Assembly (NCBI GenBank): GCA_017483225.1 | Contig: JAFULF010000025.1 | Location: forward strand, 1-64,000 | Direction: 5' to 3' | DNA from: Alistipes sp. | Lineage (GTDB): Bacteria > Bacteroidota > Bacteroidia > Bacteroidales > Rikenellaceae | DNA length: 64,000 nucleotides | Part shown: one piece after another, positions 1 through 64,000 of the stretch | Numbering within the stretch: position 1 is the stretch's first letter | Layout of the letters: the number at the start of each line of letters is the position of its first letter | Program-made: the position numbers and the translations under genes | The notes under the pieces: model-generated | The model's input: only the letters and a program-made list of their open reading frames with translations | Told to the model about the DNA's origin: nothing | Database searches by the model: none

Positions 1-42
1 ACAAAATATATTTAAAATTGAGTTCATATACCCACAAAAAAA

Positions 43-67
43 ACTGTCGAAATAATCTCTCGACAGT
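43..67. terminator. Hairpin with flanking A-run at window start
   Basis: ACTGTCGA at 43-50 pairs with TCGACAGT at 60-67. Eight A residues at 36-43 precede it, so read on the minus strand it is a stem followed by a T-run, the form of an intrinsic terminator. No minus-strand gene ending here is visible, so it may instead terminate a plus-strand gene lying left of the window. Confidence 0.45.
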
Positions 68-73
68 CTGTTT

Positions 74-136
74 AGGTCTCATTTTTGACCATTAAACAAT
101 TTTACCCCCTTTCGCAGGTCTCTTTTTGACCATTAA
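74..136 (+). repeat. 21-22 bp direct repeat at the 5' end of the lipoprotein gene
   Basis: AGGTCTCATTTTTGACCATT (74-93, continuing to 95) recurs with one base deleted at 116-136. The second copy contains the likely TTG start of the lipoprotein gene. The two copies lie 42 bp apart, about four helical turns. This could be a regulator site or a short duplication of the gene start. Confidence 0.5.
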
Positions 137-614
137 GCCGAAGAGATTCTTTTTATTTATGGCTGTTGCAGTCGTAGCATTGGCAGCAAGTTCCTGCTCG
201 GAGCAGAATTTTTCGGACGACAAGTACCAGAGCAAGCTGGTCGGCACGTGGTCGTTGGAGAGTATTAAGTATGACGTTAAGGCGGGAGGTACCACCGTCA
301 ATAGCACGATAAGCATCCCGGGGCCGGAGACGGAGTTAAAGGAGCTCATCTACACTTTTTATCCGGAGGGCTCGTGCTCATGCTCCATAACATATACGGA
401 CGATACGACCGTGGTCAACGAGGAGAGCTACGAGGTTCGTGACGGCGACTTGTGTATGCAAGTCCTCGGCGACGATGGCACATCTACGGAAGTTGTGGAG
501 CTCGAAATCAAGAGGGTGACCAACAAGGAGTTGGTGCTTGAAATGGAGAGCGATGAGGATATGGATGGCGTGCTCATCTCCTCCGACGTGAAGCTCTATT
601 TCCGTAAAAAGTAG
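126..614 (+). CDS. Lipocalin-like lipoprotein
   Basis: This is a 162-residue secreted lipoprotein. Residues 1-24 form a signal peptide with a KPKR n-region, a hydrophobic core and a lipobox ending at the Cys of ASSC. The mature part begins with a G-T-W-x-L motif (LVGTWSLESIKYD), typical of Bacteroidetes lipocalin-like domains (Lipocalin_4/5 type), followed by alternating beta-strand sequence. The start is uncertain: TTG at 126 keeps the basic n-region, whereas the first ATG at 159 would leave an uncharged signal peptide, so TTG is preferred. The gene sits 5 nt upstream of an outer-membrane protein gene and is probably co-transcribed with it. Ligand unknown. Confidence 0.75.
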   Translation: MTIKPKRFFLFMAVAVVALAASSCSEQNFSDDKYQSKLVGTWSLESIKYDVKAGGTTVNSTISIPGPETELKELIYTFYPEGSCSCSITYTDDTTVVNEESYEVRDGDLCMQVLGDDGTSTEVVELEIKRVTNKELVLEMESDEDMDGVLISSDVKLYFRKK

Positions 615-619
615 AGGCT

Positions 620-1327
620 ATGAGGAGGTTCTGTATCATATCGCTTTTGGCGGGGCTCTGCCTCCTGCTGCCGGATACCCTTGCGGCGCAGGAGGGTGGT
701 GTGCCCGTCACAGATGCCGCCCCGACAGCCACTGTGGATGCACAGAATGATGGTGCTCCGATGCTTACGCAGGAGCAGATGGTGGCGTACGGAGTGCAGG
801 CAGACACGACCCTCTCTCGGCGTGAGAAGCAGCGCCTTCAACGTCAGCTGCAAAAAGAGTCCTACTTCGATACGGGCTACTTCGGCTCGGTCAATTGTGC
901 CATCGGACTTATGTCGCCTCATCTGCGCTTTGCCTCCGGACTGGATATCGTCAATGGCTATAATTGGAGGTGGTTTGGCCTGGGCTTCGGTGTGGGCTAT
1001 TGCACCCGTGCCGGTGTCTCCCGAAGCTATATGACGCTGCCTCTCTTTATCACCCTGCGGGCCGAGATTATGGATAGCAAGGTGACACCAATCGTGTCAC
1101 TCAACCTCGGCTACGCCTATGGCAAACAAGTTGATGGCAAGCCTGCTGACGATGGCTTTGTAAAAGTCAAGCCTGTCGAGGGGAATATGGCCTATGGAGA
1201 GGCTAAGGTGGGCTTTGGAGTGCACTTGGCACCACAATATGTGCTTGACTTTATGTGGGGCTTCTCTGTCCACTACGGGGATAGCTTTGAGTTTGGGCCG
1301 AAGTTTGGGTTGGGCTTCCGCTGGTAA
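620..1327 (+). CDS. Predicted outer-membrane beta-barrel protein, function unknown
   Basis: The 235-residue product starts with a clear signal peptide (about residues 1-23, cut after LAAQ). A 60-residue polar linker contains SRREKQRLQRQLQKE. The rest is rich in Gly and aromatic residues with alternating hydrophobic positions (YNWRWFGLGFGVGYC) and ends GLGFRW, a C-terminal aromatic typical of barrel insertion. It lies 5 nt after the lipocalin-like lipoprotein, suggesting an envelope pair. I do not recognise a named family. Its TAA stop overlaps the first bases of repeat element A1. Confidence 0.7.
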   Translation: MRRFCIISLLAGLCLLLPDTLAAQEGGVPVTDAAPTATVDAQNDGAPMLTQEQMVAYGVQADTTLSRREKQRLQRQLQKESYFDTGYFGSVNCAIGLMSPHLRFASGLDIVNGYNWRWFGLGFGVGYCTRAGVSRSYMTLPLFITLRAEIMDSKVTPIVSLNLGYAYGKQVDGKPADDGFVKVKPVEGNMAYGEAKVGFGVHLAPQYVLDFMWGFSVHYGDSFEFGPKFGLGFRW

Positions 1328-1449
1328 AAATCATTTTAAGGGGTGATTTCTTCCTTTGTCTGCGTGCGACGTGATAGTCACATACGCCGAGTATGCTCCT
1401 ACCACGTCGTACTCGACGGCGTTGAAATCCCCTCCTTAAAATGATTTTT
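1326..1449 (+). repeat. Family A structured repeat, copy A1 (subtype I)
   Basis: Terminal inverted repeats AAAAATCATTTTAAG (1326-1340) and CTTAAAATGATTTTT (1435-1449) pair perfectly over 15 bp. Inside, GTGCGACGTG pairs with CACGTCGTAC and encloses a CATAC-GCCGA-GTATG hairpin. The element begins on the second base of the upstream TAA stop codon. It is nearly identical to copies at 52386 and 53679. Confidence 0.9.
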
Positions 1450-1466
1450 TTTGTGCGGTAGGTCGG

Positions 1467-1620
1467 GCGCAAGAATTTAATGGCTATTAAGGGAGTTAAG
1501 GGATATTAAGGGATGTTAATGTTGCGCCGAGAGATTGCGGACTCTTACGACCTTGCCCTAAATCGCTTGCGTTTCCCTTAATTACCTTTAATCACCTTTA
1601 ACAACCTTTACCGTTGCGCA
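1467..1620 (+). repeat. Family B repeat (TTAAGGG array), copy 1
   Basis: GGCGCAA opens the unit. Next come about four TTAAGGG-type units spaced 9-10 bp, then TTGCGCC, which can pair with the opening bases. A conserved core (TTGCGGACTCTTACGACC) leads to GCTTGCG and a complementary array of CCCTTAAT/CCTTTAA units ending in CCGTTGCGCA. Other copies lie at 17651 (inverted), 23217, 23591, 46847, 52664 and 63165. Confidence 0.88.
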
Positions 1621-1812
1621 AGAATTTAATGGTTATTAAGGAAGTTAAGGGATATTAAGGGTTGTTAATGTTGCGCCGAAAGGTTGCGGATTCTTACGAC
1701 CTATCCACAAATCGCTTGCGTTTCCCTTAAATTCCCTAAATTCCTTAAACTCCCTTTGCGCTTGACCTTACCTGACCTTACTCGACTTTACTTGACCTTA
1801 CGTTGCGCAAAA
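1614..1812 (+). repeat. Second B copy merged with D- and C-type arrays
   Basis: A second TTAAGGG array and core start at the last GCGCA of the first copy. The right arm switches to D-type units (TTCCCTAAATTCCTTAAAC, 1733-1751). From about 1756 there are four 10-bp C-type units: CTTGACCTTA, CCTGACCTTA, CTCGACTTTA and CTTGACCTTA, ending CGTTGCGC. The stretch to 1852 holds no gene, so the whole 1328-1852 gap is repeat sequence. Confidence 0.85.
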
Positions 1813-1852
1813 GTGCCATTCAATGCCATCGCTTGCGCTTGCCCCCCCCGCA

Positions 1853-2650
1853 CTACTGCATCACGAAGTTGAGCAGGGCTTGGGCGCAGGCATCAGGCTC
1901 CTCGATGAAGCCCATATGGCCCGAGTTTGGGAGCCATACGGTCTGCGCTTGTGGGTGCGCATCTGCCATCTTTTGGCCCACCTCCTCGGAGATGTAGCCA
2001 TCCTTGCGGCCCAAGATAAAGAGTTGAGGCACAGCCGACTTGCGCAGCATCTCGTTGCGGTCGGGGCGCATCGCCATACCTGCCAGCAGGGCGATGATTC
2101 CGCCATCCTCGGTCAGGTGCACGGTCTCGACCAAATCCTCGATGTAGGAGGCGAGGCGGCGGCGATTCTCGACGGCAAAGCCCGCCTCGGGGGCTGTCTT
2201 GGCGAGCAGCTCCTTCTTGCCGGCCCGCACCAAGGCAATCTCACGCTCTCGGTTCTTGCGCTTCTCGTCGCTGTCGGCATTGGGTGTGGAGCTTAGCAGT
2301 ACGATGCCGGCGCATCTGTCCGGATGACGCTCGCACAGCGCCAGGGCGACATATCCGCCCATAGAGTGCCCGACGATGAAGGCCTGCTCCACGCCGAGCG
2401 TGTCGAGCGCCGCAGTCACCGTGTCGGCCAGATACTCCATCGTGTGACACTCGCCCTTGACCTCCGAGATGCCGTGGCCGGGCAGGTCGATGGTCACAAC
2501 ACGTACCTGCTTGTATAACAGCGGGATAAACTCCTCCCACACAAACATATTCTCCAAGTAGCCGTGCAGCAGAACAACGCACTTGTCGCCCTGCTCGGAG
2601 TCGCATATATGCAGGGCTGTGTCGCCCGCCATAATAAATTTCTCAACCAT
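1853..2650 (-). CDS. Alpha/beta-fold hydrolase
   Basis: The 265-residue product is a typical single-domain alpha/beta hydrolase. The oxyanion loop is [10 protein letters not shown] near residue 28. The nucleophile elbow is GHSMGG near residue 94, with Ser as nucleophile. The acid is probably Asp in ILGRKDGY, and the base is His in [11 protein letters not shown] near the C-terminus. No signal peptide is seen, so it should be cytoplasmic. The substrate cannot be told from sequence; the family includes esterases and C-C hydrolases. It is transcribed divergently from tamL from its own -7 box about 60 bp upstream. Confidence 0.88.
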
Positions 2651-2712
2651 AGTTTGCAGTAAAAAATCTTGTCGTAAAGATAAAAATTATCTTTTATCCT
2701 CTTTTCTGACCT

Positions 2713-2720
2713 CAAAAGTA
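2713..2720 (-). promoter_or_regulatory. -7 box of the alpha/beta hydrolase promoter
   Basis: On the minus strand this reads TACTTTTG, matching the Bacteroidetes -7 consensus TAnnTTTG. It lies 63 bp upstream of the hydrolase start and 23 bp from the divergent tamL box. Confidence 0.6.
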
Positions 2721-2743
2721 GCGATTTTTTCGTAATTATTACG

Positions 2744-2751
2744 TATCTTTG
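2744..2751 (+). promoter_or_regulatory. -7 box of the tamL-dxs promoter
   Basis: TATCTTTG matches TAnnTTTG. A T-rich stretch about 20 bp upstream could serve as the -33 region. Transcription from here would give a leader of about 125 nt before the tamL ATG. Confidence 0.6.
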
Positions 2752-2880
2752 AACGATTATATACCTACTTTGGGGTAAAACGGGCCGACGGTGTGCCCGC
2801 TAAGTGGCTCACGGGGTGTGAGTTTGTGGACAAAGTGGGCTTTGTGGAGAATTTATTGCAGTGTAAAACGGAAAGGGCAG

Positions 2881-5262
2881 ATGCGTATAAGAGGTGCCAT
2901 ATTGAGTTGTGTGGTTGTTGCGGTGGCGGCTTTGCTGTCGTCGTGTAACGTCACACGCCGTCTGCCGAGCGACTCCTACCTGCTGCAAAAGGTGAAGATT
3001 GAGAGCGACCGCAACGTGAAGGGCAAGGAGCGCATCACGGCCGAGGATGTCGGCAAGTACATCCGCCAGACGCCGAACAAGCACTTCCTCGGCACGGACT
3101 TCTACGTCTGGGTCTATAACCTTGCCAACCCCGACAAGGATAATTGGTGGAATAACTTCAAGCGCAAGATTGGCGAGGAGCCGGTGCTGCTCGATATGGA
3201 CGACACGGAGAAGTCGGCCGAGAATCTGAAAATATACCTCGACTCACGAGGCTACTTCGCCTCCGAGGTGGGCTTTAAGGTCGATACCACCTACCGCCGC
3301 AAGAGGGCGAAGGTGACCTACTCGTTGAAGCAGAACCGCCCCTACATCATCGACAAGATATCGTATGACTACCGAGATAGGTTCTTGGCTCCGATTCTGC
3401 AACCCGACACGGTAAACTGTCTGGTGAAGGTGGGCGAGCTGTTCGATATCTCGAAGCTGGATGCGGAGCGTGAGCGTATCGCCAACTTCTTGAAGGATAG
3501 GGGCTACTATGGCTTCTCGGTGAGCAATATAGAGTACCTCGCCGACACGGTCACGCACCAGAATAGGGTAGGTATCACGATGATTATCAAGCAGAAACTC
3601 GAAGGGTATAATTCTCGTGGCGAAGCCATATACGACAACAATGCCGTCTATCGTCTGCGCAATATCAACATCGTGCCGAACTATAATGCAGCGGTGGCGA
3701 AGTCGCAGCAGAACTACTTTATGCAACTCGACACGACGCTCTACCGAGGGCTAAACATCCTCTTTGACGGCAAGCGTCCGAATGTCCGCCCGCAGGTGTT
3801 GCGCCCCGCACTGCCACTCTACCCGAATGCCGTGTATGACTATTCGCACGTTCAGCGAGCCTACAACAACCTGATGCAGATGAGCTACTTCAAGAGCGCA
3901 CGAATAATGTTCAACGAGGTGGCGGACTCGTCGGCTGTGAACAACTATATAACCTATATGGGAGGTGCCGACTCCACCAGCCTGAACTATACTCGTGAGC
4001 GATACCTCGACTGCAACATCCTCTGCACGCCGGCGCTGCAACAGAGCATCAAGGCGGAGTTGGAGGGTGCCACGACGTCGAGTTTTTACGGTGTGAAGGC
4101 GACCATAGGTTATCAGAACCGCAGTATTTTCCGTGGTGCAGAGATGTTGGAGCTGAACGGCACGGCGGGGTATGAGTATATGAAGGCACCGGATGCCAAG
4201 AAGCGTCACGCTATGGAGTTCGGACTCTCGGCAGGGCTCTCCTTCCCACGCTTCCTGATATTCCGCACGTCGGGGTTGAGCCGTGTGTCGATGCCGAGAA
4301 CACGCTTCGAGCTCTCGTACAACTATCAGGACCGCCCGTACTATCGTCGAGGTCTGTCGAGTGCCGTCTGGTCCTACTCGTGGCGCAATCTGGGCCACTC
4401 CTCGTTTGTTGTCAGCCCGATAAGCCTTAACTGGGTCGATGTGAGCTATATCGACGAGAGCTACTACAACTCGTTGCAGAACGAGTACCTGAAACGCAGT
4501 TACGAGTCGCAGCTCATCGTAGCCATCGCCGGTACCTATGCCTACAATAACCAGCGACTGCAAACCTCTCGCAACCAGACCTCTGTGCGTGTGAATTGGG
4601 AGTTGGCGGGTAACCTGCTCGACGGACTTATGCACGCCTTCTCGAAGCCGGTGGCGGGGGAGAACTACTACAACTTCCTCGGTATCCGCTACTCGCAGTA
4701 CTTCCGCACCGACATCAGCGCAAGCCATAGGATAATGCTCGGCGATGTTACGGCTATTGCCGGCCGCCTCTATGCGGGCTTCGGTGTCGCTTATGGCAAC
4801 TCGCAGGCTATGCCTTTCGACCGTATGTTCTACGCCGGCGGTAGCAACAGTATGCGAGGCTGGGCACCACGTACTCTGGGCCCCGGCTCCTCGCCACTGC
4901 CCGACAATGTGGTCTATCCTACGCAGATGGGTGATATGAAGTTGGAGGCGAACCTCGAATTCCGATTTCCGATATGGGGTATTTTCCACGGTGCCACCTT
5001 CTTCGATGTCGGCAACGTATGGTATATGGGTCGTGACGGCGTGGACTATCCCGACGAGTCGGTATTCCACTTCGACAGCTTCTACAAGCAACTCGGATTC
5101 AATACGGGCGTAGGCCTGCGTATAGATATCAAGTTCGCCATCCTGCGCTTGGATTGGGGTATTCAGCTCTATAATCCGAATAGTCCGGCGGGGCAGAGGT
5201 GGATTCACAACTTCAAGTGGAAGAATACCTCGCTCAACTTCGGCGTGGGCTACCCATTCTAA
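2881..5262 (+). CDS. tamL: TamL-type Omp85 lipoprotein (outer-membrane assembly)
   Basis: About 793 residues from the chosen ATG at 2881. The N-terminus is a lipoprotein signal with the lipobox LLSSC, so the protein is lipid-anchored, as is characteristic of Bacteroidetes TamA homologues. Residues of roughly 30-350 hold POTRA-like repeats. The C-terminal half is a 16-strand type Bac_surface_Ag barrel with the conserved loop motif MFYAGGSNSMRGW and ending FGVGYPF. A longer GTG-initiated frame from 2791 exists but would bury the lipobox. The gene is followed 24 nt later by dxs, probably in one transcript. The family helps insert or export outer-membrane proteins. Confidence 0.9.
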   Translation: MRIRGAILSCVVVAVAALLSSCNVTRRLPSDSYLLQKVKIESDRNVKGKERITAEDVGKYIRQTPNKHFLGTDFYVWVYNLANPDKDNWWNNFKRKIGEEPVLLDMDDTEKSAENLKIYLDSRGYFASEVGFKVDTTYRRKRAKVTYSLKQNRPYIIDKISYDYRDRFLAPILQPDTVNCLVKVGELFDISKLDAERERIANFLKDRGYYGFSVSNIEYLADTVTHQNRVGITMIIKQKLEGYNSRGEAIYDNNAVYRLRNINIVPNYNAAVAKSQQNYFMQLDTTLYRGLNILFDGKRPNVRPQVLRPALPLYPNAVYDYSHVQRAYNNLMQMSYFKSARIMFNEVADSSAVNNYITYMGGADSTSLNYTRERYLDCNILCTPALQQSIKAELEGATTSSFYGVKATIGYQNRSIFRGAEMLELNGTAGYEYMKAPDAKKRHAMEFGLSAGLSFPRFLIFRTSGLSRVSMPRTRFELSYNYQDRPYYRRGLSSAVWSYSWRNLGHSSFVVSPISLNWVDVSYIDESYYNSLQNEYLKRSYESQLIVAIAGTYAYNNQRLQTSRNQTSVRVNWELAGNLLDGLMHAFSKPVAGENYYNFLGIRYSQYFRTDISASHRIMLGDVTAIAGRLYAGFGVAYGNSQAMPFDRMFYAGGSNSMRGWAPRTLGPGSSPLPDNVVYPTQMGDMKLEANLEFRFPIWGIFHGATFFDVGNVWYMGRDGVDYPDESVFHFDSFYKQLGFNTGVGLRIDIKFAILRLDWGIQLYNPNSPAGQRWIHNFKWKNTSLNFGVGYPF

Positions 5263-5286
5263 CAATAAAAAAAGAGCATAACCGAT

Positions 5287-7161
5287 ATGACACATCTCGA
5301 ATATAAATACCTCTACTCGATAGACTCTCCGCAGGAGTTGAAGCAGTTGCCGGAGAGCGAGCTGCCACGCTACTGCGAGGAGGTGCGCCAATATATCATA
5401 GAGGAGTGCGCCAAGAATCCGGGACACCTCGCCTCGTCGCTGGGTGCCGTGGAGATAGCGGTCGCACTGCACTACGTGTACGACACGCCGTATGATAAGA
5501 TTGTCTGGGATGTGGGACATCAGGCCTATGCCCATAAGATTATCACGGGTCGTCGTGAGGCGTTCCGACAGAACCGTCGCAAGGATGGCATCAGCGGCTT
5601 CCCTCGTATGGCGGAGAGTGAGTATGATGCCTTTGGTGCGGGTCACGCATCGGTCTCCATCTCGGCGGCTCTCGGTATGGTCAAGGCGGCGAAGCTGCGG
5701 GGCGAGGAGCGCAAGGCGGTTGCCGTCATCGGCGATGGCTCTATGACTGGCGGTCTGGCTTTCGAGGGTATGAATAATGCGGGGGCGGACAAGGGTTCCG
5801 ATATTCTTGTGGTGCTCAACGACAACAATATGGCTATCGACCGCTCCACGGGGGCGTTGAATGGCTACCTGCTTCACCTCTCAACCTCCCCGCACTATAA
5901 CCGATTCAAGCAGCGTATGTGGGCGATGCTCTCGGCGGTGCCTCCCGTGTTGCGCTTCTGCCAGAAGGTGGGCAATGCGGTGAAGCACGGGCTGTTGCAG
6001 AACAGCAACCTCTTCGAGAGCTTCGGATTCCGATACTTTGGTCGTGTGGATGGCCACAATGTGAGGGAGCTGGTGCGCACGTTCCGAGCCTTGAAGCGTA
6101 TCAAGGAGCCGAAGCTGCTGCACGTGCTCACAAGCAAGGGTCACGGCTACCGACCTGCGGAGGATAACCTCCCCGTATGGCACGCTCCGGGACGATATAA
6201 CCCCGACACGGGCGAGCGTGTAGCCTCGGCAGGAGGTCACGACCGCTATCAGGATGTCTTCGGGCAGACGCTGCTCGACTTGGCACGCCGTGACGGGCGT
6301 GTCGTGGGCGTTACGCCGGCGATGCCGAGCGGCTGCTCTATGAATATAATGATGGGCGAGATGCCCGACCGATGCTTCGACGTGGGCATTGCGGAGTCGC
6401 ACGCCGTGACCTTCTCGGCGGGTCTGGCGGCGGGAGGTCTGGTGCCATTCTGCAATATATACTCGACCTTTATGCAGCGTGCCTACGATAATATTATCCA
6501 CGATGTTGCCCTGCAACGCCTGCCGGTGGTGCTGTGCCTTGACCGTGGAGGTCTGGTCGGCGAAGATGGTGCCACGCACCACGGAGCCTTCGACTTGGCG
6601 TATCTGTCGTGCATCCCTAATGTCGTTGTGGCGGCACCGTCGGATGAGCGAGAGTTGCGCAATATGATGTACACCGCTCTGTGCCACGGTGCACCGTTTG
6701 CTATCCGCTACCCTCGTGGCGGAGGCCGAGGCGTGGAGTGGCGTGGCTGTGAGTTCGAGCTGTTGCCAATCGGTCGTGGACGGGTGCTGCGAGAGGGTGG
6801 CGATGTCGCTGTGCTCGCCATAGGCAAGGGGTGTGATGCGGCGATGCGTGCCGCCGATATGGCCGCTGCGGAGGGCGTGGATGTGGCCGTTTATGACCTG
6901 CGATATGCCAAGCCTCTGGATGAGGGGCTACTACAAGAGGTGGCGACGAAGTTTTCACGTGTCGTTACCGTCGAGGATGGTGTTCTGCGAGGTGGCGTAG
7001 GCGAGGCTGTGACCAAGTTCTTCGCCGATGCCGGGGCAGATGTTAAGGTTACGACACTGGGTATTGATGACCGCTTCGTTGAGCAGGGTACGCCTGCCGA
7101 GCTATATGCCGAGTGCGGTTACGATGCCGAGGGTATCTTACAGAGCATCAAGCAGATATAG
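5287..7161 (+). CDS. dxs: 1-deoxy-D-xylulose-5-phosphate synthase
   Basis: The enzyme condenses pyruvate and glyceraldehyde 3-phosphate, the first step of the MEP isoprenoid pathway. At 624 residues the length is normal. The N-terminal part carries the catalytic HxxGHLASSLG region (PGHLASSLG), VGHQAY and the thiamine-diphosphate motif GDGSMTGG...N. The middle domain has DVGIAESHAV with the conserved Glu, and the C-terminal transketolase domain contains RYPRGGGRGV. It follows tamL closely. Its stop lies only 2 bp from the stop of the convergent ZIP transporter gene, with no obvious terminator between. Confidence 0.97.
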   Translation: MTHLEYKYLYSIDSPQELKQLPESELPRYCEEVRQYIIEECAKNPGHLASSLGAVEIAVALHYVYDTPYDKIVWDVGHQAYAHKIITGRREAFRQNRRKDGISGFPRMAESEYDAFGAGHASVSISAALGMVKAAKLRGEERKAVAVIGDGSMTGGLAFEGMNNAGADKGSDILVVLNDNNMAIDRSTGALNGYLLHLSTSPHYNRFKQRMWAMLSAVPPVLRFCQKVGNAVKHGLLQNSNLFESFGFRYFGRVDGHNVRELVRTFRALKRIKEPKLLHVLTSKGHGYRPAEDNLPVWHAPGRYNPDTGERVASAGGHDRYQDVFGQTLLDLARRDGRVVGVTPAMPSGCSMNIMMGEMPDRCFDVGIAESHAVTFSAGLAAGGLVPFCNIYSTFMQRAYDNIIHDVALQRLPVVLCLDRGGLVGEDGATHHGAFDLAYLSCIPNVVVAAPSDERELRNMMYTALCHGAPFAIRYPRGGGRGVEWRGCEFELLPIGRGRVLREGGDVAVLAIGKGCDAAMRAADMAAAEGVDVAVYDLRYAKPLDEGLLQEVATKFSRVVTVEDGVLRGGVGEAVTKFFADAGADVKVTTLGIDDRFVEQGTPAELYAECGYDAEGILQSIKQI

Positions 7162-7163
7162 CA

Positions 7164-7952
7164 CTATCCGAGTGCAATGTCAAGCACCATCATAGCGGCA
7201 AATCCTACGGCAAAACCTATGGTGGAGAGGTTGGAGTGTGCTCCGCTCTTCGACTCCGGAATCAGCTCCTCGACAACCACGTAAATCATCGCTCCGGCAG
7301 CAAAGGCGAGCAGGTATGGGAATATGCCTATCAGGTGCTCTATCAGCACTATCGTTATGCCGGCCGCTATCGGCTCAACCACGCCCGATGCGGTGCCGTA
7401 TGCCAAGGATTTGAGGCGTGAGTTGCCACTTGCCCGCAGGGGCAGCGAGATTATTGCCCCCTCCGGAATATTCTGCAAGGCTATGCCGAGCGATAGTGCC
7501 GCAGCGCCGGCCATCGACATCTCCACCTCGCCGGACAGCGCACCGGCAACCACTACTCCTACCGCCATACCCTCCGGGATGTTGTGCAGCGTCACGGCGA
7601 GCATCAGCATCGTTGAACGCCCCAGCGAGGTGTGAACGCCCTCGGGGGTGTTGCTGCCGGGGTGGAGGTGGGGTGTGAGCATATCGAGCAGGAGCATAAA
7701 GAGTATGCCTGCCATAAAGCCTACCAGAGCCGGCACCCACGCCACAATGCCCTGCGCCTCCGCCTCGTTGATTGAGGGGATGAGCAGCGACCATACCGAG
7801 GCGGCGACCATCACGCCGGCGGCAAAGCCGAGCAGCGTGTTCTGCATCCTTGCGGCAACCCTCTCGCCGAGAAATATGGCGCTCGAAGAGCCTATGAGCG
7901 TGCCGATGAAGGGCATCAGAATAATCATTGCGTACTTGAAAGGTATCTGCAT
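7164..7952 (-). CDS. ZIP-family divalent metal transporter
   Basis: About 262 residues with eight predicted membrane helices. The metal-binding helices carry the family motifs HNIPEGMAVG and QNIPEGA, and a loop between helices has HLHPG. ZIP proteins import Zn or related ions into the cytoplasm. The frame is open up to 8033, but the ATG at 7952 is chosen because a TAnnTTTG promoter box at 7980-7987 would place the transcript start inside the longer version. The family is clear; the metal is not. Confidence 0.9.
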   Translation of the reverse strand: MQIPFKYAMIILMPFIGTLIGSSSAIFLGERVAARMQNTLLGFAAGVMVAASVWSLLIPSINEAEAQGIVAWVPALVGFMAGILFMLLLDMLTPHLHPGSNTPEGVHTSLGRSTMLMLAVTLHNIPEGMAVGVVVAGALSGEVEMSMAGAAALSLGIALQNIPEGAIISLPLRASGNSRLKSLAYGTASGVVEPIAAGITIVLIEHLIGIFPYLLAFAAGAMIYVVVEELIPESKSGAHSNLSTIGFAVGFAAMMVLDIALG

Positions 7953-7979
7953 ACTCCAAACAAAAGTTTTATCCGAGGT

Positions 7980-7987
7980 CAAAGATA
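7980..7987 (-). promoter_or_regulatory. -7 box of the ZIP transporter promoter
   Basis: TATCTTTG on the minus strand, 28 bp upstream of the ATG at 7952. It supports the shorter ZIP start. Confidence 0.6.
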
Positions 7988-8051
7988 GTGAATTATTTGA
8001 TTGTCGGGCCTCATAAACTCTACCATTCTCCAAAAATTCAACACTTTATGT

Positions 8052-8081
8052 TTTGTATTTCGTGAAAAATTACTACCTTTG
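8052..8081 (+). promoter_or_regulatory. rpsP-rimM promoter
   Basis: A TTTG at 8052-8055 and a TACCTTTG at 8074-8081, 18 bp apart, fit the Bacteroidetes housekeeping promoter. The expected leader is about 57 nt. Confidence 0.75.
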
Positions 8082-8144
8082 CCCCGATTAACTCAAAGTG
8101 GGTTAGCGTTTAACTTAATTTATTAACAAAAATTTTATAGCATT

Positions 8145-8684
8145 ATGGCTGTTAAAATTCGTTTGGCACGACATGGTAAGAAGGCTTACGCTTTCTATCA
8201 CATTGTTGTTGCAGATAGCAGAGCGCCACGTGATGGTAAATTTATCGAGAAATTGGGTACTTACAACCCTAACACGAATCCTGCTACAATCGACTTGAAC
8301 TTCGAGCAAGCTCTGAGTTGGTTAATGAAGGGCGCACAACCTACCGATACTGCTCGTGCGATTCTTTCGTACAAGGGCGTATTGTACAAGAAGCACCTGC
8401 TTGGTGGTGTAGCAAAGGGCGCATTCTCGGAGAGCGACGCTGAGGCAAAGTTCAACAAGTGGCTCGGAGAGAAGGAGGGCAAGGTAACCGCTAAGGTTAA
8501 CAAGCTCGCTGCTGAGGCTAACGCCGACAAGAAGGCTCGTCTGACCGCTGAGGCTGCCGTTAAGGAGGCTCGTGCACAGGCCCTCGCTGAGAAGAAGGCT
8601 GCTGCCGAGGCTGAGGCTGCCGCTGCTGCCGCAGAGGAGGCTACCGAGGAGGCTGCTGTTGAGACAGAGGCTGCTGCCGAGTAA
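8145..8684 (+). CDS. rpsP: 30S ribosomal protein S16
   Basis: The first 80 or so residues are canonical S16 ([39 protein letters not shown]). The remaining half of the 179-residue protein is a long Lys/Ala/Glu-rich tail ending in runs of Ala and Glu. Such tails are usual in Bacteroidetes S16 but are absent from the 82-residue E. coli protein. The tail is likely an exposed helix on the ribosome. The next gene, rimM, encodes a 30S maturation factor, the usual pairing. Confidence 0.97.
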
Positions 8685-8716
8685 TTCGGACGTTGCACAA
8701 GCAGTTTCTTGTTGAG

Positions 8717-9208
8717 ATGTTGGCAGTGGGACGCATAAATAAACTCTTCGGAGTTGGGGGCGAGGTGAGCCTTACCCTCTATGCCAATTTCCCTGACAAC
8801 TTCAAGGCCGAGGAACAACCGCTGTTTACCTATGTAAACTCGCTGGTTGTTCCTCTTTTTTGTGACTCGTTCTCTCGCCGTGGTGCCTCGGGTGCCGTGG
8901 CGGCCTTCGCCGATATTGATACGCCAAAGCGAGCCGAACTTATCATCGGAAATGAGATTTTCGTTGAGGCGGAGAGCGATGAGGAGAGCGACGAGTTTAC
9001 ATTCGAGGAGCTTCTCGGCTTCTCGGTGCGTATCGGTCGTATGAAGGGTGAGATTGTCGATTTCTACGACAATGAGTTCAACCCTCTCTTTGAGATTGAG
9101 TTGAAGGGCAAGCGCTATCTTGTGCCTGCCGTTGAGGAGTTTATTGCGGCAATAGATTTTGATGCCCGCACGATGAAACTCGTTCTGCCCGAGGGGCTTA
9201 TCGACTAA
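8717..9208 (+). CDS. rimM: Ribosome maturation factor RimM
   Basis: About 163 residues. The N-terminal RimM barrel begins LAVGRINKLFGVGGEVSLTLYANFPDNF, and the C-terminal PRC-barrel-like part has the ending VPAVEEFIAAIDFDARTM. RimM assists maturation of the 30S head near S19. The frame is open from a TTG at 8693, but the ATG at 8717 places the conserved VGRI at the usual distance from the N-terminus. It lies about 30 nt behind rpsP and shares its promoter. Confidence 0.93.
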   Translation: MLAVGRINKLFGVGGEVSLTLYANFPDNFKAEEQPLFTYVNSLVVPLFCDSFSRRGASGAVAAFADIDTPKRAELIIGNEIFVEAESDEESDEFTFEELLGFSVRIGRMKGEIVDFYDNEFNPLFEIELKGKRYLVPAVEEFIAAIDFDARTMKLVLPEGLID

Positions 9209-9215
9209 TTGCAGA

Positions 9216-9983
9216 CTACATATCCGAAGGCGTAACCCCGTAGTTTATTATCCGTAGGAAGTACTCTCCGCCGGCATAATCTACGACACCCTTTATGCAG
9301 ATGCGTCCGACGGGTATCGCCTCGCCGGCGTAGTCGCAACGGCCACGGATACGAATCGGGAGGGTGACACCCTCCGTATCCACGACTTCTCTAATCGTAT
9401 CGACGAACTCCCCGTCAATCATCTCGCACCACGTGCCTCTGCCACTATCCACAATACGCACATCGTCGAACTGCACGACGGTTGTAATGTCCGTGACCGA
9501 CATCTCTCCGATGGTGCCTCGACGCACGCACTCCGGCTCTGCGGCGGTGTCGTCTATGCGGATATATCGGTGGAGCATATCCGACGGGATGTTGTCCACG
9601 ATGAAGTCGGCCGTGGGCCTTGCTCCTAACTCGACCTTGCCACCGATGCGGCCGAGTGTCATCCCGTTGCAGAATATCGTTATGCGGGAGAAGATGGGCA
9701 GCTGGCGATATATGTTGTAGCCATCAATGGCTACCTGAATGCCTCCGCTGTCATCTACGACGACGATGCTCTTGTAGTACTCGCCAAGCCAATCGTTTGC
9801 CACGACCACGCCCGATATGGTTATGTCGGAGTGAATCTCTGCCGTGCGGTGTGTGCAGAGCGATTTCAGGTAGGCGATGCTCACCTCTCCCGACTTAGGC
9901 ACAGGGACGGAGAGCCCCTTGTCGCAGGCTGTCAGCCCCAGCGTGATGGTCAGGGCGAGGAGTATGGTGCGGAGCTTATACAT
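9216..9983 (-). CDS. DUF5689-type lipoprotein
   Basis: The 255-residue product starts with a lipoprotein signal ending in GLTAC. After it come an OB-fold-like stretch (ITISGVVVANDWLGEYYKSIVVVDDSGGIQVAIDGYNIY) typical of DUF5689 proteins of Bacteroidetes, and a second beta-rich half. In that group the domain occurs in surface lipoproteins often linked to nuclease or polysaccharide-use genes; here it stands alone. The frame is open to 10028, but only the ATG at 9983 puts the signal peptide at the N-terminus. Confidence 0.75.
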   Translation of the reverse strand: MYKLRTILLALTITLGLTACDKGLSVPVPKSGEVSIAYLKSLCTHRTAEIHSDITISGVVVANDWLGEYYKSIVVVDDSGGIQVAIDGYNIYRQLPIFSRITIFCNGMTLGRIGGKVELGARPTADFIVDNIPSDMLHRYIRIDDTAAEPECVRRGTIGEMSVTDITTVVQFDDVRIVDSGRGTWCEMIDGEFVDTIREVVDTEGVTLPIRIRGRCDYAGEAIPVGRICIKGVVDYAGGEYFLRIINYGVTPSDM

Positions 9984-10009
9984 CGGGGCAGGGAGGTGTG
10001 GGTACGATA

Positions 10010-10036
10010 AAGGCTGCCTGAATTTCAAGCAGCCTT
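10010..10036 (-). terminator. Hairpin downstream of rpsT
   Basis: AAGGCTGC (10010-10017) and GCAGCCTT (10029-10036) form an 8-bp stem. On the minus strand it lies 29 bp after the rpsT stop and is followed by a short T stretch. Confidence 0.6.
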
Positions 10037-10064
10037 GTCGTTGTGATTCGCCGAATCCTAATGA

Positions 10065-10316
10065 CTACAATGCGTTTACGTGCAACTGCATAGCGCCTTT
10101 GAGGTTACCGGCCTTGTTCTTGTGGATGATGTTGAGCTTAGCCAACTTGTCCAACATTGCGGTTACCTTTGGAAGCAGAGCCTCTGCTGCGGCCTTGTCG
10201 TTAGTGTTACGCAGAGCCTTAACAGCGTTACGGGTAGTCTTGTGATAAAGACGGTTGTGCGCACGCTTTGTTGCAGTCTGGCGAATTCTCTTCTCTGATG
10301 ACTTGTGATTTGCCAT
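10065..10316 (-). CDS. rpsT: 30S ribosomal protein S20
   Basis: The 83-residue basic helical protein matches S20 from end to end: [20 protein letters not shown], then [16 protein letters not shown], ending [14 protein letters not shown]. It binds 16S rRNA early in 30S assembly. A tRNA-Glu gene lies 137 bp upstream on the same strand, and the two may be expressed together from the promoter at 10560. Confidence 0.97.
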
Positions 10317-10452
10317 AATTTTAATCGTTTTTTATTTTTTACTTTTTATTGTCTTTCTCTTTTTGAGAGGCTGCGGAGCGCATCGCTCACTCTGTACGGA
10401 TAGGTGACGCCTCTCGCTGTCCCCCATCTACTTTTACTTTGCCCAAGTCTTG

Positions 10453-10524
10453 TAGCCCATAGGAGAGTCGAACTCCTCTTTCAAGAATGAAAATCTTGCG
10501 TCCTAACCGATAGACGAATGGGCC
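10453..10524 (-). tRNA. tRNA-Glu (UUC)
   Basis: The minus strand folds as a full cloverleaf: 7-bp acceptor stem GGCCCAT/ATGGGCT, D-loop region TCGGTTAGGA, anticodon stem CAAGA/TCTTG around loop TTTTCAT (anticodon TTC), and T-arm GGAGTTCGACTCTCC. No CCA is encoded. Confidence 0.95.
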
Positions 10525-10559
10525 CTACCACTACCTGCCAAGAGGGCAGAATAGCGGTG

Positions 10560-10567
10560 CAAAGATA
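10560..10567 (-). promoter_or_regulatory. -7 box of the tRNA-Glu promoter
   Basis: TATCTTTG on the minus strand, 35 bp upstream of the tRNA 5' end. Confidence 0.65.
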
Positions 10568-10645
10568 GTGAAATAATTACACTATGCAAGGGTAATTTAT
10601 AAAAAAGTGAAAAAATATATGGGTAATTGGGTGTAACACACCCTC

Positions 10646-11350
10646 TTAAATGCCGAACAGCGAGGCTATAACCTCTTTTGCCTGCTCGATTGCCACCTTG
10701 CGAATACCCTGCTTCTCAATAAGGAGTGTGGAGTCGCAGGCGGGCAGTGCGGCATCTATGTCGTGCGTGGAGAAGAGGATGCACTTCTGCTGCTCGTGCG
10801 CCAGACGGTGTAGCAGACGACACATCTCGAAGCGTGTCGGGATGTCGAGGAATGCCGTAGGCTCGTCGAGCAGTATTATAGGTGTCTGCTGCGCCAGAGC
10901 ACGTGCAATCATTATTCGCTGGCACTCGCCGTCGGAGAGGGTCGCTATGCTGCGGTGCGCAAATGCCTCCATGCCGACCTCTCGCAGTGCTTCGCCGACA
11001 ATCTCTCGGTCGGCATCCTGCATCTGCCCAATCCAGTTGGTGTATGGGGCACGTCCCGTGGCGACGACATCTTCGCAGAGGAGGTTGTCGATACGTATGC
11101 GCTCGGTGCTGACAAAGGAGATGAGGCGTGCCTTGCGCTCGTCACTGAGCGTGGCAACATCCCGACCATCGAGCCGAATGGTGCCTGCTGTGGTGCGCAG
11201 GTGGCCTATTATGGCTCGCAACAGGGTGCTCTTACCCGTGCCGTTGCGACCTATCAGGGCGCACAGCTCCCCACGGAGCAGATGCGCCGAGCCGCCCTCT
11301 ATTATGGTACGGCTGCCGTAGGCGAGGCTTATGTTGTCGAGTTCAATCAT
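10646..11350 (-). CDS. ABC transporter ATPase, FecE/BtuD type
   Basis: The 234-residue nucleotide-binding protein has Walker A GRNGTGKST, a signature motif variant LSDGECQR, Walker B IILLDEPTAFLD and the switch His in STHD. It overlaps the upstream FecCD-type permease by 4 nt, and a substrate-binding lipoprotein precedes that, so the three make a complete importer for an iron chelate, haem or cobalamin. It ends the bamD-to-ATPase run. A small GGGTGT/ACACCC hairpin just downstream may mark the transcript end. Confidence 0.93.
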   Translation of the reverse strand: MIELDNISLAYGSRTIIEGGSAHLLRGELCALIGRNGTGKSTLLRAIIGHLRTTAGTIRLDGRDVATLSDERKARLISFVSTERIRIDNLLCEDVVATGRAPYTNWIGQMQDADREIVGEALREVGMEAFAHRSIATLSDGECQRIMIARALAQQTPIILLDEPTAFLDIPTRFEMCRLLHRLAHEQQKCILFSTHDIDAALPACDSTLLIEKQGIRKVAIEQAKEVIASLFGI

Positions 11351-12357
11351 TGCACGAGTTTGCGGTTACGGGTTACGATATATATCACTATCGGGATGCC
11401 CATCAGTGCCGTTATGGTGTTGATAGGCAGTAGCAGCAGCTTGGAGATTATGTCGCCCAGAAGCATCATCACACCGCCGACGATGATTGAGGCGGGGAGA
11501 AGTATGCGGTGGTCTGCCGAGCGGAAGAGCATACGGGCGAGGTGCGGTGCGGCGATGCCCACGAAGCCGATAGGGCCACAGAAGGCGGTCACCGTGCCGG
11601 CAAGGAGTGTTGTCGATATGAGCGTGAGGGCACGTGTGCGAGAGAGGTTTATGCCGCTCGTGCGGGCGTATGTCTCGCCCAGCAGCAGCAGATTCATCGG
11701 CTTGACGGTTGCCACAGCAAGGAGTATGCCGGCAAGGATGAGGGGCGCAAGCAGCGCAAGTTGCGAGTATGTAATGTCGCCCAGAGAGCCCATTGTCCAG
11801 ACGACGAAGGACTTTAACGAGGCCTCGTCGCTCAGGTACTGCATAATCTCCACGACAGCCCCCAGCGCCGACGAGAACATCATTCCGAGGATGAGTATCA
11901 CCATAATATCCTTGATGCGGCGTGAGAGGGCGATGATGATAAAGAGCACCGCTGCGGCACCAATCCAAGCGGCTCCTGCCGTGCCGACGGAGAGCCACGA
12001 GGCGGAGAGCCCGAGCAGTGGGGCACCCAGCAGGAAGAGCGCCACGCCGAAGCTGGCTCCTGCGCTGACACCCAAGATGTAGGGGCCTGCCAGAGGGTTG
12101 TGGAAGAGCGTCTGCATCTGCAATCCGCTTGCCGAGAGTGCCGCTCCCGCAAGCAGGGCCACGATACCCTTCACCAGACGTATGTCGAGGACTATGGAGC
12201 GCACCGACTCCGACACCTCGCCGCCGACGAGTGCCGACAGCACCTCGTGCAGCGATATGGCCACGGAGCCTACGGCGATGTCGCACACCAGGAGTGACAG
12301 CAGCGCAAGCGTAAGCAGGGTGAAGAGTATGTTGTGTCGGCGTTGCATCCTATTCAA
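11347..12357 (-). CDS. FecCD/BtuC-family ABC permease
   Basis: The 336-residue integral membrane protein has about ten helices. It shows the family hallmarks GLQMQTLFHNPLAGPYILGVSAGA and a cytoplasmic-loop region with FCGPIGFVGIAAPHLAR, which contacts the ATPase. It exchanges short overlaps with both neighbours, indicating translational coupling. A second ATG at 12348 is an alternative start that would remove the overlap with the binding-protein gene. Substrate (ferric siderophore, haem or cobalamin) is not determinable from sequence. Confidence 0.93.
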   Translation of the reverse strand: MNRMQRRHNILFTLLTLALLSLLVCDIAVGSVAISLHEVLSALVGGEVSESVRSIVLDIRLVKGIVALLAGAALSASGLQMQTLFHNPLAGPYILGVSAGASFGVALFLLGAPLLGLSASWLSVGTAGAAWIGAAAVLFIIIALSRRIKDIMVILILGMMFSSALGAVVEIMQYLSDEASLKSFVVWTMGSLGDITYSQLALLAPLILAGILLAVATVKPMNLLLLGETYARTSGINLSRTRALTLISTTLLAGTVTAFCGPIGFVGIAAPHLARMLFRSADHRILLPASIIVGGVMMLLGDIISKLLLLPINTITALMGIPIVIYIVTRNRKLVQ

Positions 12358-13489
12358 TCCGTTTATAGTAGTAGAGAGAGTCGGTCGGAGCCTCGAAGTG
12401 CAGAATCTTCACGAGGTCTTGCAGTATCACGTCGGGGCGCACGGCTCCCGATTCCCAGAAGTCACTGCCGCCACTACGGCTTGTGCGGCGGTTGTTGTTA
12501 TATATGCGTCGCTGTCGCACGGCCTCCACCTCCGCAAAGCGTGGTACGGCGTTGCGCAACTCGTCGAGCGTGCTTATCTGTCCGAGGTTGAGCCAGAAGT
12601 CCGCCTCGCCCGCCAGCAGTAGAGCCTCCTCCAAGGAGATGGGCGTAGAACTCGAAGAGCTGTTCTGCGGATATATGTACTCGCCTCCGGCATCCTCAAT
12701 CAGGCGCACGGCGTAACTCTTTGTCGAGGGCATAAACCACGTATCACGATACGGGAGGTTGAGCATCACCTTTGGGCGATAGGCCGAGCAGTATTTGCGC
12801 TCACGAATGGCGTTATACCTCTGCTCCACGCCACGGAAGAACTCCTCGCCACGCTCGGGGCATCCGCACAGCCACGCAAGGGCCACCGCCCACTCCGCCT
12901 TGCCTAACGGCTCGCTCTCCACGTAGTCCCCTATATATATATAAGGTATGGCGAGCTCCTCCAACTTGTTCGTTACGCTCTTCGCCTCGCCCGCCACACC
13001 ATACAGTAGCACGAGGTCGGTGCGTAGCGACTTTATGCGCTCGAAGTCGAGGTTTGTGTCGTGCCCCACCTCGCACACCTCGCCTCGCTCGATGGCTTGG
13101 CGTACCGAGGGTGTCGTGATAAAGCGGGTACCCGATATTCCGGCAATGCGGTCGCTACACCCTATGGCATCCAACATCGCCACATAACTCGACGACATTG
13201 CCACGATGCGCTGCGCCGGCTCGCCGACACGCTGTCCCTTAAAGTTGTGTATGGGTGTCCGGTCAAGGGCGATATGGAACTCTACCTGCTCCGCCCCCTG
13301 CCACGGGTTCTTGACAATCAGAAGGTGTGCGCCCGAGCTCTTCTCCCTCGCAATCTCGAAGCCTTGTGCGTAGCGTGGCGTATATACCGCCTCCACATCG
13401 AGTGCCTGCTCGGCGTGGTTGCACGCTCCGAGGTGTAGCCCGAAGCATATAATCAGAAGGGTAGTTGCTATGTGTGCAAGTGCTCTCAC
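12350..13489 (-). CDS. BtuF/FepB-type substrate-binding lipoprotein
   Basis: The 379-residue lipoprotein carries a signal peptide with lipobox LGAC near residue 24. The two lobes of a periplasmic-binding-protein fold are joined by a long helix. The N-lobe has RIVAMSSSYVAMLDAIGCSDRIAGIS, and VGHDTNLDFERIKSLRTDLVLLYG is the usual second strand-helix. It supplies substrate to the FecCD permease encoded next. The gene starts 13 nt after recN with no riboswitch or Fur-like site visible between them, an unusual setting for a metal or cofactor uptake gene. Confidence 0.9.
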   Translation of the reverse strand: MRALAHIATTLLIICFGLHLGACNHAEQALDVEAVYTPRYAQGFEIAREKSSGAHLLIVKNPWQGAEQVEFHIALDRTPIHNFKGQRVGEPAQRIVAMSSSYVAMLDAIGCSDRIAGISGTRFITTPSVRQAIERGEVCEVGHDTNLDFERIKSLRTDLVLLYGVAGEAKSVTNKLEELAIPYIYIGDYVESEPLGKAEWAVALAWLCGCPERGEEFFRGVEQRYNAIRERKYCSAYRPKVMLNLPYRDTWFMPSTKSYAVRLIEDAGGEYIYPQNSSSSSTPISLEEALLLAGEADFWLNLGQISTLDELRNAVPRFAEVEAVRQRRIYNNNRRTSRSGGSDFWESGAVRPDVILQDLVKILHFEAPTDSLYYYKRIE

Positions 13490-13502
13490 CGTACCCCCCC
13501 CC

Positions 13503-15143
13503 TTATTGTGCTAAAAGATGTCGTGCCTGCTCCAATGCCGCCTCGGTCACTCGGTCACCGGAGAGCATCTTGGCAATCTCCTCCACACGCTCCTCGGCCG
13601 AGAGTGTGCGCATATTTGTCACGCCGCCCTCCTTATATACAAGCAGGTGGCGGTTGCCCTTGGATGCCACCTGTGGCAGGTGGGTGATATCTATGACCTG
13701 CATCGTGGTCGAGAGCGTGGCGATAATCTCGCCCACGGCATTTGCCACACGGCCTGATACTCCGGTGTCAATCTCGTCGAAGATGATGGTTGGCAGCAGC
13801 AGCCTCCTCGCCAGGATGGATTTCAGCGTAAGCATCACACGGGAGAGCTCTCCGCCCGAGGCTATCTTCTCTATCGGGCGAGGTGCAGACCCACTATTGG
13901 CCGAGAAGAGGTATGCCACCTCGTCGCCTCCCGATGGGGTGAGCACCGTCGGCGTGAGGGTTATCTCGAAGCGTGCATCGGCCATACCCACACGGCGCAG
14001 AATATCGACCACCTCCGCAGCAAAAGGCTTCGCAGCCTCTGCCCGCCTCTTGTGCAGTCGTTCTGCTGCCTCGGCGCTTATGCGCTCCGCCTTGGCAACC
14101 TCCGTGCGCAGGGCGTGCAGGTGCTCGTCGCTGTGCTCTATCGCTTCGAGTTGTGCCGTGTATTGGTCACGCAGCGCAATCAGTGACTCTACGCCCTCCA
14201 CCCGATGCTTGCGACAGAGGGTGTAGAGGGTGTCTAAACGCTGGTTCACAAAGTCCAGACGCTCCGGATTGGAGTCTATGCGCTCCAAGTCGTCGGCAAC
14301 GGTCGCCTCTATATCTTTGAGTTCGATGATTACGGATTGAAGTCGCTCGGAGAGCTCCGTCGCCGAGCGGTACGACCCCTCAATGTGTCGCAATGCGGTG
14401 ACCGACTCTTTGAGTGTCGGCAGGATGCCCGACATCTCGTTGTCCAACGCATCGTGCAGACCCGACAGCCGCTCGCATATCGAGTCGGCATTCTCCAACG
14501 TGCGCAGCTCCTCCTCCAACTCCTCGCACTCGCCCTCTCGCAGGGCTGCTGCTGTGAGCTCCTCCGCTTGATGGCGCAGCCAATCTTCGTCGTCGTGCGA
14601 CTTGTTCGCTGCCGCCTCCGCCTCCTGCAAGGCCTTGCGGGCTCTGCCAAGTCGGGCAAAGGTACTCTGGTACTCGCTCTTGATTTCGCTGCACTCGGCA
14701 ACGGCATCCAGCGCCTCGGTGCGGAACGATGGTGAGGAGAGGATAAGATTCTGGTGTTGCGAATGGATATCAATCAGGTACTCGCCAATGGCTTTCAGCG
14801 TGGCAAGAGGTACCGGCGTGTCATTGACAAAAGCTCGGCTCTTACCCGACGGGGTGATTATGCGGCGGATGATGGTCTGGGGCTCGTAGTCAATCTCGTT
14901 CTCCTCCATCAGCCCCCTTATAGGCAGTCCCTCGACGTTGAACTCCGCCTCGACGATGCAGTTGCGTGAGGCATCCTTGATGGCGCTACTATCCGCCTTG
15001 TTGCCCAACAGCAGGCCGAGCGCACCCATCAGGATAGACTTTCCTGCTCCGGTCTCACCTGTGATGATATTCAGGCCGGAGTCGAAGTCCACCTCCAAGT
15101 GCTCTATGAGGGCATAGTTCTCAACGGTCAGGCTGTTAAGCAT
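13503..15143 (-). CDS. recN: DNA repair protein RecN
   Basis: The 546-residue SMC-like ATPase has Walker A GETGAGKSI near residue 30, a central coiled coil with many Glu/Arg/Leu heptads (about residues 150-370), signature SGGELSRVMLTLKS and Walker B IIFDEIDTGVSG. RecN aids double-strand-break repair by holding DNA ends. It lies 7 nt after coaBC. In many Bacteroidetes a DUF4835 gene sits between them; it is missing here. Confidence 0.96.
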   Translation of the reverse strand: MLNSLTVENYALIEHLEVDFDSGLNIITGETGAGKSILMGALGLLLGNKADSSAIKDASRNCIVEAEFNVEGLPIRGLMEENEIDYEPQTIIRRIITPSGKSRAFVNDTPVPLATLKAIGEYLIDIHSQHQNLILSSPSFRTEALDAVAECSEIKSEYQSTFARLGRARKALQEAEAAANKSHDDEDWLRHQAEELTAAALREGECEELEEELRTLENADSICERLSGLHDALDNEMSGILPTLKESVTALRHIEGSYRSATELSERLQSVIIELKDIEATVADDLERIDSNPERLDFVNQRLDTLYTLCRKHRVEGVESLIALRDQYTAQLEAIEHSDEHLHALRTEVAKAERISAEAAERLHKRRAEAAKPFAAEVVDILRRVGMADARFEITLTPTVLTPSGGDEVAYLFSANSGSAPRPIEKIASGGELSRVMLTLKSILARRLLLPTIIFDEIDTGVSGRVANAVGEIIATLSTTMQVIDITHLPQVASKGNRHLLVYKEGGVTNMRTLSAEERVEEIAKMLSGDRVTEAALEQARHLLAQ

Positions 15144-15150
15144 AGCTTAC

Positions 15151-16359
15151 CTATCTCTTTTGTTTCAAAATACTCTCTATGCGGTCGGCAATCGCCTCGG
15201 CAACCTCGCTCTTGCGCATCAGAGGCAACGCCTCACGTCCTGCGGCATCAATAAGTGTCACCTTGTTGGTATCCACGCCGAAGCCCGCACCCTTGTCCAG
15301 CAGCGAGTTTAGCACGATGAAGTCGAAGTTCTTTCGGCGCAACTTGCTCTCGGCACTCTCGGTGCCCTCGTCGCTCTCCAACGCAAAGCCCACCATCACA
15401 CGCTCGCCCTTGACTGTGCCGAGGGCTGCGGCGATATCCTTGGTGCGGCGCAGGCGTATGCACATATCGTCGTCGCTCTTCTTGATTTTGTGGTCGGCAA
15501 CCTCCTCCGGCGTATAGTCGGCCACGGCGGCGCACATCACCGCTCCGTCTGCCGAGGCGAAGGCCTCGCAGGTCGCCTCGTACATCTGCTCCGCCGAGAG
15601 AACATCTACACGGCGAACACCCTCCGGTGTCGGGAGCGAGGTGCGGCCACTCACAAGCGTAACGGCAGCACCTCGCCGAGCCAATGCCTCGGCGATGGCG
15701 TAGCCCATCTTGCCTGTCGAATGGTTGGATATGAATCTTACGGGGTCTATTGCCTCAATGGTCGCCCCTGCCGTGACTACAAAGTGGCGGGCGTTGAGGC
15801 TACTCCTTTTTTTTTCGTCACCGAGCAGTGCCTCCACGTAGCGCACGATATCCTCCGGCTCCGCCATACGTCCCTTGCCGGAGAGTCCGCTGGCAAGCTC
15901 CCCCTCCGGAGAGTCGATGACCAGCACGCCGTGCTGACGCAGCGTCTCGATGTTCTGCTGTGTGGTAATGTGGGCGAACATATCGCAATCCATCGCAGGA
16001 GCAACCACCGTGCGACAACGAGCCGATAGGTAGGTCGTCAGCAGAAGGTTGTCGGCAACGCCGTGTGCCATCTTGGCGATGGTGTTGGCCGTAGCGGGTG
16101 CTATGAGGTAGCAGTCTGCCCACTCGCCCAGACTGATATGGGAGTTCCACTCTCCATTCTCGGGGTTGAAGAACTCGACAAGAATCGGATTCTTCGACAG
16201 GGTAGCCATCGTCAGCGGTGTGATGAACTGCTTGGCAGTCGAGGTCATTACCACCTTGACCTCTGCGCCCGCCGTGCGCAAAAGACGACAAAGCATAGCC
16301 GCCTTGTAGGCCGCTATGCTGCCGGTTACCCCTAAAAGTATATGCTTACCTTTGAGCAT
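15151..16359 (-). CDS. coaBC: Bifunctional phosphopantothenoylcysteine decarboxylase / phosphopantothenate-cysteine ligase
   Basis: The 402-residue fusion makes 4'-phosphopantetheine for coenzyme A. The CoaC half (about 1-185) has the flavin-binding GVTGSIAAYKA and the APAMDCDMFAH loop. The CoaB half begins HFVVTAGATIEAIDPVRFISNHSTGKMG and contains the ligase motif AAVADYTPEEVADHKIKK. It is the third gene of the bamD-rpoZ-coaBC-recN run, a common Bacteroidetes order. Confidence 0.96.
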   Translation of the reverse strand: MLKGKHILLGVTGSIAAYKAAMLCRLLRTAGAEVKVVMTSTAKQFITPLTMATLSKNPILVEFFNPENGEWNSHISLGEWADCYLIAPATANTIAKMAHGVADNLLLTTYLSARCRTVVAPAMDCDMFAHITTQQNIETLRQHGVLVIDSPEGELASGLSGKGRMAEPEDIVRYVEALLGDEKKRSSLNARHFVVTAGATIEAIDPVRFISNHSTGKMGYAIAEALARRGAAVTLVSGRTSLPTPEGVRRVDVLSAEQMYEATCEAFASADGAVMCAAVADYTPEEVADHKIKKSDDDMCIRLRRTKDIAAALGTVKGERVMVGFALESDEGTESAESKLRRKNFDFIVLNSLLDKGAGFGVDTNKVTLIDAAGREALPLMRKSEVAEAIADRIESILKQKR

Positions 16360-16385
16360 ACGAGGACTCTTTATGAAGTGTACGA

Positions 16386-16706
16386 CTACTTCTGCTCGCC
16401 GTCACGATAGTAAACCTCATCGTCGAGGAACTCCTCGGTAGCGATGATTGCCGGCTTCGGCAGACGCTCGTAGTAGCGTGAAATCTCAATCTGCTCACGA
16501 TTCTCGAAGGTCTCCTCCATAGTGTCGGCAGAAGAGGTTGCAAAGTCGGTCAGTTTGCGATTTAACTCGCTTTTGAGTTCAGATGAAATCTGATTCGCAC
16601 GGCGTGCAATGACGTTGATGCTCTTATAGACGTTGCCTGTCTCGTGGTCAAAATCTACGAGTTTTCGTGTTACCGTGTTGTTCGGAATGTTCTTCTTAAT
16701 CTCCAT
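16386..16706 (-). CDS. rpoZ: RNA polymerase omega subunit, Bacteroidetes type
   Basis: The 106-residue protein matches the divergent omega/Rpb6-like subunit of Bacteroidetes: NTVTRKLVDFDHETGNVYKS, then VIARRANQISSELK, and NREQIEISRYYERLPKPAIIATEEFLDDEVYYR. The frame is open to 16772, but the ATG at 16706 gives the family N-terminus and falls 4 nt after the bamD stop. It is expected to bind the beta-prime subunit and help enzyme assembly. Confidence 0.9.
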   Translation of the reverse strand: MEIKKNIPNNTVTRKLVDFDHETGNVYKSINVIARRANQISSELKSELNRKLTDFATSSADTMEETFENREQIEISRYYERLPKPAIIATEEFLDDEVYYRDGEQK

Positions 16707-16710
16707 TTCT

Positions 16711-17526
16711 CTATTGTTTATCTGTGTTATTTTTGTCGATATAATTCTTTGCCTCCTTGGCGTATCGCTCAATCTCCTTCACGTGCTTGGACTCGGGATA
16801 CTCCTCGATGAACGAGTAGTAGGAGTCGAGTGTGGCCATATAGCGGTCAGCCTGCTTCTCCATAATGGAGTTCTTGGCCAGACGGTAGTTCGATACGACG
16901 ATGTAGTACATAATCTCCTCTCGGTGGGAGGAGTTGCCATACTCTTTGAGAGCGTTGCGGAATGCAACCACCGCCGACTTGTACTTCTGAATCTTGAAGT
17001 ATGTGTAGGCGTTGATGAAGGTACGGTCGTGCAGACGTAACGTCAGCTCGTCAATGATGCCACGGAATGCCTCGACACGTGTCGATTGCGGATAGCGCTC
17101 GATGAACTCGGTCAGCGCAACGATGGCCTGTGCCGTCTGGGTCTGGTCACGTGTAGGGCCCGGTGCCAGATAATACTCGCAGAGGGCATACATACCCTCG
17201 GCATCCTCGATAAATACGCTGCGGCCAAAGCGGCGGCGGAACTCGTCGAAGCCGACCGAAGCGTCGTGGTAGTCACGGTGCTTGAACTTGCTTCTGGCCG
17301 AGAAGAAGGCGATGGAGTCCTCACGCTCCGAGCCGATATAGTAGCCGAGGCAACTATCAAACATATCGCCGGCACGGTTCCACTTCTCCGCCTTGTAGAG
17401 GCGCAGGGCGGTCTGGTAAATCAACTCGGGGTCGCCACTCTTTGCCACCTTGCTGTAACTCGAACAGGAGAAGAGGCCAAGTGTAACTACTACAAAAGTA
17501 AGGACGCTTAATAGAAATCTTTTCAT
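16711..17526 (-). CDS. bamD: Outer-membrane assembly lipoprotein BamD
   Basis: The product (271 residues from the ATG at 17526) begins with a lipoprotein signal ending GLFSC. Tetratricopeptide-like helices follow, including DSIAFFSARSKFKHRDYHDA and YPQSTRVEAFRGIIDELTLRL. It is the periplasmic partner of BamA in beta-barrel insertion. A longer frame to 17571 lacks a proper n-region. It heads the seven-gene minus-strand run, so outer-membrane assembly, polymerase, CoA synthesis, DNA repair and uptake genes may share one transcript. Confidence 0.92.
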   Translation of the reverse strand: MKRFLLSVLTFVVVTLGLFSCSSYSKVAKSGDPELIYQTALRLYKAEKWNRAGDMFDSCLGYYIGSEREDSIAFFSARSKFKHRDYHDASVGFDEFRRRFGRSVFIEDAEGMYALCEYYLAPGPTRDQTQTAQAIVALTEFIERYPQSTRVEAFRGIIDELTLRLHDRTFINAYTYFKIQKYKSAVVAFRNALKEYGNSSHREEIMYYIVVSNYRLAKNSIMEKQADRYMATLDSYYSFIEEYPESKHVKEIERYAKEAKNYIDKNNTDKQ

Positions 17527-17650
17527 CGCTAAATCTGTTTCTCGTGCGTATAATCGTGCAAATTTACGCATTATTTTACAATATCTAACGAAATGGAGTA
17601 AAAATTATTTCAATAGATTGAAAAAGTGTGGAAAAAGGAGGGGTGAGGGG

Positions 17651-17804
17651 GCGCAACGGTAAAGGTTGTTAAAGGCTGTTAAAGGTGATTAAGGGAAGCG
17701 CAGGTGTTTTTGTGGGTAGGTCGTAAGAATCCGCACCTTCTCGGCGCACCATTAATAACCCTTAATATCCCTTAACTCCCTTAACATCCCTTAAACTTGT
17801 GCGC
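17651..17804 (-). repeat. Family B repeat, inverted copy
   Basis: This is the only B copy in the opposite orientation. Its complement reads GGCGCAC, a TTAAGGG array, GGTGCGCC, the conserved core, then the CCTTTAA array ending CCGTTGCGC. It lies immediately downstream of the minus-strand S1/P1 gene, so relative to the preceding gene its orientation matches the plus-strand copies. The gap 17527-17830 otherwise holds only the AT-rich bamD upstream region. Confidence 0.85.
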
Positions 17805-17830
17805 CAACCTCTTGAACCCGACCTTGCCGC

Positions 17831-18634
17831 TTACTTCAAGAGCTCGTTGAGCAGGGTTGCGAGGCGGATGCCGGCACGACCCATACTGCGGTCATTGACA
17901 GCCTCATAGCGGTTGTGGTGCTCTCGGGTCATATAGTAGCCATCCTTTGCCCACTTATAGAGCGGCTTGCACTCCGTGGAGGCGAACTCCGCAACCCAAT
18001 CACGAGGCGACCCCTTGCTCCACTCGGCAAACATCTCGCTGCAATACAAATCGACGTCCTCGGCATACATCTCCGGCGAGAAGCAGGAGTGGCGAGCGAT
18101 GTACGACGACTCCCAGAACTTGCGCCAGTTGCTCTTGGAGATAGCCTCCTTCTTGCCCGGCTTGCCATTGGAGATGTTGAGGGCAAAGTTCTTCTTCGAG
18201 AGGGGCTCGTTGGCCAGACGCACGTGCGACACGTTGTGCATCATACAGAGTATGGATATGGTGGTGCGCAGGGCAACGTTTACCTCGGCGGCGTTATGGT
18301 CGGCACGGTGGCGCAGCGTCTCAATGCACTCCTCCAAGCGCACGATGCCATCCTTGGGCGAGGTGGTGGTCGATTTGAGCTGCTCATCCACGGCGACAAA
18401 ACTCCAACTCCAACACCCCTTTGTCGTCTCCTCCTTGCGCAGGTCATTCAGATACCACGTGCCACTTGCGAGGTTGCCGCCGAGGATGCGGTGTGCCTCC
18501 GCCTTCGCCTCCGCCGTGAGATGACGCTCGGCAAGCGTGGCGATGGTGTTCTGTCCGAGTCTGTTCCAGGCCAATGCTTCGCCGCCGGTTACAAGCAGTG
18601 CCACGACGGCGATATATCTTAATATGCTCTTCAT
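17831..18634 (-). CDS. S1/P1-nuclease-like secreted protein with degenerate metal sites
   Basis: The 267-residue product has a signal peptide cut before Trp (ALA-WNRLGQ), as in S1/P1 nucleases where that Trp binds zinc. Compared with the adjacent intact paralogue, most other zinc ligands are changed: the His of WNxxGH is Gln, the His of YWHSVPV is Ser, the HMVGDMHCPSH segment reads HNVSHVRLANE (only the first His kept), and FHTFWDSS reads WRKFWESS. It is unlikely to be a nuclease of the normal trinuclear-zinc type. It follows the intact copy by 18 nt. A TTG at 18640 is an alternative start. Confidence 0.82.
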   Translation of the reverse strand: MKSILRYIAVVALLVTGGEALAWNRLGQNTIATLAERHLTAEAKAEAHRILGGNLASGTWYLNDLRKEETTKGCWSWSFVAVDEQLKSTTTSPKDGIVRLEECIETLRHRADHNAAEVNVALRTTISILCMMHNVSHVRLANEPLSKKNFALNISNGKPGKKEAISKSNWRKFWESSYIARHSCFSPEMYAEDVDLYCSEMFAEWSKGSPRDWVAEFASTECKPLYKWAKDGYYMTREHHNRYEAVNDRSMGRAGIRLATLLNELLK

Positions 18635-18652
18635 AATCAAGTGTTTATGTTG

Positions 18653-19438
18653 TTAGTGGTTGAAAATTTCGTTCAGGATGTGCGCCAGACGATAGCCCCC
18701 TCGGAGCATCTGCTTCTCGGTGATGGCCTTGATGCGGGCCTTCTGCTCATCGCTCAGCTCGTCGTAGTCCGTGTCGGGGTTGATGAGCTGGTGCGCCTCA
18801 CGCATCTCCACGGCGTTGGTGTATGCCCAATCCGACGGTGTGCCCTCGCAAATCTTGGCAATCTCCTCGGCCGAGAGGGTGTCGTATGTGCGCTGTAAGT
18901 CGGCGCAGTTCATACCCTTGTGGCAGAAGCCGATAGAGCTGTCCCAGAAGGTGTGGAATTTGAACTTCTTGCCCTCGAAGATAAAACGGCCCTGCTTCAA
19001 TGCCGGCTCATCGACATACTTCGAGTGCGACGGGCAGTGCATATCGCCCACCATATGAATCAGGTATTTGAGGTTGTCGCAGACGATGGAGTCCTTCAAC
19101 TTCTCGTACTTGCGCATCTTTTTGCAGATGCGTGTGACCTGATAGGCGGCATTGCGGGACTCGCTCTTGTAGTGTTTGTTGTTTGCCGCAACGGGCACGC
19201 TGTGCCAATAGTTGCTCTCCTCAAACCCCTCGCAGTTGCGCCAGTAGTCCATCCACGAGGCGTGGTATGGGAGCGTGTGGCGCAGGTACTTGCGACACTT
19301 CTGCTTTGCCTCCGGCGTCAGGTGCTGCTCGGCGATGTAGGCGATTGAGGCGTGGCCGATGTTGTTCCACGCCATTGCTTGGTGTGCCGTAGCCATAGCG
19401 AATATGGCGACGACGATGGTTAAGATGCTTCTCTTCAT
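18653..19438 (-). CDS. S1/P1-family secreted nuclease
   Basis: The 261-residue periplasmic protein has a signal peptide ending AMA, so the mature chain starts with the zinc-binding Trp. All expected ligands are present in order: WNNIGH, Asp in SWMDYW, His in YWHSVPV, H-x3-D-x5-H in IHMVGDMHCPSH, and H-x3-D in FHTFWDSS. The family hydrolyses single-stranded nucleic acids and 3'-nucleotides with three zinc ions. A degenerate copy is encoded directly downstream. Confidence 0.9.
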   Translation of the reverse strand: MKRSILTIVVAIFAMATAHQAMAWNNIGHASIAYIAEQHLTPEAKQKCRKYLRHTLPYHASWMDYWRNCEGFEESNYWHSVPVAANNKHYKSESRNAAYQVTRICKKMRKYEKLKDSIVCDNLKYLIHMVGDMHCPSHSKYVDEPALKQGRFIFEGKKFKFHTFWDSSIGFCHKGMNCADLQRTYDTLSAEEIAKICEGTPSDWAYTNAVEMREAHQLINPDTDYDELSDEQKARIKAITEKQMLRGGYRLAHILNEIFNH

Positions 19439-19451
19439 ACTATATTGGTAG

Positions 19452-19904
19452 TTATTCTCTGTTCTTGGTATCTATGCAGATGGTCACAGGGCCGTCGTTT
19501 ATGAGTGCCACCTTCATATCGGCACCAAATTCGCCCGTCTGGATTCGCTCGCCGAGCACCTCTCCGAGGCGAGCCACGAAACGCTCGTACATCGGGCGTG
19601 AGATAGGCTCCGGAGCGGAGCGTATGTAGGAGGGACGGTTGCCCTTCTTTGTCGAGGCGTAGAGGGTAAACTGGCTCACGACGACCACCTCGCCGCCTAC
19701 CTGCGAGATGTCGAGGTTCATCACCCCCTGCTCGTCGTCGAAGATGCGCAGGCGTGCGACCTTGCCACAGAGCCACTCGATATCCTGCTCCGTATCCTCC
19801 GCCTCCACACCCAGCAGGATGAGCATCCCGTGGCCTATCGAGGCCTTGCGCTCCTCCTCTATTGTGACGCTACACTGACTTACACGTTGTATTACCGCTC
19901 TCAT
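19452..19904 (-). CDS. dtd: D-aminoacyl-tRNA deacylase
   Basis: The 150-residue enzyme removes D-amino acids (and glycine mischarged on tRNA-Ala) from tRNA. Family motifs are MRAVIQRVSQCSVTIE at the N-terminus, VVVSQFTLYASTKKGNRPS in the middle, and the cross-subunit NDGPVTICIDTK near the end. It lies 12 nt after a pseudouridine synthase gene and 13 nt before the S1/P1 genes, so these probably share a transcript. Confidence 0.96.
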   Translation of the reverse strand: MRAVIQRVSQCSVTIEEERKASIGHGMLILLGVEAEDTEQDIEWLCGKVARLRIFDDEQGVMNLDISQVGGEVVVVSQFTLYASTKKGNRPSYIRSAPEPISRPMYERFVARLGEVLGERIQTGEFGADMKVALINDGPVTICIDTKNRE

Positions 19905-19916
19905 AGTTGTCGTTTG

Positions 19917-20609
19917 TTAGTTCTGACCCTGCTCGAAGAACTGCCACAGATTATCCTCCGCAGGCACGGGGGCGACGATGCGCACGCTCTCCTTGCGCAC
20001 CGGATGCACAAACTCCAACGTGCGTGAGTGGAGCGATATGCCGCCGCCGGCATTGGAACGCTTGGCTCCATACTTCAAGTCGCCCTTAATCGGGCACCCT
20101 ATTTTGGAGAGTTGTGCCCTAATCTGGTGGTGACGACCTGTGAGCAGATTGACCTCTACCAACGTGTAGCGGTCGCTGCAAGCGAGTGTCGTGTATCGCA
20201 GGCGAGCCTCCTTCGCCTCCGCCTTCGGGGCGTTGTAGCAGTAGGAGCGGTTGCTGCGCCCATCTCGCAGGATGTAGTGCTTCAAGAGTGCGCTCTCCTG
20301 CTCCGGTCGGGACTCGACCACAGCCCAGTAGGTCTTGGAAATCTCCCCCTTGCGCAACTGCTCATTCAGACGTGAGAGGGCCTTGGAGGTCTTGGCGAAG
20401 AGCACACCTCCGCTCACGGGGCGGTCGATGCGGTGCACTACGCCCAGAAACACCTCGCCGGGCTTCGAGTCACGAACCTTCAAGAACTCCTTTATCTCGT
20501 TTTCGAGTGCAGAGGTGCCGTTTGGGTCGGGCTGCACAAGGTCGCCGCATCGCTTATTCACGACAAGCAGATGGTTGTCTTCGTAGAGGATATCGTCGGG
20601 ATGAAACAT
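19917..20609 (-). CDS. RluA-family RNA pseudouridine synthase
   Basis: The 230-residue single-domain enzyme starts ILYEDNHLLVVNKRCGDLVQ. The catalytic Asp is in HRIDRPVSGGVLFAKTSKA, and the C-terminal LLTGRHHQIRAQL and HPVRKE motifs follow. It lacks the S4 domain of RluC/RluD, so it resembles the short TruC/RluA type. Whether it modifies rRNA or tRNA cannot be read from sequence. Confidence 0.93.
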   Translation of the reverse strand: MFHPDDILYEDNHLLVVNKRCGDLVQPDPNGTSALENEIKEFLKVRDSKPGEVFLGVVHRIDRPVSGGVLFAKTSKALSRLNEQLRKGEISKTYWAVVESRPEQESALLKHYILRDGRSNRSYCYNAPKAEAKEARLRYTTLACSDRYTLVEVNLLTGRHHQIRAQLSKIGCPIKGDLKYGAKRSNAGGGISLHSRTLEFVHPVRKESVRIVAPVPAEDNLWQFFEQGQN

Positions 20610-20615
20610 AGTCTG

Positions 20616-21071
20616 TTATAGTGAGAATGTAAATGGCAGGAGCAGCTCCGCACTCTCAACCACCGAGGCGGTGCCGTTGCCACTCATAATTATACGTATT
20701 GGTGAGCCCTGCCTGCGCTCTACGTCGAGGATTACCTGACGGCATCCGCCGCACGGGTAGCACTCCCTCTCCGATGGCTCCGAGGCTATTGCGAGGGCCT
20801 CTATCGGGTCGTTGGCGTGGTTTGCCTCGGCGTAGTAGAGCACGGTGCGCTCGGCACACAGCCCCGACGGGAAGACCTCGCTCTCGCTGTTGGCTCCGTG
20901 GAGGATGGCTCCATTGCGCAGGCGCACGGCGGCACCCACCTTGAAGCCCGAGTACTTGGCATAGGCCTTCTTCAACGCAACCTGCGCCTCGACCACGAGG
21001 GTACGGTCGTCGGAGGTCAGTTCGTCAAGCGATGACGCTTTGAAATAGGGGATTTCTACGCTCTTTTTCAT
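20616..21071 (-). CDS. cdd: Cytidine deaminase
   Basis: About 151 residues from the ATG at 21071. Zinc ligands lie in GLCAERT (Cys, with the proton-shuttling Glu) and PCGGCRQ (two Cys), and the substrate loop has GANSESEVFPSG. The enzyme converts cytidine and deoxycytidine to uridines for pyrimidine salvage. Longer frames exist to 21137, but the -7 box at 21095-21102 would put transcription start inside them. It opens a minus-strand run with the pseudouridine synthase and dtd. Confidence 0.95.
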   Translation of the reverse strand: MKKSVEIPYFKASSLDELTSDDRTLVVEAQVALKKAYAKYSGFKVGAAVRLRNGAILHGANSESEVFPSGLCAERTVLYYAEANHANDPIEALAIASEPSERECYPCGGCRQVILDVERRQGSPIRIIMSGNGTASVVESAELLLPFTFSL

Positions 21072-21094
21072 AAGACTACCGATTTTAATCATTG

Positions 21095-21102
21095 CAAATA
21101 TA
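21095..21102 (-). promoter_or_regulatory. -7 box of the cdd promoter
   Basis: TATATTTG on the minus strand, 24 bp upstream of the preferred cdd ATG. Confidence 0.6.
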
Positions 21103-21176
21103 CAAAAAAATGTGAATACCTCTCTATGCCGGTGCAAAATCCGGACAAAAACGAGCCGTTTTTACGCTCAATTTAG

Positions 21177-21184
21177 TATCTTTG
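21177..21184 (+). promoter_or_regulatory. -7 box directly upstream of the radical SAM gene
   Basis: TATCTTTG ends 4 nt before the ATG at 21189, so transcription would start at or within the first codon and give a leaderless mRNA. Confidence 0.6.
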
Positions 21185-21188
21185 TCGT

Positions 21189-22142
21189 ATGAATTATCCG
21201 TGGGGAGATAGCCGGCCGTACAATAGCTATGCGACATACTTCCGACAGCTCTTTGGCTCACGAGTCCAAAAGGTTGCCGTAAATGCCGGTTTCACCTGCC
21301 CCAATCGTGACGGCACGCTCTCGGTCGGAGGCTGCACCTTCTGCAACAACGGAGCCTTCACGCCCTCGTATTGCCAACCCTCGAAGAGCATCTCGCAGCA
21401 GATAGAGGAGGGCATCGAGTTCCATCTGCGCCGCTACCGCAAGGCCTCCCGCTATCTGGTCTATTTTCAGTCGTTCTCAAACACTTACGCACCGCTCGAC
21501 AGGCTTCGTACCCTCTACGACGAGGCGTTGTCGCATCCGCTCGTCGAGGGTGTCGTGATAGGCACCCGCCCCGACTGCGTGGATGATGAGAAGCTGGACT
21601 ACTTCGCCCACCTTGCCAAGTCGCACTACGTGGCAATAGAGTACGGCATCGAATCGACCTGCGATGCCACCCTGCGTACAATAAACCGAGGTCACGACTT
21701 CGCCACGGCGGAGCGGGCCGTTGTCGAGAGCGCACGGCGGGGACTGCACGTGGGGGCGCACTTTATCCTCGGACTGCCGGGCGAGAGCGAGCAGATGCTT
21801 ATCGAGCAGACATCACTCATCAATGCCCTGCCCCTCACCACCGTGAAGTTCCACCAGTTGCAGATTTTTAGGGATACGGCGATGGCAAGGCAGTATGACG
21901 AGTGTCCGGAGATGTTCCGCTTCTGGGAGTTGGAGGAGTATATCGACCTCTTCGTGGAGATTCTGCGCCGCCTGCGCCCCGACCTCGTCGTCGAGCGTTT
22001 TGCGAGCGAGGCACCGCCGAGATACCACTATGGCAGAAACTGGGGGCTGGTGCGAAATGAGACCCTCTGGGCGATGCTCGAAAAAAGATTGTTGGAGAAA
22101 AATGCTTATCAAGGCGAAAAATTTGTACATTTGCTCCGTTAA
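21189..22142 (+). CDS. TIGR01212-family (YhcC-like) radical SAM protein
   Basis: The 317-residue protein begins with the family signature NYPWGDSRPYNSYATYF, which fixes the start at 21189. The iron-sulfur cysteines are in FTCPNRDG...GGCTFC, an Elp3/YhcC-like spacing. Later motifs are YFQSFSNTYAP, GTRPDC and VGAHFILGLPGE. The family is conserved but its reaction is not established. The -7 box 4 nt upstream implies a leaderless transcript. A YitT-family gene follows after 25 nt. Confidence 0.93.
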   Translation: MNYPWGDSRPYNSYATYFRQLFGSRVQKVAVNAGFTCPNRDGTLSVGGCTFCNNGAFTPSYCQPSKSISQQIEEGIEFHLRRYRKASRYLVYFQSFSNTYAPLDRLRTLYDEALSHPLVEGVVIGTRPDCVDDEKLDYFAHLAKSHYVAIEYGIESTCDATLRTINRGHDFATAERAVVESARRGLHVGAHFILGLPGESEQMLIEQTSLINALPLTTVKFHQLQIFRDTAMARQYDECPEMFRFWELEEYIDLFVEILRRLRPDLVVERFASEAPPRYHYGRNWGLVRNETLWAMLEKRLLEKNAYQGEKFVHLLR

Positions 22143-22167
22143 ACCGTTAAATTAAAGGATAACCGGT

Positions 22168-23070
22168 ATGTTCGACAAAATCTTCTCCGTATTGAGAGAG
22201 TACCTGCTGATGACGGTGGGTATGTGTTGCTACGCCTTCGGCTGGATTGGCTGTATCTTGCCCGCACGCTGTACGGGTGGCGGTGCAAGTGGTCTTTCGC
22301 TGCTCATCTACTACTTCTCCGGAGAAACCATCAGCATCGGTACTATGGTACTCATTATCAACGCTGTACTCCTGCTTATTGCAGGCTTCATTGTGGGGTG
22401 GAAGTTCGGCATCAAGACCATCTATTGCGTGCTTGTGCTCTCGCTGGCGATGTCCACGATGCAGGAGCTGTTTACGATGCCGGATGGTACCGTGCGGGAT
22501 ATCTTCAACCTCGATAACCGCCTGCTCTCGGCTATGCTCGGAGGTATCTTCTCGGGTATCGGTGTGGCGGTCTGCTTTGCGCAGGGCGGCTCCACGGGAG
22601 GTATCGATATCGTGGCGATGATGATTAACAAGTACCGCTCGGTGTCGTATGGAAAGATTGTGCGCTTCTCCGACTTCACCATCATCGCCGCCTCGCTGCT
22701 TCTGCCTGCCGAGGCAAATATCGGCATCGACGGCGTGATTTACGGCTTCGTGATGACCGTGGTGTTCAGCTATACGGTCGATATGCTTATGACGGGTAAC
22801 CAGCAGTCCAACCAGATACTTATCGTCTGCAAGGACTACGCCGCTATGGCGGATGCCATCAACAACAATGCACAGCGAGGTGCCACGGTGCTCGATGCCA
22901 CGGGCTGGTACTCGAAGCGAAAGTCAAAAATCGTTATGGTCGTGTGCCGTAAGCGAGATACATCTATGGTGTTGAAGGTTGTCAAATCCGTTGACCCTGA
23001 CGCCTTTATTACCGTCGGCTCCGTGATGGGTGTGTATGGTAAGGGGTTTGAGGCCCTCTCCAAGATATAA
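22168..23070 (+). CDS. YitT-family membrane protein
   Basis: The 300-residue protein has five or six membrane helices in the N-terminal two thirds (GCILPARCTGGGASGLSLLIY, GSTGGIDIVAMMINKY), then a cytoplasmic DUF2179 domain (about 215-295, SNQILIVCKDYAAMADAIN to GSVMGVYGKGF). Function of the family is unknown; a transport role is usually assumed. Its TAA stop shares two bases with repeat A2, so the element starts inside the stop codon. Confidence 0.92.
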   Translation: MFDKIFSVLREYLLMTVGMCCYAFGWIGCILPARCTGGGASGLSLLIYYFSGETISIGTMVLIINAVLLLIAGFIVGWKFGIKTIYCVLVLSLAMSTMQELFTMPDGTVRDIFNLDNRLLSAMLGGIFSGIGVAVCFAQGGSTGGIDIVAMMINKYRSVSYGKIVRFSDFTIIAASLLLPAEANIGIDGVIYGFVMTVVFSYTVDMLMTGNQQSNQILIVCKDYAAMADAINNNAQRGATVLDATGWYSKRKSKIVMVVCRKRDTSMVLKVVKSVDPDAFITVGSVMGVYGKGFEALSKI

Positions 23071-23191
23071 AAATCATTTTAAGAGCGATTTGCTTCCGCT
23101 ACCTCATTCTCGTCAATGGGCAGTACGCCAAGTACAGCCCATCGCCGAGCCTATCGGCGAGCGTTGCAACTCATCACTTAAAATGATTTTT
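23069..23191 (+). repeat. Family A structured repeat, copy A2 (subtype II)
   Basis: Terminal arms AAAAATCATTTTAAG (23069-23083) and CTTAAAATGATTTTT (23177-23191). The internal hairpin is TGGGC-A-GTAC-GCCAA-GTAC-A-GCCCA, followed by a small CGCCGA/TCGGCG stem. It starts on the last two bases of the yitT stop codon. Confidence 0.9.
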
Positions 23192-23216
23192 ATGGGTTGT
23201 ATAGGAGGGTAGGTCG

Positions 23217-23372
23217 GGCGCAAGGTTTTAAGGGATATTAAGGGAGTTAAGGGACATTAAGGGTTATTAATGTTGCGCCGAGAGATTGCGGATTCTTACG
23301 ACCTATCCACAAATCGCTTGCGTTTCCCTTAATACCCTTTAATCACCTTTAACAACCTTTACTGTCTGCGCA
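23217..23372 (+). repeat. Family B repeat, copy at 23.2 kb
   Basis: GGGCGCAAGG, a TTAAGGG array of about five units, TTGCGCCGAGAGATTGCGG, the TTCTTACGACC core, and the CCTTTAA right-arm array. It is joined to A2 by a short GGGTTGT linker. Confidence 0.85.
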
Positions 23373-23375
23373 AAC

Positions 23376-23448
23376 GATAAGGTCTATTAAGGTCGGGTAA
23401 GGTCACGCACCCTGCGGGTGCTTTAAGGTCAAGTAAGGATAGCGCAAA
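23376..23448 (-). repeat. C-type array in reverse orientation
   Basis: On the minus strand this reads as CTTGACCTTA-like 10-bp units interrupted by a GCACCC-GCA-GGGTGC hairpin. The copy at 47165 has GCAACC-GCA-GGTTGC at the same place, a paired base change. Confidence 0.75.
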
Positions 23449-23449
23449 A

Positions 23450-23585
23450 GGGAATTTAATGAGTTTAGTGAGAATAGCCTTGCGCTCTCTAAATTCCCTA
23501 ATGTTGCGCCAAGCCCGTTGCGCAGCTCCGAAGGAGCGACCTTACTCGACTTTGCTTGACCTTACTTGACTTTAAGCCTGCGCAA
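23450..23585 (+). repeat. D- and C-type arrays
   Basis: 23452-23516 holds D-type sequence (GGGAATTTAATGAGTTTAG and TCTCTAAATTCCC, partly complementary). 23524-23536 holds the small GCTCC-GAA-GGAGC hairpin. 23538-23578 holds about four C units of 9-10 bp (CTTACTCGAC, TTTGCTTGAC, CTTACTTGAC, TTTA). No gene is seen here. Confidence 0.7.
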
Positions 23586-23590
23586 AAGGA

Positions 23591-23744
23591 GGCGCACAAG
23601 TTTAATGGCTATTAAGGAAGTTAAGGGACATTAAGGGTTGTTAATGGTGCGCAATACGCTGGCGGATTCTTACGACCTTGCCCAAAACCGCTTGCGTTAC
23701 CCTTAATCACCTTTAATCACCTTTAACAGCCTTTACCGTTGCGC
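23591..23744 (+). repeat. Family B repeat, second copy at 23.6 kb
   Basis: GGCGCAC opens and GGTGCGC closes the left TTAAGGG array. Where other copies have GCGCAA/TTGCGC this one has GCGCAC/GTGCGC, keeping the pairing. The core and right CCTTTAA arm follow. Confidence 0.85.
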
Positions 23745-23768
23745 CCACCCTCCCCTTAACAACAGAAA

Positions 23769-23793
23769 ACCGCCTAACATCTTGTTAGGCGGT
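23769..23793 (-). terminator. Intrinsic terminator after the sigma factor unit
   Basis: ACCGCCTAACA and TGTTAGGCGGT form an 11-bp stem. On the minus strand it is followed by TTTTCTGTTGTT. It lies 5 bp after the stop of the 42-codon gene. Confidence 0.85.
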
Positions 23794-23797
23794 CTCT

Positions 23798-23926
23798 CTA
23801 TTTCCCGAAGGCTTCGGTGAGTAGGGCATCCAGATAGAGCAACTCCGGCTCTCCACATATCACGTGCTCCAACATCAACTCATACTCCTCGGCGAAGGTT
23901 GCAGTGTCGAGTTTATCCATAGGCAT
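23798..23926 (-). CDS. Small acidic protein encoded downstream of the sigma factor
   Basis: This 42-codon frame is too short for usual ORF cut-offs. The product starts MPMDKLDTATFAEEYELMLE and ends LLYLDALLTEAFGK (an inner ATG would give 40 residues). It is acidic, predicted helical, with one Cys and no signal peptide. It follows the sigma factor stop by about 55 nt and precedes a strong terminator, so it should be the last gene of that transcript. I know no function; a role tied to the sigma factor is only suggested by position. Confidence 0.6.
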   Translation of the reverse strand: MPMDKLDTATFAEEYELMLEHVICGEPELLYLDALLTEAFGK

Positions 23927-23981
23927 TTGATTTGTTGTTCGCTAATCAAACGCACGGACTCGTCGCTTTATTGTGTAGCCA

Positions 23982-24566
23982 TCAGCACAAAACTACATCT
24001 TTCTCCTTAATCATCTTGCGCAGGTTGATAAGGGCGTAGCGCATACGGCCCAGAGCGGTGTTGATGCTCACACCCGTCTGCTCGGCTATCTCCTTGAAGC
24101 TCAGGCCCGAGAAGTAGCGCAGCAGCACCACCTCACGTTGCTCGTCAGGCAGCAGCTCCACCAGAGCCTTTACGTCGGTGTCAATCTGCTCGGCGATGAT
24201 TCTGTCCTCGACCGTGCGCTCGGCAAAGCGCAGCGTCCCCAGAACGTCGTAGCCGGCACTCGACTCGCTCACCGAGGCGACCTGCTTCTGTGCTCGGAAG
24301 TGGTCTATGACCTTATTATGTGCGATGCGCAGTACCCACGACAGGAACTTGCCATTGTCGGCATATCGGCCCTCGTCAATGGTGCGGACAACCTTTATGA
24401 AGGTCTCCTGAAAGATATCATCGGCCACATCGTTATCCTTGACCATCATACGGATATAGTCACGGACACGACGGCTGTGCTTGTCTATGAGAGTGGAGAT
24501 TGCACTCCGATCACCTTGCAGATAGTTTTGGAGCAACGTCTGGTCGCTCAACTTCTGTACGTTCAT
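23982..24566 (-). CDS. ECF-like sigma-70 family RNA polymerase sigma factor
   Basis: The 194-residue protein has region 2 (DVADDIFQETFIKVVRTI, GKFLSWVLRIAHNKVIDHFR) and region 4 (LPDEQREVVLLRYFSGLSFKEIAEQTGVSINTALGRMRYALINLR), joined by a linker of about 50 residues. This is the housekeeping-like ECF type widespread in Bacteroidetes with no SusC/anti-sigma genes next to it. An unusually strong Shine-Dalgarno (AAAGGAGAAG on the minus strand) lies just before the ATG, which is rare in this phylum. A 42-codon gene and terminator follow. Confidence 0.93.
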   Translation of the reverse strand: MNVQKLSDQTLLQNYLQGDRSAISTLIDKHSRRVRDYIRMMVKDNDVADDIFQETFIKVVRTIDEGRYADNGKFLSWVLRIAHNKVIDHFRAQKQVASVSESSAGYDVLGTLRFAERTVEDRIIAEQIDTDVKALVELLPDEQREVVLLRYFSGLSFKEIAEQTGVSINTALGRMRYALINLRKMIKEKDVVLC

Positions 24567-24593
24567 AATCTTCTCCTTTCTTTAATAAAAGTC

Positions 24594-24906
24594 TTAAAAG
24601 AGTAGATTTTTCTCGATAGGCAATCGTGTGTTAAATAGGTTAAACTTTAATTTTTCGACTGCAAGATATGGATAATTTTCCAATCCTCCAAATCTTCGGT
24701 CTTGGGGCAGGCTCTTCGCCACTCGCCGCAGAAATAGACAAAATCCGTGCCACAGAGCGCTGTTGTACGGATTTTTTTGTGGCATCACCACGTTGTCTTG
24801 TGGGTGAATCGCCTATTTTCGGTGGTGAAATAACACCCGAAGAACATTTTTATTCTGTGGCGGTCCCGCCTATCTTGCGGAGTCTTCCCGCCTCGCATGC
24901 CCCGCC
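24594..24906. other. Intergenic region between nfo and the sigma factor gene
   Basis: No convincing gene. Three GGCGGG-containing segments lie next to the nfo end (24838-24906). A GGTGGTGAAATAACACC segment is at 24821-24837. The hairpin listed at 24740 is central. A plus-strand frame from 24668 has no recognisable product and runs into nfo antisense. A small RNA is possible, but I could not match a known family. Confidence 0.4.
24740..24778. terminator. Hairpin with T-runs on both strands, downstream of nfo
   Basis: AAAATCCGT and ACGGATTTT enclose an inner ACAG/CTGT stem. The plus strand ends in seven T, and the minus strand also leaves the stem in TTTTG. Position 130 bp after the nfo stop suggests termination of the nfo transcript, possibly in both directions. 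Confidence 0.65.
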
Positions 24907-25758
24907 TTACAAGGCGGCCTCTGCCTCGCCTTTCAGCCAAGCAATCTCCTCGCTCCAACGAGCCTCGTCGGGGGTCTCCAAAATCAGCGGTATCCCCTCA
25001 AACAGAGGCGAGCGGGCGATAAAGCGGAAGCACTCCCAACCAATCTCTCCCTCGCCCAGAGGTGCGTGTCTGTCCACACGGCTGCCCAGAGGCTTCATCG
25101 CATCGTTCAGGTGCATACCACGCAGGTACTTCAAGCCAATGGTGCTCTCCACCTCCTCGAAGGTCTTGCGGCACGCCTCCTCGGTGCGCAGGTCGTAGCC
25201 GGCGGCGAAGCTGTGGCAGGTGTCGATGCAGAAGCCTACACGTGACTTATCCTCCACCATCTGGATAATGCGGGCAATCTGCTCCCACGTGAAGCCGAGG
25301 TTGGAGCCTTGGCCTGCCGTGTTCTCGATGACTGCCGTGACACCCTCGGTGCGCTCCAACGCCATATTGATAGATTCGGCTATGAGGTAGAGAGATTGTG
25401 CTGTGGTCGTCTTTTTCAGGTGGCTGCCCGGGTGGAAGTTCAGACGGTCGAGACCCAGAGCCTGACAGCGGGCCATCTCCTCGAAGAAGGCCTCACGTGA
25501 CTTTTCGAGCCCCTCACGCTCGGGGTGTCCGAGGTTGATGAGGTAGCTGTCGTGGGGGAGAATCTGCGATGGCGTATATCCGCACTCGGCGCACGCCGCA
25601 CGAAAACGCTCGCACTGCTCCGCCGTAAGTGACGGAGCCAGCCACTGTCTTTGGTTCTTGGTGAAGAGGGCGAAAGCTGTCGCTCCAATCTGCTTCGCAT
25701 TATACGGGGCATTCTCCACCCCTCCCGATGCACTCACGTGTGCTCCTATAAATTTCAT
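24907..25758 (-). CDS. nfo: Deoxyribonuclease IV (AP endonuclease)
   Basis: The 283-residue TIM-barrel enzyme cleaves 5' of abasic sites using three zinc ions. Metal ligands appear in [68 protein letters not shown] and LETPDE. Length is normal. It is transcribed divergently from the DUF3078 gene from overlapping promoters. Confidence 0.96.
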
Positions 25759-25783
25759 AGTATGTAATTTGTGTTGATGCCGT

Positions 25784-25810
25784 CAAAGATAAGAAAAATT
25801 ACTATCTTTG
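25784..25810. promoter_or_regulatory. Overlapping divergent promoters of nfo and the DUF3078 gene
   Basis: A minus-strand TATCTTTG (25784-25791) and a plus-strand TATCTTTG (25803-25810) are separated by 11 bp. Two polymerases could not occupy both at once. Confidence 0.65.
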
Positions 25811-25854
25811 TACTCTAATAACGAATAAAACAATCGATAATTTTATAGAAAAGT

Positions 25855-26976
25855 ATGAAAAAACTCTACACAGCACTGCTTGCGGCACTCGTTTTGTCGG
25901 CATCAAGCGTATCTGCACAGGTATCCGTATCGGGCTCTACACAGCCTCAGCCGGAGTTCAAAGATGAAGTAAAGATGGAGAATGTTAAGTCGGATGTCAC
26001 CCCGGAGGTGCAGCGTAAGGCGGAGCGTGCTGCGATTCGCAAGGAGCGCAACACCATCGAGTTCAACGCCTCGCTCAACGGCTCATTCTCGCACTTCAAC
26101 AACAATTGGCAGAGCGTAAACGGTAACTCCAACTCGCTCACCGGTATCGCCAACATCCTCTTTACACACAACTATAAGAAGGATTTGTTCACTATCGACA
26201 CCAAGGTTACGGCGAAGATGGGATATACCTGCAAGTTCCTCGACAAGGAGGATGACCTGACCAAGAGCCAGGATGAGTGGTTTATCTCGGTTGCTCCGGC
26301 ATATAAGATGACCGACGACTGGAACGTGGGTGCCATCGCCTCGCTCCGCTCGCAGTTTGCAAACGGCTTCAACGGCGACGACAAGGTTACGAGCCAGTTC
26401 TTCGCTCCGGCGTACCTCAACCTCTCGCTCGGTTTTACCTATGTGTGTCCGAAGCCGAAGTTCCCTATCAAGATTAACCTCTCGCCTATTGCATTGAGTG
26501 CAACCTACGTGACCAGCACCACCGTGCGTGACTTCTTCTTCAATGACAAGTTCGGCTTCCCATACGCCGACTACGCTGCCGGCACGCAGACGTTGGATAC
26601 AACCCAGAAGAACACCCCTTATGCTTACGGTCTGACCATTGCGAACGGCATACAGCGTTATGAGGGTGGTTCGTCGGTGCAGATTGACTTCGACCGCACC
26701 TTCGGCAAGAAGGGCATCTTCCGCTACCGCACCACGCTCTACTCCTTCTATGGTTGGATTAACGAGCTGTCGCAGCAGACGGGCGCACGCAAGGAGATTG
26801 GCTTCGAACATATAGCTCCGACGGTACGTTGGGAGCACACCGTGGATATCAAGGCCACGAAGTACTTCTCGACACAGTTCTACTTCCAGATGTACTACAA
26901 CAAGGCGCAGTGCGCAGCCTTGCAGACACAGATTGTGCTGGGCGTAGGTCTTTCATATACCTTTAAGAATAAATAA
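25855..26976 (+). CDS. DUF3078 outer-membrane protein
   Basis: The 373-residue product has a signal peptide cut at VSAQ. A charged segment (about 40-65) precedes a barrel-like domain with NASLNGSFSHFNNNWQSVNGNSN, characteristic of the Bacteroidetes DUF3078 family, and many aromatic-alternating strands ending GLSYTFKNK. Function is unknown; it is presumed an outer-membrane barrel. The S41 protease gene starts 2 nt after its stop. Confidence 0.88.
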   Translation: MKKLYTALLAALVLSASSVSAQVSVSGSTQPQPEFKDEVKMENVKSDVTPEVQRKAERAAIRKERNTIEFNASLNGSFSHFNNNWQSVNGNSNSLTGIANILFTHNYKKDLFTIDTKVTAKMGYTCKFLDKEDDLTKSQDEWFISVAPAYKMTDDWNVGAIASLRSQFANGFNGDDKVTSQFFAPAYLNLSLGFTYVCPKPKFPIKINLSPIALSATYVTSTTVRDFFFNDKFGFPYADYAAGTQTLDTTQKNTPYAYGLTIANGIQRYEGGSSVQIDFDRTFGKKGIFRYRTTLYSFYGWINELSQQTGARKEIGFEHIAPTVRWEHTVDIKATKYFSTQFYFQMYYNKAQCAALQTQIVLGVGLSYTFKNK

Positions 26977-26978
26977 CA

Positions 26979-28604
26979 TTGAGGGGTCGCAAGCAAAATA
27001 TTGTCGTCGCACTGCTCGTCGCACTGACGTTCCTCGTAGGTTGGCTCTTCGGCCAATCCTACGGGCGACGCCTCACCGATGCGCAGATTCGTCGTGTGGT
27101 CGGCGGACTTGGTGGCGGGGGCAAGGTGCAGCAGGTGCTGGGGCTGATAGAGCGTGAGTATATCGACTCTATCTCGCCCGACTCGCTTGCGGAGCTCGCC
27201 GTGCCGGCAATCTTGGAGCGACTCGACCCCCACTCGACATATATCCCTGCTCGTGAGTTTCAGCAGACGGAGGAGCCTTTGCAGGGGGCTTTTGAGGGCA
27301 TCGGCATCACCTTTAATATGGCTACCGACACCGTCATAGTCCTCAACGTGATACCTTCGGGCCCCAGCCAGAAGGCGGGGGTGCTGGCCGGCGACCGCAT
27401 AATCAAGGTCAACGATACGCTCATCGCCGGACAGAAGATGTCGCAGGCGGCGGTTATGAAGCGACTGCGAGGCCCTCGTGGTACGCAGGTGCGCCTCTCT
27501 CTGGAACGCCGTGGCATCGGGCAGCCCGTAGAGGTGACGGTCACACGTGATAAGATTCCTCTGCACAGCGTGGAGGCTACGCTTATGATTGCCGACGAGG
27601 TGGGATTTATCAAGCTGTCGCAGTTCTCCCGCACCTCCTATTACGAGGTCAAGAGGGCTCTGGATACCCTCCGCAAGCAGGGTATGCGCAGCCTTATCTT
27701 CGACCTGCGAGGTAACTCGGGAGGCTTCCTCGACCAGGCGATACTGCTGGCAAACGAGTTTCTGCCAAAGGGCTCTCTCATAGTCTATACCGAGGACCGC
27801 AACCGTAAGCAGGTGCGCCAATACAGCGATGGCCGTGGCGGCTCGACAGACCTCGAAGTGGCTGTGCTCATTGACGAGAGCAGCGCCTCGTCGAGCGAGA
27901 TTCTGGCGGGTGCGTTGCAGGATAACGACCGTGGAACAATCATCGGCCGCCGCTCCTTCGGAAAGGGGCTGGTGCAGTCGCAGGTGCCATTCTCCGATGG
28001 CTCGGCTATGCGCCTCACCATCGCCCGCTACTTCACCCCTACGGGCCGCTCGATACAGAAGCCATACACGGCGGGTGACGAGAAGGGCTACCATATGGAT
28101 TTGGTGAACCGCTATAAGCACAATGAGTTCTTCTCGGCCGATAGTATCCACTTCGCCGACTCGCTGCGTTTTACCACGCCGAAGGGCAAGGTAGTCTATG
28201 GCGGCGGAGGCATTATGCCCGATATCTTTGTGCCTCTCGATACGACCCGTATGTCGAAATACTACTTCGAGGTTTCGGGGCGTAACATACTCTACCGCTA
28301 TACGATAGAGTATGCCGATGAGCACCGTGCGGAGTTGAGCTCCGCCCGCTCGTTGTCGGATATAGAGCGGATGTTCGCACGGGATAAGGGGATGTTCGGC
28401 CGCTTTGTCAAGTATGCCGACCGCAATGGTGTAAAGGCCGATTGGCAGGGCATCAACCTCTCACGACACATTATGGAGGCGCAGCTGCGAGCCTATATAG
28501 CCCGCAACTCCGAGTTGGATAGCAACGCCTTCTACTACTTCATATACCCGATAGATGAGACTCTGCGCCGAGCCGTGGAGACTCTGCAAAGCAAGCAACG
28601 ATAA
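26979..28604 (+). CDS. S41-family C-terminal processing protease
   Basis: The 541-residue protein has an N-terminal membrane anchor (IVVALLVALTFLVGWLFG), a PDZ domain (about 85-170, GIGITFNMATDTVIVLNVIPSGPSQKAG), and the S41 catalytic core with the nucleophile Ser in DESSASSSEI and Lys in GRRSFGKGLVQSQ. A C-terminal helical extension follows. The start must be TTG at 26979: an in-frame stop lies at 26970-26972, the only codons between are ATA and ACA, and the membrane anchor follows at once. It is probably translationally coupled to the DUF3078 gene. Confidence 0.92.
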   Translation: MRGRKQNIVVALLVALTFLVGWLFGQSYGRRLTDAQIRRVVGGLGGGGKVQQVLGLIEREYIDSISPDSLAELAVPAILERLDPHSTYIPAREFQQTEEPLQGAFEGIGITFNMATDTVIVLNVIPSGPSQKAGVLAGDRIIKVNDTLIAGQKMSQAAVMKRLRGPRGTQVRLSLERRGIGQPVEVTVTRDKIPLHSVEATLMIADEVGFIKLSQFSRTSYYEVKRALDTLRKQGMRSLIFDLRGNSGGFLDQAILLANEFLPKGSLIVYTEDRNRKQVRQYSDGRGGSTDLEVAVLIDESSASSSEILAGALQDNDRGTIIGRRSFGKGLVQSQVPFSDGSAMRLTIARYFTPTGRSIQKPYTAGDEKGYHMDLVNRYKHNEFFSADSIHFADSLRFTTPKGKVVYGGGGIMPDIFVPLDTTRMSKYYFEVSGRNILYRYTIEYADEHRAELSSARSLSDIERMFARDKGMFGRFVKYADRNGVKADWQGINLSRHIMEAQLRAYIARNSELDSNAFYYFIYPIDETLRRAVETLQSKQR

Positions 28605-28608
28605 CGAT

Positions 28609-28848
28609 ATGTTCAAGAGAGCCGTTCTATACCTTACGTTGGCACTCACTTGTGCCTTGATACTCCTTGTTGCACTCAACCACAAACAGATGCACTCGCT
28701 GTTGCCGCTCCGCCAGCGTGCCATCGAGCAGCCTGAGTTGCAGCCTATGCCAATGGTGCCGGCACCGCAACTGCAAGAGGAGGAGCAGGAACAAGCGCAA
28801 GAGCCGTTGCAGGAGTGTGACTCGCTGCGTAACACAAGTGGCTGTTAA
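28609..28848 (+). CDS. Small membrane-anchored protein, function unknown
   Basis: The 79-residue frame begins 4 nt after the protease stop. It has one membrane helix near the N-terminus (VLYLTLALTCALILLVAL) followed by a Pro/Gln/Glu-rich tail and two Cys near the end. No family is recognised. Spacing and direction suggest it belongs to the DUF3078-S41 transcript. Confidence 0.55.
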   Translation: MFKRAVLYLTLALTCALILLVALNHKQMHSLLPLRQRAIEQPELQPMPMVPAPQLQEEEQEQAQEPLQECDSLRNTSGC

Positions 28849-29007
28849 GGGTCGCAAAGGGAGCCGGGCAGAAGCGCATATATTTTCGCCGAGGGGCCGC
28901 AAATTCGCTATCTCTTTTACACCCAACAACATTTTTGTTGTTACTCCTCAAAAAAAGCGACCAAACAACATCTTTTTTGACATTTTATTCGTATTTTTGT
29001 CCCAATT

Positions 29008-30825
29008 ATGGAACAGTTTGTAGTATCGGCACGAAAATATCGTCCGGCGACATTCGCATCGGTGGTGGGGCAGAAGCACATCACATCTACGCTTAAAAAT
29101 GCCATTGAGCGTAATCAGTTGGCGCACGCCTATCTGTTTTGTGGCCCACGAGGCGTGGGTAAGACCACTTGTGCCCGTATCTTTGCCAAGGCTATAAACT
29201 GTCTTCATCCGCAGGGTGCCGAGGCGTGTAACGAGTGCGACTCGTGCCGCTCGTTCAACGAGGGCCGCTCGCTCAACATCCACGAGCTGGATGCCGCATC
29301 CAACAACTCGGTGGAGGATATTCGCAACCTCATCGAGCAGGTGCGTGTAATTCCGCAGATAGGCCACTACTCGGTATTTATCATCGACGAGGTTCATATG
29401 CTCTCCCAGGCCGCCTTCAATGCCTTCTTGAAGACCTTGGAGGAGCCGCCACAGCACGCAATATTCATCTTGGCAACCACCGAGAAGCATAAGATTATCC
29501 CGACGATTCTCTCACGATGCCAGATTTACGACTTCAACCGCATACGTGTTGAGGATGCCGTGGACTACCTGCAATATATCGCCAAGAGCGAGGGGGTGAC
29601 TGCCGACGAGGAGTCGCTCAACCTCATTGCGCAGAAGGCCGACGGCGGTATGCGTGATGCCCTCTCGATGTTCGACAAGGCGGTATCCTTCTGCGGTACC
29701 TCGCTCGAATATCGCTCTGTGGCACAGACGCTCAACGTGCTCGACTACGATACGTACTTCCGCTTCACGGAGTTGCTGATGCAGGGCGACTACGTAAATG
29801 CGTTGCTCGAATTTGACCGAGTGCTCTCGAAGGGCTTCTCCGGCCAGACCTTTATGAACGGACTGAATCAGCACCTGCGGGACTTGCTCGTGGCAAAGGG
29901 CCCGGCGGTGTCGCTCATAGAGTACACGGGAACGCTGATGGAGCGTTATCGTGCGCAGGCGGCAGCGTGTGATGTGGGCTTCCTCTTCGGGGCGATATCG
30001 TTGCTCTCGGAGGCCGACGGAAAGGTGCGGACAGCATCCAACCAACGACTGCTCGTCGAACTGACACTGATGAAGATTGCCGTCATCGGTCAAAAAAAAA
30101 ATAGCGGACTGAACCTGCCCGTAGAGGAGAAATACCCTCTGCCGGAGCTTAATGCGAGTGTGCAAGGTGCTGTAAGACAGGGCGTTGCGCCGCAATCACA
30201 AGCGCCGCAATCGCAGGTAGCACCAAGTCCGCAACCGATTCCGCAGCCGACTCCGCAGCCGGCAGTAGCACCGACTCCGCAACCGGCCCCACAACCGGCC
30301 CCGCAACCACAAGTGCCGACCGCAGGGCAGGAGCCGACACCGACACCGACACCAAGGCCGAGGCCGCAGGGCAGACCGAAGAGTTCGCCTATCGGCATAT
30401 CCCTTACGCAGATGCTCGCCGAGGCGAGCGCATCGGTTGCCGAAGATGGAGGTGCGATGTACAAGGTCGATGCCGAGAGCAAGAGCAAGTTGGAGGCGGC
30501 GAGGGAGGCTATCATCGCCGACATAAGCGAGTCCCGCCCACGCTTTATCGTAGCCTTCGAGCAGATGCGTGTGGAGGGCAACAAGGTTATCCTCGATACA
30601 CCGAGTGAGGTGCTGCGCAACGAGCTTGCGTCGATGCGTACCGAGATTACCGAGCGTATGGCGCAGTTGGCGGGTGTGAACGGCCTCGTCGAGTTGGAGA
30701 TTGTGCTGCGTGAGCAGGAGGTGAAGCTCCGCCCGATAAAGTTGGAGGACCGACTGCGACATATGGAGCGACGTGTGCCGCTCTTCAAGGAGTTGTGCGA
30801 CTCGCTCGACTTCGACGTAGAGTAG
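29008..30825 (+). CDS. dnaX: DNA polymerase III gamma/tau subunit
   Basis: The 605-residue tau protein has Walker A CGPRGVGKTTCARIFAKA, a four-Cys zinc module (Cys in CLHPQGAEACNECDSC), Walker B FIIDEVHMLS and sensor 1 ATTEKHKIIPTILSRC. The clamp-loader collar runs to about residue 360. Then come a Pro/Gln-rich linker with repeated APQP/TPQP units (about 390-455) and a C-terminal polymerase-binding domain. Codons 362-365 contain ten consecutive A; a -1 shift or one extra A there gives an immediate TAG, hence a likely short gamma form. A TATTTTTG box ends 8 nt before the ATG. Confidence 0.96.
   Translation: MEQFVVSARKYRPATFASVVGQKHITSTLKNAIERNQLAHAYLFCGPRGVGKTTCARIFAKAINCLHPQGAEACNECDSCRSFNEGRSLNIHELDAASNNSVEDIRNLIEQVRVIPQIGHYSVFIIDEVHMLSQAAFNAFLKTLEEPPQHAIFILATTEKHKIIPTILSRCQIYDFNRIRVEDAVDYLQYIAKSEGVTADEESLNLIAQKADGGMRDALSMFDKAVSFCGTSLEYRSVAQTLNVLDYDTYFRFTELLMQGDYVNALLEFDRVLSKGFSGQTFMNGLNQHLRDLLVAKGPAVSLIEYTGTLMERYRAQAAACDVGFLFGAISLLSEADGKVRTASNQRLLVELTLMKIAVIGQKKNSGLNLPVEEKYPLPELNASVQGAVRQGVAPQSQAPQSQVAPSPQPIPQPTPQPAVAPTPQPAPQPAPQPQVPTAGQEPTPTPTPRPRPQGRPKSSPIGISLTQMLAEASASVAEDGGAMYKVDAESKSKLEAAREAIIADISESRPRFIVAFEQMRVEGNKVILDTPSEVLRNELASMRTEITERMAQLAGVNGLVELEIVLREQEVKLRPIKLEDRLRHMERRVPLFKELCDSLDFDVE
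30092..30101 (+). promoter_or_regulatory. A10 slippery run in dnaX
   Basis: Ten A residues read CAA AAA AAA AAT AGC in the tau frame. One extra A, or ribosomal slippage by -1, changes the end to AAA TAG and stops at about residue 365. It lies at the end of the clamp-loader part, where gamma ends in other bacteria. Confidence 0.7.
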
Positions 30826-30895
30826 CCCCCTCCCTGAGAAAGGTTAGATTAGGGGGGCGTGATAGATAAGAAAATATAGAAAAACCGAATAAAAT

Positions 30896-32194
30896 ATGGG
30901 AAGAAAGAATTTTGTTGAGGAGTTGCAGTGGCGAGGTATGATTCATACGATTATGCCGGGAGCCGAGGAGCAGCTCAATAAGGAGATGACAACCGCATAT
31001 TTGGGTATCGACCCTACGGCCGACTCGTTGCATATTGGTCACTTGGTGGGTGTGATGATTCTCAAACATCTGCAAATGTGTGGCCACCGCCCAATTGCGT
31101 TGGTGGGAGGTGCTACGGGTATGATTGGCGACCCGAGTGGTAAGTCGCAGGAGCGTAATCTGCTTGACGAGGCGGCTCTGCGCCACAATCAGGAGGCTAT
31201 CAAGGCGCAGCTTGCCAAGTTGATAGACTTCGATTCGGATGCGGAGAATGCGGCGCTGATGGTGAACAACTACGACTGGATGAAGGAGTTCTCGTTCCTC
31301 GACTTCGCCCGTGATATCGGCAAGTGCATCACCGTAAACTATATGATGGCGAAGGATTCGGTGAAGAAGCGTTTCAACGGCGAGGGCGACGGTATGTCCT
31401 TCACCGAGTTTACATATCAGCTGTTGCAGGGCTATGACTTCCTGCACCTCTACCAGACGATGAACTGCAAGGTGCAACTCGGAGGTGCCGACCAGTGGGG
31501 TAACATCACCACGGGTACGGAGCTCATACGCCGCAAGCTCGGCTCGGAGGCAGAGGCCTTCGCAATCACCTGCCCGCTCATCACCAAGGCCGACGGTACG
31601 AAGTTTGGTAAGACCGAGAGCGGCAACGTATGGCTCGACCCACGCTACACATCTCCGTACAAGTTCTACCAGTTCTGGCTCAACGTGAGCGACGAGGATG
31701 CAAAGCGATATATCAAGATATTCACGCTGCTGGACCGTGAGACCGTCGAGGCTCTCATCGCCGAGCACGAGGAGGCTCCGCACCTGCGTGTGTTGCAGAA
31801 GCGACTCGCCAAGGAGGTTACGACGATGATTCACTCGGCCCAGGAGTATGAGAAGGCTGTCGAGGCATCGGGCATACTCTTCGGTCAGGCTACGTCGGAG
31901 GCTCTGCGCCGTCTTGACGAGCAGACGCTGTTGCAGGTCTTTGATGGCGTGCCGCAGTTTACCATCTCGACGGCAGACCTCGGCTGTTCGTTTATCGACC
32001 TCTGCGCCGAGAAGACGCAGGTCTTCCCATCGAAGGGTGAGTGCCGCAAGATGATTCAGGGCGGTGGCGTATCCCTCAACAAGGAGAAGGTTGCCGACAT
32101 TGCACGCACGGTGACTGCTGACGACCTTATCGCCGGCAAGTACCTGCTGGTGCAGAAGGGTAAGAAGAACTACTATCTGGTCACTGTCGAGTAG
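30896..32194 (+). CDS. tyrS: Tyrosyl-tRNA synthetase
   Basis: The 432-residue class I synthetase has the HIGH motif in [10 protein letters not shown], the binding motif [12 protein letters not shown], and a KMSKS-equivalent KFGKTES. The C-terminal S4-like domain (about 365-432) begins [23 protein letters not shown]. It lies 70 nt after dnaX with a possible CCCCCT/AGGGGG hairpin between. The start at [14 protein letters not shown] is the family start. Confidence 0.97.
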
Positions 32195-32195
32195 G

Positions 32196-32561
32196 ATGAG
32201 CGACCGGAGGCTATATACCATAACGCTCGAAGGGATGGACTTCCACGCCTTTCACGGCTGCTACGACTTGGAGCAGCGCACGGGAAGCCACTTCGAGGTG
32301 TCGTTGCGCATCAGCGCCGAGCTGGGCGAGGTTGCCGAGCGTGACGACGTGACGCTGGCGGTGAACTACCTCACCGTATATGAGGTGGTACGTGAGCAGA
32401 TGGCCGTGACACAGCACACCATTGAGCGTGTGGCACAAAACATAATCTGCGCCCTGCGTCTGCGATTTCCACAAATCGCAGGCGTAGAGTGTCGGGTGAC
32501 AAAGATTGCACCTCCGCTGGGAGGCAAGGTGGCAAAGGTTAGTGTAACACTCTCCGAGTAA
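32196..32561 (+). CDS. folB: Dihydroneopterin aldolase
   Basis: The 121-residue tunnelling-fold enzyme makes 6-hydroxymethyl-dihydropterin for folate synthesis. It has ITLEGMDFHAFHGCYDLEQRTG with the conserved Glu, and VTKIAPPLGGKVAKVSVTLSE at the end with the catalytic Lys region. It starts 1 nt after the tyrS stop. Its last codons are copied in the downstream spacer (see the repeat at 32537). Confidence 0.94.
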   Translation: MSDRRLYTITLEGMDFHAFHGCYDLEQRTGSHFEVSLRISAELGEVAERDDVTLAVNYLTVYEVVREQMAVTQHTIERVAQNIICALRLRFPQIAGVECRVTKIAPPLGGKVAKVSVTLSE

Positions 32562-32774
32562 GGGGCGAGTAAGGGGCGAGTAAGGGGCGAGAGAGCCAAG
32601 AGGAGCGAGAAGGGCGAAAGGAGCAAGAGGAACAAGAGGAACAAGAGGAACAAGAGGGGCAGATGGTTAGTGAGTCACTCTCCGAGTAAGGGAAAGAGAA
32701 GAAAAGGTTAGTGCGGTGCCCTCCGAATAGGGGAGGGTGGAGAAAATGGTTAGTGAGATGCTCTCTGCATAGGG
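32537..32774 (+). repeat. Degenerate tandem copies of the folB 3' end plus short satellites
   Basis: GGTTAGTG...CTCTCCGAGTAAGGG at 32537-32564 (the last folB codons and stop) recurs at 32665-32692, 32706-32733 and, more worn, 32748-32774. Between the first and second copies lie three GAGTAAGGGGC units (32556-32588) and four nearly identical AACAAGAGG units (about 32622-32658). The folB-symporter gap holds nothing else. Confidence 0.85.
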
Positions 32775-32818
32775 AGCAGGAGGGGCAGATGGGGTGCCCG
32801 TCTAAAAAAGGTTAGGTT

Positions 32819-34120
32819 ATGGATAAGAAGAGAGATTCGTTTGGCTCCAAGATTGGGGCTATACTTGTATCGGCAGGTAGTGCTGTCGGGCTGGGCAGTA
32901 TATGGAGATTCCCGTATATGACCGGCGAAAATGGTGGCGGTGCATTTATCTTGATGTACCTGCTCAGTATGCTTCTTGTCGGTATGCCGGTGATGCTGGC
33001 GGAGTTTGCCATCGGCACGCATACCCGCAAAAGTCCGGTGAAGGCTTACGAGCAGCTGTCGAAGCATTGGAAGTGGCTCGGCTACAACAGCGTCATCGTC
33101 TCATTGCTCATATCGGGCTTCTACTATATCGTGGCGGGCTGGGCGCTCTACTACTTCGTCGCCTCGGTGGATGGCTCGCTGTATAGCGGGACCGATTTCC
33201 ACCTCTCGTTCACAACTTTCTGCGACTCGTGGCAGGAGCCACTCTACACCCTGATATTTATCCTGCTTACGCATATTATCGTGGTTATGGGCGTGCAGAA
33301 CGGCTTGGAGCGCACCTCGAAGGTGATGATGCCGGCACTGCTTGTGATGCTCGTGGCTATGGCGGTGCGAGCGGCGATGATGCCGGGCGTGGAGGAGGGC
33401 TACTCGTTTCTCTTCAAGCCCGACTTCGGCAAGGCCTTCAACTTTGACACGATAGTCTGCGCCATAGGTCAGGCCTTCTTCTCCCTCTCCATCGGTTTAG
33501 GGTGTATGATTGCCTACTCGTCGTACTTCAAGGAGGGTACAAACCTGACCTCTACGGCGATGTCGGTGGGTGGTATGACGCTTATGGTCGCCGTGCTCTC
33601 GGGTATGGTCATCTTTCCTGCGGTGTTCAGTGTCGAGGGGTTGGAGCCTACACAGGGCCCGACGCTCATCTTCGAGACCCTTCCGTTCATCTTTGCCGAT
33701 ATGCCTATGCCGCAACTATGGTCGGCGATATTCTTCCTCCTTATCTCGATGGCGGCCCTCACCTCGACAATATCGTTCCACGAGGTGCTGACACAATATT
33801 TGCAGGAGAACCACAACATCGAGCGCAAGTGGTCGGCACGCATCGTATCGCTGGTCACGGTGCTCTTCTCGGCGCTGTGCCTCTGGTCGGGAGAGCTCTT
33901 CGATGCCTTCGATGCCATCACCGCCGACTGGCTGATGCCTCTGGGCGGATTGCTCACGGCGATATTTGCCGGCTGGGTCTTCTGCCGCAAGGATTTCGAG
34001 GACGAAATCTCGAACCACGGCACACTGCGTGCAAGGCTCTTCCCGCTGCTTGTGGTGCTGCTGCGATGGGTCTGCCCACTGCTGCTGACCGTGGTATTTA
34101 TTTATAATTTGGTATTTTAG
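32819..34120 (+). CDS. Neurotransmitter:sodium symporter (SNF) family transporter
   Basis: The 433-residue protein has about eleven membrane helices. Helix 1 carries the Na/substrate-site motif AGSAVGLGSIWRFPYMTGENGG, helix 6 has SLSIGLGCMIAYSSY, and helix 8 has AALTSTISFHE. Bacterial members import amino acids with sodium. The substrate is unknown. It follows folB after 257 bp of repeat-filled spacer. Confidence 0.95.
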   Translation: MDKKRDSFGSKIGAILVSAGSAVGLGSIWRFPYMTGENGGGAFILMYLLSMLLVGMPVMLAEFAIGTHTRKSPVKAYEQLSKHWKWLGYNSVIVSLLISGFYYIVAGWALYYFVASVDGSLYSGTDFHLSFTTFCDSWQEPLYTLIFILLTHIIVVMGVQNGLERTSKVMMPALLVMLVAMAVRAAMMPGVEEGYSFLFKPDFGKAFNFDTIVCAIGQAFFSLSIGLGCMIAYSSYFKEGTNLTSTAMSVGGMTLMVAVLSGMVIFPAVFSVEGLEPTQGPTLIFETLPFIFADMPMPQLWSAIFFLLISMAALTSTISFHEVLTQYLQENHNIERKWSARIVSLVTVLFSALCLWSGELFDAFDAITADWLMPLGGLLTAIFAGWVFCRKDFEDEISNHGTLRARLFPLLVVLLRWVCPLLLTVVFIYNLVF

Positions 34121-34154
34121 CACGTTGGTAGTAGCGTAATTGCAAAATTTTTAG

Positions 34155-34162
34155 TAATTTTG
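34155..34162 (+). promoter_or_regulatory. -7 box of the aldolase promoter
   Basis: TAATTTTG matches TAnnTTTG and would give a leader of about 47 nt. Confidence 0.55.
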
Positions 34163-34216
34163 GCACGCAAAACGCAAGAATAGTTCAATTCATTTAACAA
34201 TAAAAGACAAACAACT

Positions 34217-35218
34217 ATGATTTCTTACAAGGAAATTGGTCTTGTAAACACTCGTGAGATGTTTGCAAAGGCAATCAAGGGCGGTTACGCCGTTCCTGCA
34301 TTCAACTTCAACAATATGGAGCAGTTGCAGGCAATCATTATGGCAGCAGCCGAGACAAAGTCGCCGGTAATCCTTCAAGTGTCGAAGGGTGCTCGTAACT
34401 ACGCTAACCAGACTCTGCTCCGTTATATGGCAGAGGGCGCAGTTGAGTACGCAAAGGAGCTCGGTTGGGAGAAGCCTGAAATCGTGCTTCACCTCGACCA
34501 CGGTGATAGCTTCGAGACCTGCAAGAGCTGTATCGATATGGGCTTCTCGTCCGTGATGATTGACGGCTCGCACCTTCCTTATGATGAGAACGTAGCTCTC
34601 ACAAAGAAGGTTGTAGAGTATGCTCACCAGTTCGACGTGACCGTTGAGGGCGAGCTCGGCGTATTGGCAGGCGTTGAGGATGACGTTTGCGCAGAGGAGA
34701 GCCACTACACCAAGCCTGAGGAGGTTGTTGATTTCGTAACCAAGACCGGTTGCGACTCGCTTGCAATCTCTATCGGTACTTCGCACGGTGCTTACAAGTT
34801 CACTCCTGAGCAGTGCACTCTCGACCCACAGACAGGTCGCCTCGTACCACCGCCATTGGCATTCGACGTATTGGCTGACATCGAGAAGGAGTTGCCTGGA
34901 TTCCCTATCGTGCTCCACGGCTCGTCGTCGGTACCACAGGAGGAGGTTGAGACTATCAACAAGTATGGCGGTGCATTGAAGGCTGCCGTAGGTATTCCTG
35001 AGGAGCAGTTGCGTAAGGCTGCCGAGAGCGCAGTTTGCAAGATTAACATCGACTCTGACTCTCGTCTGGCGATGACTGCTGCTATCCGTGAGGTATTTGC
35101 TACCAAGCCGGCAGAGTTCGACCCACGTAAGTACTTGGGCCCTGCTCGTGACAATATGAAGAAGCAGTACATCCACAAGATTGTGAACGTACTCGGTTCT
35201 AACGGTCACGCAGAGTAA
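34217..35218 (+). CDS. fba: Class II fructose-bisphosphate aldolase
   Basis: The 333-residue zinc enzyme of glycolysis and gluconeogenesis has AVPAFNFNNMEQLQAI, the metal-site HLDHGDSFETCKSCIDMGFSS, TVEGELGVLAGVEDD, and later GTSHGAYKF, VLHGSSSVP and INIDSDSRLA. It appears monocistronic, with its own promoter and a terminator 40 bp after the stop. Codon choice is noticeably more selective than in neighbours (GGT, CGT, AAG), fitting high expression. Confidence 0.96.
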   Translation: MISYKEIGLVNTREMFAKAIKGGYAVPAFNFNNMEQLQAIIMAAAETKSPVILQVSKGARNYANQTLLRYMAEGAVEYAKELGWEKPEIVLHLDHGDSFETCKSCIDMGFSSVMIDGSHLPYDENVALTKKVVEYAHQFDVTVEGELGVLAGVEDDVCAEESHYTKPEEVVDFVTKTGCDSLAISIGTSHGAYKFTPEQCTLDPQTGRLVPPPLAFDVLADIEKELPGFPIVLHGSSSVPQEEVETINKYGGALKAAVGIPEEQLRKAAESAVCKINIDSDSRLAMTAAIREVFATKPAEFDPRKYLGPARDNMKKQYIHKIVNVLGSNGHAE

Positions 35219-35257
35219 TCTCGCCGAAGCATAGCCTCTCTGCGGAGAGGATAAAGA

Positions 35258-35296
35258 AAACCTACCTAACAGATGTTGGGTAGGTTTCTCTTTTTA
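35258..35296 (+). terminator. Intrinsic terminator of the aldolase gene
   Basis: AAACCTACC (35258-35266) and GGTAGGTTT (35279-35287) form a 9-bp stem followed by CTCTTTTT. Confidence 0.9.
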
Positions 35297-35309
35297 GTTG
35301 ATATGGTCT

Positions 35310-35516
35310 CTACTCCTGCTTGTCAAGAAACCTCTCGACGAACTTATCCTCCACCTTGTTGTAGGCTCCGACAACAGCATCCTCGACGGCTTGATAGCCC
35401 GACACAACGCTCTGCTCGACAGTCTGATAGCCTGACACGACGCCATTCTCAATCTTCTTGTAGGTATCGACAACCTTCTGCTCTACCTCCCCTGTTTTCA
35501 ACTTGTACTCGCTCAT
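35310..35516 (-). CDS. Small repeat-helical protein, function unknown
   Basis: The 68-residue product contains three related segments of about 12 residues: VVSGYQTVEQS, VVSGYQAVEDA and VVGAYNKVEDK. Similar short helical proteins occur widely in gut bacteria without a known role. It has no signal peptide or membrane helix. The minus-strand upstream region has a weak -7-like box (GAACTTTG) about 30 bp before the ATG. Confidence 0.75.
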   Translation of the reverse strand: MSEYKLKTGEVEQKVVDTYKKIENGVVSGYQTVEQSVVSGYQAVEDAVVGAYNKVEDKFVERFLDKQE

Positions 35517-35760
35517 AATCTATAAATGTTTGATGGTGCAAAGTTCGGGGTATAAAGGGCCGTGCGGTGGCCCATATTTCTCGATAGTTGGTATGTTTTT
35601 CCCCATTTTTCGCTTAAAGAGTATGAATATACGTGCAAAATGGGTATATTTACCACAAAATATAAACCCCTCGGATATGGTATGAAGCGCAGGCTATCGT
35701 CAATGGCGACATAAGATTGAACGGGAGATTGACTCCGGCAGCCGCATCGGCAATGACCTC
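35517..35760. other. Intergenic region upstream of the AraC regulator
   Basis: AT-rich leader (35580-35670) with TATATTTA and ATATAAAC segments. An ATG at 35682 opens a 10-codon frame (MKRRLSSMAT) that stops before joining the regulator frame. No other gene seen. Confidence 0.4.
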
Positions 35761-36558
35761 GTGATTGTGAAGCGTGACCGCTACTTCGAGTATGCCGGTG
35801 TGCCGATTCGCAACGATGTGACCACGGCAATATTTATACGTCGGGGGCGTAGCCGTGTGAGGATTGATATGCGAGAGTATGCCGTCAATGCGCCCTGTAT
35901 GATGGTCATCCTTGCGGAGCAGGTCTATCAGCTGCTTGATTGCAGCGACGATATAGAGGTTACGGCGATGGTGATGTCGCAGAACTTCTCGCAGGAGCTA
36001 TTCTATGAGCAAGGGGTGGTGAGCAACCTCTACAAGCAGGTTGTCGGCAACCCTATTATGGATTTGAGCGGTGACTTGGCGATTTACGATGCCTACTTCG
36101 CTCTGCTTGCAAACCTTATGCGCTCGCCACATAGACAGTTCAAACTCGAAGCCGCCAAACACCTGACCCTCTCGATGTTCTACGGCTATACCCATATGCG
36201 CCACTCCCTCACGCAGGTCAGGCCCCGCTCGGGGAGCGAGCTGCTGGCGGAGCGGTTTGAGGAGTTGCTGCGCAGCCACTACGCTCGTGAGCGGGGCGTG
36301 GAGTTTTATGCTCGGCAGTTGTGCGTCACCCCGAAGTACCTCTCGCAGGTGCTGAAACGCACGAGCGGCCAATCCGCCTTGAAGCGTATCGAGGAGTATG
36401 TGGTCACGGAGGCGAAACTCTTGCTCTCGACGACCGATATGACCATCCAGCAGATAAGCTATGCCCTCAACTTCCCCTCGCAGTCGGTCTTTGGTAAATA
36501 CTTCAAGCGCATAACCGGCCTCTCGCCTATGGATTACCGCAGGAGGCTCTGCCGATAG
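35761..36558 (+). CDS. AraC-family transcriptional regulator
   Basis: The 265-residue product has a cupin-like N-terminal sensing part (YFEYAGVPIRNDVTTAIFIRRG, CMMVILAEQVYQLLD). The C-terminal double helix-turn-helix domain (about 170-263) contains FYARQLCVTPKYLSQVLKRTSG and MTIQQISYALNFPSQSVFGKYFKRITGLSP. No ATG is available near the N-terminus: the frame is open from 35686, and only GTG codons at 35761 or 35767 are good starts. The N-terminus may be truncated or frameshifted. It stands alone; the target is unknown. Confidence 0.88.
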   Translation: MIVKRDRYFEYAGVPIRNDVTTAIFIRRGRSRVRIDMREYAVNAPCMMVILAEQVYQLLDCSDDIEVTAMVMSQNFSQELFYEQGVVSNLYKQVVGNPIMDLSGDLAIYDAYFALLANLMRSPHRQFKLEAAKHLTLSMFYGYTHMRHSLTQVRPRSGSELLAERFEELLRSHYARERGVEFYARQLCVTPKYLSQVLKRTSGQSALKRIEEYVVTEAKLLLSTTDMTIQQISYALNFPSQSVFGKYFKRITGLSPMDYRRRLCR

Positions 36559-36621
36559 GGACGGGCTGCGCAACGATAAAGGAGGAAAAGGGGCATAGGG
36601 GACTCTCGTAAGGTCGCAGGA

Positions 36622-36656
36622 GCCTCAATATCGTTCGACCGTGCGAGGCCTTTCTT
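36622..36656 (+). terminator. Possible terminator after the AraC gene
   Basis: GCCTC (36623-36627) and GAGGC (36645-36649) close a hairpin followed by CTTTCTT. The stem is short. Confidence 0.4.
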
Positions 36657-36722
36657 CTGTTATTATCTGATGCAGCGGGCGGATATCGCCTACGCAATTG
36701 TGCTACTTTCGCAGATTGTAAC

Positions 36723-36730
36723 TATCTTTG
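36723..36730 (+). promoter_or_regulatory. -7 box directly upstream of mnmA
   Basis: TATCTTTG ends 5 nt before the ATG at 36736, implying a leaderless or nearly leaderless mRNA. Confidence 0.6.
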
Positions 36731-36735
36731 TGGGT

Positions 36736-37788
36736 ATGGAGTCGAACAGAAGAGTTTTATTGGGGATGAGCGGAGGCACGGACAGCTCTGTGGCTGCTCT
36801 GCTGCTGCAAGAGGCCGGATATGAGGTGGTGGGCGTGACCTTCCGTTTTTACGAGAGGGAGGGCTGCACAGAGTATCTGGACGATGCTCGTGATTTGTGC
36901 CGTCGGCTCGCAATCTCGCACATTATCTCTGACCAGCGAGAGCTCTTCCGGTCGGTCGTCATCGACTACTTCATCCGTGAGTATATGGATGGTCATACAC
37001 CGGTGCCTTGTACTCTGTGCAACAACCTCTTGAAGTGGCCTCTGCTCCGCCGGCTGGCCGACGAGATGGGGATTTATCATCTGGCTACGGGACACTATGT
37101 TCGGAAGCAGCGCATCGGGGAGCATTGGCACATCATTGACGGTGCCGACCCGCAGAAGAGCCAGTCGTTCTTCTTGTGGGGCCTGCCACAAGAGGTCTTG
37201 GAGCGGATGCTGCTGCCGATGGGCGACCTTACGAAGCAGCGTGTCCGTGAGATTGCTCGGGAGCGTGGGTTCCTGAAAGTCGCTCGGAAGAGGGACAGCC
37301 TTGGGGTCTGCTTCTGCCCGATGGATTATCGCACATTTATTCGGGATAATGTCCCGTCAGAGTCTATCCGAAAGGGCAAATTTGTCGATGAAGATGGTAA
37401 CTTCATAGCTTGGCACGAGGGCTATCCGTTCTATACCATCGGACAGAGGAGAGGGTTGGGCATTGACCTGAATCGGGCGGTCTTCGTGAAGGAGATTATC
37501 CCCTCGGAGAATAGGGTGGTGCTTGGTGACTTGAAGTCGCTGGAACGTACACAGATGCGTTTGAAGAGTTGGAACATCATCAACCCGTCGCTCCTTCTGG
37601 GACGGGACGATGTGATTGTCAAAATTCGCTATCGCAAGCAGTCGAATCGTTGCACCGTAACCCTGCTGCCTGACAACACCCTGCAAGTTTGTCTGCACGA
37701 GCCACTCGCCGCTATCGCCGCAGGTCAAGCCGCCGTATTCTATCGTGATGATGTGGTGCTGGGTGGCGGAATTATCGTGGAGGGATAG
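36736..37788 (+). CDS. mnmA: tRNA-specific 2-thiouridylase
   Basis: About 350 residues. The PP-loop [15 protein letters not shown] binds ATP. The paired catalytic cysteines are in VPCTLCN and SLGVCFCPM. The tRNA-binding [11 protein letters not shown] and a C-terminal barrel follow. It places sulfur on U34 of Glu, Gln and Lys tRNAs. The longer frame from 36670 is rejected because it would start upstream of the promoter box. Codon use (CGG Arg, GGG Gly) is a little unlike the neighbours. The protein is shorter in the middle than E. coli MnmA, so it may be one of the extra MnmA copies common in Bacteroidales. Confidence 0.92.
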
Positions 37789-37827
37789 AGGGAGGTAAAG
37801 TCGTGTTTTGACCGTTCTGTTAATAAT

Positions 37828-37866
37828 GGTAATGATGCAAAAAGCGCCGCTTTTTGCATCATTACC
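37828..37866. terminator. Perfect 39-bp palindrome between mnmA and the thioesterase gene
   Basis: GGTAATGATGCAAAAAGCG (19 bp) is followed by a single C and its exact complement. It lies between convergent genes. The core AAAAAGCG-C-CGCTTTTT could act as a bidirectional terminator, though the T-run is inside the stem. Confidence 0.7.
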
Positions 37867-37952
37867 TTAATAATTATTGTGCAACAAACATCCAGAAGCG
37901 AACAAAGATGGTTTTCCTGCCTGCGCTCCTGCTTCACCTCTTACCTGCGTCC

Positions 37953-38450
37953 CTACTTCACCTTTTGCCACACCTCGAATGGAGCTACCTCCTCCTCGGC
38001 GAGGGTGTACTCTCGCACGGGAACATTCGAGCTTGTCACAAGGAAGTAGATGCAGGTGGCCTCGGTGCAGAGTTCGCCCGCCGAGTTATATAGCGACCCC
38101 TCGACGGTGATGATGTTGCGACGTTGCTCGACCATCTTCGCCCGCAGGTATATGGTGCCCTCCGAGAGGCGCACGGGCTTGCGGTAGCGCATCTCCATTC
38201 GGGAGGTCACGCCACTGCGTTGCAACTTTCGGGAGATGACCCAGCCGCACAACTCGTCGAGCAGGGTCGCCTGCACGCCGCCGTGCAACGTGTCGAGCCA
38301 GCTCTGAAATTCGATTGTCGGCTCCCAGCGGCAGACGATATATTCGCCATCCTCGTAGAACTCCATCTTCAAACCGGAGCTATGGTGCGGGTCGCAGCCG
38401 TAGCAGTGGTATCCCTCCTCTCCAATCCACGGATTGATAACTCTTCTCAT
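37953..38450 (-). CDS. PaaI-type hotdog-fold thioesterase
   Basis: The 165-residue protein has the hotdog catalytic region LDTLHGGVQATLLDELCGWV. The N-terminus contains GYHCYGCDPHHSSGLKMEF, a Cys/His-rich lead seen in a subset of PaaI-like thioesterases. It should cleave acyl-CoA or acyl-ACP thioesters; the acyl group is unknown. It lies 17 nt after the exporter gene on the same strand. Confidence 0.88.
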   Translation of the reverse strand: MRRVINPWIGEEGYHCYGCDPHHSSGLKMEFYEDGEYIVCRWEPTIEFQSWLDTLHGGVQATLLDELCGWVISRKLQRSGVTSRMEMRYRKPVRLSEGTIYLRAKMVEQRRNIITVEGSLYNSAGELCTEATCIYFLVTSSNVPVREYTLAEEEVAPFEVWQKVK

Positions 38451-38467
38451 CTTCGTATCTTTTTTAG

Positions 38468-40300
38468 TTATGCAACGCTCTGCATCTCAATAAGTTTAGC
38501 ATATATTCCGCCAAGGGCCATCAACTCCTCGTGAGTGCCCTGCTCGGCTATGCGACCGCCGTCGATAACCAGAATCTTGTTGGCGTTGTGTATGGTGCTG
38601 AGGCGGTGGGCGATGACCACCGAAGTGCGACCTTGGAGCAGTGAGGTGAGTGCCTCCTGCACCAGCTTCTCGCTCTCGGTGTCGAGTGCCGAGGTTGCCT
38701 CGTCAAGAATCAGGAACTCCGGATTTTTGAGCACGGCACGTGCGATGCTCAACCTCTGTCGCTGTCCGCCCGAGAGCTTGGAGCCACGGTCGCCGATGTT
38801 GGTTTGGTACCCCTCCGGAGCCTCCATGATGAAGTTGTGGGCATTGGCAACCTTTGCCGCTGCGACAATCTCCTCGTGGGTGGCACCCTCCTTGCCGAGG
38901 GCGATATTGCTCTCGATGGTGTCGTTGAAGAGCACCGTATCCTGCGACACGAGGCTCATATACTTGCGCAGGCTCTCCTGCGAGAACTCCTTGATAGATA
39001 CTCCGTCGAAGAGGATGTCGCCCTGCTGTGGGTCGTAGAAGCGTGGCATAAGCTCGCTGAGTGTCGATTTGCCACCGCCCGAAGGGCCTACAAGGGCAAC
39101 GGTCTCGCCCTTGGCTATGTCGAAGGAGATGTTGTGCAGAATCTCACGCTCCCCGTCGTACGAGAAGCAGATGTTGCGGAACTCGACCTTATGCTTGAAG
39201 CCCTCGAAGGTGCGAGCTGACGGGGCATCCTGAATCTCGCTCTTGGCATCTATGATGGAGAAGATACGCTCGCCGGCAGCCACACCTTGGTTGATGTTGG
39301 CAAACTGGTCGATGAAGGAGCGTACCGGACGGGTAATCTGCGAGAAGGCGGCGATGAAGGCGATGAATCCTGCGGCGCTCAGCGACCCCTTGGTCACGAG
39401 CGAGCCTCCGAAGCAGAGGATGACACCCACGGCGGAGATGCCGAGGAACTCGCTCATCGGCGATGCCAACTGCTGGCGACGTGCCATCCAGAGCATCAGC
39501 TCCGAAATCTCGGCGTTGATGGCGTGGAACTTCTCCTTGATATACTCTGCGGCGGTGTAGGTCTTGATAATCTTGATGCCGCCGAGCGACTCGTCGAGCA
39601 CGCTGACCATATCGCCTATGCGTTGCTGACTACGGCTTGCCGGATGGCGCAGACGCTTGACGATGCCGCCGATGATAACACCCACGATAGGGAGGAAGAG
39701 CACGGCGAAGAGAGCCAACTCCCACGACACTTTGAGCATCAGTACCAGGTAGCCGATGATAAGGAACGGCTCACGGAATGCCACTTGCAGCGTGTTGGTG
39801 ATGCAGAACTGTACGGTGCCCACGTCGGAGGTAATCTTCGAGATGATGTCGCCCTTGCGCTGCTCGCTGAAAAAGCCTACGTTCATACCTATCACGTTGT
39901 CGAACATCTCGTTACGCATACGTTGCAGGCTGCGGGTGCGCAGACACTCCACCGTATAGGCACTCAGGTAGCGGAAGAGGTTGCTCATCACGTTGGCGCA
40001 CACGACAATCACCGAGAGGAGGCCGAGGATGCGGGTCATACTGAACTCCGTGCCGAAGAGCGACGTGTAGAGGTAGTTGAGCCACTGTGTCAGCGCCTCG
40101 TTGTTGAAGGCAATCTGCGGTGGTGTGTATGTAGGCACAAAGGCAAAGCCCTTGTCGAACATCGTGTTCAGGATAGGTATTATCAGTGCGTAGGTCGCCG
40201 TGTTGAATATGGCGTGCAGTGCCGCAAAGAAGAAGTAGGGCACGGCGTAGCGGCTTATCGGTTTTGCGAAGCCTAAAAGGCGGAGATATGTTTTGAACAT
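38468..40300 (-). CDS. MsbA-type ABC exporter
   Basis: The 610-residue half-transporter has six membrane helices (about 20-330). The ATPase domain has Walker A GPSGGGKSTL, signature LSGGQRQRLSIARA, Walker B LILDEATSALD and the switch His in IAHRLSTI. Bacteroidetes homologues flip lipid A precursors or other lipids to the outer leaflet. It lies between a DHH phosphoesterase gene and a thioesterase gene, all on the minus strand. Confidence 0.93.
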   Translation of the reverse strand: MFKTYLRLLGFAKPISRYAVPYFFFAALHAIFNTATYALIIPILNTMFDKGFAFVPTYTPPQIAFNNEALTQWLNYLYTSLFGTEFSMTRILGLLSVIVVCANVMSNLFRYLSAYTVECLRTRSLQRMRNEMFDNVIGMNVGFFSEQRKGDIISKITSDVGTVQFCITNTLQVAFREPFLIIGYLVLMLKVSWELALFAVLFLPIVGVIIGGIVKRLRHPASRSQQRIGDMVSVLDESLGGIKIIKTYTAAEYIKEKFHAINAEISELMLWMARRQQLASPMSEFLGISAVGVILCFGGSLVTKGSLSAAGFIAFIAAFSQITRPVRSFIDQFANINQGVAAGERIFSIIDAKSEIQDAPSARTFEGFKHKVEFRNICFSYDGEREILHNISFDIAKGETVALVGPSGGGKSTLSELMPRFYDPQQGDILFDGVSIKEFSQESLRKYMSLVSQDTVLFNDTIESNIALGKEGATHEEIVAAAKVANAHNFIMEAPEGYQTNIGDRGSKLSGGQRQRLSIARAVLKNPEFLILDEATSALDTESEKLVQEALTSLLQGRTSVVIAHRLSTIHNANKILVIDGGRIAEQGTHEELMALGGIYAKLIEMQSVA

Positions 40301-40320
40301 CTTTCTCGTCGGTTTTTAAG

Positions 40321-41346
40321 TTATACTAACCCCTCGTCGTGATACTCGTTCACAGCCTCGATATAGCGTTGTATGGTCTGCTCCATAGGGTCGAAAGACT
40401 TGCCGCCGGCAGCGTTCTTGTGGCCACCGCCGTTGAAGTATCTGCGGGCAAAGGTATTGACATCGACGTTGCCACGAGAGCGGAACGATATGCGGATAAA
40501 GCCCTGCTGCTCGGAGAACATCGCCGACATCTTCATCTTCTTGATTGTGAGCGGATAGTTCACGAAACCCTCGCTGTCGCCCTGCTGGAACCAGTGGCGA
40601 CGCATCTCCTCCTCGGTGAGCGAGAGGTATGCCACACGGCCTTGCAGCAGCGTCTTCATCTTGCGGTTGATGACGTAGCCGAAGAGTCGGGCACGACCCT
40701 CGGTGAAGGAGTTATAGACGTTGTTATAGAGGGTCGGGATGTCGATGCCTGTCTCGGCGAGTTCGGCCACCACACGGAAGAGCTCCGGCGTGAGGAATGA
40801 GAAGGCGAAGTTGCCCGTGTCGGTCATAATACCCACGTACAACTGCTCGGCAATACGCTTCGAGATGGCCTGCTTGCCGAACAATTCGACGATGATGTGG
40901 TACATAACCAGCGCCGTGCTCGATGACTCGGGGTGCGAGAATATCACGTCGAAGCCCTGCTCGGGGTTGAGGTGGTGGTCCACCAGCACCCGTCGGGCCG
41001 TAGTATTCTGCTCGATGACCTCGCTGAGCTTTTCGAGGCGGGAGATGGCACTCATATCGGCGCAGATGATGATATCCGCCTCCGAGATGACCTGCTCGGC
41101 ACGCTGCTCCTTGTCGAGCGAGTGCACGATGATGCTCTCCGACCCCGGAATCCACTTCAAGTAGTATGGGAATCGGTTTGGAACGATGCAATACACCGTA
41201 TGGCCCGTCGAGCGGAGTGTCTCCGCCAACGCCAACGAAGAGCCGAGGGCATCACCATCGGGGTTGGTATGCGACAAAATTGCAATCCTCTTTAGCTCGG
41301 CGAGCATCGCTTTAAGAGCCTCTATTCCGCTTTTTGATATATTCAT
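40321..41346 (-). CDS. DHH-family phosphoesterase (NrnA-like)
   Basis: The 341-residue enzyme has metal-binding motifs HTNPDGDALGSS, CADMSAIS and VDHHLNPE (the DHH). The C-terminal DHHA1 domain has RGNVDVNTFARRYFNGGGHKNAAGG. NrnA-type enzymes degrade nano-RNA and 3'-phosphoadenosine 5'-phosphate. It ends 20 nt before the MsbA-type gene, likely co-transcribed. Confidence 0.93.
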   Translation of the reverse strand: MNISKSGIEALKAMLAELKRIAILSHTNPDGDALGSSLALAETLRSTGHTVYCIVPNRFPYYLKWIPGSESIIVHSLDKEQRAEQVISEADIIICADMSAISRLEKLSEVIEQNTTARRVLVDHHLNPEQGFDVIFSHPESSSTALVMYHIIVELFGKQAISKRIAEQLYVGIMTDTGNFAFSFLTPELFRVVAELAETGIDIPTLYNNVYNSFTEGRARLFGYVINRKMKTLLQGRVAYLSLTEEEMRRHWFQQGDSEGFVNYPLTIKKMKMSAMFSEQQGFIRISFRSRGNVDVNTFARRYFNGGGHKNAAGGKSFDPMEQTIQRYIEAVNEYHDEGLV

Positions 41347-41392
41347 AATTGCAAAGATAATAAAAAAACGGGAATATCGGCATATATGCGAA

Positions 41393-42061
41393 TTAGTTAC
41401 GTTCTTTTAGTGTAGCCGAGTGTCCGTTTTGACGCTTGAAAGTGGTGCACCACGTCGCAATGCCACACTTGTTGCACTTGGGTGAGCGGGCCGTGCAGAC
41501 GTATCGGCCGTGCAGCAGCAGCCAGTGGTGGGCTATCGGCAATAGGTGCGACGGGATATGCTTTTCGAGTTGTAGTTCGGTCTGGCGTGGAGTCTTCGCC
41601 CCTCGGCTCAACCCTATGCGTGCCGAGACTCGGAAGATGTGGGTATCTACCGGCATAACCTCCTTGCCCCAGATGACCGCACCCACGACATTCGCCGTCT
41701 TGCGACCCACGCCGGGCAGGCGCATCATCTGCTCTATATCGTCGGGCACCTCGCCCCCAAACTCGTCGCAGAGCATACGTGCCATAGCGGCGAGGTTCTT
41801 CGCCTTATTGTTGGGGTAGGAGATGCTGCTGATGTAGGGCAGTATCTGCTCGGCCGTCGCTGCCGCCATAGATTGCGGTGTCGGGAAGGCCTCGAAGAGT
41901 GCCGGCGTGGTCATATTGACACGCTTGTCGGTGCACTGCGCCGAGAGAATCACCGCAACGAGCAACTCGTAGGGGTTGCCGTAGTTGAGTTCACTCTCCG
42001 CCACGGGCATACTCTCCAAGAAGTAGGCTATGATGTTTTCGTATCGCTCTTTGAGGGTCAT
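41393..42061 (-). CDS. nth: Endonuclease III
   Basis: About 222 residues from the ATG at 42061. The helix-hairpin-helix LPGVGRKTANVV carries the catalytic Lys, the catalytic Asp is in MPVDTH, and the 4Fe-4S cluster has the spacing C-x6-C-x2-C-x5-C (CTARSPKCNKCGIATWC). The enzyme removes oxidised pyrimidines. Its ATG overlaps the glycosyltransferase stop by 4 nt (ATGA), so the two are translationally coupled. Confidence 0.95.
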   Translation of the reverse strand: MTLKERYENIIAYFLESMPVAESELNYGNPYELLVAVILSAQCTDKRVNMTTPALFEAFPTPQSMAAATAEQILPYISSISYPNNKAKNLAAMARMLCDEFGGEVPDDIEQMMRLPGVGRKTANVVGAVIWGKEVMPVDTHIFRVSARIGLSRGAKTPRQTELQLEKHIPSHLLPIAHHWLLLHGRYVCTARSPKCNKCGIATWCTTFKRQNGHSATLKERN

Positions 42062-42978
42062 AGTTTCAGAAGTCGTTTTTTGATTACTATTTTCAGCGCA
42101 TCGGGGCAGAGCAGCAGACGGGGCGTTCTGTGTACATCGCTCCACCAACGACGGCATAGCTCACGGAGCGAGCCCTCGATGGCGAGTGCCCACATGGCCT
42201 CACGATGGGCACGGCGAAGGATGCTGTAACGCTCCTTGTTGTTGCCGTAACGCTCATTAAACCACAGCATTATCTCGTACAGCGAGTCGCAGAAGGCGAT
42301 GCGCTTGCGCAAATCTCTGCCGTGGCTGACACTCCCCGTCACAATGCGGTGCACGGCCGTTATGCGGTCTATAAATTTAATCTGCGAGTTGGCCGCAAAC
42401 CACAGCCACATAGGCAGGTCGTCGGTGAGCCACTCGGGGTGCAGGTCGGGGCGTACCTCGGTGTAGTACTGCTCAATGAGGCCCTTGCGGGCTACCGTGG
42501 TGCAGTTCTCGGCGGTGTTCAGGCGTAGCATTGACGAAAAATCCTCGTGGCCACCCTGCGGAGGGTATATGCTGCGTATGCCCTGCGCCTCATCCACACG
42601 CTCGGAGCGGGTGTAGCACATTCCGCACTCGGGGTGAGCCTCCAACCACTCCGTCTGCACCTGCAACTTGTCCGTGTCGCTCCACAGGTCGTCGCCGTCG
42701 CACATAGCTACATACTTGCCACGTGCGGAGGCTATCGTGCGGCGATAGTTCTCTCGCCAGCCGACATTGTGCTCCGAGGTTATGATGCGCACCCGCTCGG
42801 GGTACTGCTCGGCGTAGGCTCGGCAGATGGCGGGGGTGGTGTCGGTGCTGCAATCCTCGCCCAGAAGCAACTCCACGCCAAAGGAGGTCTGCTGTGCAAG
42901 AACGCTCTCAATGGCTTGTGCGAGGTACTCTTCGTGGTTGTATGTGGTCATACAGACCGATACGAGGGGGGCTGACAT
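42058..42978 (-). CDS. Family 2 glycosyltransferase
   Basis: The 306-residue GT-A protein begins VSVCMTTYNHEEYLAQAIES. The metal/nucleotide-sugar site is in CDGDDLW, with an LLGEDCSTDTTPAI motif earlier. It should transfer a sugar in surface polysaccharide or lipid synthesis; donor and acceptor are unknown. It stands alone among housekeeping genes and is not in a polysaccharide cluster. It lies 7 nt after the helicase gene. Confidence 0.9.
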   Translation of the reverse strand: MSAPLVSVCMTTYNHEEYLAQAIESVLAQQTSFGVELLLGEDCSTDTTPAICRAYAEQYPERVRIITSEHNVGWRENYRRTIASARGKYVAMCDGDDLWSDTDKLQVQTEWLEAHPECGMCYTRSERVDEAQGIRSIYPPQGGHEDFSSMLRLNTAENCTTVARKGLIEQYYTEVRPDLHPEWLTDDLPMWLWFAANSQIKFIDRITAVHRIVTGSVSHGRDLRKRIAFCDSLYEIMLWFNERYGNNKERYSILRRAHREAMWALAIEGSLRELCRRWWSDVHRTPRLLLCPDALKIVIKKRLLKL

Positions 42979-42985
42979 ATCTCTC

Positions 42986-45409
42986 TTACAGTTTTGTTAG
43001 TTTTGCCAATCGGGCGATAAGGGTCTTGGAGCCGTGCGGTGCGCCAAACTCTACCGTAATCTTATGGTCGGTAGCCAATGGGGTGACGTCCCGTATGACT
43101 CCACGACCGAATGTTGTGTGCTGAACGACATCGCCCACGGCGTAGTCGCACGGAGCAGAGGTCACGGTGCCCGTTGTCGAGGTGTTCACTCGGCGCATCT
43201 TCGAGGTGTCGATGGTCGGGCGTGGTGGCTCCGGCGCAGGACGTTGTGGCGAGGCGTATGGACTCCGGGTCGGCTGCGGTCTCTGTGTGGAGGCTCCCTG
43301 TGGGGTCCCCTTCTGCTGGTAGCGGTAGTCGAAGCGACGGCGCAGGGCATCGAGGGCCGACTCGCCATCCTCGCCGAGGTTCGTAGCACTGCGGCGGGCA
43401 GGTTTCAGGTCGAAGTCGCTATCCACATACTGCGGGTCAATCTCCGAGAGGAAACGACTCGGGCGTGAGAACTCCATATTGCCCCACTTGAAGCGCATCT
43501 CGGCGCAGGAGAGGGTAGCCAGACTCTTGGCACGTGTCAGGGCCACATAAAAGAGGCGACGCTCCTCCTCCAAGCCGTCGATATCCTCCATCGCCTGCAT
43601 CGACGGGAAGAGGTTTTCTTCGCAGCCTACTATATATACATACTTGTATTCCAGACCTTTGGCGGAGTGTACGGTCATCAGCGTAACCTTGTTGTTGCCA
43701 TCCTCCTCCTCGTTGTCCATATCCGACATAAGCATCAGCCCCGAGAGCCACTCCTCGATGGTTGCCTTGTCGAACTCCTCTCGCTCGCCGGCACGAATCT
43801 CCGCCTCGACCTGCTCGTTGAAGAGTTGGAGCGTGTTGAGCAGCTCCTCGATATTATCGACGGCACTCTGCGCCTCCGGCGTGTTGAGCATACGGTAAGA
43901 TTGCAGTATGCCGGAGCGGGTGGCGACCTCCAAGCCGAAGTCGTACAGACCCTTCGCCTCACGGGCGAGCGACAACTCGCGTATGAGTGCCACGAACTCC
44001 GCCACCTTGCGGGCAACGGCCTTCTCCGTAGGGTCGTCGCTCTGCATCCCCACCAGAGCATCCACGGCATCCCACATCGACGTACCTCGGCTCTGCGCTA
44101 TGGCGGCAATGCGCTCCACCGACGTTGCTCCGATACCTCGGGCAGGGGTGTTGATGATGCGCTTGAAGGCCTCGTCGTCACGAGGGTTAATGATTAGGCG
44201 TATGTAGCCGAGCATATCCCGTATCTCCTTGTGGTCGTAGAAGGAGTTGCCCTTATATATACGGTATGGTATCGCCTTGCGGCGCAGCACATCCTCCAAC
44301 GCCTGCGATTGGTTGTTGGTGCGGTAGAGGATTGCCACCTCGCTCCACTCGTCGCCCGCCGTGCGCACCTTGTCACGCAGGTCGCTCACAATCATATCGG
44401 CCTCCTCACGGTCGGTGTAGGCCTTCAAGATGCGTATCTTCTCGCCCTGCTCGCCCTCCGAGAAGCATCGCTTCTTCATACGGCGGGCGTTGTGGTTGAT
44501 GACCGAATTGGCGGCATCCACGATGGTCTTGGTCGAGCGGTAGTTCTGCTCCAACTTGTATATCTTGGCATCGGGGTAGTCACGCTGGAAGGAGAGGATG
44601 TTCTCGATTTTCGCACCTCGGAACGAGTAGATGCTCTGCGCATCGTCGCCCACAACGCAGACGTTGGGGTACTTCAACGCCAGACGGCGTATGATGGTAT
44701 ATTGTGCGAAGTTGGTATCCTGATACTCATCCACGAGCAGGTACCGAAAGCGCTCCTGATACTCGGCGAGCACCTGCGGGAAGTCCCTGAACAGGATGTT
44801 GGTCTGCAAGAGCAGGTCGTCGAAGTCCATCGCCCCGTTCTGCTTGCATCGCTTGCAGTATTCGAGGTATATGGTCCCCATCTCCGGTATCTGTCGCTGT
44901 CTGTCCTCCGTGGCGAGCGTGGTGCTTGCCATATATGCTCCCGGGGTGATGAGGCTGTTCTTGGCCGAGGAGATGCGGGAGGCGATATGGCCCGGCTTAT
45001 ACTTCTCGTCGGAGAGGTTGCGCTCCTTGATTATGGTCTTTATCAGGTTCTTGGCATCGTTGCTCTCATAGATGGTGTATGCCTGCGGGTAACCCATACG
45101 CTCGGCATTCTCACGCAGGATGCGGGCAAAGACCGAGTGGAAGGTGCCCATACGTATATATCTGCTCTGCGGACCCACCATGGCCTCGATACGCTCACGC
45201 ATCTCCTTCGCCGCCTTGTTGGTAAAGGTGAGCGCAAGGATGCTCTCGGGGCGCACCCCCTGCTCTATCATATAAGCGATGCGGGAGGTGAGCACACGGG
45301 TCTTGCCGGAACCCGCTCCGGCAATAATCAGCGAGGGGCCCTCGTAGTTCACCACAGCATCGTGCTGCGCTGCGTTCAGCCCTTCAAGTATCTTGGATGT
45401 TGTTGCCAT
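42986..45409 (-). CDS. UvrD/PcrA-type DNA helicase
   Basis: About 807 residues from the ATG at 45409. Superfamily I motifs are AGAGSGKTRVLTSRIAYMI (Walker A), LLVDEYQDTNFAQY (Walker B), VVGDDAQSIYSFRGA (motif III), YRSTKTI (IV), VTLMTVHSAKGLEYKYVYI (V) and FYVALTRAKSLATL (VI). The tail (about 690-807) is Pro/Arg-rich with a final PcrA-like module VGDVVQHTTFGRGVI. It acts in repair and replication restart. Confidence 0.95.
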   Translation of the reverse strand: MATTSKILEGLNAAQHDAVVNYEGPSLIIAGAGSGKTRVLTSRIAYMIEQGVRPESILALTFTNKAAKEMRERIEAMVGPQSRYIRMGTFHSVFARILRENAERMGYPQAYTIYESNDAKNLIKTIIKERNLSDEKYKPGHIASRISSAKNSLITPGAYMASTTLATEDRQRQIPEMGTIYLEYCKRCKQNGAMDFDDLLLQTNILFRDFPQVLAEYQERFRYLLVDEYQDTNFAQYTIIRRLALKYPNVCVVGDDAQSIYSFRGAKIENILSFQRDYPDAKIYKLEQNYRSTKTIVDAANSVINHNARRMKKRCFSEGEQGEKIRILKAYTDREEADMIVSDLRDKVRTAGDEWSEVAILYRTNNQSQALEDVLRRKAIPYRIYKGNSFYDHKEIRDMLGYIRLIINPRDDEAFKRIINTPARGIGATSVERIAAIAQSRGTSMWDAVDALVGMQSDDPTEKAVARKVAEFVALIRELSLAREAKGLYDFGLEVATRSGILQSYRMLNTPEAQSAVDNIEELLNTLQLFNEQVEAEIRAGEREEFDKATIEEWLSGLMLMSDMDNEEEDGNNKVTLMTVHSAKGLEYKYVYIVGCEENLFPSMQAMEDIDGLEEERRLFYVALTRAKSLATLSCAEMRFKWGNMEFSRPSRFLSEIDPQYVDSDFDLKPARRSATNLGEDGESALDALRRRFDYRYQQKGTPQGASTQRPQPTRSPYASPQRPAPEPPRPTIDTSKMRRVNTSTTGTVTSAPCDYAVGDVVQHTTFGRGVIRDVTPLATDHKITVEFGAPHGSKTLIARLAKLTKL

Positions 45410-45429
45410 AAATTCTTCGTTACAGAGGA

Positions 45430-45437
45430 CAAAATTA
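45430..45437 (-). promoter_or_regulatory. -7 box of the helicase-glycosyltransferase-nth unit
   Basis: TAATTTTG on the minus strand, 21 bp upstream of the helicase ATG. Confidence 0.55.
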
Positions 45438-45469
45438 GCAAAATATGAGAAAAGCCGAAAGAAAAATCG

Positions 45470-45477
45470 TACCTTTG
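45470..45477 (+). promoter_or_regulatory. -7 box of the DUF4924 gene
   Basis: TACCTTTG, 22 bp before the ATG at 45499. It supports the shorter start. Confidence 0.65.
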
Positions 45478-45498
45478 CAAAAATTAAACCTGAAAAGT

Positions 45499-46053
45499 AT
45501 GGATATCGCTCAAGCACGCCGCAAGGAGAATATCGCAGAATACATCCTCTACCTCTGGCAGATAGAGGACCTGCTACGTGCCTTGCAGTTCAGCCCCGAG
45601 GCTATATACTCGCAACTTGTGGCTCCCCGCAACCTGCCCGAGCAGAACCGTGAACTCTTCCTGCTCTGGTACCTCGACATCGCCAACCTCCTGCGTGAGG
45701 AGGGTAAGGAGCAGGGCGGACACCTCAACCATACGCTGCACCTTATAGCCGATATGCACAACCTCCACCTGCAACTGATGGAGCTGCCCGTGGGGGCGCA
45801 CTACCGACAGACATTCTCGGCCCTTGCACCATTTCTGCCAACCCTGCGCACGACGTTGGGCAACCGTGAGATGAGCGATACCGAGATATGCTTCCGTGCC
45901 CTATACGCCACGATGCTCTACCGCATAAAGGGCGGCGGCGAGAAGGCGGTGACCGACACGTTGGAGTATGTGTCGCCCGTGATTGCCGAGCTCAGCGCAA
46001 TGTATCGGAAGGTGGAGCAGGGCGAAATAGACCTCTTCGAGGAGCAGAAGTAG
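45499..46053 (+). CDS. DUF4924 protein
   Basis: 184 residues from the ATG at 45499; a frame from 45445 would begin upstream of the promoter box. The all-helical product starts MDIAQARRKENIAEYILYLW and contains LLREEGKEQGGHLNHTLHLI and FRALYATMLYRIKGG. This matches the DUF4924 family, small cytoplasmic proteins restricted to Bacteroidetes with unknown role. It is followed by rpmH, which has its own promoter. Confidence 0.88.
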   Translation: MDIAQARRKENIAEYILYLWQIEDLLRALQFSPEAIYSQLVAPRNLPEQNRELFLLWYLDIANLLREEGKEQGGHLNHTLHLIADMHNLHLQLMELPVGAHYRQTFSALAPFLPTLRTTLGNREMSDTEICFRALYATMLYRIKGGGEKAVTDTLEYVSPVIAELSAMYRKVEQGEIDLFEEQK

Positions 46054-46104
46054 ATGGCTGAAAGGCTTTTTTTTGCGAAAATTGAGGGTAAAAAATAAGA
46101 AAAG

Positions 46105-46135
46105 TTTGTAAAATTAAATTTTCGTTGTACCTTTG
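46105..46135 (+). promoter_or_regulatory. rpmH promoter
   Basis: TTTG (46105-46108) and TACCTTTG (46128-46135) separated by 19 bp: a near-ideal Bacteroidetes promoter. Confidence 0.85.
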
Positions 46136-46198
46136 CACTCCGCATAAAGTGTTTTATGCTGTTGAATTTGAATACAAAACAATAAAAACGATACTATT

Positions 46199-46366
46199 AT
46201 GGCAATGAAGAGAACTTACCAGCCTTCCCGTCGCAAGAGAATCAACAAGCACGGCTTCCGTGCAAGAATGGCTACTGCTAACGGCCGTAAGGTTTTGGCA
46301 GCACGTCGTGCAAAGGGACGTAAGAAGTTGACTGTATCTGACGAGGCTACATTCAAGTACAACTAA
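46199..46366 (+). CDS. rpmH: 50S ribosomal protein L34
   Basis: The 55-codon product reads [20 protein letters not shown] and continues with [20 protein letters not shown]. It is a complete L34 with a short C-terminal extension (TFKYN). An internal ATG at 46205 gives the form that starts MKRTYQPS, as in most species; either is possible. A hairpin terminator follows after 31 bp. Confidence 0.97.
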
Positions 46367-46397
46367 ATCGCACAAGCGATTACGGTTGCAACAATAT

Positions 46398-46430
46398 AAC
46401 CGGCATTCCTTTTTTTTTGGAGTGTCGGTT
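46398..46430 (+). terminator. Hairpin after rpmH
   Basis: AACCGGCATTCC and GGAGTGTCGGTT pair with two mismatched or wobble positions around a T8 loop, followed by TGTTGTTT. Confidence 0.6.
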
Positions 46431-46440
46431 TGTTGTTTAT

Positions 46441-46564
46441 AAAAATCATTTTAAGGGGTATTTACTGCCGCTAACGGCTTCCTCGTCAATGGGCAGTACG
46501 CCGAGTACAGCCCATCGCCTCGTCATCCGCCGAGCGTTGTAACTACCTCCTTAAAATGATTTTT
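46441..46564 (+). repeat. Family A structured repeat, copy A3 (subtype III)
   Basis: Arms AAAAATCATTTTAAG and CTTAAAATGATTTTT (46550-46564). A GCCG-CTAA-CGGC hairpin lies near the left arm, and the GGGC-A-GTAC hairpin is central. It lies 75 bp after rpmH. Closely matches A11 at 63019. Confidence 0.9.
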
Positions 46565-46580
46565 TGTTGTGCAGGTGGGT

Positions 46581-46704
46581 AGAAAACCATTTTAAGAGCG
46601 ATTTGCTTCCGCTACCTCATTCTCAGCAATGGGAAATACGCTAAGTATGTCCCATCGCTTCGAATATCGGCGAGCGTTGCAACTCATCACTTAAAATGAT
46701 TTTT
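46581..46704 (+). repeat. Family A structured repeat, copy A4 (subtype II)
   Basis: The left arm reads AGAAAACCATTTTAAG, the right CTTAAAATGATTTTT (46690-46704). The internal hairpin is TGGGA-A-ATAC-GCTAA-GTAT-G-TCCCA, with two base pairs swapped relative to A2 (C-G to A-T and G-C to A-T). In tandem with A3. Confidence 0.9.
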
Positions 46705-46721
46705 AGGTTTGTGCTGGTGGG

Positions 46722-46842
46722 AAATTAGGGATTTTAATGAGATTGGGGAGTTTAAGGGATGCCAAGATTACTACCCTTAAATTCCCTAAATTCCTTAAAC
46801 TCCCTTCTCGCTTGACCTTAATTGACCTTATGTTGCGCAAAA
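46722..46842 (+). repeat. D- and C-type arrays
   Basis: D: ATTTTAATGAGATTGGGGAG and TTAAGGGATGCC, then the partly complementary CCCTTAAATTCCCTAAATTC and CTTAAACTCCC. C: CTTGACCTTA and ATTGACCTTA at 46811-46830, ending TTGCGCAA. 46581-46842 closely matches 61174-61432 in order and sequence. Confidence 0.8.
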
Positions 46843-46846
46843 GGAG

Positions 46847-47000
46847 GCGCACAAGTTTAATGGCTATTAAGGGAGTTAAGGGATATTAAGGGTAGTTAAT
46901 GTTGCGCCGAGAGATTGCGGACTCTTACGACCGGCCCACAAAATCGCTTGCGTTCCCCTTAATTACCTTTAATCACCTTTAACAACCTTTACCTTTGCGC
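46847..47000 (+). repeat. Family B repeat, copy at 46.8 kb
   Basis: GGCGCAC, the TTAAGGG array, TTGCGCCGAGAGATTGCGG, the CTCTTACGACC core and CCTTTAA right arm to TTTGCGCC. Confidence 0.85.
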
Positions 47001-47043
47001 CAAGTCCCCTTCTGCACACCCCTCTTTGCACGTCGTTCCCCCC

Positions 47044-47083
47044 CCCCCTACGTGGGTATCGAAAACGATACCCACGTAGGGGG
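47044..47083. repeat. Perfect 18-bp inverted repeat with AAAA loop
   Basis: CCCCCTACGTGGGTATCG (47044-47061), AAAA, then the exact complement to 47083. It lies in an 11-C run on the left and has no T-run after it. No second copy is seen in the window. Confidence 0.85.
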
Positions 47084-47164
47084 AAAGTCAATTAAGGTCT
47101 GGTAAGGTAGATTAAGGAGGTTGTGGGAGATTGGAGAGTGGGGTAGAGTGTCACTTCTGCGCCT

Positions 47165-47222
47165 GCCCTTACTCGACCTTAAAGCAACCGCAGGTTGCGT
47201 GACCTTACTTGACCTTTCGTTG
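47165..47222 (+). repeat. C-type array with internal hairpin
   Basis: CTTACTCGACCTTA, a GCAACC-GCA-GGTTGC hairpin, then GTGACCTTACTTGACC and CGTTGCGCC. 47084-47390 otherwise holds more TTAAGG/GTTGCGCC fragments and no gene. Confidence 0.75.
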
Positions 47223-47390
47223 CGCCAAGCCCGTTGCGCCGAAAAAACAAGGCGCAACACCCCTAAACGGAATGTTGCGCCAAGGTTATTCGAGCCGACA
47301 AGGGTCGGCGGTGTCATTTGCTGTTATCGTCTGCGCACAATTTGCACACAATCGGTGTACGACCTGCGCACAGCCTGCCCCCCCCCTCGG

Positions 47391-48176
47391 TTAGTGGGCG
47401 GAGGTGTAAGGCTTGATGATGCCTCGCTGCGAGGTGCGGATGAACTCCAACAGCGCATCACGCTCCGGCGATGGTGGTAGCTGCTTCTCGACCTCCTCGC
47501 AGGCGTGCAGGTAGTTCATGTCGCTCTGGAAGAGGAGTCGGCAAGCGTTGTGGATGGTCTCTATCTGCTCCGGCGTATAGCCACGGCGGGAGAGGCCTAT
47601 CTTGTTGATGCCGGCGAATGACAGCGTGTCGCTACGCAGGGTGATGAATGGAGGCACATCCTTGTGTACGAGTGCGCCACCCTGAATCATTGCGTGGTCG
47701 CCGATGCGGCACCACTGGTGCACGGCGGCGTGGCCTCCGATGACTACCCAGTCGCCAACCTCGACCTCACCTGCCAACGAGCAGCGGTTTGCTATCACGC
47801 AGTGGCTGCCCACAACGTCGTCGTGAGCCACGTGAACATACGCCATAAGGAGGTTGCCGTTGCCCACCACGGTCTTGCCACGGGAGGCGGTGCCTCGGCT
47901 GATGGTTACATACTCACGGATGTCGTTGTCGTCGCCAATCTCGGCGGTGGTCTTCTCACCGGCGAACTTCAAGTCCTGCGGGAGGCAGGAGATGGAGGCT
48001 GCCGTGTGAATCTTGCATCGTTTGCCTATGCGTGCGCCATCGTGGATAACGGCGCCGGGGCCTATCCAGCAGTCGTCGCCGATGACTACGTCGCCGGCGA
48101 TGTAGGCGAAAGACTCGACGGTCACGTTGTTACCCAGCTGTGCATCGGGGTGAACGTAAGCGAGGTTGCTAATCAT
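47391..48176 (-). CDS. lpxA: UDP-N-acetylglucosamine acyltransferase
   Basis: The 261-residue left-handed beta-helix enzyme performs the first acylation of lipid A synthesis. Hexapeptide repeats fill residues 1-185 (SNLAYVHPDAQLGNNVTV, GDDCWIGPGAVI). The catalytic His is in MAYVHVAHDDVVG, and the C-terminal helical domain contains GLSRRGYTPEQIETIHNACR. It lies 24 nt after lpxC-fabZ. Confidence 0.96.
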   Translation of the reverse strand: MISNLAYVHPDAQLGNNVTVESFAYIAGDVVIGDDCWIGPGAVIHDGARIGKRCKIHTAASISCLPQDLKFAGEKTTAEIGDDNDIREYVTISRGTASRGKTVVGNGNLLMAYVHVAHDDVVGSHCVIANRCSLAGEVEVGDWVVIGGHAAVHQWCRIGDHAMIQGGALVHKDVPPFITLRSDTLSFAGINKIGLSRRGYTPEQIETIHNACRLLFQSDMNYLHACEEVEKQLPPSPERDALLEFIRTSQRGIIKPYTSAH

Positions 48177-48200
48177 AATCTTCTGTTTTTGTGGGTATTA

Positions 48201-49604
48201 CTATTTTGTTGTCTTTGCAATCTGTGCCATCAGCTCCGCCTCGCATACCAGCGTGTCGCCCACGAAGGTCTTGCAGAGCATTGTTGCTATGCCACGGCGC
48301 ATAGGCCCTGCCAGCTCGCACTCGAATTGGAGTGTGTCGCCCGGCGTAACCTTATGCTTGAAGCGCACGTTGTCGATGCGCAGGAAGTAGGTCGAGTACT
48401 CCTCCGGATTCTCCACGGTGGAAAGCACGAGCAGACCGCCGCACTGCGCCATAGCCTCCACGAGCAGTACGCCCGGCATAACGGGCTCCTGCGGGAAGTG
48501 GCCTTGGAAGAATGGCTCGTTGGTGGTCACGTTCTTGATGCCGCCGATGGCTGTGCCGTCGAGGTGGAATACTCTATCCACGAGCAGGAACGGGTAGCGG
48601 TGTGGCAGCATAGAGCGTATCTGGTTGATATCCAGCACCGGAGTCTGGTTGGCGTTATACTTGAAGCGTGGCTTCACGCCCTCACGGCGGATTGTGCGCT
48701 CCATCTGCTTCATAAACTCGGTATTTGCGAAGTGGCCCGGACGGGTAGCCCACACACGGCCCTTGATGCGCATACCCAGCAGGGCGAAGTCGCCGAGCAG
48801 GTCGAGGAGCTTATGGCGGGCCAACTCGTTATTGGCACGCAGTTGCAGGTTGTTCAGGTAGCCACCCGTAACACGGATATCCTGCTTGTTGAATATCTTT
48901 TTCAGGTGGTCGAGCTGCTCGTCGGAGACAGGGTTCTCGACTACGACGATGGCGTTGTCGAGGTCGCCACCCTTGATAAGGTTCATCTTGAACAGTGGCT
49001 CCAACTCGTGCAGGAAGACGAAGGTGCGGCACGGAGCAATCTGCTCGGTGTAGTTGTCGGCAGGCAGGTACGTTGCGTACTGGTTGCCGATGACCTTCGA
49101 GTTGTAATCCACGTGTACCGATACCGAGAACTCTTCGTCGGGGTAGAGCACTATTGCAACACCCTTCTCGGGGATGGTATATACCTGCTTCTCACGCACC
49201 TCGTAGTAGCGACGCTCTGCCGTCTGCTCTTCGAGGCCTACCTGCTCGATGCTCTCGGCATAAGCCTTTGCCGAGCCATCCATTATAGGGGTCTCGGGGC
49301 CGTCGATATCTATCAGCGCATTATCTACGCCGAGGGTCCAGAGGGCGGACATAATATGCTCGATGGTGCTTACTCGCACGCCATTGCTCTCGATGGTGGT
49401 GCCACGGGAGGTGTCGGTGACATATTCGCACAGGGCGGGTATTGTCGGCTGACCCTCAACGTCGGTACGACGGAAGAGGATGCCGTGGTCGGCGGGTGCC
49501 GGGTTGACCGTCATTGTCACTTGTACGCCTGTGTGCAGACCCTTGCCCGAGAAGGTGAGAGGAGCACGCAGCGTCTGTTGCTTGGTAGATGGTGTTGTTG
49601 TCAT
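48201..49604 (-). CDS. lpxC: LpxC-FabZ bifunctional protein
   Basis: The 467-residue fusion is typical of Bacteroidetes. The N-terminal LpxC part (about 1-300) starts LRAPLTFSGKGLHTGVQVTM and has zinc ligands in TIEHIMSALWTLG and in LARHKLLDLLGD, plus KGGDLDNAIVV. The C-terminal FabZ part (about 315-467) has the catalytic His in MLPHRYPFLLVDRV and Glu in PVMPGVLLVEAMAQ. LpxC commits lipid A synthesis; FabZ dehydrates 3-hydroxyacyl-ACP from the same acyl pool, so the fusion balances the two. Confidence 0.97.
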   Translation of the reverse strand: MTTTPSTKQQTLRAPLTFSGKGLHTGVQVTMTVNPAPADHGILFRRTDVEGQPTIPALCEYVTDTSRGTTIESNGVRVSTIEHIMSALWTLGVDNALIDIDGPETPIMDGSAKAYAESIEQVGLEEQTAERRYYEVREKQVYTIPEKGVAIVLYPDEEFSVSVHVDYNSKVIGNQYATYLPADNYTEQIAPCRTFVFLHELEPLFKMNLIKGGDLDNAIVVVENPVSDEQLDHLKKIFNKQDIRVTGGYLNNLQLRANNELARHKLLDLLGDFALLGMRIKGRVWATRPGHFANTEFMKQMERTIRREGVKPRFKYNANQTPVLDINQIRSMLPHRYPFLLVDRVFHLDGTAIGGIKNVTTNEPFFQGHFPQEPVMPGVLLVEAMAQCGGLLVLSTVENPEEYSTYFLRIDNVRFKHKVTPGDTLQFECELAGPMRRGIATMLCKTFVGDTLVCEAELMAQIAKTTK

Positions 49605-49656
49605 CTTTTTTCTACTTTTTACGTTTATTAAAAAGTGTGCGTGTCAAAATATTACG

Positions 49657-49664
49657 CAAATATA
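49657..49664 (-). promoter_or_regulatory. -7 box of the lpxC-fabZ / lpxA unit
   Basis: TATATTTG on the minus strand, about 53 bp upstream of the lpxC ATG. Confidence 0.55.
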
Positions 49665-49748
49665 GGAAATTTTTGCCAAAAACCTACAACTGCATCCCTA
49701 TTTGTTAAAGAATGTGCGGGAGTCGAAATTTTTGTTACAGAAAATTAT

Positions 49749-49756
49749 TACCTTTG
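49749..49756 (+). promoter_or_regulatory. -7 box of the BACON/LRR lipoprotein gene
   Basis: TACCTTTG, 30 bp before the ATG at 49786. A TTTG at 49731 lies only 14 bp upstream, so the -33 match is poor. Confidence 0.55.
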
Positions 49757-49785
49757 CCAAATAGTAATGTATTATTTGTACAGAT

Positions 49786-51531
49786 ATGAAGAGATTCCAC
49801 ATTCTTGTCTTGACACTCTTTTTTGCATTGGCTGCCTGCACACCGGGCAGTAGCGATATTGACAACACCGGTACGGGTGATGCCGGCGGCTCCGATACCG
49901 AGCAGACTACACCGGGCGACGGCACCGACGATGGTGGCTCGGAGGGCGAAGGTACCGAAGGCGGAGAAAACGGCGACGGCACCGGCGAGGACGGCGAAAG
50001 CGGCTCCGAAGGGGGTGAAGGTGGCGAAAACGGTGATGGCACAGAGGGCGGCGAAGGCGGCGAGGAGACTCCTCTGTTCGACATCGTCGAGCCGGAGCGT
50101 ACTGTGGGATATGATTCTGATCTCTTGATATTTACGATAATATGTACCGATAATAATGCTATCTCGGGGACCGTGGATGAGAAGTACGAGGATTGGCTCT
50201 CTTTCGATGGTGTGAGAAGGGATGAAATCCATCTCTGGGTATCATCTAATAGAGGTACAAAATCCCGCACGGGCGAGGCTGTCGTGGCAGATAGCGTGAC
50301 GGGAAAGAGTATTACGATACGCATCACGCAGCTGTGCGAGCAGGAGCGAGATATACTTCTTACGCCGTCGTCGTTTGGTGATATTCCATCTCGTGGTGGA
50401 ACATTCGACCTGACCCTCGAAGCGAATATTGGTCATGAATACCTATATGTCCTATATGACGGCTCTGTATCGGAGCCCGATTGGTGCTACATCTACACAT
50501 CCGACTCATCAGTATCGGCGACGGGTATGTGTGTGGATAATAAGATTCTGGTGGTGTTGCCAAACCTCACGGCAGAGTCTCGCTCGGTGACCGTAACATA
50601 CCGTTGTCCGAAGTACGACCTGACCACCGAACTTGTAATCACGCAGAGTGGCTACACCTCGGATGGCGAGCAGACACAACTCCACTATACCACTACCGAC
50701 GGTAAGATTATTGACGACGGCGTCTTTGATGTACCGGTGCTCTCCAACGTCTATTCGGAAGGCAAGGGTGTGATAACCTTTGACGGCACGCTTCGCAGCA
50801 TTTTGAGCTTCTCGTCAATGAAATTGGAGTCGGTGACCATCCCTGACCACGTCGAGGAGTTGGGCAGTGCTGTATTCGCCAATGCCGAGAATCTTAAAAA
50901 GGTTGTCATCGGTAGCGGCGTGAAGGAGTTTGGAGACTCCATCTTCTGGGGCGCAGGCTTGGGTACTGACTTGGAGGTCGAACTCAACAGCAATGTCGGT
51001 ATAGGCGTCTTTGACGACTCCTTTGTAACCAAACTTACCATTGGCAGCAATGTGACCGAGATTGGTGAAGAGGCGTTTTATCGTTGCTCGTATATTGAAA
51101 AAATAACTTTCAGCGAGGGCTTGAAACGTATTGGTAAACGAGCATTTAGAGGCAGTTGTTTCTTCTACAAACTGCCTAATAGTCTTGAAGTTATTGGGGA
51201 TGAGGCCTTCTACTATTGCGATAATCTGATTGCTGTGTCGATAGGTAATAATACGAGCTGCCAAATTAAGGAGATAGGTGCCTTGGCATTCTACGATACC
51301 AGCATTACAACGCTGGTTTGTTATGCCACAACTCCGCCGAAGTACGGAGATTATGCCCTCTACAAATACAACGAGCAGACGCAGACGCATGAGCCTATTG
51401 CGACCTGCCCTATATTTGTGCCGGAGGCCTCGTGGAACAAATACAAGAGTGCAACAGGATGGAAGGCACACGCCAATATGACCAGCATCATAACAGCCGA
51501 GTTGGAGGACGGAATGAAAGATTGGAAGTAG
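49786..51531 (+). CDS. BACON / BspA-like leucine-rich-repeat surface lipoprotein
   Basis: The 581-residue lipoprotein has a signal with lipobox ALAAC. Residues 20-95 are a Gly/Glu/Asp-rich stalk of near-repeats such as EGGENGDGTEGG. Two BACON-like beta domains follow (about 100-190 and 195-290; YEDWLSFD and ITIRITQ are typical). The rest (about 300-545) holds BspA-type repeats (LESVTIPDHVEELGSAVFAN, IEKITFSEGLKRIGKRAFRG). In gut Bacteroidetes such proteins sit on the cell surface and bind host or dietary polymers. It is coupled to a TonB-like gene 1 nt downstream. Confidence 0.88.
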   Translation: MKRFHILVLTLFFALAACTPGSSDIDNTGTGDAGGSDTEQTTPGDGTDDGGSEGEGTEGGENGDGTGEDGESGSEGGEGGENGDGTEGGEGGEETPLFDIVEPERTVGYDSDLLIFTIICTDNNAISGTVDEKYEDWLSFDGVRRDEIHLWVSSNRGTKSRTGEAVVADSVTGKSITIRITQLCEQERDILLTPSSFGDIPSRGGTFDLTLEANIGHEYLYVLYDGSVSEPDWCYIYTSDSSVSATGMCVDNKILVVLPNLTAESRSVTVTYRCPKYDLTTELVITQSGYTSDGEQTQLHYTTTDGKIIDDGVFDVPVLSNVYSEGKGVITFDGTLRSILSFSSMKLESVTIPDHVEELGSAVFANAENLKKVVIGSGVKEFGDSIFWGAGLGTDLEVELNSNVGIGVFDDSFVTKLTIGSNVTEIGEEAFYRCSYIEKITFSEGLKRIGKRAFRGSCFFYKLPNSLEVIGDEAFYYCDNLIAVSIGNNTSCQIKEIGALAFYDTSITTLVCYATTPPKYGDYALYKYNEQTQTHEPIATCPIFVPEASWNKYKSATGWKAHANMTSIITAELEDGMKDWK

Positions 51532-51532
51532 T

Positions 51533-52387
51533 ATGACAACAAAAGACGAAAAGATGGATGAGCAGGTGGGCAAGACGGGGGCCGAGGGGCAACCTTCTGC
51601 CTCGTCCTCCGCTGCGCCACGCCCTCGCCGTCGTCCGCTGCGACTCCCCTTTGATGGGCGGAAGCAGGATGTCGGAGGGTGGGCGTATGACCATCGCATA
51701 GGCTTGTGTATCACGCTGATAGTCTATCTGTCGCTGGGCATTGCCTTCTTCTCGTCGAAGATACTTATGGGGCGCAAACCCCACACGCAGGGGATGTATA
51801 TCGACCTCTCGACCGTCGAGCTGCTCGAACAGGAGCGTGACCGTCTGGCGGAGGAGGTGCGACGTGCCAACTCCAAGATTGATTGGAGCGCTATACGCAA
51901 CACCTCCTCAAACGAGAATGCCCTGAACGAGAACCTGCAAGATGACCGAGGCACGAACACCGCTGCGCTCAACTCCTCGGCGGAGGCTACGGAGCAGCGT
52001 ATGCGTGCCAACCGTGAGGCCTACGAGCGTGGTATGGCGGAGGTGGAGTCCATATCCAAGCGCAGTGAGAGCTCGGGCGAGAGCGACGAGCGTAAGGATA
52101 CCAAGGCGAAGGGGCGGGTCACTGTCTCCTTCTCGTTGAAAAACCCCGTGCGATACTCACGCCACCTTATCAAGCCCGCCTATCGCTGCGAGGGCGGTGG
52201 CGAGGTTGTCGTGAACATCATCGTAAACCAGAGTGGCGAGGTCACCTCGGCGTGGGTTAGCTCCGGAGGCGACGAGTGTATGCGCACAACAGCCGTGCAG
52301 GCTGCACGTGGCTCGAAATTTGATTACAACGAGAGCGCACCGGCGAAGCAGCAGGGGACTATAACTTATATATTCATCCCGCAGTAA
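51533..52387 (+). CDS. TonB-family C-terminal domain protein
   Basis: The 284-residue protein has a Pro/Arg-rich N-terminus, one membrane helix near residue 60 (GLCITLIVYLSLGIAFF), a charged periplasmic helix (about 95-180, LEQERDRLAEEVRRANSKID) and a C-terminal TonB-like domain (GGGEVVVNIIVNQSGEVTSAWV to GTITYIFIPQ). There are no ExbB/ExbD genes nearby, so it is an accessory or orphan energy transducer. Its stop codon overlaps repeat A5. Confidence 0.82.
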   Translation: MTTKDEKMDEQVGKTGAEGQPSASSSAAPRPRRRPLRLPFDGRKQDVGGWAYDHRIGLCITLIVYLSLGIAFFSSKILMGRKPHTQGMYIDLSTVELLEQERDRLAEEVRRANSKIDWSAIRNTSSNENALNENLQDDRGTNTAALNSSAEATEQRMRANREAYERGMAEVESISKRSESSGESDERKDTKAKGRVTVSFSLKNPVRYSRHLIKPAYRCEGGGEVVVNIIVNQSGEVTSAWVSSGGDECMRTTAVQAARGSKFDYNESAPAKQQGTITYIFIPQ

Positions 52388-52510
52388 AAAACCATTTTAA
52401 GGGGTGATTTCTTCCTTTGTCTGCGTGCGACGTGATAGTCACATACGCCGAGTATGCTCCTACCACGTCGTACTCGACGGCGTTGAAATCCCCTCCTTAA
52501 AATGATTTTT
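52386..52510 (+). repeat. Family A structured repeat, copy A5 (subtype I)
   Basis: Starts inside the TAA stop of the TonB-like gene and ends with CTTAAAATGATTTTT at 52496-52510. Interior almost identical to A1 and A7, with GTGCGACGTG/CACGTCGTAC and the GCCGA pentaloop. Confidence 0.9.
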
Positions 52511-52529
52511 ATGGGTTGTGCTGGTGGGT

Positions 52530-52654
52530 AAAAAAACATTTTAAGGGCGATTTACTGCCGCTACCTCATTCTTGGCAATGGGCAGTACGCCAAGTACAGC
52601 ACATCGCCAAGAATCTCGGCGAGCGTTGCAACTCATCACTTAAAAGTGATTTTT
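52530..52654 (+). repeat. Family A structured repeat, copy A6 (subtype II)
   Basis: In tandem with A5 after a 19-bp GGGTTGTGCTGGTGGG-type linker. The right arm has one extra G (CTTAAAAGTGATTTTT), and the internal stem has one mismatch (GGGC/GCAC), so this copy is decaying. Confidence 0.88.
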
Positions 52655-52663
52655 TTGTGTTGT

Positions 52664-52788
52664 GGCGCAAGTATTTAGGGGCTATTAAGGGATTTAAGGG
52701 TTGTTAATGTTGCGCCGAAAGGTTGCGGATTCTTACAACCTTGTCACAACTCGTTTGCGTTTCCCTTAATAACCTTTACCGTTGTGCA
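52664..52788 (+). repeat. Family B repeat, shortened copy
   Basis: GGCGCAAG, two or three TTAAGGG units, TTGCGCCGAAAGGTTGCGG, the core, and a single CCTTTACC right unit before GTTGTGCA. It is about 30 bp shorter than the other copies. Confidence 0.8.
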
Positions 52789-52831
52789 ATATGCTGTTTG
52801 CGCTGCGAACCATTGACTTTACGCACACACT

Positions 52832-53680
52832 ATGATACGAAAACTATACATATCACTCTTACTGCTTGTGTCGGGAATATCTCTTCTCTCGGCGCAGGAG
52901 GTGCAGCCTTTGCAAAATCAAACGCAGGGGGTTGATTCTGTGGCGGTTATCTCTCCACAACAGCAGGGTGTGGCGAAGCGTTTCCCCACCTTCGGCCTAT
53001 GGCGCACATCCTATGTTGCTACGGGATTTCAGACCAACAAGCGCATCAGCGTAAACACTGCCGACGTTAAGTTCCAGTTCAGCATAGCCCTTCACCTATG
53101 GCGCATACGCAACAAGGCCGATATCCTCTTCACCTACACCCAGCATAGCGTCTGGGACATCTACCGCCCTTCGTGTCCCTTCCGAGAGACCGCCTACAAC
53201 CCCGGCATCTGGGCGGCGTGGCAGGTGAGCCGCAAGGTGGAGCTGCTCTTCGGTATTGAGCACGAGTCGAATGGTATGGGAGGGTTGGAGTCCCGCTCCT
53301 TCAACTATGCCACCGTGGCGTGTCTTTACGAGCCCTCGCCATATTGGCGGCTGGGTGCCCGCCTCTGGTACGGCTACTACGACATCGACAACATTGAGCG
53401 CTACTTCCGTTATCGTGGCGTAGGCCACCTCTGGGCGACGGTACACACCCCAAACAACCGCTTCCAGTTTACCGTGTTGGTAAACCCCTCAAATTGGTTT
53501 AAGAACTACAACCTCCACATCGAAACCTCGTGGCGGCTATCAAAAAGAAAAGGCGTAGTGCCATCGCTCTACGCCCAATATAGTTGCGGCTACGGAGATA
53601 CTATGCTCGACTACAACCGCTATCACACCTCCCTCCGGATTGGGATTGCGTTGAAGAATGATAATATCTCCCTCTATTAA
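52832..53680 (+). CDS. pldA: Outer-membrane phospholipase A (PldA/OMPLA type)
   Basis: The 282-residue product has a signal peptide ending LSAQ, then a 12-stranded barrel. Family motifs are DVKFQFSIALHLW, YTQHSVWDIY, CPFRETAYNPG, the active-site HESNG with His and Ser in the order H-x-S-N-G, and the Asn of SRSFNY. OMPLA hydrolyses phospholipids that reach the outer leaflet and acts as a calcium-dependent dimer. Its TAA stop overlaps repeat A7. Confidence 0.9.
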   Translation: MIRKLYISLLLLVSGISLLSAQEVQPLQNQTQGVDSVAVISPQQQGVAKRFPTFGLWRTSYVATGFQTNKRISVNTADVKFQFSIALHLWRIRNKADILFTYTQHSVWDIYRPSCPFRETAYNPGIWAAWQVSRKVELLFGIEHESNGMGGLESRSFNYATVACLYEPSPYWRLGARLWYGYYDIDNIERYFRYRGVGHLWATVHTPNNRFQFTVLVNPSNWFKNYNLHIETSWRLSKRKGVVPSLYAQYSCGYGDTMLDYNRYHTSLRIGIALKNDNISLY

Positions 53681-53803
53681 AAAACCATTTTAAGGGGTGA
53701 TTTCTGCCTTTGTCTGCGTGCGACGTGATAGTCACATACGCCGAGTATGCTCCTACCACGTCGTACTCGACGGCGTTGAAATCCCCTCCTTAAAATGATT
53801 TTT
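53679..53803 (+). repeat. Family A structured repeat, copy A7 (subtype I)
   Basis: It fills the gap between the convergent pldA and antiporter genes. It starts in the pldA TAA stop and ends 3 bp before the antiporter stop (53807). Interior matches A1 and A5 with one base change. Confidence 0.9.
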
Positions 53804-53806
53804 CTT

Positions 53807-55297
53807 TTAGAAGCGGATGACATCATCCAATCCCAACTCCTTATAGTGCGCCTGCAACTCCTCGTTGCGGTCGGAGAGTATGAGCAGCTTATCGCCGAGT
53901 TGTAGCGGTGTCTTGCCCTTAGGCACGAAGTAGTCGCCATCACGACACACCATCACAACGAGCGTATTATCAGGGAGTTTGATATGGCTCAGCTCATTGC
54001 CCGAGGCGAGCATCTGCTCATTCACATCCACCTCCGTAAATGCAGACTTCATACGGTCCTGCACCGCATCGCCGAAGGAGGTCTCCTTTTCGGAGTATGC
54101 CACACCGAAGGCGTTGGCTGCGCCGCTGACCGTCGTACCCTGCATAACCAGCGAGATGATGGTCACGATAAAGACCACGTTGAAAATCAGGTCGGCGTGC
54201 TCGATGCCCTCCACAAGCGGATAGGTGGCAAAGATGATAGGCACGGCACCTCGCAGGCCCACCCACGCAATGTAGCTGCGGGCCTTGAAGGTGTAGCGAC
54301 GGAAGGGTGCCATACAGGCAAATACCGCCGCAGGGCGTGCCACAAACATCATAAAGAGGGCCACGCCCACGCCCAGCAGCAGCGTGTGAGGCTCCAAGAG
54401 CGAGCGCACATTGACCAGCAGGCCGAGCATTATGAACATAATAATCTGCACGAGCCACGTCACGCCGTCGAAGAAGGTTATGAGCGTGCGCTTATGCACA
54501 ATCTTATGGTTGCCGACAACGAGGCCGGCGATATATACCGCCAGGTAGCCGTTGCCGTTGATGAGCGACGTGAAGGAGAAGGTGAAGAATACGAATGCCA
54601 GCAGCAGCACCGAGTAGAGCGAGGCGTTGTTGATGTTTATCTTGTTGATGCTCCACACCGCCGCCTTACCCAGCAGGAAGCCCAGAGCACATCCCAGCAC
54701 CATCTGCACCAAGAAGAGCACGATGCTTGCCCCTACACCCATACTCTCGCGTGTGGGCGAGAGTAGCGCAACGAGCAGCACCACAAGCACATACGCCATT
54801 GGGTCATTCGAGCCGCTCTCCAACTCCAACATTGGTCGCAGGTTCTCACGCAGGCCCTGCTTCTTGCTTCGCAGGATAGAGAACACCGAGGCGGAGTCGG
54901 TCGAGGACATCGTCGAGGCGAGCAGCAGTGCCGTAGGGAACGACAGCGCAACACCTGCCAGCGGGCTGACTAAATAGACAAACCCCGCAACGATAATGGC
55001 CGTGAGGAGCACACCCACCGTCGAGAGCACCAATCCCGGAGCCAGCACCGGCTTTATCTCCGAGAACTTCGTATCCATACCGCCCGAGAAGAGGATGATA
55101 CAGAGCGCCAACATACCGATAAACTGCGTCAGTTCCGGCGAGTTGAACGACAATATCTCGTAGCCAAAGAATAGTCCCACCGCCAAAAACAGCAGCAGGG
55201 CAGGTGCTCCAAAGCGGTAGGCAAACTTACCTGCCACCACGGCACTGAAAAGTAGGATTGCTCCTATCAGTAAGAAGTTTTCACTCGTAATCTCCAT
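53807..55297 (-). CDS. Cation/proton antiporter, NhaP2/CvrA type
   Basis: About 496 residues. The N-terminal CPA1 exchanger domain (12 helices, about 1-395) has GGMDTKFSEIKPVLAPGLVLSTVG, STMSSTDSASVFSILRSK and LELESGSNDPMAYVL, with the ion-binding Asp. The C-terminal TrkA_C-like domain (about 415-490, IKLPDNTLVVMVCRDGDYFV) probably senses a nucleotide. Members exchange potassium or sodium for protons. The ATG at 55297 abuts repeat A8; a second in-frame ATG (55306) lies inside the repeat arm and would add MKK. Confidence 0.93.
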   Translation of the reverse strand: MEITSENFLLIGAILLFSAVVAGKFAYRFGAPALLLFLAVGLFFGYEILSFNSPELTQFIGMLALCIILFSGGMDTKFSEIKPVLAPGLVLSTVGVLLTAIIVAGFVYLVSPLAGVALSFPTALLLASTMSSTDSASVFSILRSKKQGLRENLRPMLELESGSNDPMAYVLVVLLVALLSPTRESMGVGASIVLFLVQMVLGCALGFLLGKAAVWSINKININNASLYSVLLLAFVFFTFSFTSLINGNGYLAVYIAGLVVGNHKIVHKRTLITFFDGVTWLVQIIMFIMLGLLVNVRSLLEPHTLLLGVGVALFMMFVARPAAVFACMAPFRRYTFKARSYIAWVGLRGAVPIIFATYPLVEGIEHADLIFNVVFIVTIISLVMQGTTVSGAANAFGVAYSEKETSFGDAVQDRMKSAFTEVDVNEQMLASGNELSHIKLPDNTLVVMVCRDGDYFVPKGKTPLQLGDKLLILSDRNEELQAHYKELGLDDVIRF

Positions 55298-55422
55298 TTT
55301 TTTCATTTTTAGGGGCAACTGCTGCCTTTGTCTGCGTGTGGTTTGATGGTCACATACGGTAAGTATGCTCTCACCAAACCATACTCGACAGCGTTGCATT
55401 TACCTCCTAAAAATGAAAAAAA
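55297..55422 (+). repeat. Family A structured repeat, copy A8 (subtype IV)
   Basis: Arms TTTTTTTCATTTTTAGG (55297-55313) and CCTAAAAATGAAAAAAA (55406-55422), 17 bp perfect. The internal stem is GTGTGGTTTG/CAAACCATAC with hairpin CATAC-GGTAA-GTATG. It abuts the start codon of the antiporter gene. Confidence 0.88.
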
Positions 55423-55525
55423 CTCACTTTTTGGGAGGTCTCAGTTACCTTAATTTATCTTCAAAACCCTTGACGGCTGGGTATTTTCACCTTAAAAAAA
55501 GAGAAAATGCCCTTTGCCGTTAGGC

Positions 55526-55708
55526 TCTGCTTTGTCTGCGTGTGGTTTGATGGTCACATACATTCTCGGAGCGGTAGCGACTAAGCCTCCCTTTCTCAAA
55601 GGGAGGTTTGGAGGGAATGTAAATGTAAAAATCCCATAATCGCAGATTATGCTCCCACCAAACCATACTCGACAGCGTTGCATTTACCTCCTAAAAATGA
55701 AAAAAAAC
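55526..55708 (+). repeat. Family A repeat, interrupted copy A9 (subtype IV)
   Basis: The left part (TTTGTCTGCGTGTGGTTTGA) ends near 55561. A roughly 80-bp insert follows with the hairpin GCCTCCCTTT-CTC-AAAGGGAGG. The right part resumes at about 55643 (ATTATGCTCCCACCAAACC) and ends CCTAAAAATGAAAAAAAA. The flank CTCACTTTTGGGAGGTCTCA is shared with A8, so a larger block was duplicated. 55423-55525 and 55709-55803 hold no gene. Confidence 0.8.
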
Positions 55709-55803
55709 TCACTTTTGGGAGGTCTCAGTTACCTTATCTCTACATCTTTTGCGCTGTCATCGTCTGCGCCCGACCTTAGCCGAGCGCAAACCTGACATCT
55801 CCT

Positions 55804-56301
55804 CTATTTCAGCATCATCACGCTGCCGATAGGGCGGTACTCCAACTCGGCGTACTCGAATGCCTGGGCAGCGGCAAAACTACCGTCCGGCAGGTCGTAA
55901 ACGAGCACCGTGAGGCCCGAGGCATCGTCGGTAGGCAGTGCCATAAATGCCTTGTAGTCACCCTTTCCCAGAGCATCAAGCACCTTGCCACGCAGGTTGC
56001 GGTCGTAGGAGAGGGTACGGCGGCGCAGGAAGCACTTGCGTTCCAAGTGGTACGGCTCTCCATCGCCGGCAAGGCGACCCAGCAGCAGCACTGCGCCCGT
56101 GAGGGCTATGCCGATGCCGGCAATAACCAATGCCGAGTGCAGCGTGTCGCTCACGGCACCATCACCAAGCAGGCTGCCAAGCAGTGGCAACACAATGCCC
56201 ACGACAATTATCAAAGCAGGTATCAATATACTCTTACGGCGGCGCACTACCGCTCCGTCACACGAGGCGTATAGTGTCTCGCAAAATTTCTTCGTATTCA
56301 T
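55804..56301 (-). CDS. Membrane protein, function unknown
   Basis: The 165-residue product has two membrane helices (ILIPALIIVVGIVLPLLGSLL and TLHSALVIAGIGIALTGAVLLL) between a basic N-terminus and a C-terminal cytoplasmic domain (about 85-165, ALGKGDYKAFMALPTDDASGLTVLVYDLPDG). Similar proteins occur in Bacteroidales without an assigned role. The frame is open to 56364, but the upstream part is repeat remnant. The ATG lies about 4 bp from a subtype IV repeat fragment, as for the antiporter gene. Confidence 0.72.
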   Translation of the reverse strand: MNTKKFCETLYASCDGAVVRRRKSILIPALIIVVGIVLPLLGSLLGDGAVSDTLHSALVIAGIGIALTGAVLLLGRLAGDGEPYHLERKCFLRRRTLSYDRNLRGKVLDALGKGDYKAFMALPTDDASGLTVLVYDLPDGSFAAAQAFEYAELEYRPIGSVMMLK

Positions 56302-56304
56302 TTC

Positions 56305-56505
56305 TCTATTTTTAGGGGAAACTGCTGCCTTCGTCTGCATCTTTTGCGGCGGCCACATATACAAGGGTTATTAAGGAATTTAGAGAGTTTAGTGAGTTCA
56401 AGAATTTGTAAAGGGGGTATCTTAATACCCATTGAAACCTCTAATCTCCCTTAGCACCCCTTAATAGCCATTAATACTCTTTAACAGCCCTTAAATTACC
56501 TTTGT
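56305..56505 (+). repeat. Remnants of A (subtype IV) and B/D-type arrays
   Basis: 56305-56340 keeps the left arm and TTTTTAGGGGAAACTGCTGCC of family A. 56366-56505 holds GTTATTAAGGAATTTAGAG and later CCCTTAGCACCCCTTAATAG, CTTTAACAGCCCTTAA units. From 56506 to 56743 I see no gene, only a TATTTTTG-like box on the minus strand (about 56514-56521). Confidence 0.65.
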
Positions 56506-56743
56506 TCCCGATGCAAAAATAGCAAAACAATCTCTTTGGAGGGCATCTGTTTCCCTGTTGTTTGTGTAAGTTTTGTCTGTTTTTCTATTCTCCCCCCCCC
56601 GATGTTGTGTGCCTCGTCCCGTTTACTCAAATCACAAAATATTAAACTCATTTTTTTGGGGTGAGGCCTCTTCAACATACTCTCCTCATTTGAGGGGCTC
56701 TGCTTGGGTTGCAGAGGGTGGCACGTGGTCACCCGGCACGGAA

Positions 56744-57112
56744 TCACAGACGCAATACACACAGCGCATAGAGGTAATACTCTATGACCCTGCTACATAG
56801 ACGGTAAGCGTTAAACTCTGCGCAGTAGGCTGCACCACTCGCCGTGGCGTGCATTGTCGAACCACCAAGCAGCAGGCGAGGTGCCGGTGTGCGGTGGGGT
56901 GTTGCCGTCGTACTTGTCGGGGCAACGCTCGGTTGCACGTGGCTCTCCGCCAGAGGGTTGCATCTGCGCTCGCAGGTTATCTCCTGCGCATAGTCACTGC
57001 GGAGCAGGAGGTGCTCCTGCACTTTGTGGGGGTTGGATATGGCGCAAGGTCTCTCGCTCGGCACGAAGCAGGTGCCGAGAAGCAGCAGTAGCGTTATCAC
57101 AAACCCTCTCAT
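56744..57112 (-). CDS. Small exported protein, function unknown
   Basis: The 122-residue product has a signal peptide (MRGFVITLLLLLGTCFVPSE) and then no recognisable domain. The C-terminus (YCAEFNAYRLCSRVIEYYLY) is followed by a short hydrophobic ALCVLRL end. It starts 10 nt after the korB stop on the same strand, so it may be expressed with korAB. The reality of the gene is supported by its signal peptide and position only. A two-codon-longer start at 57118 is possible. Confidence 0.5.
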   Translation of the reverse strand: MRGFVITLLLLLGTCFVPSERPCAISNPHKVQEHLLLRSDYAQEITCERRCNPLAESHVQPSVAPTSTTATPHRTPAPRLLLGGSTMHATASGAAYCAEFNAYRLCSRVIEYYLYALCVLRL

Positions 57113-57122
57113 AGTCAATCTT

Positions 57123-58154
57123 TTACTTTACCTCCCACGTGTCGCCGCTACGGAGCAGGTCGTCCATCGTGCGGATAGGGCTCGCCTCACGCACACGGTT
57201 GAGTTGCGCCTCCACCGCCTCGTCATAGATGCACGGCTCCTCGACCTCTCGGATGATACCCAGAGCTACGGGGTAGTCGGGGTAGCGCATCGCCGCAAGC
57301 ATACAGTGCAGAGTCGTATCCTCGCAGTGGGCATCGTGGGTCAGCACATCCTCCTCCGTGTAGCCATCCTCGCCGAGGGTCACGACCTTCAAGCGCAGGC
57401 CGTCGAGCACAAGGCCCTTATCCTTATTGGCGCCGAAGAGCATCTTCTCGCCATGGCGCAGGGTGATGGTGTGCTCGGCACGTGTGGCCTTGTCGCCGGC
57501 AAAGTCGGCGTGGGTCTTATTGTTGAAAATCATACAATTAACGAGGGCCTCGACCACCGACATACCTCGGTGTTTGGCAGCCGCCACGAGCAGCTCCTTC
57601 GTAAGCATCACCTCGGCATCCACCGTGCGGGCGAAGAATGTTCCCTTGGCACCTATGGCGAGTTCGCCGGGGTTGAAGGGGTGCTCCACGGTGCCGTAAG
57701 GCGAGGTCTTGGTCACCTTGCCGAGCTTGGTGGTTGGCGAGTACTGGCCTTTGGTCAGGCCGTAAATCTCGTTATTGAAGAGTATCAGGTTCAGGTCCAC
57801 ATTGCGTCGTATGGCGTGGATGAAGTGGTTGCCACCGATGGCGAGCGAGTCGCCGTCGCCGGTGCATACCCACACCGAGAGGTCGGGGTTGGCGACCTTG
57901 ATGCCCGTAGCCACCGCTGCGGCACGGCCGTGGATGGTGTGGAAGCCGTAGGTGCGCATATAGTATATGAAGCGTGACGAGCAGCCGATGCCCGATACGA
58001 AGACGAACTTCTCGTGCGGCTTGCCCAGCGCCTCGGCAACCTCCGGCAGGGCTCGTTGTACGGCATTCAGCACGGCGTGGTCGCCACAGCCGGCGCACCA
58101 CTTGACCTGCTGGTCGGACTTGAAATCTTCGGGTGTATATCTATATTCTGCCAT
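57123..58154 (-). CDS. korB: 2-oxoacid:ferredoxin oxidoreductase, beta subunit
   Basis: The 343-residue thiamine-diphosphate subunit has KWCAGCGDHAVLNAVQRAL, the cofactor motif CTGDGDSLAIGGNHFIHA and FNNEIYGLTKGQYSPTT. With KorA it oxidatively decarboxylates 2-oxoglutarate (or another 2-oxoacid) to the acyl-CoA and reduces ferredoxin, replacing the aerobic dehydrogenase in anaerobes. It starts 4 nt after korA. Confidence 0.95.
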   Translation of the reverse strand: MAEYRYTPEDFKSDQQVKWCAGCGDHAVLNAVQRALPEVAEALGKPHEKFVFVSGIGCSSRFIYYMRTYGFHTIHGRAAAVATGIKVANPDLSVWVCTGDGDSLAIGGNHFIHAIRRNVDLNLILFNNEIYGLTKGQYSPTTKLGKVTKTSPYGTVEHPFNPGELAIGAKGTFFARTVDAEVMLTKELLVAAAKHRGMSVVEALVNCMIFNNKTHADFAGDKATRAEHTITLRHGEKMLFGANKDKGLVLDGLRLKVVTLGEDGYTEEDVLTHDAHCEDTTLHCMLAAMRYPDYPVALGIIREVEEPCIYDEAVEAQLNRVREASPIRTMDDLLRSGDTWEVK

Positions 58155-58158
58155 AGCT

Positions 58159-59997
58159 CTAATCGAAGTATTTGTTCAGAGTATCAATCAGTTCACTAAC
58201 CGTGAAAGGTTGTCCTTCAACCTTGTTGTACTGCTCGAAGTGAAGGTGTGGAAAACTGCTGCGCAGGTGTGCGGCGAGTTGTCCCTCGTTGAGCTCGCAT
58301 ACCACCACGTGGCGGAAGCCGGTAAGGCACTGCTCCGTGCCTTTTGGCAGTGGGTTGAGGTAGTTCAGGTGGCAGAGGCTCACGCTGTGGCCCTTGCTGC
58401 GCATCTGCTCCACGGCACTTTGCAGGTGGCCTCGTGTACCTCCCCAGCCCACAACGAGCACCTCGCCCGTAGCATCGCCGAAGATGCTCTGTGCCGGTAT
58501 GTCGTCGGCCACGGCGGCAACCTTCGCTGCACGTGTGGCGACCATTGTGGCGTGGTTGGCAGGGTCGTAGGAGATATTTCCCGTCAGGGCATTCTTCTCC
58601 AAGCCGCCGATGCGGTGTTGGCACCCCTTGCGACCTGCCTCTGCCCAGCGGCGCACATATCGCTCGTCACGGGCGTAAGGCTTGAAGTCGCCGTCGCACT
58701 CCGCAGGCTCGGGAGCGGTGATTGTCGGCATATCGGCCATCGAAGGTATGCGCCACGCCTCGGAGGAGTTGGCTATAAAGCCGTCGGTGAGCAGCACCAC
58801 GGGGGTCATATGCTCCACGGCGATACGTGCCGCCTCGAAGGCGTAGTCGAAGCAGTCGCTCGGCGAGGAGGCTGCGATGACCGGCACGGGACACTCTCCA
58901 TTGCGGCCGTGCAGTGCCTGCATCAGGTCGCTCTGCTCGGTCTTGGTAGGCAGGCCCGTAGAAGGTCCGCCACGCTGTACATCCACAACCACGAGGGGCA
59001 GCTCTGCCATCACGGCAAGTCCCAACGCCTCGCTTTTGAGCGAGAGGCCCGGGCCCGAGGTTGTTGTCACGGCGAGTGAGCCGGCATACGAGGCACCTAT
59101 GGCGGTGCAGATGCCCGCAATCTCATCCTCTGCCTGCACGGTCTTGACACCGAGGCTCTTATGCTTTGCCAGCTCCTCCAAGATTACCGTTGCCGGCGTG
59201 ATGGGGTAGGAGCCGCAGAAGAGCGGTCGGGAGCAACGCTCGGCGGCGGCGATGAAGCCCCACGACGTGGCGACGTTGCCGTTGATGGTGCGGTAGTGAC
59301 CCTTTGTCAGCCCCGCAGGCTCCACGGCATACGAGCAGTGGAAGAGGTGGTTGTTGGCGGCATAGTTGTAGCCCGCATCTATGGCGAGGCGGTTTGCCTC
59401 GGCTACCGATGGGTTCTTGCTGCCGAACTTATGGTCGATGTATTGGGATGCGTGGTCACTGCTCTTACCTGTGATGTAGAGGCAGATGCCCAGCGCAAAC
59501 ATATTCTTGCATTTGAGGCGTGATTTGTTGTCGAGCTCCACACCTGCCAGAGCCTCACGTGTCATTGTCGTTATGCGCACCAGCGCCACGTTGTAGCCCG
59601 TAAGACCCAACTCCTCCACGGGGTTGTCTGTCTTAAACTCCGCCTTGGCGAGGTTGTCGGCCGTCAGTGTGTCGGCATCGACGATGATTGTGGCGTTGGG
59701 CTTCACGAAGCGGCGGTTGGCCTTCAACGCCGCAGGGTTCATAGCCACAAGCACATCGCACGCATCGCCGGGGTTGTTTACCCCTGCCGTGCCGAAGTGT
59801 ACCTGAAAGCCCGAAACGCCGGCGATAGTACCCTGAGGAGCACGTATCTCTGCCGGGTAGTCGGGGAATGTGGAGATGGCGTTGCCCGCCAGCGCCGAGG
59901 TCTCCGAGAAGAGTGTTCCCGTGAGCTGCATACCGTCGCCGGAGTCGCCCGAAAAGCGAATCACAACATCCTGCAAAGTGGTCTTTTCTTGTTCCAT
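58159..59997 (-). CDS. korA: 2-oxoacid:ferredoxin oxidoreductase, alpha (gamma-alpha fused) subunit
   Basis: About 612 residues from the ATG at 59997. The N-terminal gamma domain (1-190) has VVIRFSGDSGDGMQLTGTLF and the loop FPDYPAEIRAPQGT. The alpha domain (about 210-580) has GSYPITPATVILEEL, the substrate loop AEDEIAG, and TTSGPGLSLKSEALGLA. The long frame from 60054 is rejected because the -7 box at 60024-60031 lies within it. The first gene of the korAB unit. Confidence 0.95.
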   Translation of the reverse strand: MEQEKTTLQDVVIRFSGDSGDGMQLTGTLFSETSALAGNAISTFPDYPAEIRAPQGTIAGVSGFQVHFGTAGVNNPGDACDVLVAMNPAALKANRRFVKPNATIIVDADTLTADNLAKAEFKTDNPVEELGLTGYNVALVRITTMTREALAGVELDNKSRLKCKNMFALGICLYITGKSSDHASQYIDHKFGSKNPSVAEANRLAIDAGYNYAANNHLFHCSYAVEPAGLTKGHYRTINGNVATSWGFIAAAERCSRPLFCGSYPITPATVILEELAKHKSLGVKTVQAEDEIAGICTAIGASYAGSLAVTTTSGPGLSLKSEALGLAVMAELPLVVVDVQRGGPSTGLPTKTEQSDLMQALHGRNGECPVPVIAASSPSDCFDYAFEAARIAVEHMTPVVLLTDGFIANSSEAWRIPSMADMPTITAPEPAECDGDFKPYARDERYVRRWAEAGRKGCQHRIGGLEKNALTGNISYDPANHATMVATRAAKVAAVADDIPAQSIFGDATGEVLVVGWGGTRGHLQSAVEQMRSKGHSVSLCHLNYLNPLPKGTEQCLTGFRHVVVCELNEGQLAAHLRSSFPHLHFEQYNKVEGQPFTVSELIDTLNKYFD

Positions 59998-60023
59998 TTT
60001 TGGATTTAGGATTAAAAATCCTA

Positions 60024-60031
60024 CAAAAGTA
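60024..60031 (-). promoter_or_regulatory. -7 box of the korAB promoter
   Basis: TACTTTTG on the minus strand, 27 bp upstream of the korA ATG. Confidence 0.65.
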
Positions 60032-60093
60032 GAAAAGATTGGCAGATTTTGCAAAGAATCGGGGCGGATTTTTACGGATGCACCGCCCTATCT

Positions 60094-60768
60094 CTACCTC
60101 ATCGAGTTCATTCGGATACTCGCTTTCACGAGTGCGAGGGCTCTCACACGGCTCAACTCGACATCCTTGTCGGCGTGGTGCGGGTTTTGGCTTACAAGTC
60201 GTATATATCCCTCACGGTCAGACTTCTGGATGTATTTTACCGTCACATACTCCTCGTCGTCGATATCTATCGAGAGCAGGTACATATCGCCCCAGAAGAT
60301 GTCGTTCACGTCGTGCAACTGCTTGTAGAGCACGATGTCGCCACTTTTTAGCAGTGGGTACATCGAGTCGCCCACAACATACACCGCACCGTCGCACTTA
60401 GGCAGATTTGGGATGTGTATATAATTTACGGGCGTAATCTCCTCATTGTTAGTGAATAACGGCACCAGACCCGCCGTGCCCTCAATCGAGTAGAGCGGCA
60501 CGCTCTGCAATGGTAGCGAGTTGTCGCTACGCAGACGGAAGGCGTTCGTAAGATTAGGCTCGGCATTGAACATCTTGCCCCGACCGTCGTCTATCCATTC
60601 GGGGTTGACGTTAAATTCTTGAACAAGAATGTTTCTGTTGCGGCTCGAAAGTCCCGCACGCCCCGTCTCAATCATCGAGAGGGCCGTCTTGCCAACTCCA
60701 AGTCGTTGTGCGAGTTGCTCTTGTGTCAAACCCAACGCCTTGCGGATAAGTTTTACTCTGCTGTCCAT
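60094..60768 (-). CDS. Phage-type repressor (XRE helix-turn-helix plus S24 peptidase)
   Basis: The 224-residue protein has an N-terminal XRE domain (LIRKALGLTQEQLAQRLGVGKTALSMIETGRAG). The C-terminal S24/LexA-like domain has the Ser in VGDSMYPLLKSGD and the Lys in EYVTVKYIQ. This is the layout of temperate-phage CI-type repressors that cleave themselves after DNA damage. An inverted repeat likely to be its operator lies just upstream, between it and a divergent small ORF; a terminase gene is 0.8 kb further on. Confidence 0.9.
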   Translation of the reverse strand: MDSRVKLIRKALGLTQEQLAQRLGVGKTALSMIETGRAGLSSRNRNILVQEFNVNPEWIDDGRGKMFNAEPNLTNAFRLRSDNSLPLQSVPLYSIEGTAGLVPLFTNNEEITPVNYIHIPNLPKCDGAVYVVGDSMYPLLKSGDIVLYKQLHDVNDIFWGDMYLLSIDIDDEEYVTVKYIQKSDREGYIRLVSQNPHHADKDVELSRVRALALVKASIRMNSMR

Positions 60769-60793
60769 AAAAAATCATTATATTTTATTATAC

Positions 60794-60829
60794 AAAAATT
60801 GAATAAATAGAGTACCAAATTCAATTTTT
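60794..60829. promoter_or_regulatory. Putative operator of the S24 repressor
   Basis: AAAAATTGAAT (60794-60804) and its exact complement ATTCAATTTTT (60819-60829) are separated by 14 bp. A third half-site, ATTCAATAA, lies at 60892-60900 just before the divergent ORF. Confidence 0.65.
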
Positions 60830-60834
60830 GGATA

Positions 60835-60842
60835 TATCTTTG
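60835..60842 (+). promoter_or_regulatory. -7 box of the divergent small ORF
   Basis: TATCTTTG, immediately right of the inverted repeat, so a bound repressor would block it. Confidence 0.6.
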
Positions 60843-60903
60843 CACTGCAAAGTTAAACTATTTAATTCGAAAATACAAATAAATCTATAAAATTCAATAA
60901 TTT

Positions 60904-61194
60904 ATGTACGCTATTTCAAGAGAAACTTATGCAGACCTTGCCCGACAGATATGTGAGGGGCTCTCGAACCCCTACTATTTCAACGGTGAGGTAAGCAGTG
61001 ATGACGGGGTTGCGGAGCACCGTCTGCTGGCGACACTTATTATATATAGACGGCAAGTTGAGCCGCTGGGGCAGGAGTTCGACACCATCACCGACATCAT
61101 CCCTGTGTGGTGGGAGTGTCACACCATCACTGATGGTGGGGAGGTGGAGAATGATTTTGACTTTCGTCTGTTCAAAAACCATTTTAAGGGGTGA
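60904..61194 (+). CDS. Small hypothetical protein whose 3' end lies in a repeat
   Basis: The 96-residue acidic product (MYAISRETYADLARQICEGL...) has no recognised domain; the middle has IPVWWECHTITDGGEVENDF. It is transcribed divergently from the phage repressor and likely controlled by it. The last codons, encoding KNHFKG, and the TGA stop are the left arm of repeat A10, so the original C-terminus was replaced by the insertion or the gene was extended into it. Confidence 0.65.
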   Translation: MYAISRETYADLARQICEGLSNPYYFNGEVSSDDGVAEHRLLATLIIYRRQVEPLGQEFDTITDIIPVWWECHTITDGGEVENDFDFRLFKNHFKG

Positions 61195-61298
61195 TTTGCT
61201 TCCGCTACCTCATTCTCAACAATGGGCAGTACGCCAAGTACAGCCCATCGCTTCGAATATCGTCGAGCGTTGCAACTTATCACTTAAAAATGATTTTT
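61174..61298 (+). repeat. Family A structured repeat, copy A10 (subtype II)
   Basis: Arms AAAAACCATTTTAAG and CTTAAAAATGATTTTT (61283-61298). The internal hairpin is as in A2. It overlaps the 3' end of the small ORF. Confidence 0.9.
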
Positions 61299-61314
61299 AG
61301 GTTGTGCAGGTGGG

Positions 61315-61432
61315 AAATTAGGGATTTTAATGAGATTGGGGAGTTTAAGGGATGCCAAGATTACTGCCCTTAAATTCCCTAAATTCCTTAAACTCCCTTC
61401 GTACTCGACCTTACTTGACCTTACGTTGCGCA
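61315..61432 (+). repeat. D- and C-type arrays, near copy of 46722-46842
   Basis: ATTTTAATGAGATTGGGGAG, TTTAAGGGATGCCAAGATTA, then CCCTTAAATTCCCTAAATTC and CTTAAACTCCC, then C units TACTCGACCT and TACTTGACCT, ending GTTGCGC. 61433-61589 is the terminase leader and holds no repeat I can see. Confidence 0.8.
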
Positions 61433-61589
61433 CCCCTTCCCGCAGTGCCATCTCTTCCGGAGCGATACCTCCGCACTGCGTAGAACCCGGTCGCCTGTAT
61501 CGAGGCAGCGGTTCTTTTTTTGATTTCTGTGGCTTTGTCATAGCCCTGACTATAAGAGAGTTTTGTCTTACAAATAAATTTATGAAAAG

Positions 61590-63020
61590 ATGAGTGAAAA
61601 AGTAAATGAAGTTACGCCGACCTTCGAGGAGTTTGCCCTCACGGTCTATCCTTTTCTGGATATAAGGCCCTTTCACGCAACCTACTACCGTCTGCTTCAA
61701 GCCTTTGCCGAGGGGCGTGTGCGCCGTCTTATAATCACGATGCCGCCCCAGCACGGCAAGAGTGTGGGCGCTACGACCCTCCTGCCGGCATATATGCTGG
61801 GCCTCGACCCCGATATGCGTATCGCCATAGCCTCCTACTCGGCCTCGCTCGCCTCACGTTTCAATCGTCGTGTGCAGCGCATCCTCGAAGGCGACGAGTA
61901 CGCCTCGCTCTTCCCGCAGACCACCATAAAGCGGGGCTCCAAGCCTCCGACGGTGGTGCGTACCTCCGACGAGGTGGAGGTTGTGGGGCGCAATGGTGTG
62001 CTGATGTCGGTGGGGCGTGAGGGGTCGCTGACGGGCAACCGTGTCGATTGCTTCATTCTCGACGACCTCTATAAGGATGCTGCCGAGGCGAACTCGCCCA
62101 TCGTGCGTGAGAACTGCTGGGAGTGGTACACCTCCGTCGTGCGGACACGTATGCACAACGCCTCCCGGGAAATCATCGTCTTCACACGCTGGCACGAGCA
62201 GGACCTTATAGGCACCATATCGCAGTTGGAGCCTGTGGTGGAGTTGCGGCAATGGCGAGATTTAGAACATATCACGCCCGATACGTGGGTGTCGCTCAAC
62301 TTCGAGGCGTTGAAGACCACTCCCGCCACCGAGATAGACCCGAGAGGCGAGGGCGAGCCTCTCTGGGGCGAGCAGCACTCGGCGGAGCTGCTCCTTGCCA
62401 AGCGCCGCCTTGACCCTCTGCGCTTCGAGTGTATGTATCAGGGGCGACCATCCGTCAGGGAGGGGCTTCTCTATGGCGACAACTTCGTGGAATACACAGA
62501 GTTGCCACGTGATATCGTGCGGCGTGGCAACTATACCGACACCGCCGATATGGGCGACGACTACCTCTGCTCGATATGCTATGCCGTCGATGCCGATGGG
62601 GTTATTTACCTGCTCGATGTCATCTATTCACGTGAGCCTATGGAGGTCACCGAGGCCCTTGTGAGCGATATGCTTCTGCGCACGCAGACACGCTTTGCGC
62701 TGGTTGAGAGTAACAATGGAGGTCGAGGCTTTGCACGTGTTTTACAACAGCGGGCACCTGCCGTGCGCATCGAGTGGTTCCATCAGTCGGCAGATAAGGA
62801 GGCCCGCATTTTGAGCAACTCCTCGACGGTGCTCCACACCATCCGCTTTCCGCAGGGGTGGCGTGAGCGGTGGCGTGAGCTCTACGCCCACCTGACCACC
62901 TATCGTCGCAAATTTGCCTCCAATCGCTGGCACGATGCCGCCGACGTTCTTACCGGTATTGTCGAGAAGGAGGTGTTTGCGGGGAAGGAGGGGGTTAGGG
63001 CGATACACTTTCTCCGATAA
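61590..63020 (+). CDS. terL: Phage terminase large subunit
   Basis: The 476-residue motor protein has Walker A MPPQHGKSVGATTLLPAYML, Walker B CFILDDLYKDAAEA, and the C-terminal RNase H-like nuclease with DTADMGDDYLCSICYAVDADG and late Asp in HDAADVLTGIVEKE. Length and motifs are intact. It should package phage DNA, but no small terminase, portal, protease or capsid gene follows, so it is an orphan from a decayed prophage. Its stop codon overlaps repeat A11. Confidence 0.9.
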   Translation: MSEKVNEVTPTFEEFALTVYPFLDIRPFHATYYRLLQAFAEGRVRRLIITMPPQHGKSVGATTLLPAYMLGLDPDMRIAIASYSASLASRFNRRVQRILEGDEYASLFPQTTIKRGSKPPTVVRTSDEVEVVGRNGVLMSVGREGSLTGNRVDCFILDDLYKDAAEANSPIVRENCWEWYTSVVRTRMHNASREIIVFTRWHEQDLIGTISQLEPVVELRQWRDLEHITPDTWVSLNFEALKTTPATEIDPRGEGEPLWGEQHSAELLLAKRRLDPLRFECMYQGRPSVREGLLYGDNFVEYTELPRDIVRRGNYTDTADMGDDYLCSICYAVDADGVIYLLDVIYSREPMEVTEALVSDMLLRTQTRFALVESNNGGRGFARVLQQRAPAVRIEWFHQSADKEARILSNSSTVLHTIRFPQGWRERWRELYAHLTTYRRKFASNRWHDAADVLTGIVEKEVFAGKEGVRAIHFLR

Positions 63021-63142
63021 AAATCATTTTAAGGGGCATTTACTGCCGCTAACGGCTTCCTCGTCAATGGGCAGTACACCGAGTACAGCCCATCGCCTCG
63101 TCATCTGCCGAGCGTTGTAACTGCCTCCTTAAAATGATTTTT
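63019..63142 (+). repeat. Family A structured repeat, copy A11 (subtype III)
   Basis: Starts on the second base of the terminase TAA stop and ends CTTAAAATGATTTTT at 63128-63142. Interior matches A3, with GTAC-ACCGA-GTAC at the tip. Confidence 0.9.
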
Positions 63143-63164
63143 GGGTTGTGCGGTAAAATGGGTC

Positions 63165-63385
63165 GGGCGCAAGGATTTAATGGCTATTAAGGGAGTTAAG
63201 GGATATTAAGGGTTGTTAATGTTGCGCCGAGAGATTGTGGATTCTTACGACCGGCCCACAAACCGCTTGCGTTTACCTTAATAACCTTTAGTCACCTTTA
63301 ACAACCTTTGCCGTTGCGCAAAAGTCGTTGCGCCAAAGCAGCCATCGTTTGCGTTCCTTGAACTCCCTTTGCGCTTGACCTTCTG
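63165..63385 (+). repeat. Family B repeat followed by a C-type remnant
   Basis: GGGCGCAAGG, TTAAGGG array, TTGCGCCGAGAGATTGTGG, TTCTTACGACC core, CCTTTAA arm to CCGTTGCGC at 63320. After that, GTTGCGCC and TTTGCGCTTGACCTT (63369-63383) form the C remnant, directly against the tsaD stop codon. Confidence 0.82.
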
Positions 63386-64000
63386 CTACACCAAATCCTC
63401 GTAGCGGGCGATAGGGGCGACGTCGAGGCTCGACAGCTCACCTCGCAGGTAGCGGTAGTAGCCTGCCACGGCAATCATCGCCGCATTGTCGGTCGTGAAG
63501 CGCAGCTCCGGCAGGAAGGTGCGCCAGCCTCGTTTGGCACCCTCACGCTCGATGCGCTCTCGTAGGGCTGAGTTGGCCGATACGCCGCCTCCGAGGGCTA
63601 TATCCTTGATACCGTGTTCTTTGGCGGCACGGATAAGTTTGTCCACGAGAATATCTACCACCGTATGTAGCAGCGAGGCGCAAAGGTCGGCACGGTGCTC
63701 CTCAATGAAGTTCGGATTCTCTGCCACGTGGTCACGCAGCGTATAGAGGAACGAGGTCTTCAACCCCGAGAATGAGTAGTCGAAGCCGGCGATGCGTGGC
63801 TTGGCGAAGCGGAACGCCTCACGGTTGCCCTCCTTTGCCAGGCGGTCGATGACAGGACCGCCGGGGTAGGGCAGGCCCATAACCTTGGCGCACTTATCCA
63901 GCGCCTCGCCCGCAGCATCGTCTATCGTGGTGCCGATAATCTCCATCCGCTCCGGCGCATCCACCTTTACAACCTGTGTGTGTCCGCCGCTTACCAGCAG
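63386..64000 (-). CDS. tsaD: tRNA N6-adenosine threonylcarbamoyltransferase, 3' part
   Basis: The gene continues past the right edge; about 204 C-terminal codons are visible. The sequence enters at LLVSGGHTQVVKVDAPERME, the conserved central region, then TTIDDAAGEALDKCAKVMGL, YPGGPVIDRLA, ALGGGVSANSALR and DNAAMIAVAGYYRYLRGE. The enzyme makes t6A37 in tRNAs reading ANN codons, with TsaB and TsaE. The stop codon abuts a C-type repeat remnant. Confidence 0.95.
   Translation of the reverse strand: MLVSGGHTQVVKVDAPERMEIIGTTIDDAAGEALDKCAKVMGLPYPGGPVIDRLAKEGNREAFRFAKPRIAGFDYSFSGLKTSFLYTLRDHVAENPNFIEEHRADLCASLLHTVVDILVDKLIRAAKEHGIKDIALGGGVSANSALRERIEREGAKRGWRTFLPELRFTTDNAAMIAVAGYYRYLRGELSSLDVAPIARYEDLV

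What the first reader, a model, noticed from the sequence alone, without database searches (positions are those of the whole stretch)
1326..63142. Family A: interspersed 125-bp elements whose internal stem is conserved by compensatory changes
Eleven copies (1326, 23069, 46441, 46581, 52386, 52530, 53679, 55297, 55526 interrupted, 61174, 63019) share 15-17 bp terminal inverted repeats. Subtype I has GTGCGACGTG/CACGTCGTAC and subtype IV has GTGTGGTTTG/CAAACCATAC: four pairs differ on both sides yet all ten pairs are kept. Between A2 and A4, GGGC/GCCC becomes GGGA/TCCC and GTAC/GTAC becomes ATAC/GTAT. The tip is a 4-5 bp stem with a five-base loop (GCCGA, GGTAA, GCCAA, GCTAA, ACCGA). This is the signature of selection on a folded RNA or single strand, or of an element family that multiplies with its fold intact. 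I know of no named family with these features.
Basis: seen in the sequence. Interest (0 to 1): 0.9.

Follow-up and report, generated by a model that had tools for sequence, protein, structure and literature searches.

The report
Replication-oriented hairpin elements at stop codons
Alistipes-type gut bacteria carry families of about 125-base DNA hairpins that often sit on the stop codons of genes, keep their shape while much of their sequence changes, and, judged by base skew, point the way the chromosome is copied, so they are likely single-strand-acting mobile DNA moved by an enzyme that would still have to be found.

Summary
In detail: ten intact copies and one broken copy lie at the stated coordinates, and their pairing is far above chance. 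The elements belong to a family found in 39 of 61 same-genus genomes and in 5 of 22 genera of its family. The covariation is real: 30 of 49 pairs show two-sided changes. But the reading needs correcting. (1) The strand that folds best is not the gene-sense strand: the complementary (bottom) strand is more stable in 132 of 133 copies (DNA energies). (2) Orientation follows GC skew, a proxy for the replication strand: 116 of 125 oriented copies with the skew of the contig, against 57% of genes; 104 of 125 with local skew, against 60% of genes. (3) Copies dock on stop codons: 11 of 14 related genomes carry one at the end of dnaN, with differing cores; 16 more distant genomes carry none there. No Y1 transposase was found in 61 genomes, no integron integrase passed the cut-off, and ten element-rich genomes show no reverse transcriptase. 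Best reading: a single-strand DNA hairpin element that works like integron attC or REPINs but belongs to neither. The enzyme is unknown.

The parts
1326..1450 (+). Hairpin element, subtype I; left end on the stop codon of ORF 620-1327
23069..23191 (+). Hairpin element, CCGCTA core; left end on the stop of ORF 22168-23070
46441..46565 (+). Hairpin element, GCCGCTAACG core, best match to the model in the window (120.5 bits); first of a tandem pair
46581..46704 (+). Hairpin element, second of the tandem pair; tip GGGAAATAC/GTATGTCCC
52386..52510 (+). Hairpin element, subtype I; left end on the stop of ORF 51533-52387; first of a tandem pair
52530..52655 (+). Hairpin element, second of the tandem pair
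53679..53804 (+). Hairpin element, subtype I; left end on the stop of ORF 52832-53680, right end next to the end of a convergent - strand ORF (53807-55399)
55297..55423 (+). Hairpin element, subtype IV; outer arms changed to TTTTTTTC.../...GAAAAAAA on both sides
55526..55707 (+). Broken subtype IV copy: left terminal repeat missing, loop interrupted by an insertion of roughly 80-85 bp (end approximate)
   Evidence: (repeat D6); read by eye
61174..61298 (+). Hairpin element overlapping the last 21 bases of ORF 60904-61194
63019..63142 (+). Hairpin element, GCCGCTAACG core; left end on the stop of ORF 61590-63020

Best explanation
This is a family of roughly 125-bp DNA hairpin elements that often sit on stop codons, are oriented with GC skew and fold best on the strand complementary to the upstream mRNA, and they most likely act as single-stranded hairpin substrates that an unidentified structure-reading recombinase would cut and exchange. 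Shown by calls: high copy number, conserved length and tip, covariation, stop-codon docking, orientation with GC skew, more stable bottom strand, and different cores at the same docking site in related genomes. Inferred: that GC skew marks the replication strand here; that the bottom-strand hairpin is the working form; that copies spread and are exchanged through it, much as attC sites or REPINs are; that the more stable strand is kept on the leading-strand template because copies with it on the lagging-strand template would fold too often and be lost, or that insertion itself happens at the fork in one orientation. Stop codons are likely favoured because in tight operons they are the only place where an insertion leaves both genes intact. 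The enzyme is not identified.
For: Bottom strand more stable in 132 of 133 anchored copies with DNA energies (mean 6.4 kcal/mol), including 65 of 66 with other core types. Window copies 10 of 10; unrelated family-B hairpins of the window 3 of 7. One-sided changes on a tree of 116 type-II copies: WC<->A.C 104, WC<->G.U 43 in sense orientation, WC<->other mismatch 117; two-sided WC<->WC 171 (binomial p 5e-7 for 104 against 43). Orientation with the skew of the contig: 116 with, 9 against, 8 unoriented, and the majority orientation equals the skew sign in 19 of 19 contigs with an oriented copy; genes 664 with, 499 against (Fisher p 1.5e-17). With local skew of stretches up to 20 kb and one count per tandem group: 84 with, 17 against; genes 707 with, 467 against (p 2e-6). 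Of 18 copies whose 5' neighbour gene is antisense, 16 follow the contig skew. Stop codons: 76 of 133 left ends lie on the stop of an ORF of 90 or more codons; 26 of 133 left flanks carry the right arm of a preceding copy. dnaN: 11 of 14 genomes occupied at -4 to +3 nt of the stop with different cores; cysS 10 of 13 at -4 to +6. Polarity equals that of attC arrays: folded bottom strand on the leading-strand template (PMC11023631, passages seen).
Against: No enzyme was found: Y1_Tnp 0 of 61 genomes, integron integrase 0 of 61 over the cut-off though all 61 hold weaker hits, Y2_Tnp 0 of 61 but its control was silent too. No autonomous copy appears among the end-motif hits listed for G040 (100 of 166 listed). 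No target-site duplication: 4 of 133 against 2.8 expected. No excision or clean empty site was caught; orthologous gene ends without an element (L134, L175) are too diverged to show the joint. The A.C excess is weaker in other counts: 49 against 29 cells in A1, both below shuffled expectation, and A.C occurs in 23 and G.U in 21 of 48 pairs, so a few inherited pairs carry much of the excess of cells (116 against 36). The better-folding bottom strand is also what an RNA made from that strand would show. GC skew is only a proxy: by local skew EF-Tu and RpsB motifs agree in 4 of 4 stretches, but one RpsB (L335) lies against the sign of its whole contig, and the GroEL motif disagrees in 2 of 2; no rRNA motif was found in the stretches. 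Local skew gives a weaker bias (83% against 60%). Part of the covariation could come from template-switch correction of palindromes.
Confidence: 0.45

Rival explanations
1. Ordinary MITE: a non-autonomous copy moved by a DDE transposase that binds the double-stranded terminal repeats; orientation and stop-codon docking would come from selection afterwards.
For: Outer arms are shared by many copies within a clade (AATTTGTTGTGATAAG.../...CTTCTRACAACAAATT); interspersed, mostly intergenic, patchy between genomes.
Against: Outer arms differ between genomes and even between copies while staying complementary, and the inner core is the better conserved part across genomes; no autonomous copy seen in the listed part of G040; no target-site duplication; a MITE read at its double-stranded ends gives no reason for a strong orientation with GC skew or for a consistently better-folding bottom strand.
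Confidence: 0.2
2. Structured RNA: the bottom strand is transcribed as a small or antisense RNA, or the sense strand is a 3'-UTR hairpin that ends or protects the mRNA.
For: Covariation; conserved tip and internal loops; sense orientation at stop codons (56 of 81 within -21 to +15 nt); the bottom strand is also the more stable one with RNA energies (130 of 133).
Against: For a sense RNA, G.U should exceed A.C; it does not. Genes against the contig skew are rarely used (5 of 63 stop-docked copies). A Rho-independent terminator a few bp after a gene is almost completely repressed (PMC4824070, start of abstract in a search listing). No Rfam match to the elements (two further loci). For a bottom-strand RNA, no promoter or transcript evidence was available.
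Confidence: 0.2
3. Passive palindromes kept by replication: hairpins continually corrected by template switching at the fork, with copies in the harmful orientation lost; no dedicated enzyme.
For: Two-sided changes are the commonest class (171) and tend to be adjacent (32 adjacent against 6.4 expected if scattered, on a slightly different tree with 167 such changes, not corrected for hot positions); orientation follows GC skew.
Against: A fixed internal mismatch (A.A in all 55 tips that the pattern could score, of 67 type-II copies) survives correction; family-B palindromes of the same window show no consistent strand asymmetry; spread to many sites needs a transfer step.
Confidence: 0.12

Closest known systems
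Integron attC sites / CALIN arrays
   Same: Hairpin after a gene in sense orientation, sequence variable but fold conserved (recalled); bottom strand the folded one, that strand on the leading-strand template (PMC11023631 passages).
   Different: Scattered after housekeeping genes instead of in cassette arrays; no R-box pair (0 of 133 copies on either strand); no integron integrase over the cut-off in 61 genomes.
REPINs moved by RAYT (Y1) transposases
   Same: Intergenic hairpins in about a hundred copies, clusters, compensatory changes in the spacer, proposed single-strand mechanism (PMC3116915 passages).
   Different: No Y1_Tnp in 61 genomes; here the centre is the conserved part and the ends vary, the reverse of a REPIN; stop-codon docking.
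ERIC, NEMIS, YPAL and other enterobacterial/neisserial palindromic repeats
   Same: Length about 100-170 bp, long stem-loop (PMC2267715 passages); MITE-like intergenic units (PMC2759123 start of abstract in listing).
   Different: Exchange of whole cores under a fixed tip, docking on TAA, orientation with GC skew and one-strand stability were not described in the passages I saw.
IS200/IS605 elements
   Same: Target the lagging-strand template; transposase reads secondary structures at the ends (PMC6006769, start of abstract in listings).
   Different: No Y1 transposase in 61 genomes and no coding copy seen.

Membership tests
REPIN/RAYT | Y1 tyrosine transposase (PF01797) in the genome | tested here: not met
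   0 of 61 genomes; control rang in 5 of 14
REPIN/RAYT | Conserved ends, variable spacer | tested here: not met
   Core conserved across genomes, outer arms vary between genomes and copies
Integron attC | RYYYAAC / GTTRRRY boxes near the ends (consensus recalled) | tested here: not met
   0 of 133 on top and on bottom strand; 0.1 expected in shuffles
Integron attC | Integron integrase (TIGR02249) in the genome | tested here: not met
   0 of 61 over the cut-off; all 61 have weaker hits, which I read as other tyrosine recombinases (inference); the 14 controls also had none over the cut-off
Integron attC | Bottom strand is the folded, better-pairing strand | tested here: met
   132 of 133 copies by DNA energies
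Integron attC | Array of mobile gene cassettes | tested here: not met
   Copies follow conserved housekeeping genes; the motif of the gene after dnaN is still downstream at 180-540 nt in 11 of 14 clade-A genomes, beyond 1.1 kb in 3
DDE-type MITE | Target-site duplication | tested here: not met
   4 of 133 with direct repeats of 4 nt or more, 2.8 expected
DDE-type MITE | Autonomous copy with the same ends | tested here: inconclusive
   None among the end-motif hits listed for G040; 100 of 166 listed
Retroelement-driven RNA element | Reverse transcriptase in the genome | tested here: not met
   PF00078 in 21 of 61; none in ten element-rich genomes (G011 G017 G021 G022 G035 G038 G044 G051 G056 G059), which are 78-94% complete drafts
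Rfam RNA family | Match over the gathering score | tested here: not met
   Only a tRNA in the window; L135 and L166 give nothing over gathering, one weak miRNA-model match at E 0.014
Intrinsic terminator | T-run after the stem | tested here: inconclusive
   Present in most G000 copies of the window, absent from the ACAACAAATT right end common in clade A

The most novel reading that the evidence does not exclude
A new class of replication-oriented single-strand DNA hairpin elements, read by shape through a fixed TAC-loop-GTA tip and internal mismatches, whose interchangeable cores are exchanged at stop-codon docking sites by a recombinase that is neither Y1 nor integron type.
Probability: 0.3. 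Interest if true: 0.9.

Novelty: new variant of a known kind. Interest (0 to 1): 0.75.

Why it matters
If right, it is an attC/REPIN-like way of recognising DNA by the shape of one strand, in Bacteroidota, without the enzymes known to do it. It would give a natural system in which sequence is widely free while fold, position and replication polarity are held, so the question of what reads a single-stranded hairpin at the fork becomes directly testable. It also warns that strong covariation alone does not prove an RNA: here the more stable strand and the skew orientation point to the other strand and to DNA.

Tried and rejected
Two hairpin scans of 400 kb each of G040 and G060 used criteria that let ordinary folds through (219 and 263 hits, then 141 and 161); both were discarded and replaced by a tip-anchored scan (then 44, 52).

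Sense 3'-UTR RNA or terminator as the main reading: rejected on the G.U/A.C counts, the orientation and the missing T-run in clade A.

RAYT/IS200, integron and retroelement readings were tested through PF01797, TIGR02249 and PF00078. PF04986 is uninformative because its controls stayed silent.

The RNAalifold consensus recovered only the ten tip pairs, so the structure used was the column consensus of single-sequence folds, kept where at least 9 of 26 agree; it is derived from the same sequences, which favours it in the slid control.

The loop tally counts many hairpins on both strands (432 readings, not 432 hairpins) and orients them by the loop itself; I give it little weight. Viral contigs: 0 exact matches to the tip pattern. 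Literature: the eight searches listed nothing on such elements in Alistipes/Rikenellaceae; two of ten searches unused. No structure prediction was made.

Rows dropped: of 165 hairpins 40 unoriented and 21 inside ORFs (overlapping sets) and those without neighbours on both sides, leaving 97, the cysS row of G052 (L290), whose ORF end was mis-assigned, and 10 of 16 more distant rows each for dnaN and cysS already shown; G052 dnaN (split over two contigs) was not examined, copies outside core type II; unoriented copies.

Full report
OBSERVATION. The ten intact copies and the broken one are where the finding says. The ten fold as single long hairpins, with none of 200 shuffles per copy folding as well. 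A covariance model from 26 copies, eight of them from the window, finds the ten on the + strand at E 4.2e-13 or better. The window belongs to contig C16 of G000, an assembly of 1.86 Mb in 42 contigs.

DISTRIBUTION. One copy used as a blastn query hits 33 of 61 same-genus genomes. The model finds 39 of 61 at E 0.01, with at most 56 scored candidates per genome and both strands counted. In the family sample it finds 36 of 150 genomes, in 5 of 22 genera, at E 1e-4. In 400 kb of G040 a tip-anchored scan finds 26 hairpins, of which I take 17 intergenic ones to be family members; 400 kb of G060, which has no model hit, gives none. Other core types share the outline: outer arms, 105-110 nt between arm anchors in 131 of 133 anchored copies, and the apical TAC-loop-GTA.

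WHAT IS CONSERVED. Across genomes the centre (CTGCCGCTAACG, ATGGGCAGTAC-loop-GTACAGCCCAT, CGAGCGTTGTA) is conserved, while the outer arms are AAAAATCATTTTAAG in G000, AAAAACTAATTTTAAG in G028/G029 and AATTTGTTGTGATAAG in clade A. Some copies carry private arms that are still complementary (L157, L184, L101). Pair counts: 82.7% of 1255 cells paired, 30 of 49 pairs with two-sided change, covariation score 0.296 against 0.118 in shuffles and 0.068-0.154 when slid. The structure came from the same sequences, so the slid control leans in its favour.

WHICH STRAND. On a minimum spanning tree of 116 distinct type-II copies, read in the stop-codon-sense direction, one-sided changes between Watson-Crick pairs and A.C number 104, with G.U 43 and with other mismatches 117 (p 5e-7 under equal odds for A.C against G.U; tree edges are not fully independent). 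A.C on one strand is G.T on the other. Other counts are weaker: cells 116 against 36, but spread over 23 against 21 of 48 pairs; in A1 49 against 29, both below shuffled expectation. All agree that G.U is not favoured on the sense strand. In line with that, the bottom strand folds better in 132 of 133 copies with DNA parameters and 130 of 133 with RNA parameters (copies anchored on clade-A arms). The window's own copies show it 10 of 10 with both sets; unrelated family-B hairpins in the same window 3 of 7 with DNA and 2 of 7 with RNA parameters.

ORIENTATION. In stretches of G000, G040 and G041 from 20 contigs (one without an oriented copy), copies follow the sign of contig GC skew 116 to 9, with 8 unoriented, and the majority orientation equals the skew sign in 19 of 19 contigs; two of these contigs have skew near zero. 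ORFs of 100 aa or more follow it 664 to 499 (Fisher p 1.5e-17). Except for G040:C4 and G000:C16, the stretches were mostly chosen around known copies. With local skew of each stretch the numbers are 104 to 21, or 84 to 17 counting one per tandem group, against genes 707 to 467 (p 2e-6): weaker, same direction. When the 5' neighbour gene is antisense, 16 of 18 copies still follow the contig skew (p 0.007 against the gene rate), so gene direction is not the whole cause. GC skew as a proxy is only partly checked: by local skew EF-Tu and RpsB motifs agree in 4 of 4 stretches, one of them (RpsB in L335) against the sign of its whole contig; the GroEL motif disagrees in 2 of 2; no rRNA motif was found in the stretches.

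STOP-CODON DOCKING. Of 97 oriented copies in the first locus set, 81 have the 5' gene in sense and 56 of these start within -21 to +15 nt of its stop; the mirror arrangement occurs 3 times. Of 133 anchored copies, 76 begin on the stop of an ORF of 90 or more codons, mostly TAA 11-12 nt before the GATAAG anchor, and 26 follow another copy. For dnaN, 11 of 14 clade-A genomes (dnaN at least 89% identical to that of L108) have a copy starting -4 to +3 nt from the stop, with several core types; G035, G038 and G004 do not. None of 16 more distant genomes (77-81% identical) has one there (six of them rechecked with a wider tip pattern), although some of these, such as G024 and G027, hold model hits elsewhere. 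In the six rechecked the motif of the next gene lies 41-43 nt after the stop; in clade A it lies at 180-540 nt in 11 of 14 and beyond 1.1 kb in 3. For cysS, 10 of 13 clade-A genomes checked are occupied at -4 to +6 nt and none of six more distant ones. dnaN and cysS were chosen because copies had been seen there, so these rates are not genome-wide.

MECHANISM. The polarity matches that reported for sedentary integrons, where the folded attC bottom strand is kept on the leading-strand template (PMC11023631, passages). The elements fail attC membership (boxes 0 of 133; integrase 0 of 61 over the cut-off) and REPIN membership (Y1 0 of 61), and ten element-rich genomes lack any reverse transcriptase hit. 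I therefore propose that they work like attC or REPIN hairpins, through one folded DNA strand, with an enzyme still to be found; general tyrosine recombinases, which I take the weak hits in all 61 genomes to be, are natural candidates. That step, and mobility itself, are inferred. The rivals (MITE, RNA, passive palindromes) are scored separately.

LIMITS. Most genomes are incomplete drafts, orientation rests on GC skew, no close-strain pairs were available to catch movement, and searches were discarded for a lax criterion.

Noticed in passing
window 1470-1764, 23219-23746, 46850-47002, 52662-52790, 63165-63318: A second palindromic repeat family (family B, TTAAGGG-rich, with GCGCAAG/TTGCGC ends) often lies directly downstream of the elements; no consistent strand asymmetry in stability.
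   Followed up: partly
window 60094-63020: A repressor-like ORF (60094-60768, -) and a large ORF that reads like a phage terminase (61590-63020, +; both from recall, no search), the latter lying between elements at 61174 and 63019: possible prophage remnant.
   Followed up: no
window 55364-55736: Two subtype IV copies 284 bp apart, the second broken by an insertion that has its own small inverted repeat.
   Followed up: partly
L144 (JAFYSB010000041.1): A copy of the tip on a 5.4-kb contig labelled Paludibacteraceae: horizontal transfer or mis-binning.
   Followed up: no
L257, L265, L284, L214, L216 and others: A further core class with tip TTTAC-GCCGA-GTAAA; a flank AAAAAGTGTATTTTGTCGTTC seen with it also stands left of several type II copies.
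   Followed up: partly
window 8553-8681: Two 57-nt repeats, 70% alike, inside ORF 8145-8684, probably coding repeats.
   Followed up: no
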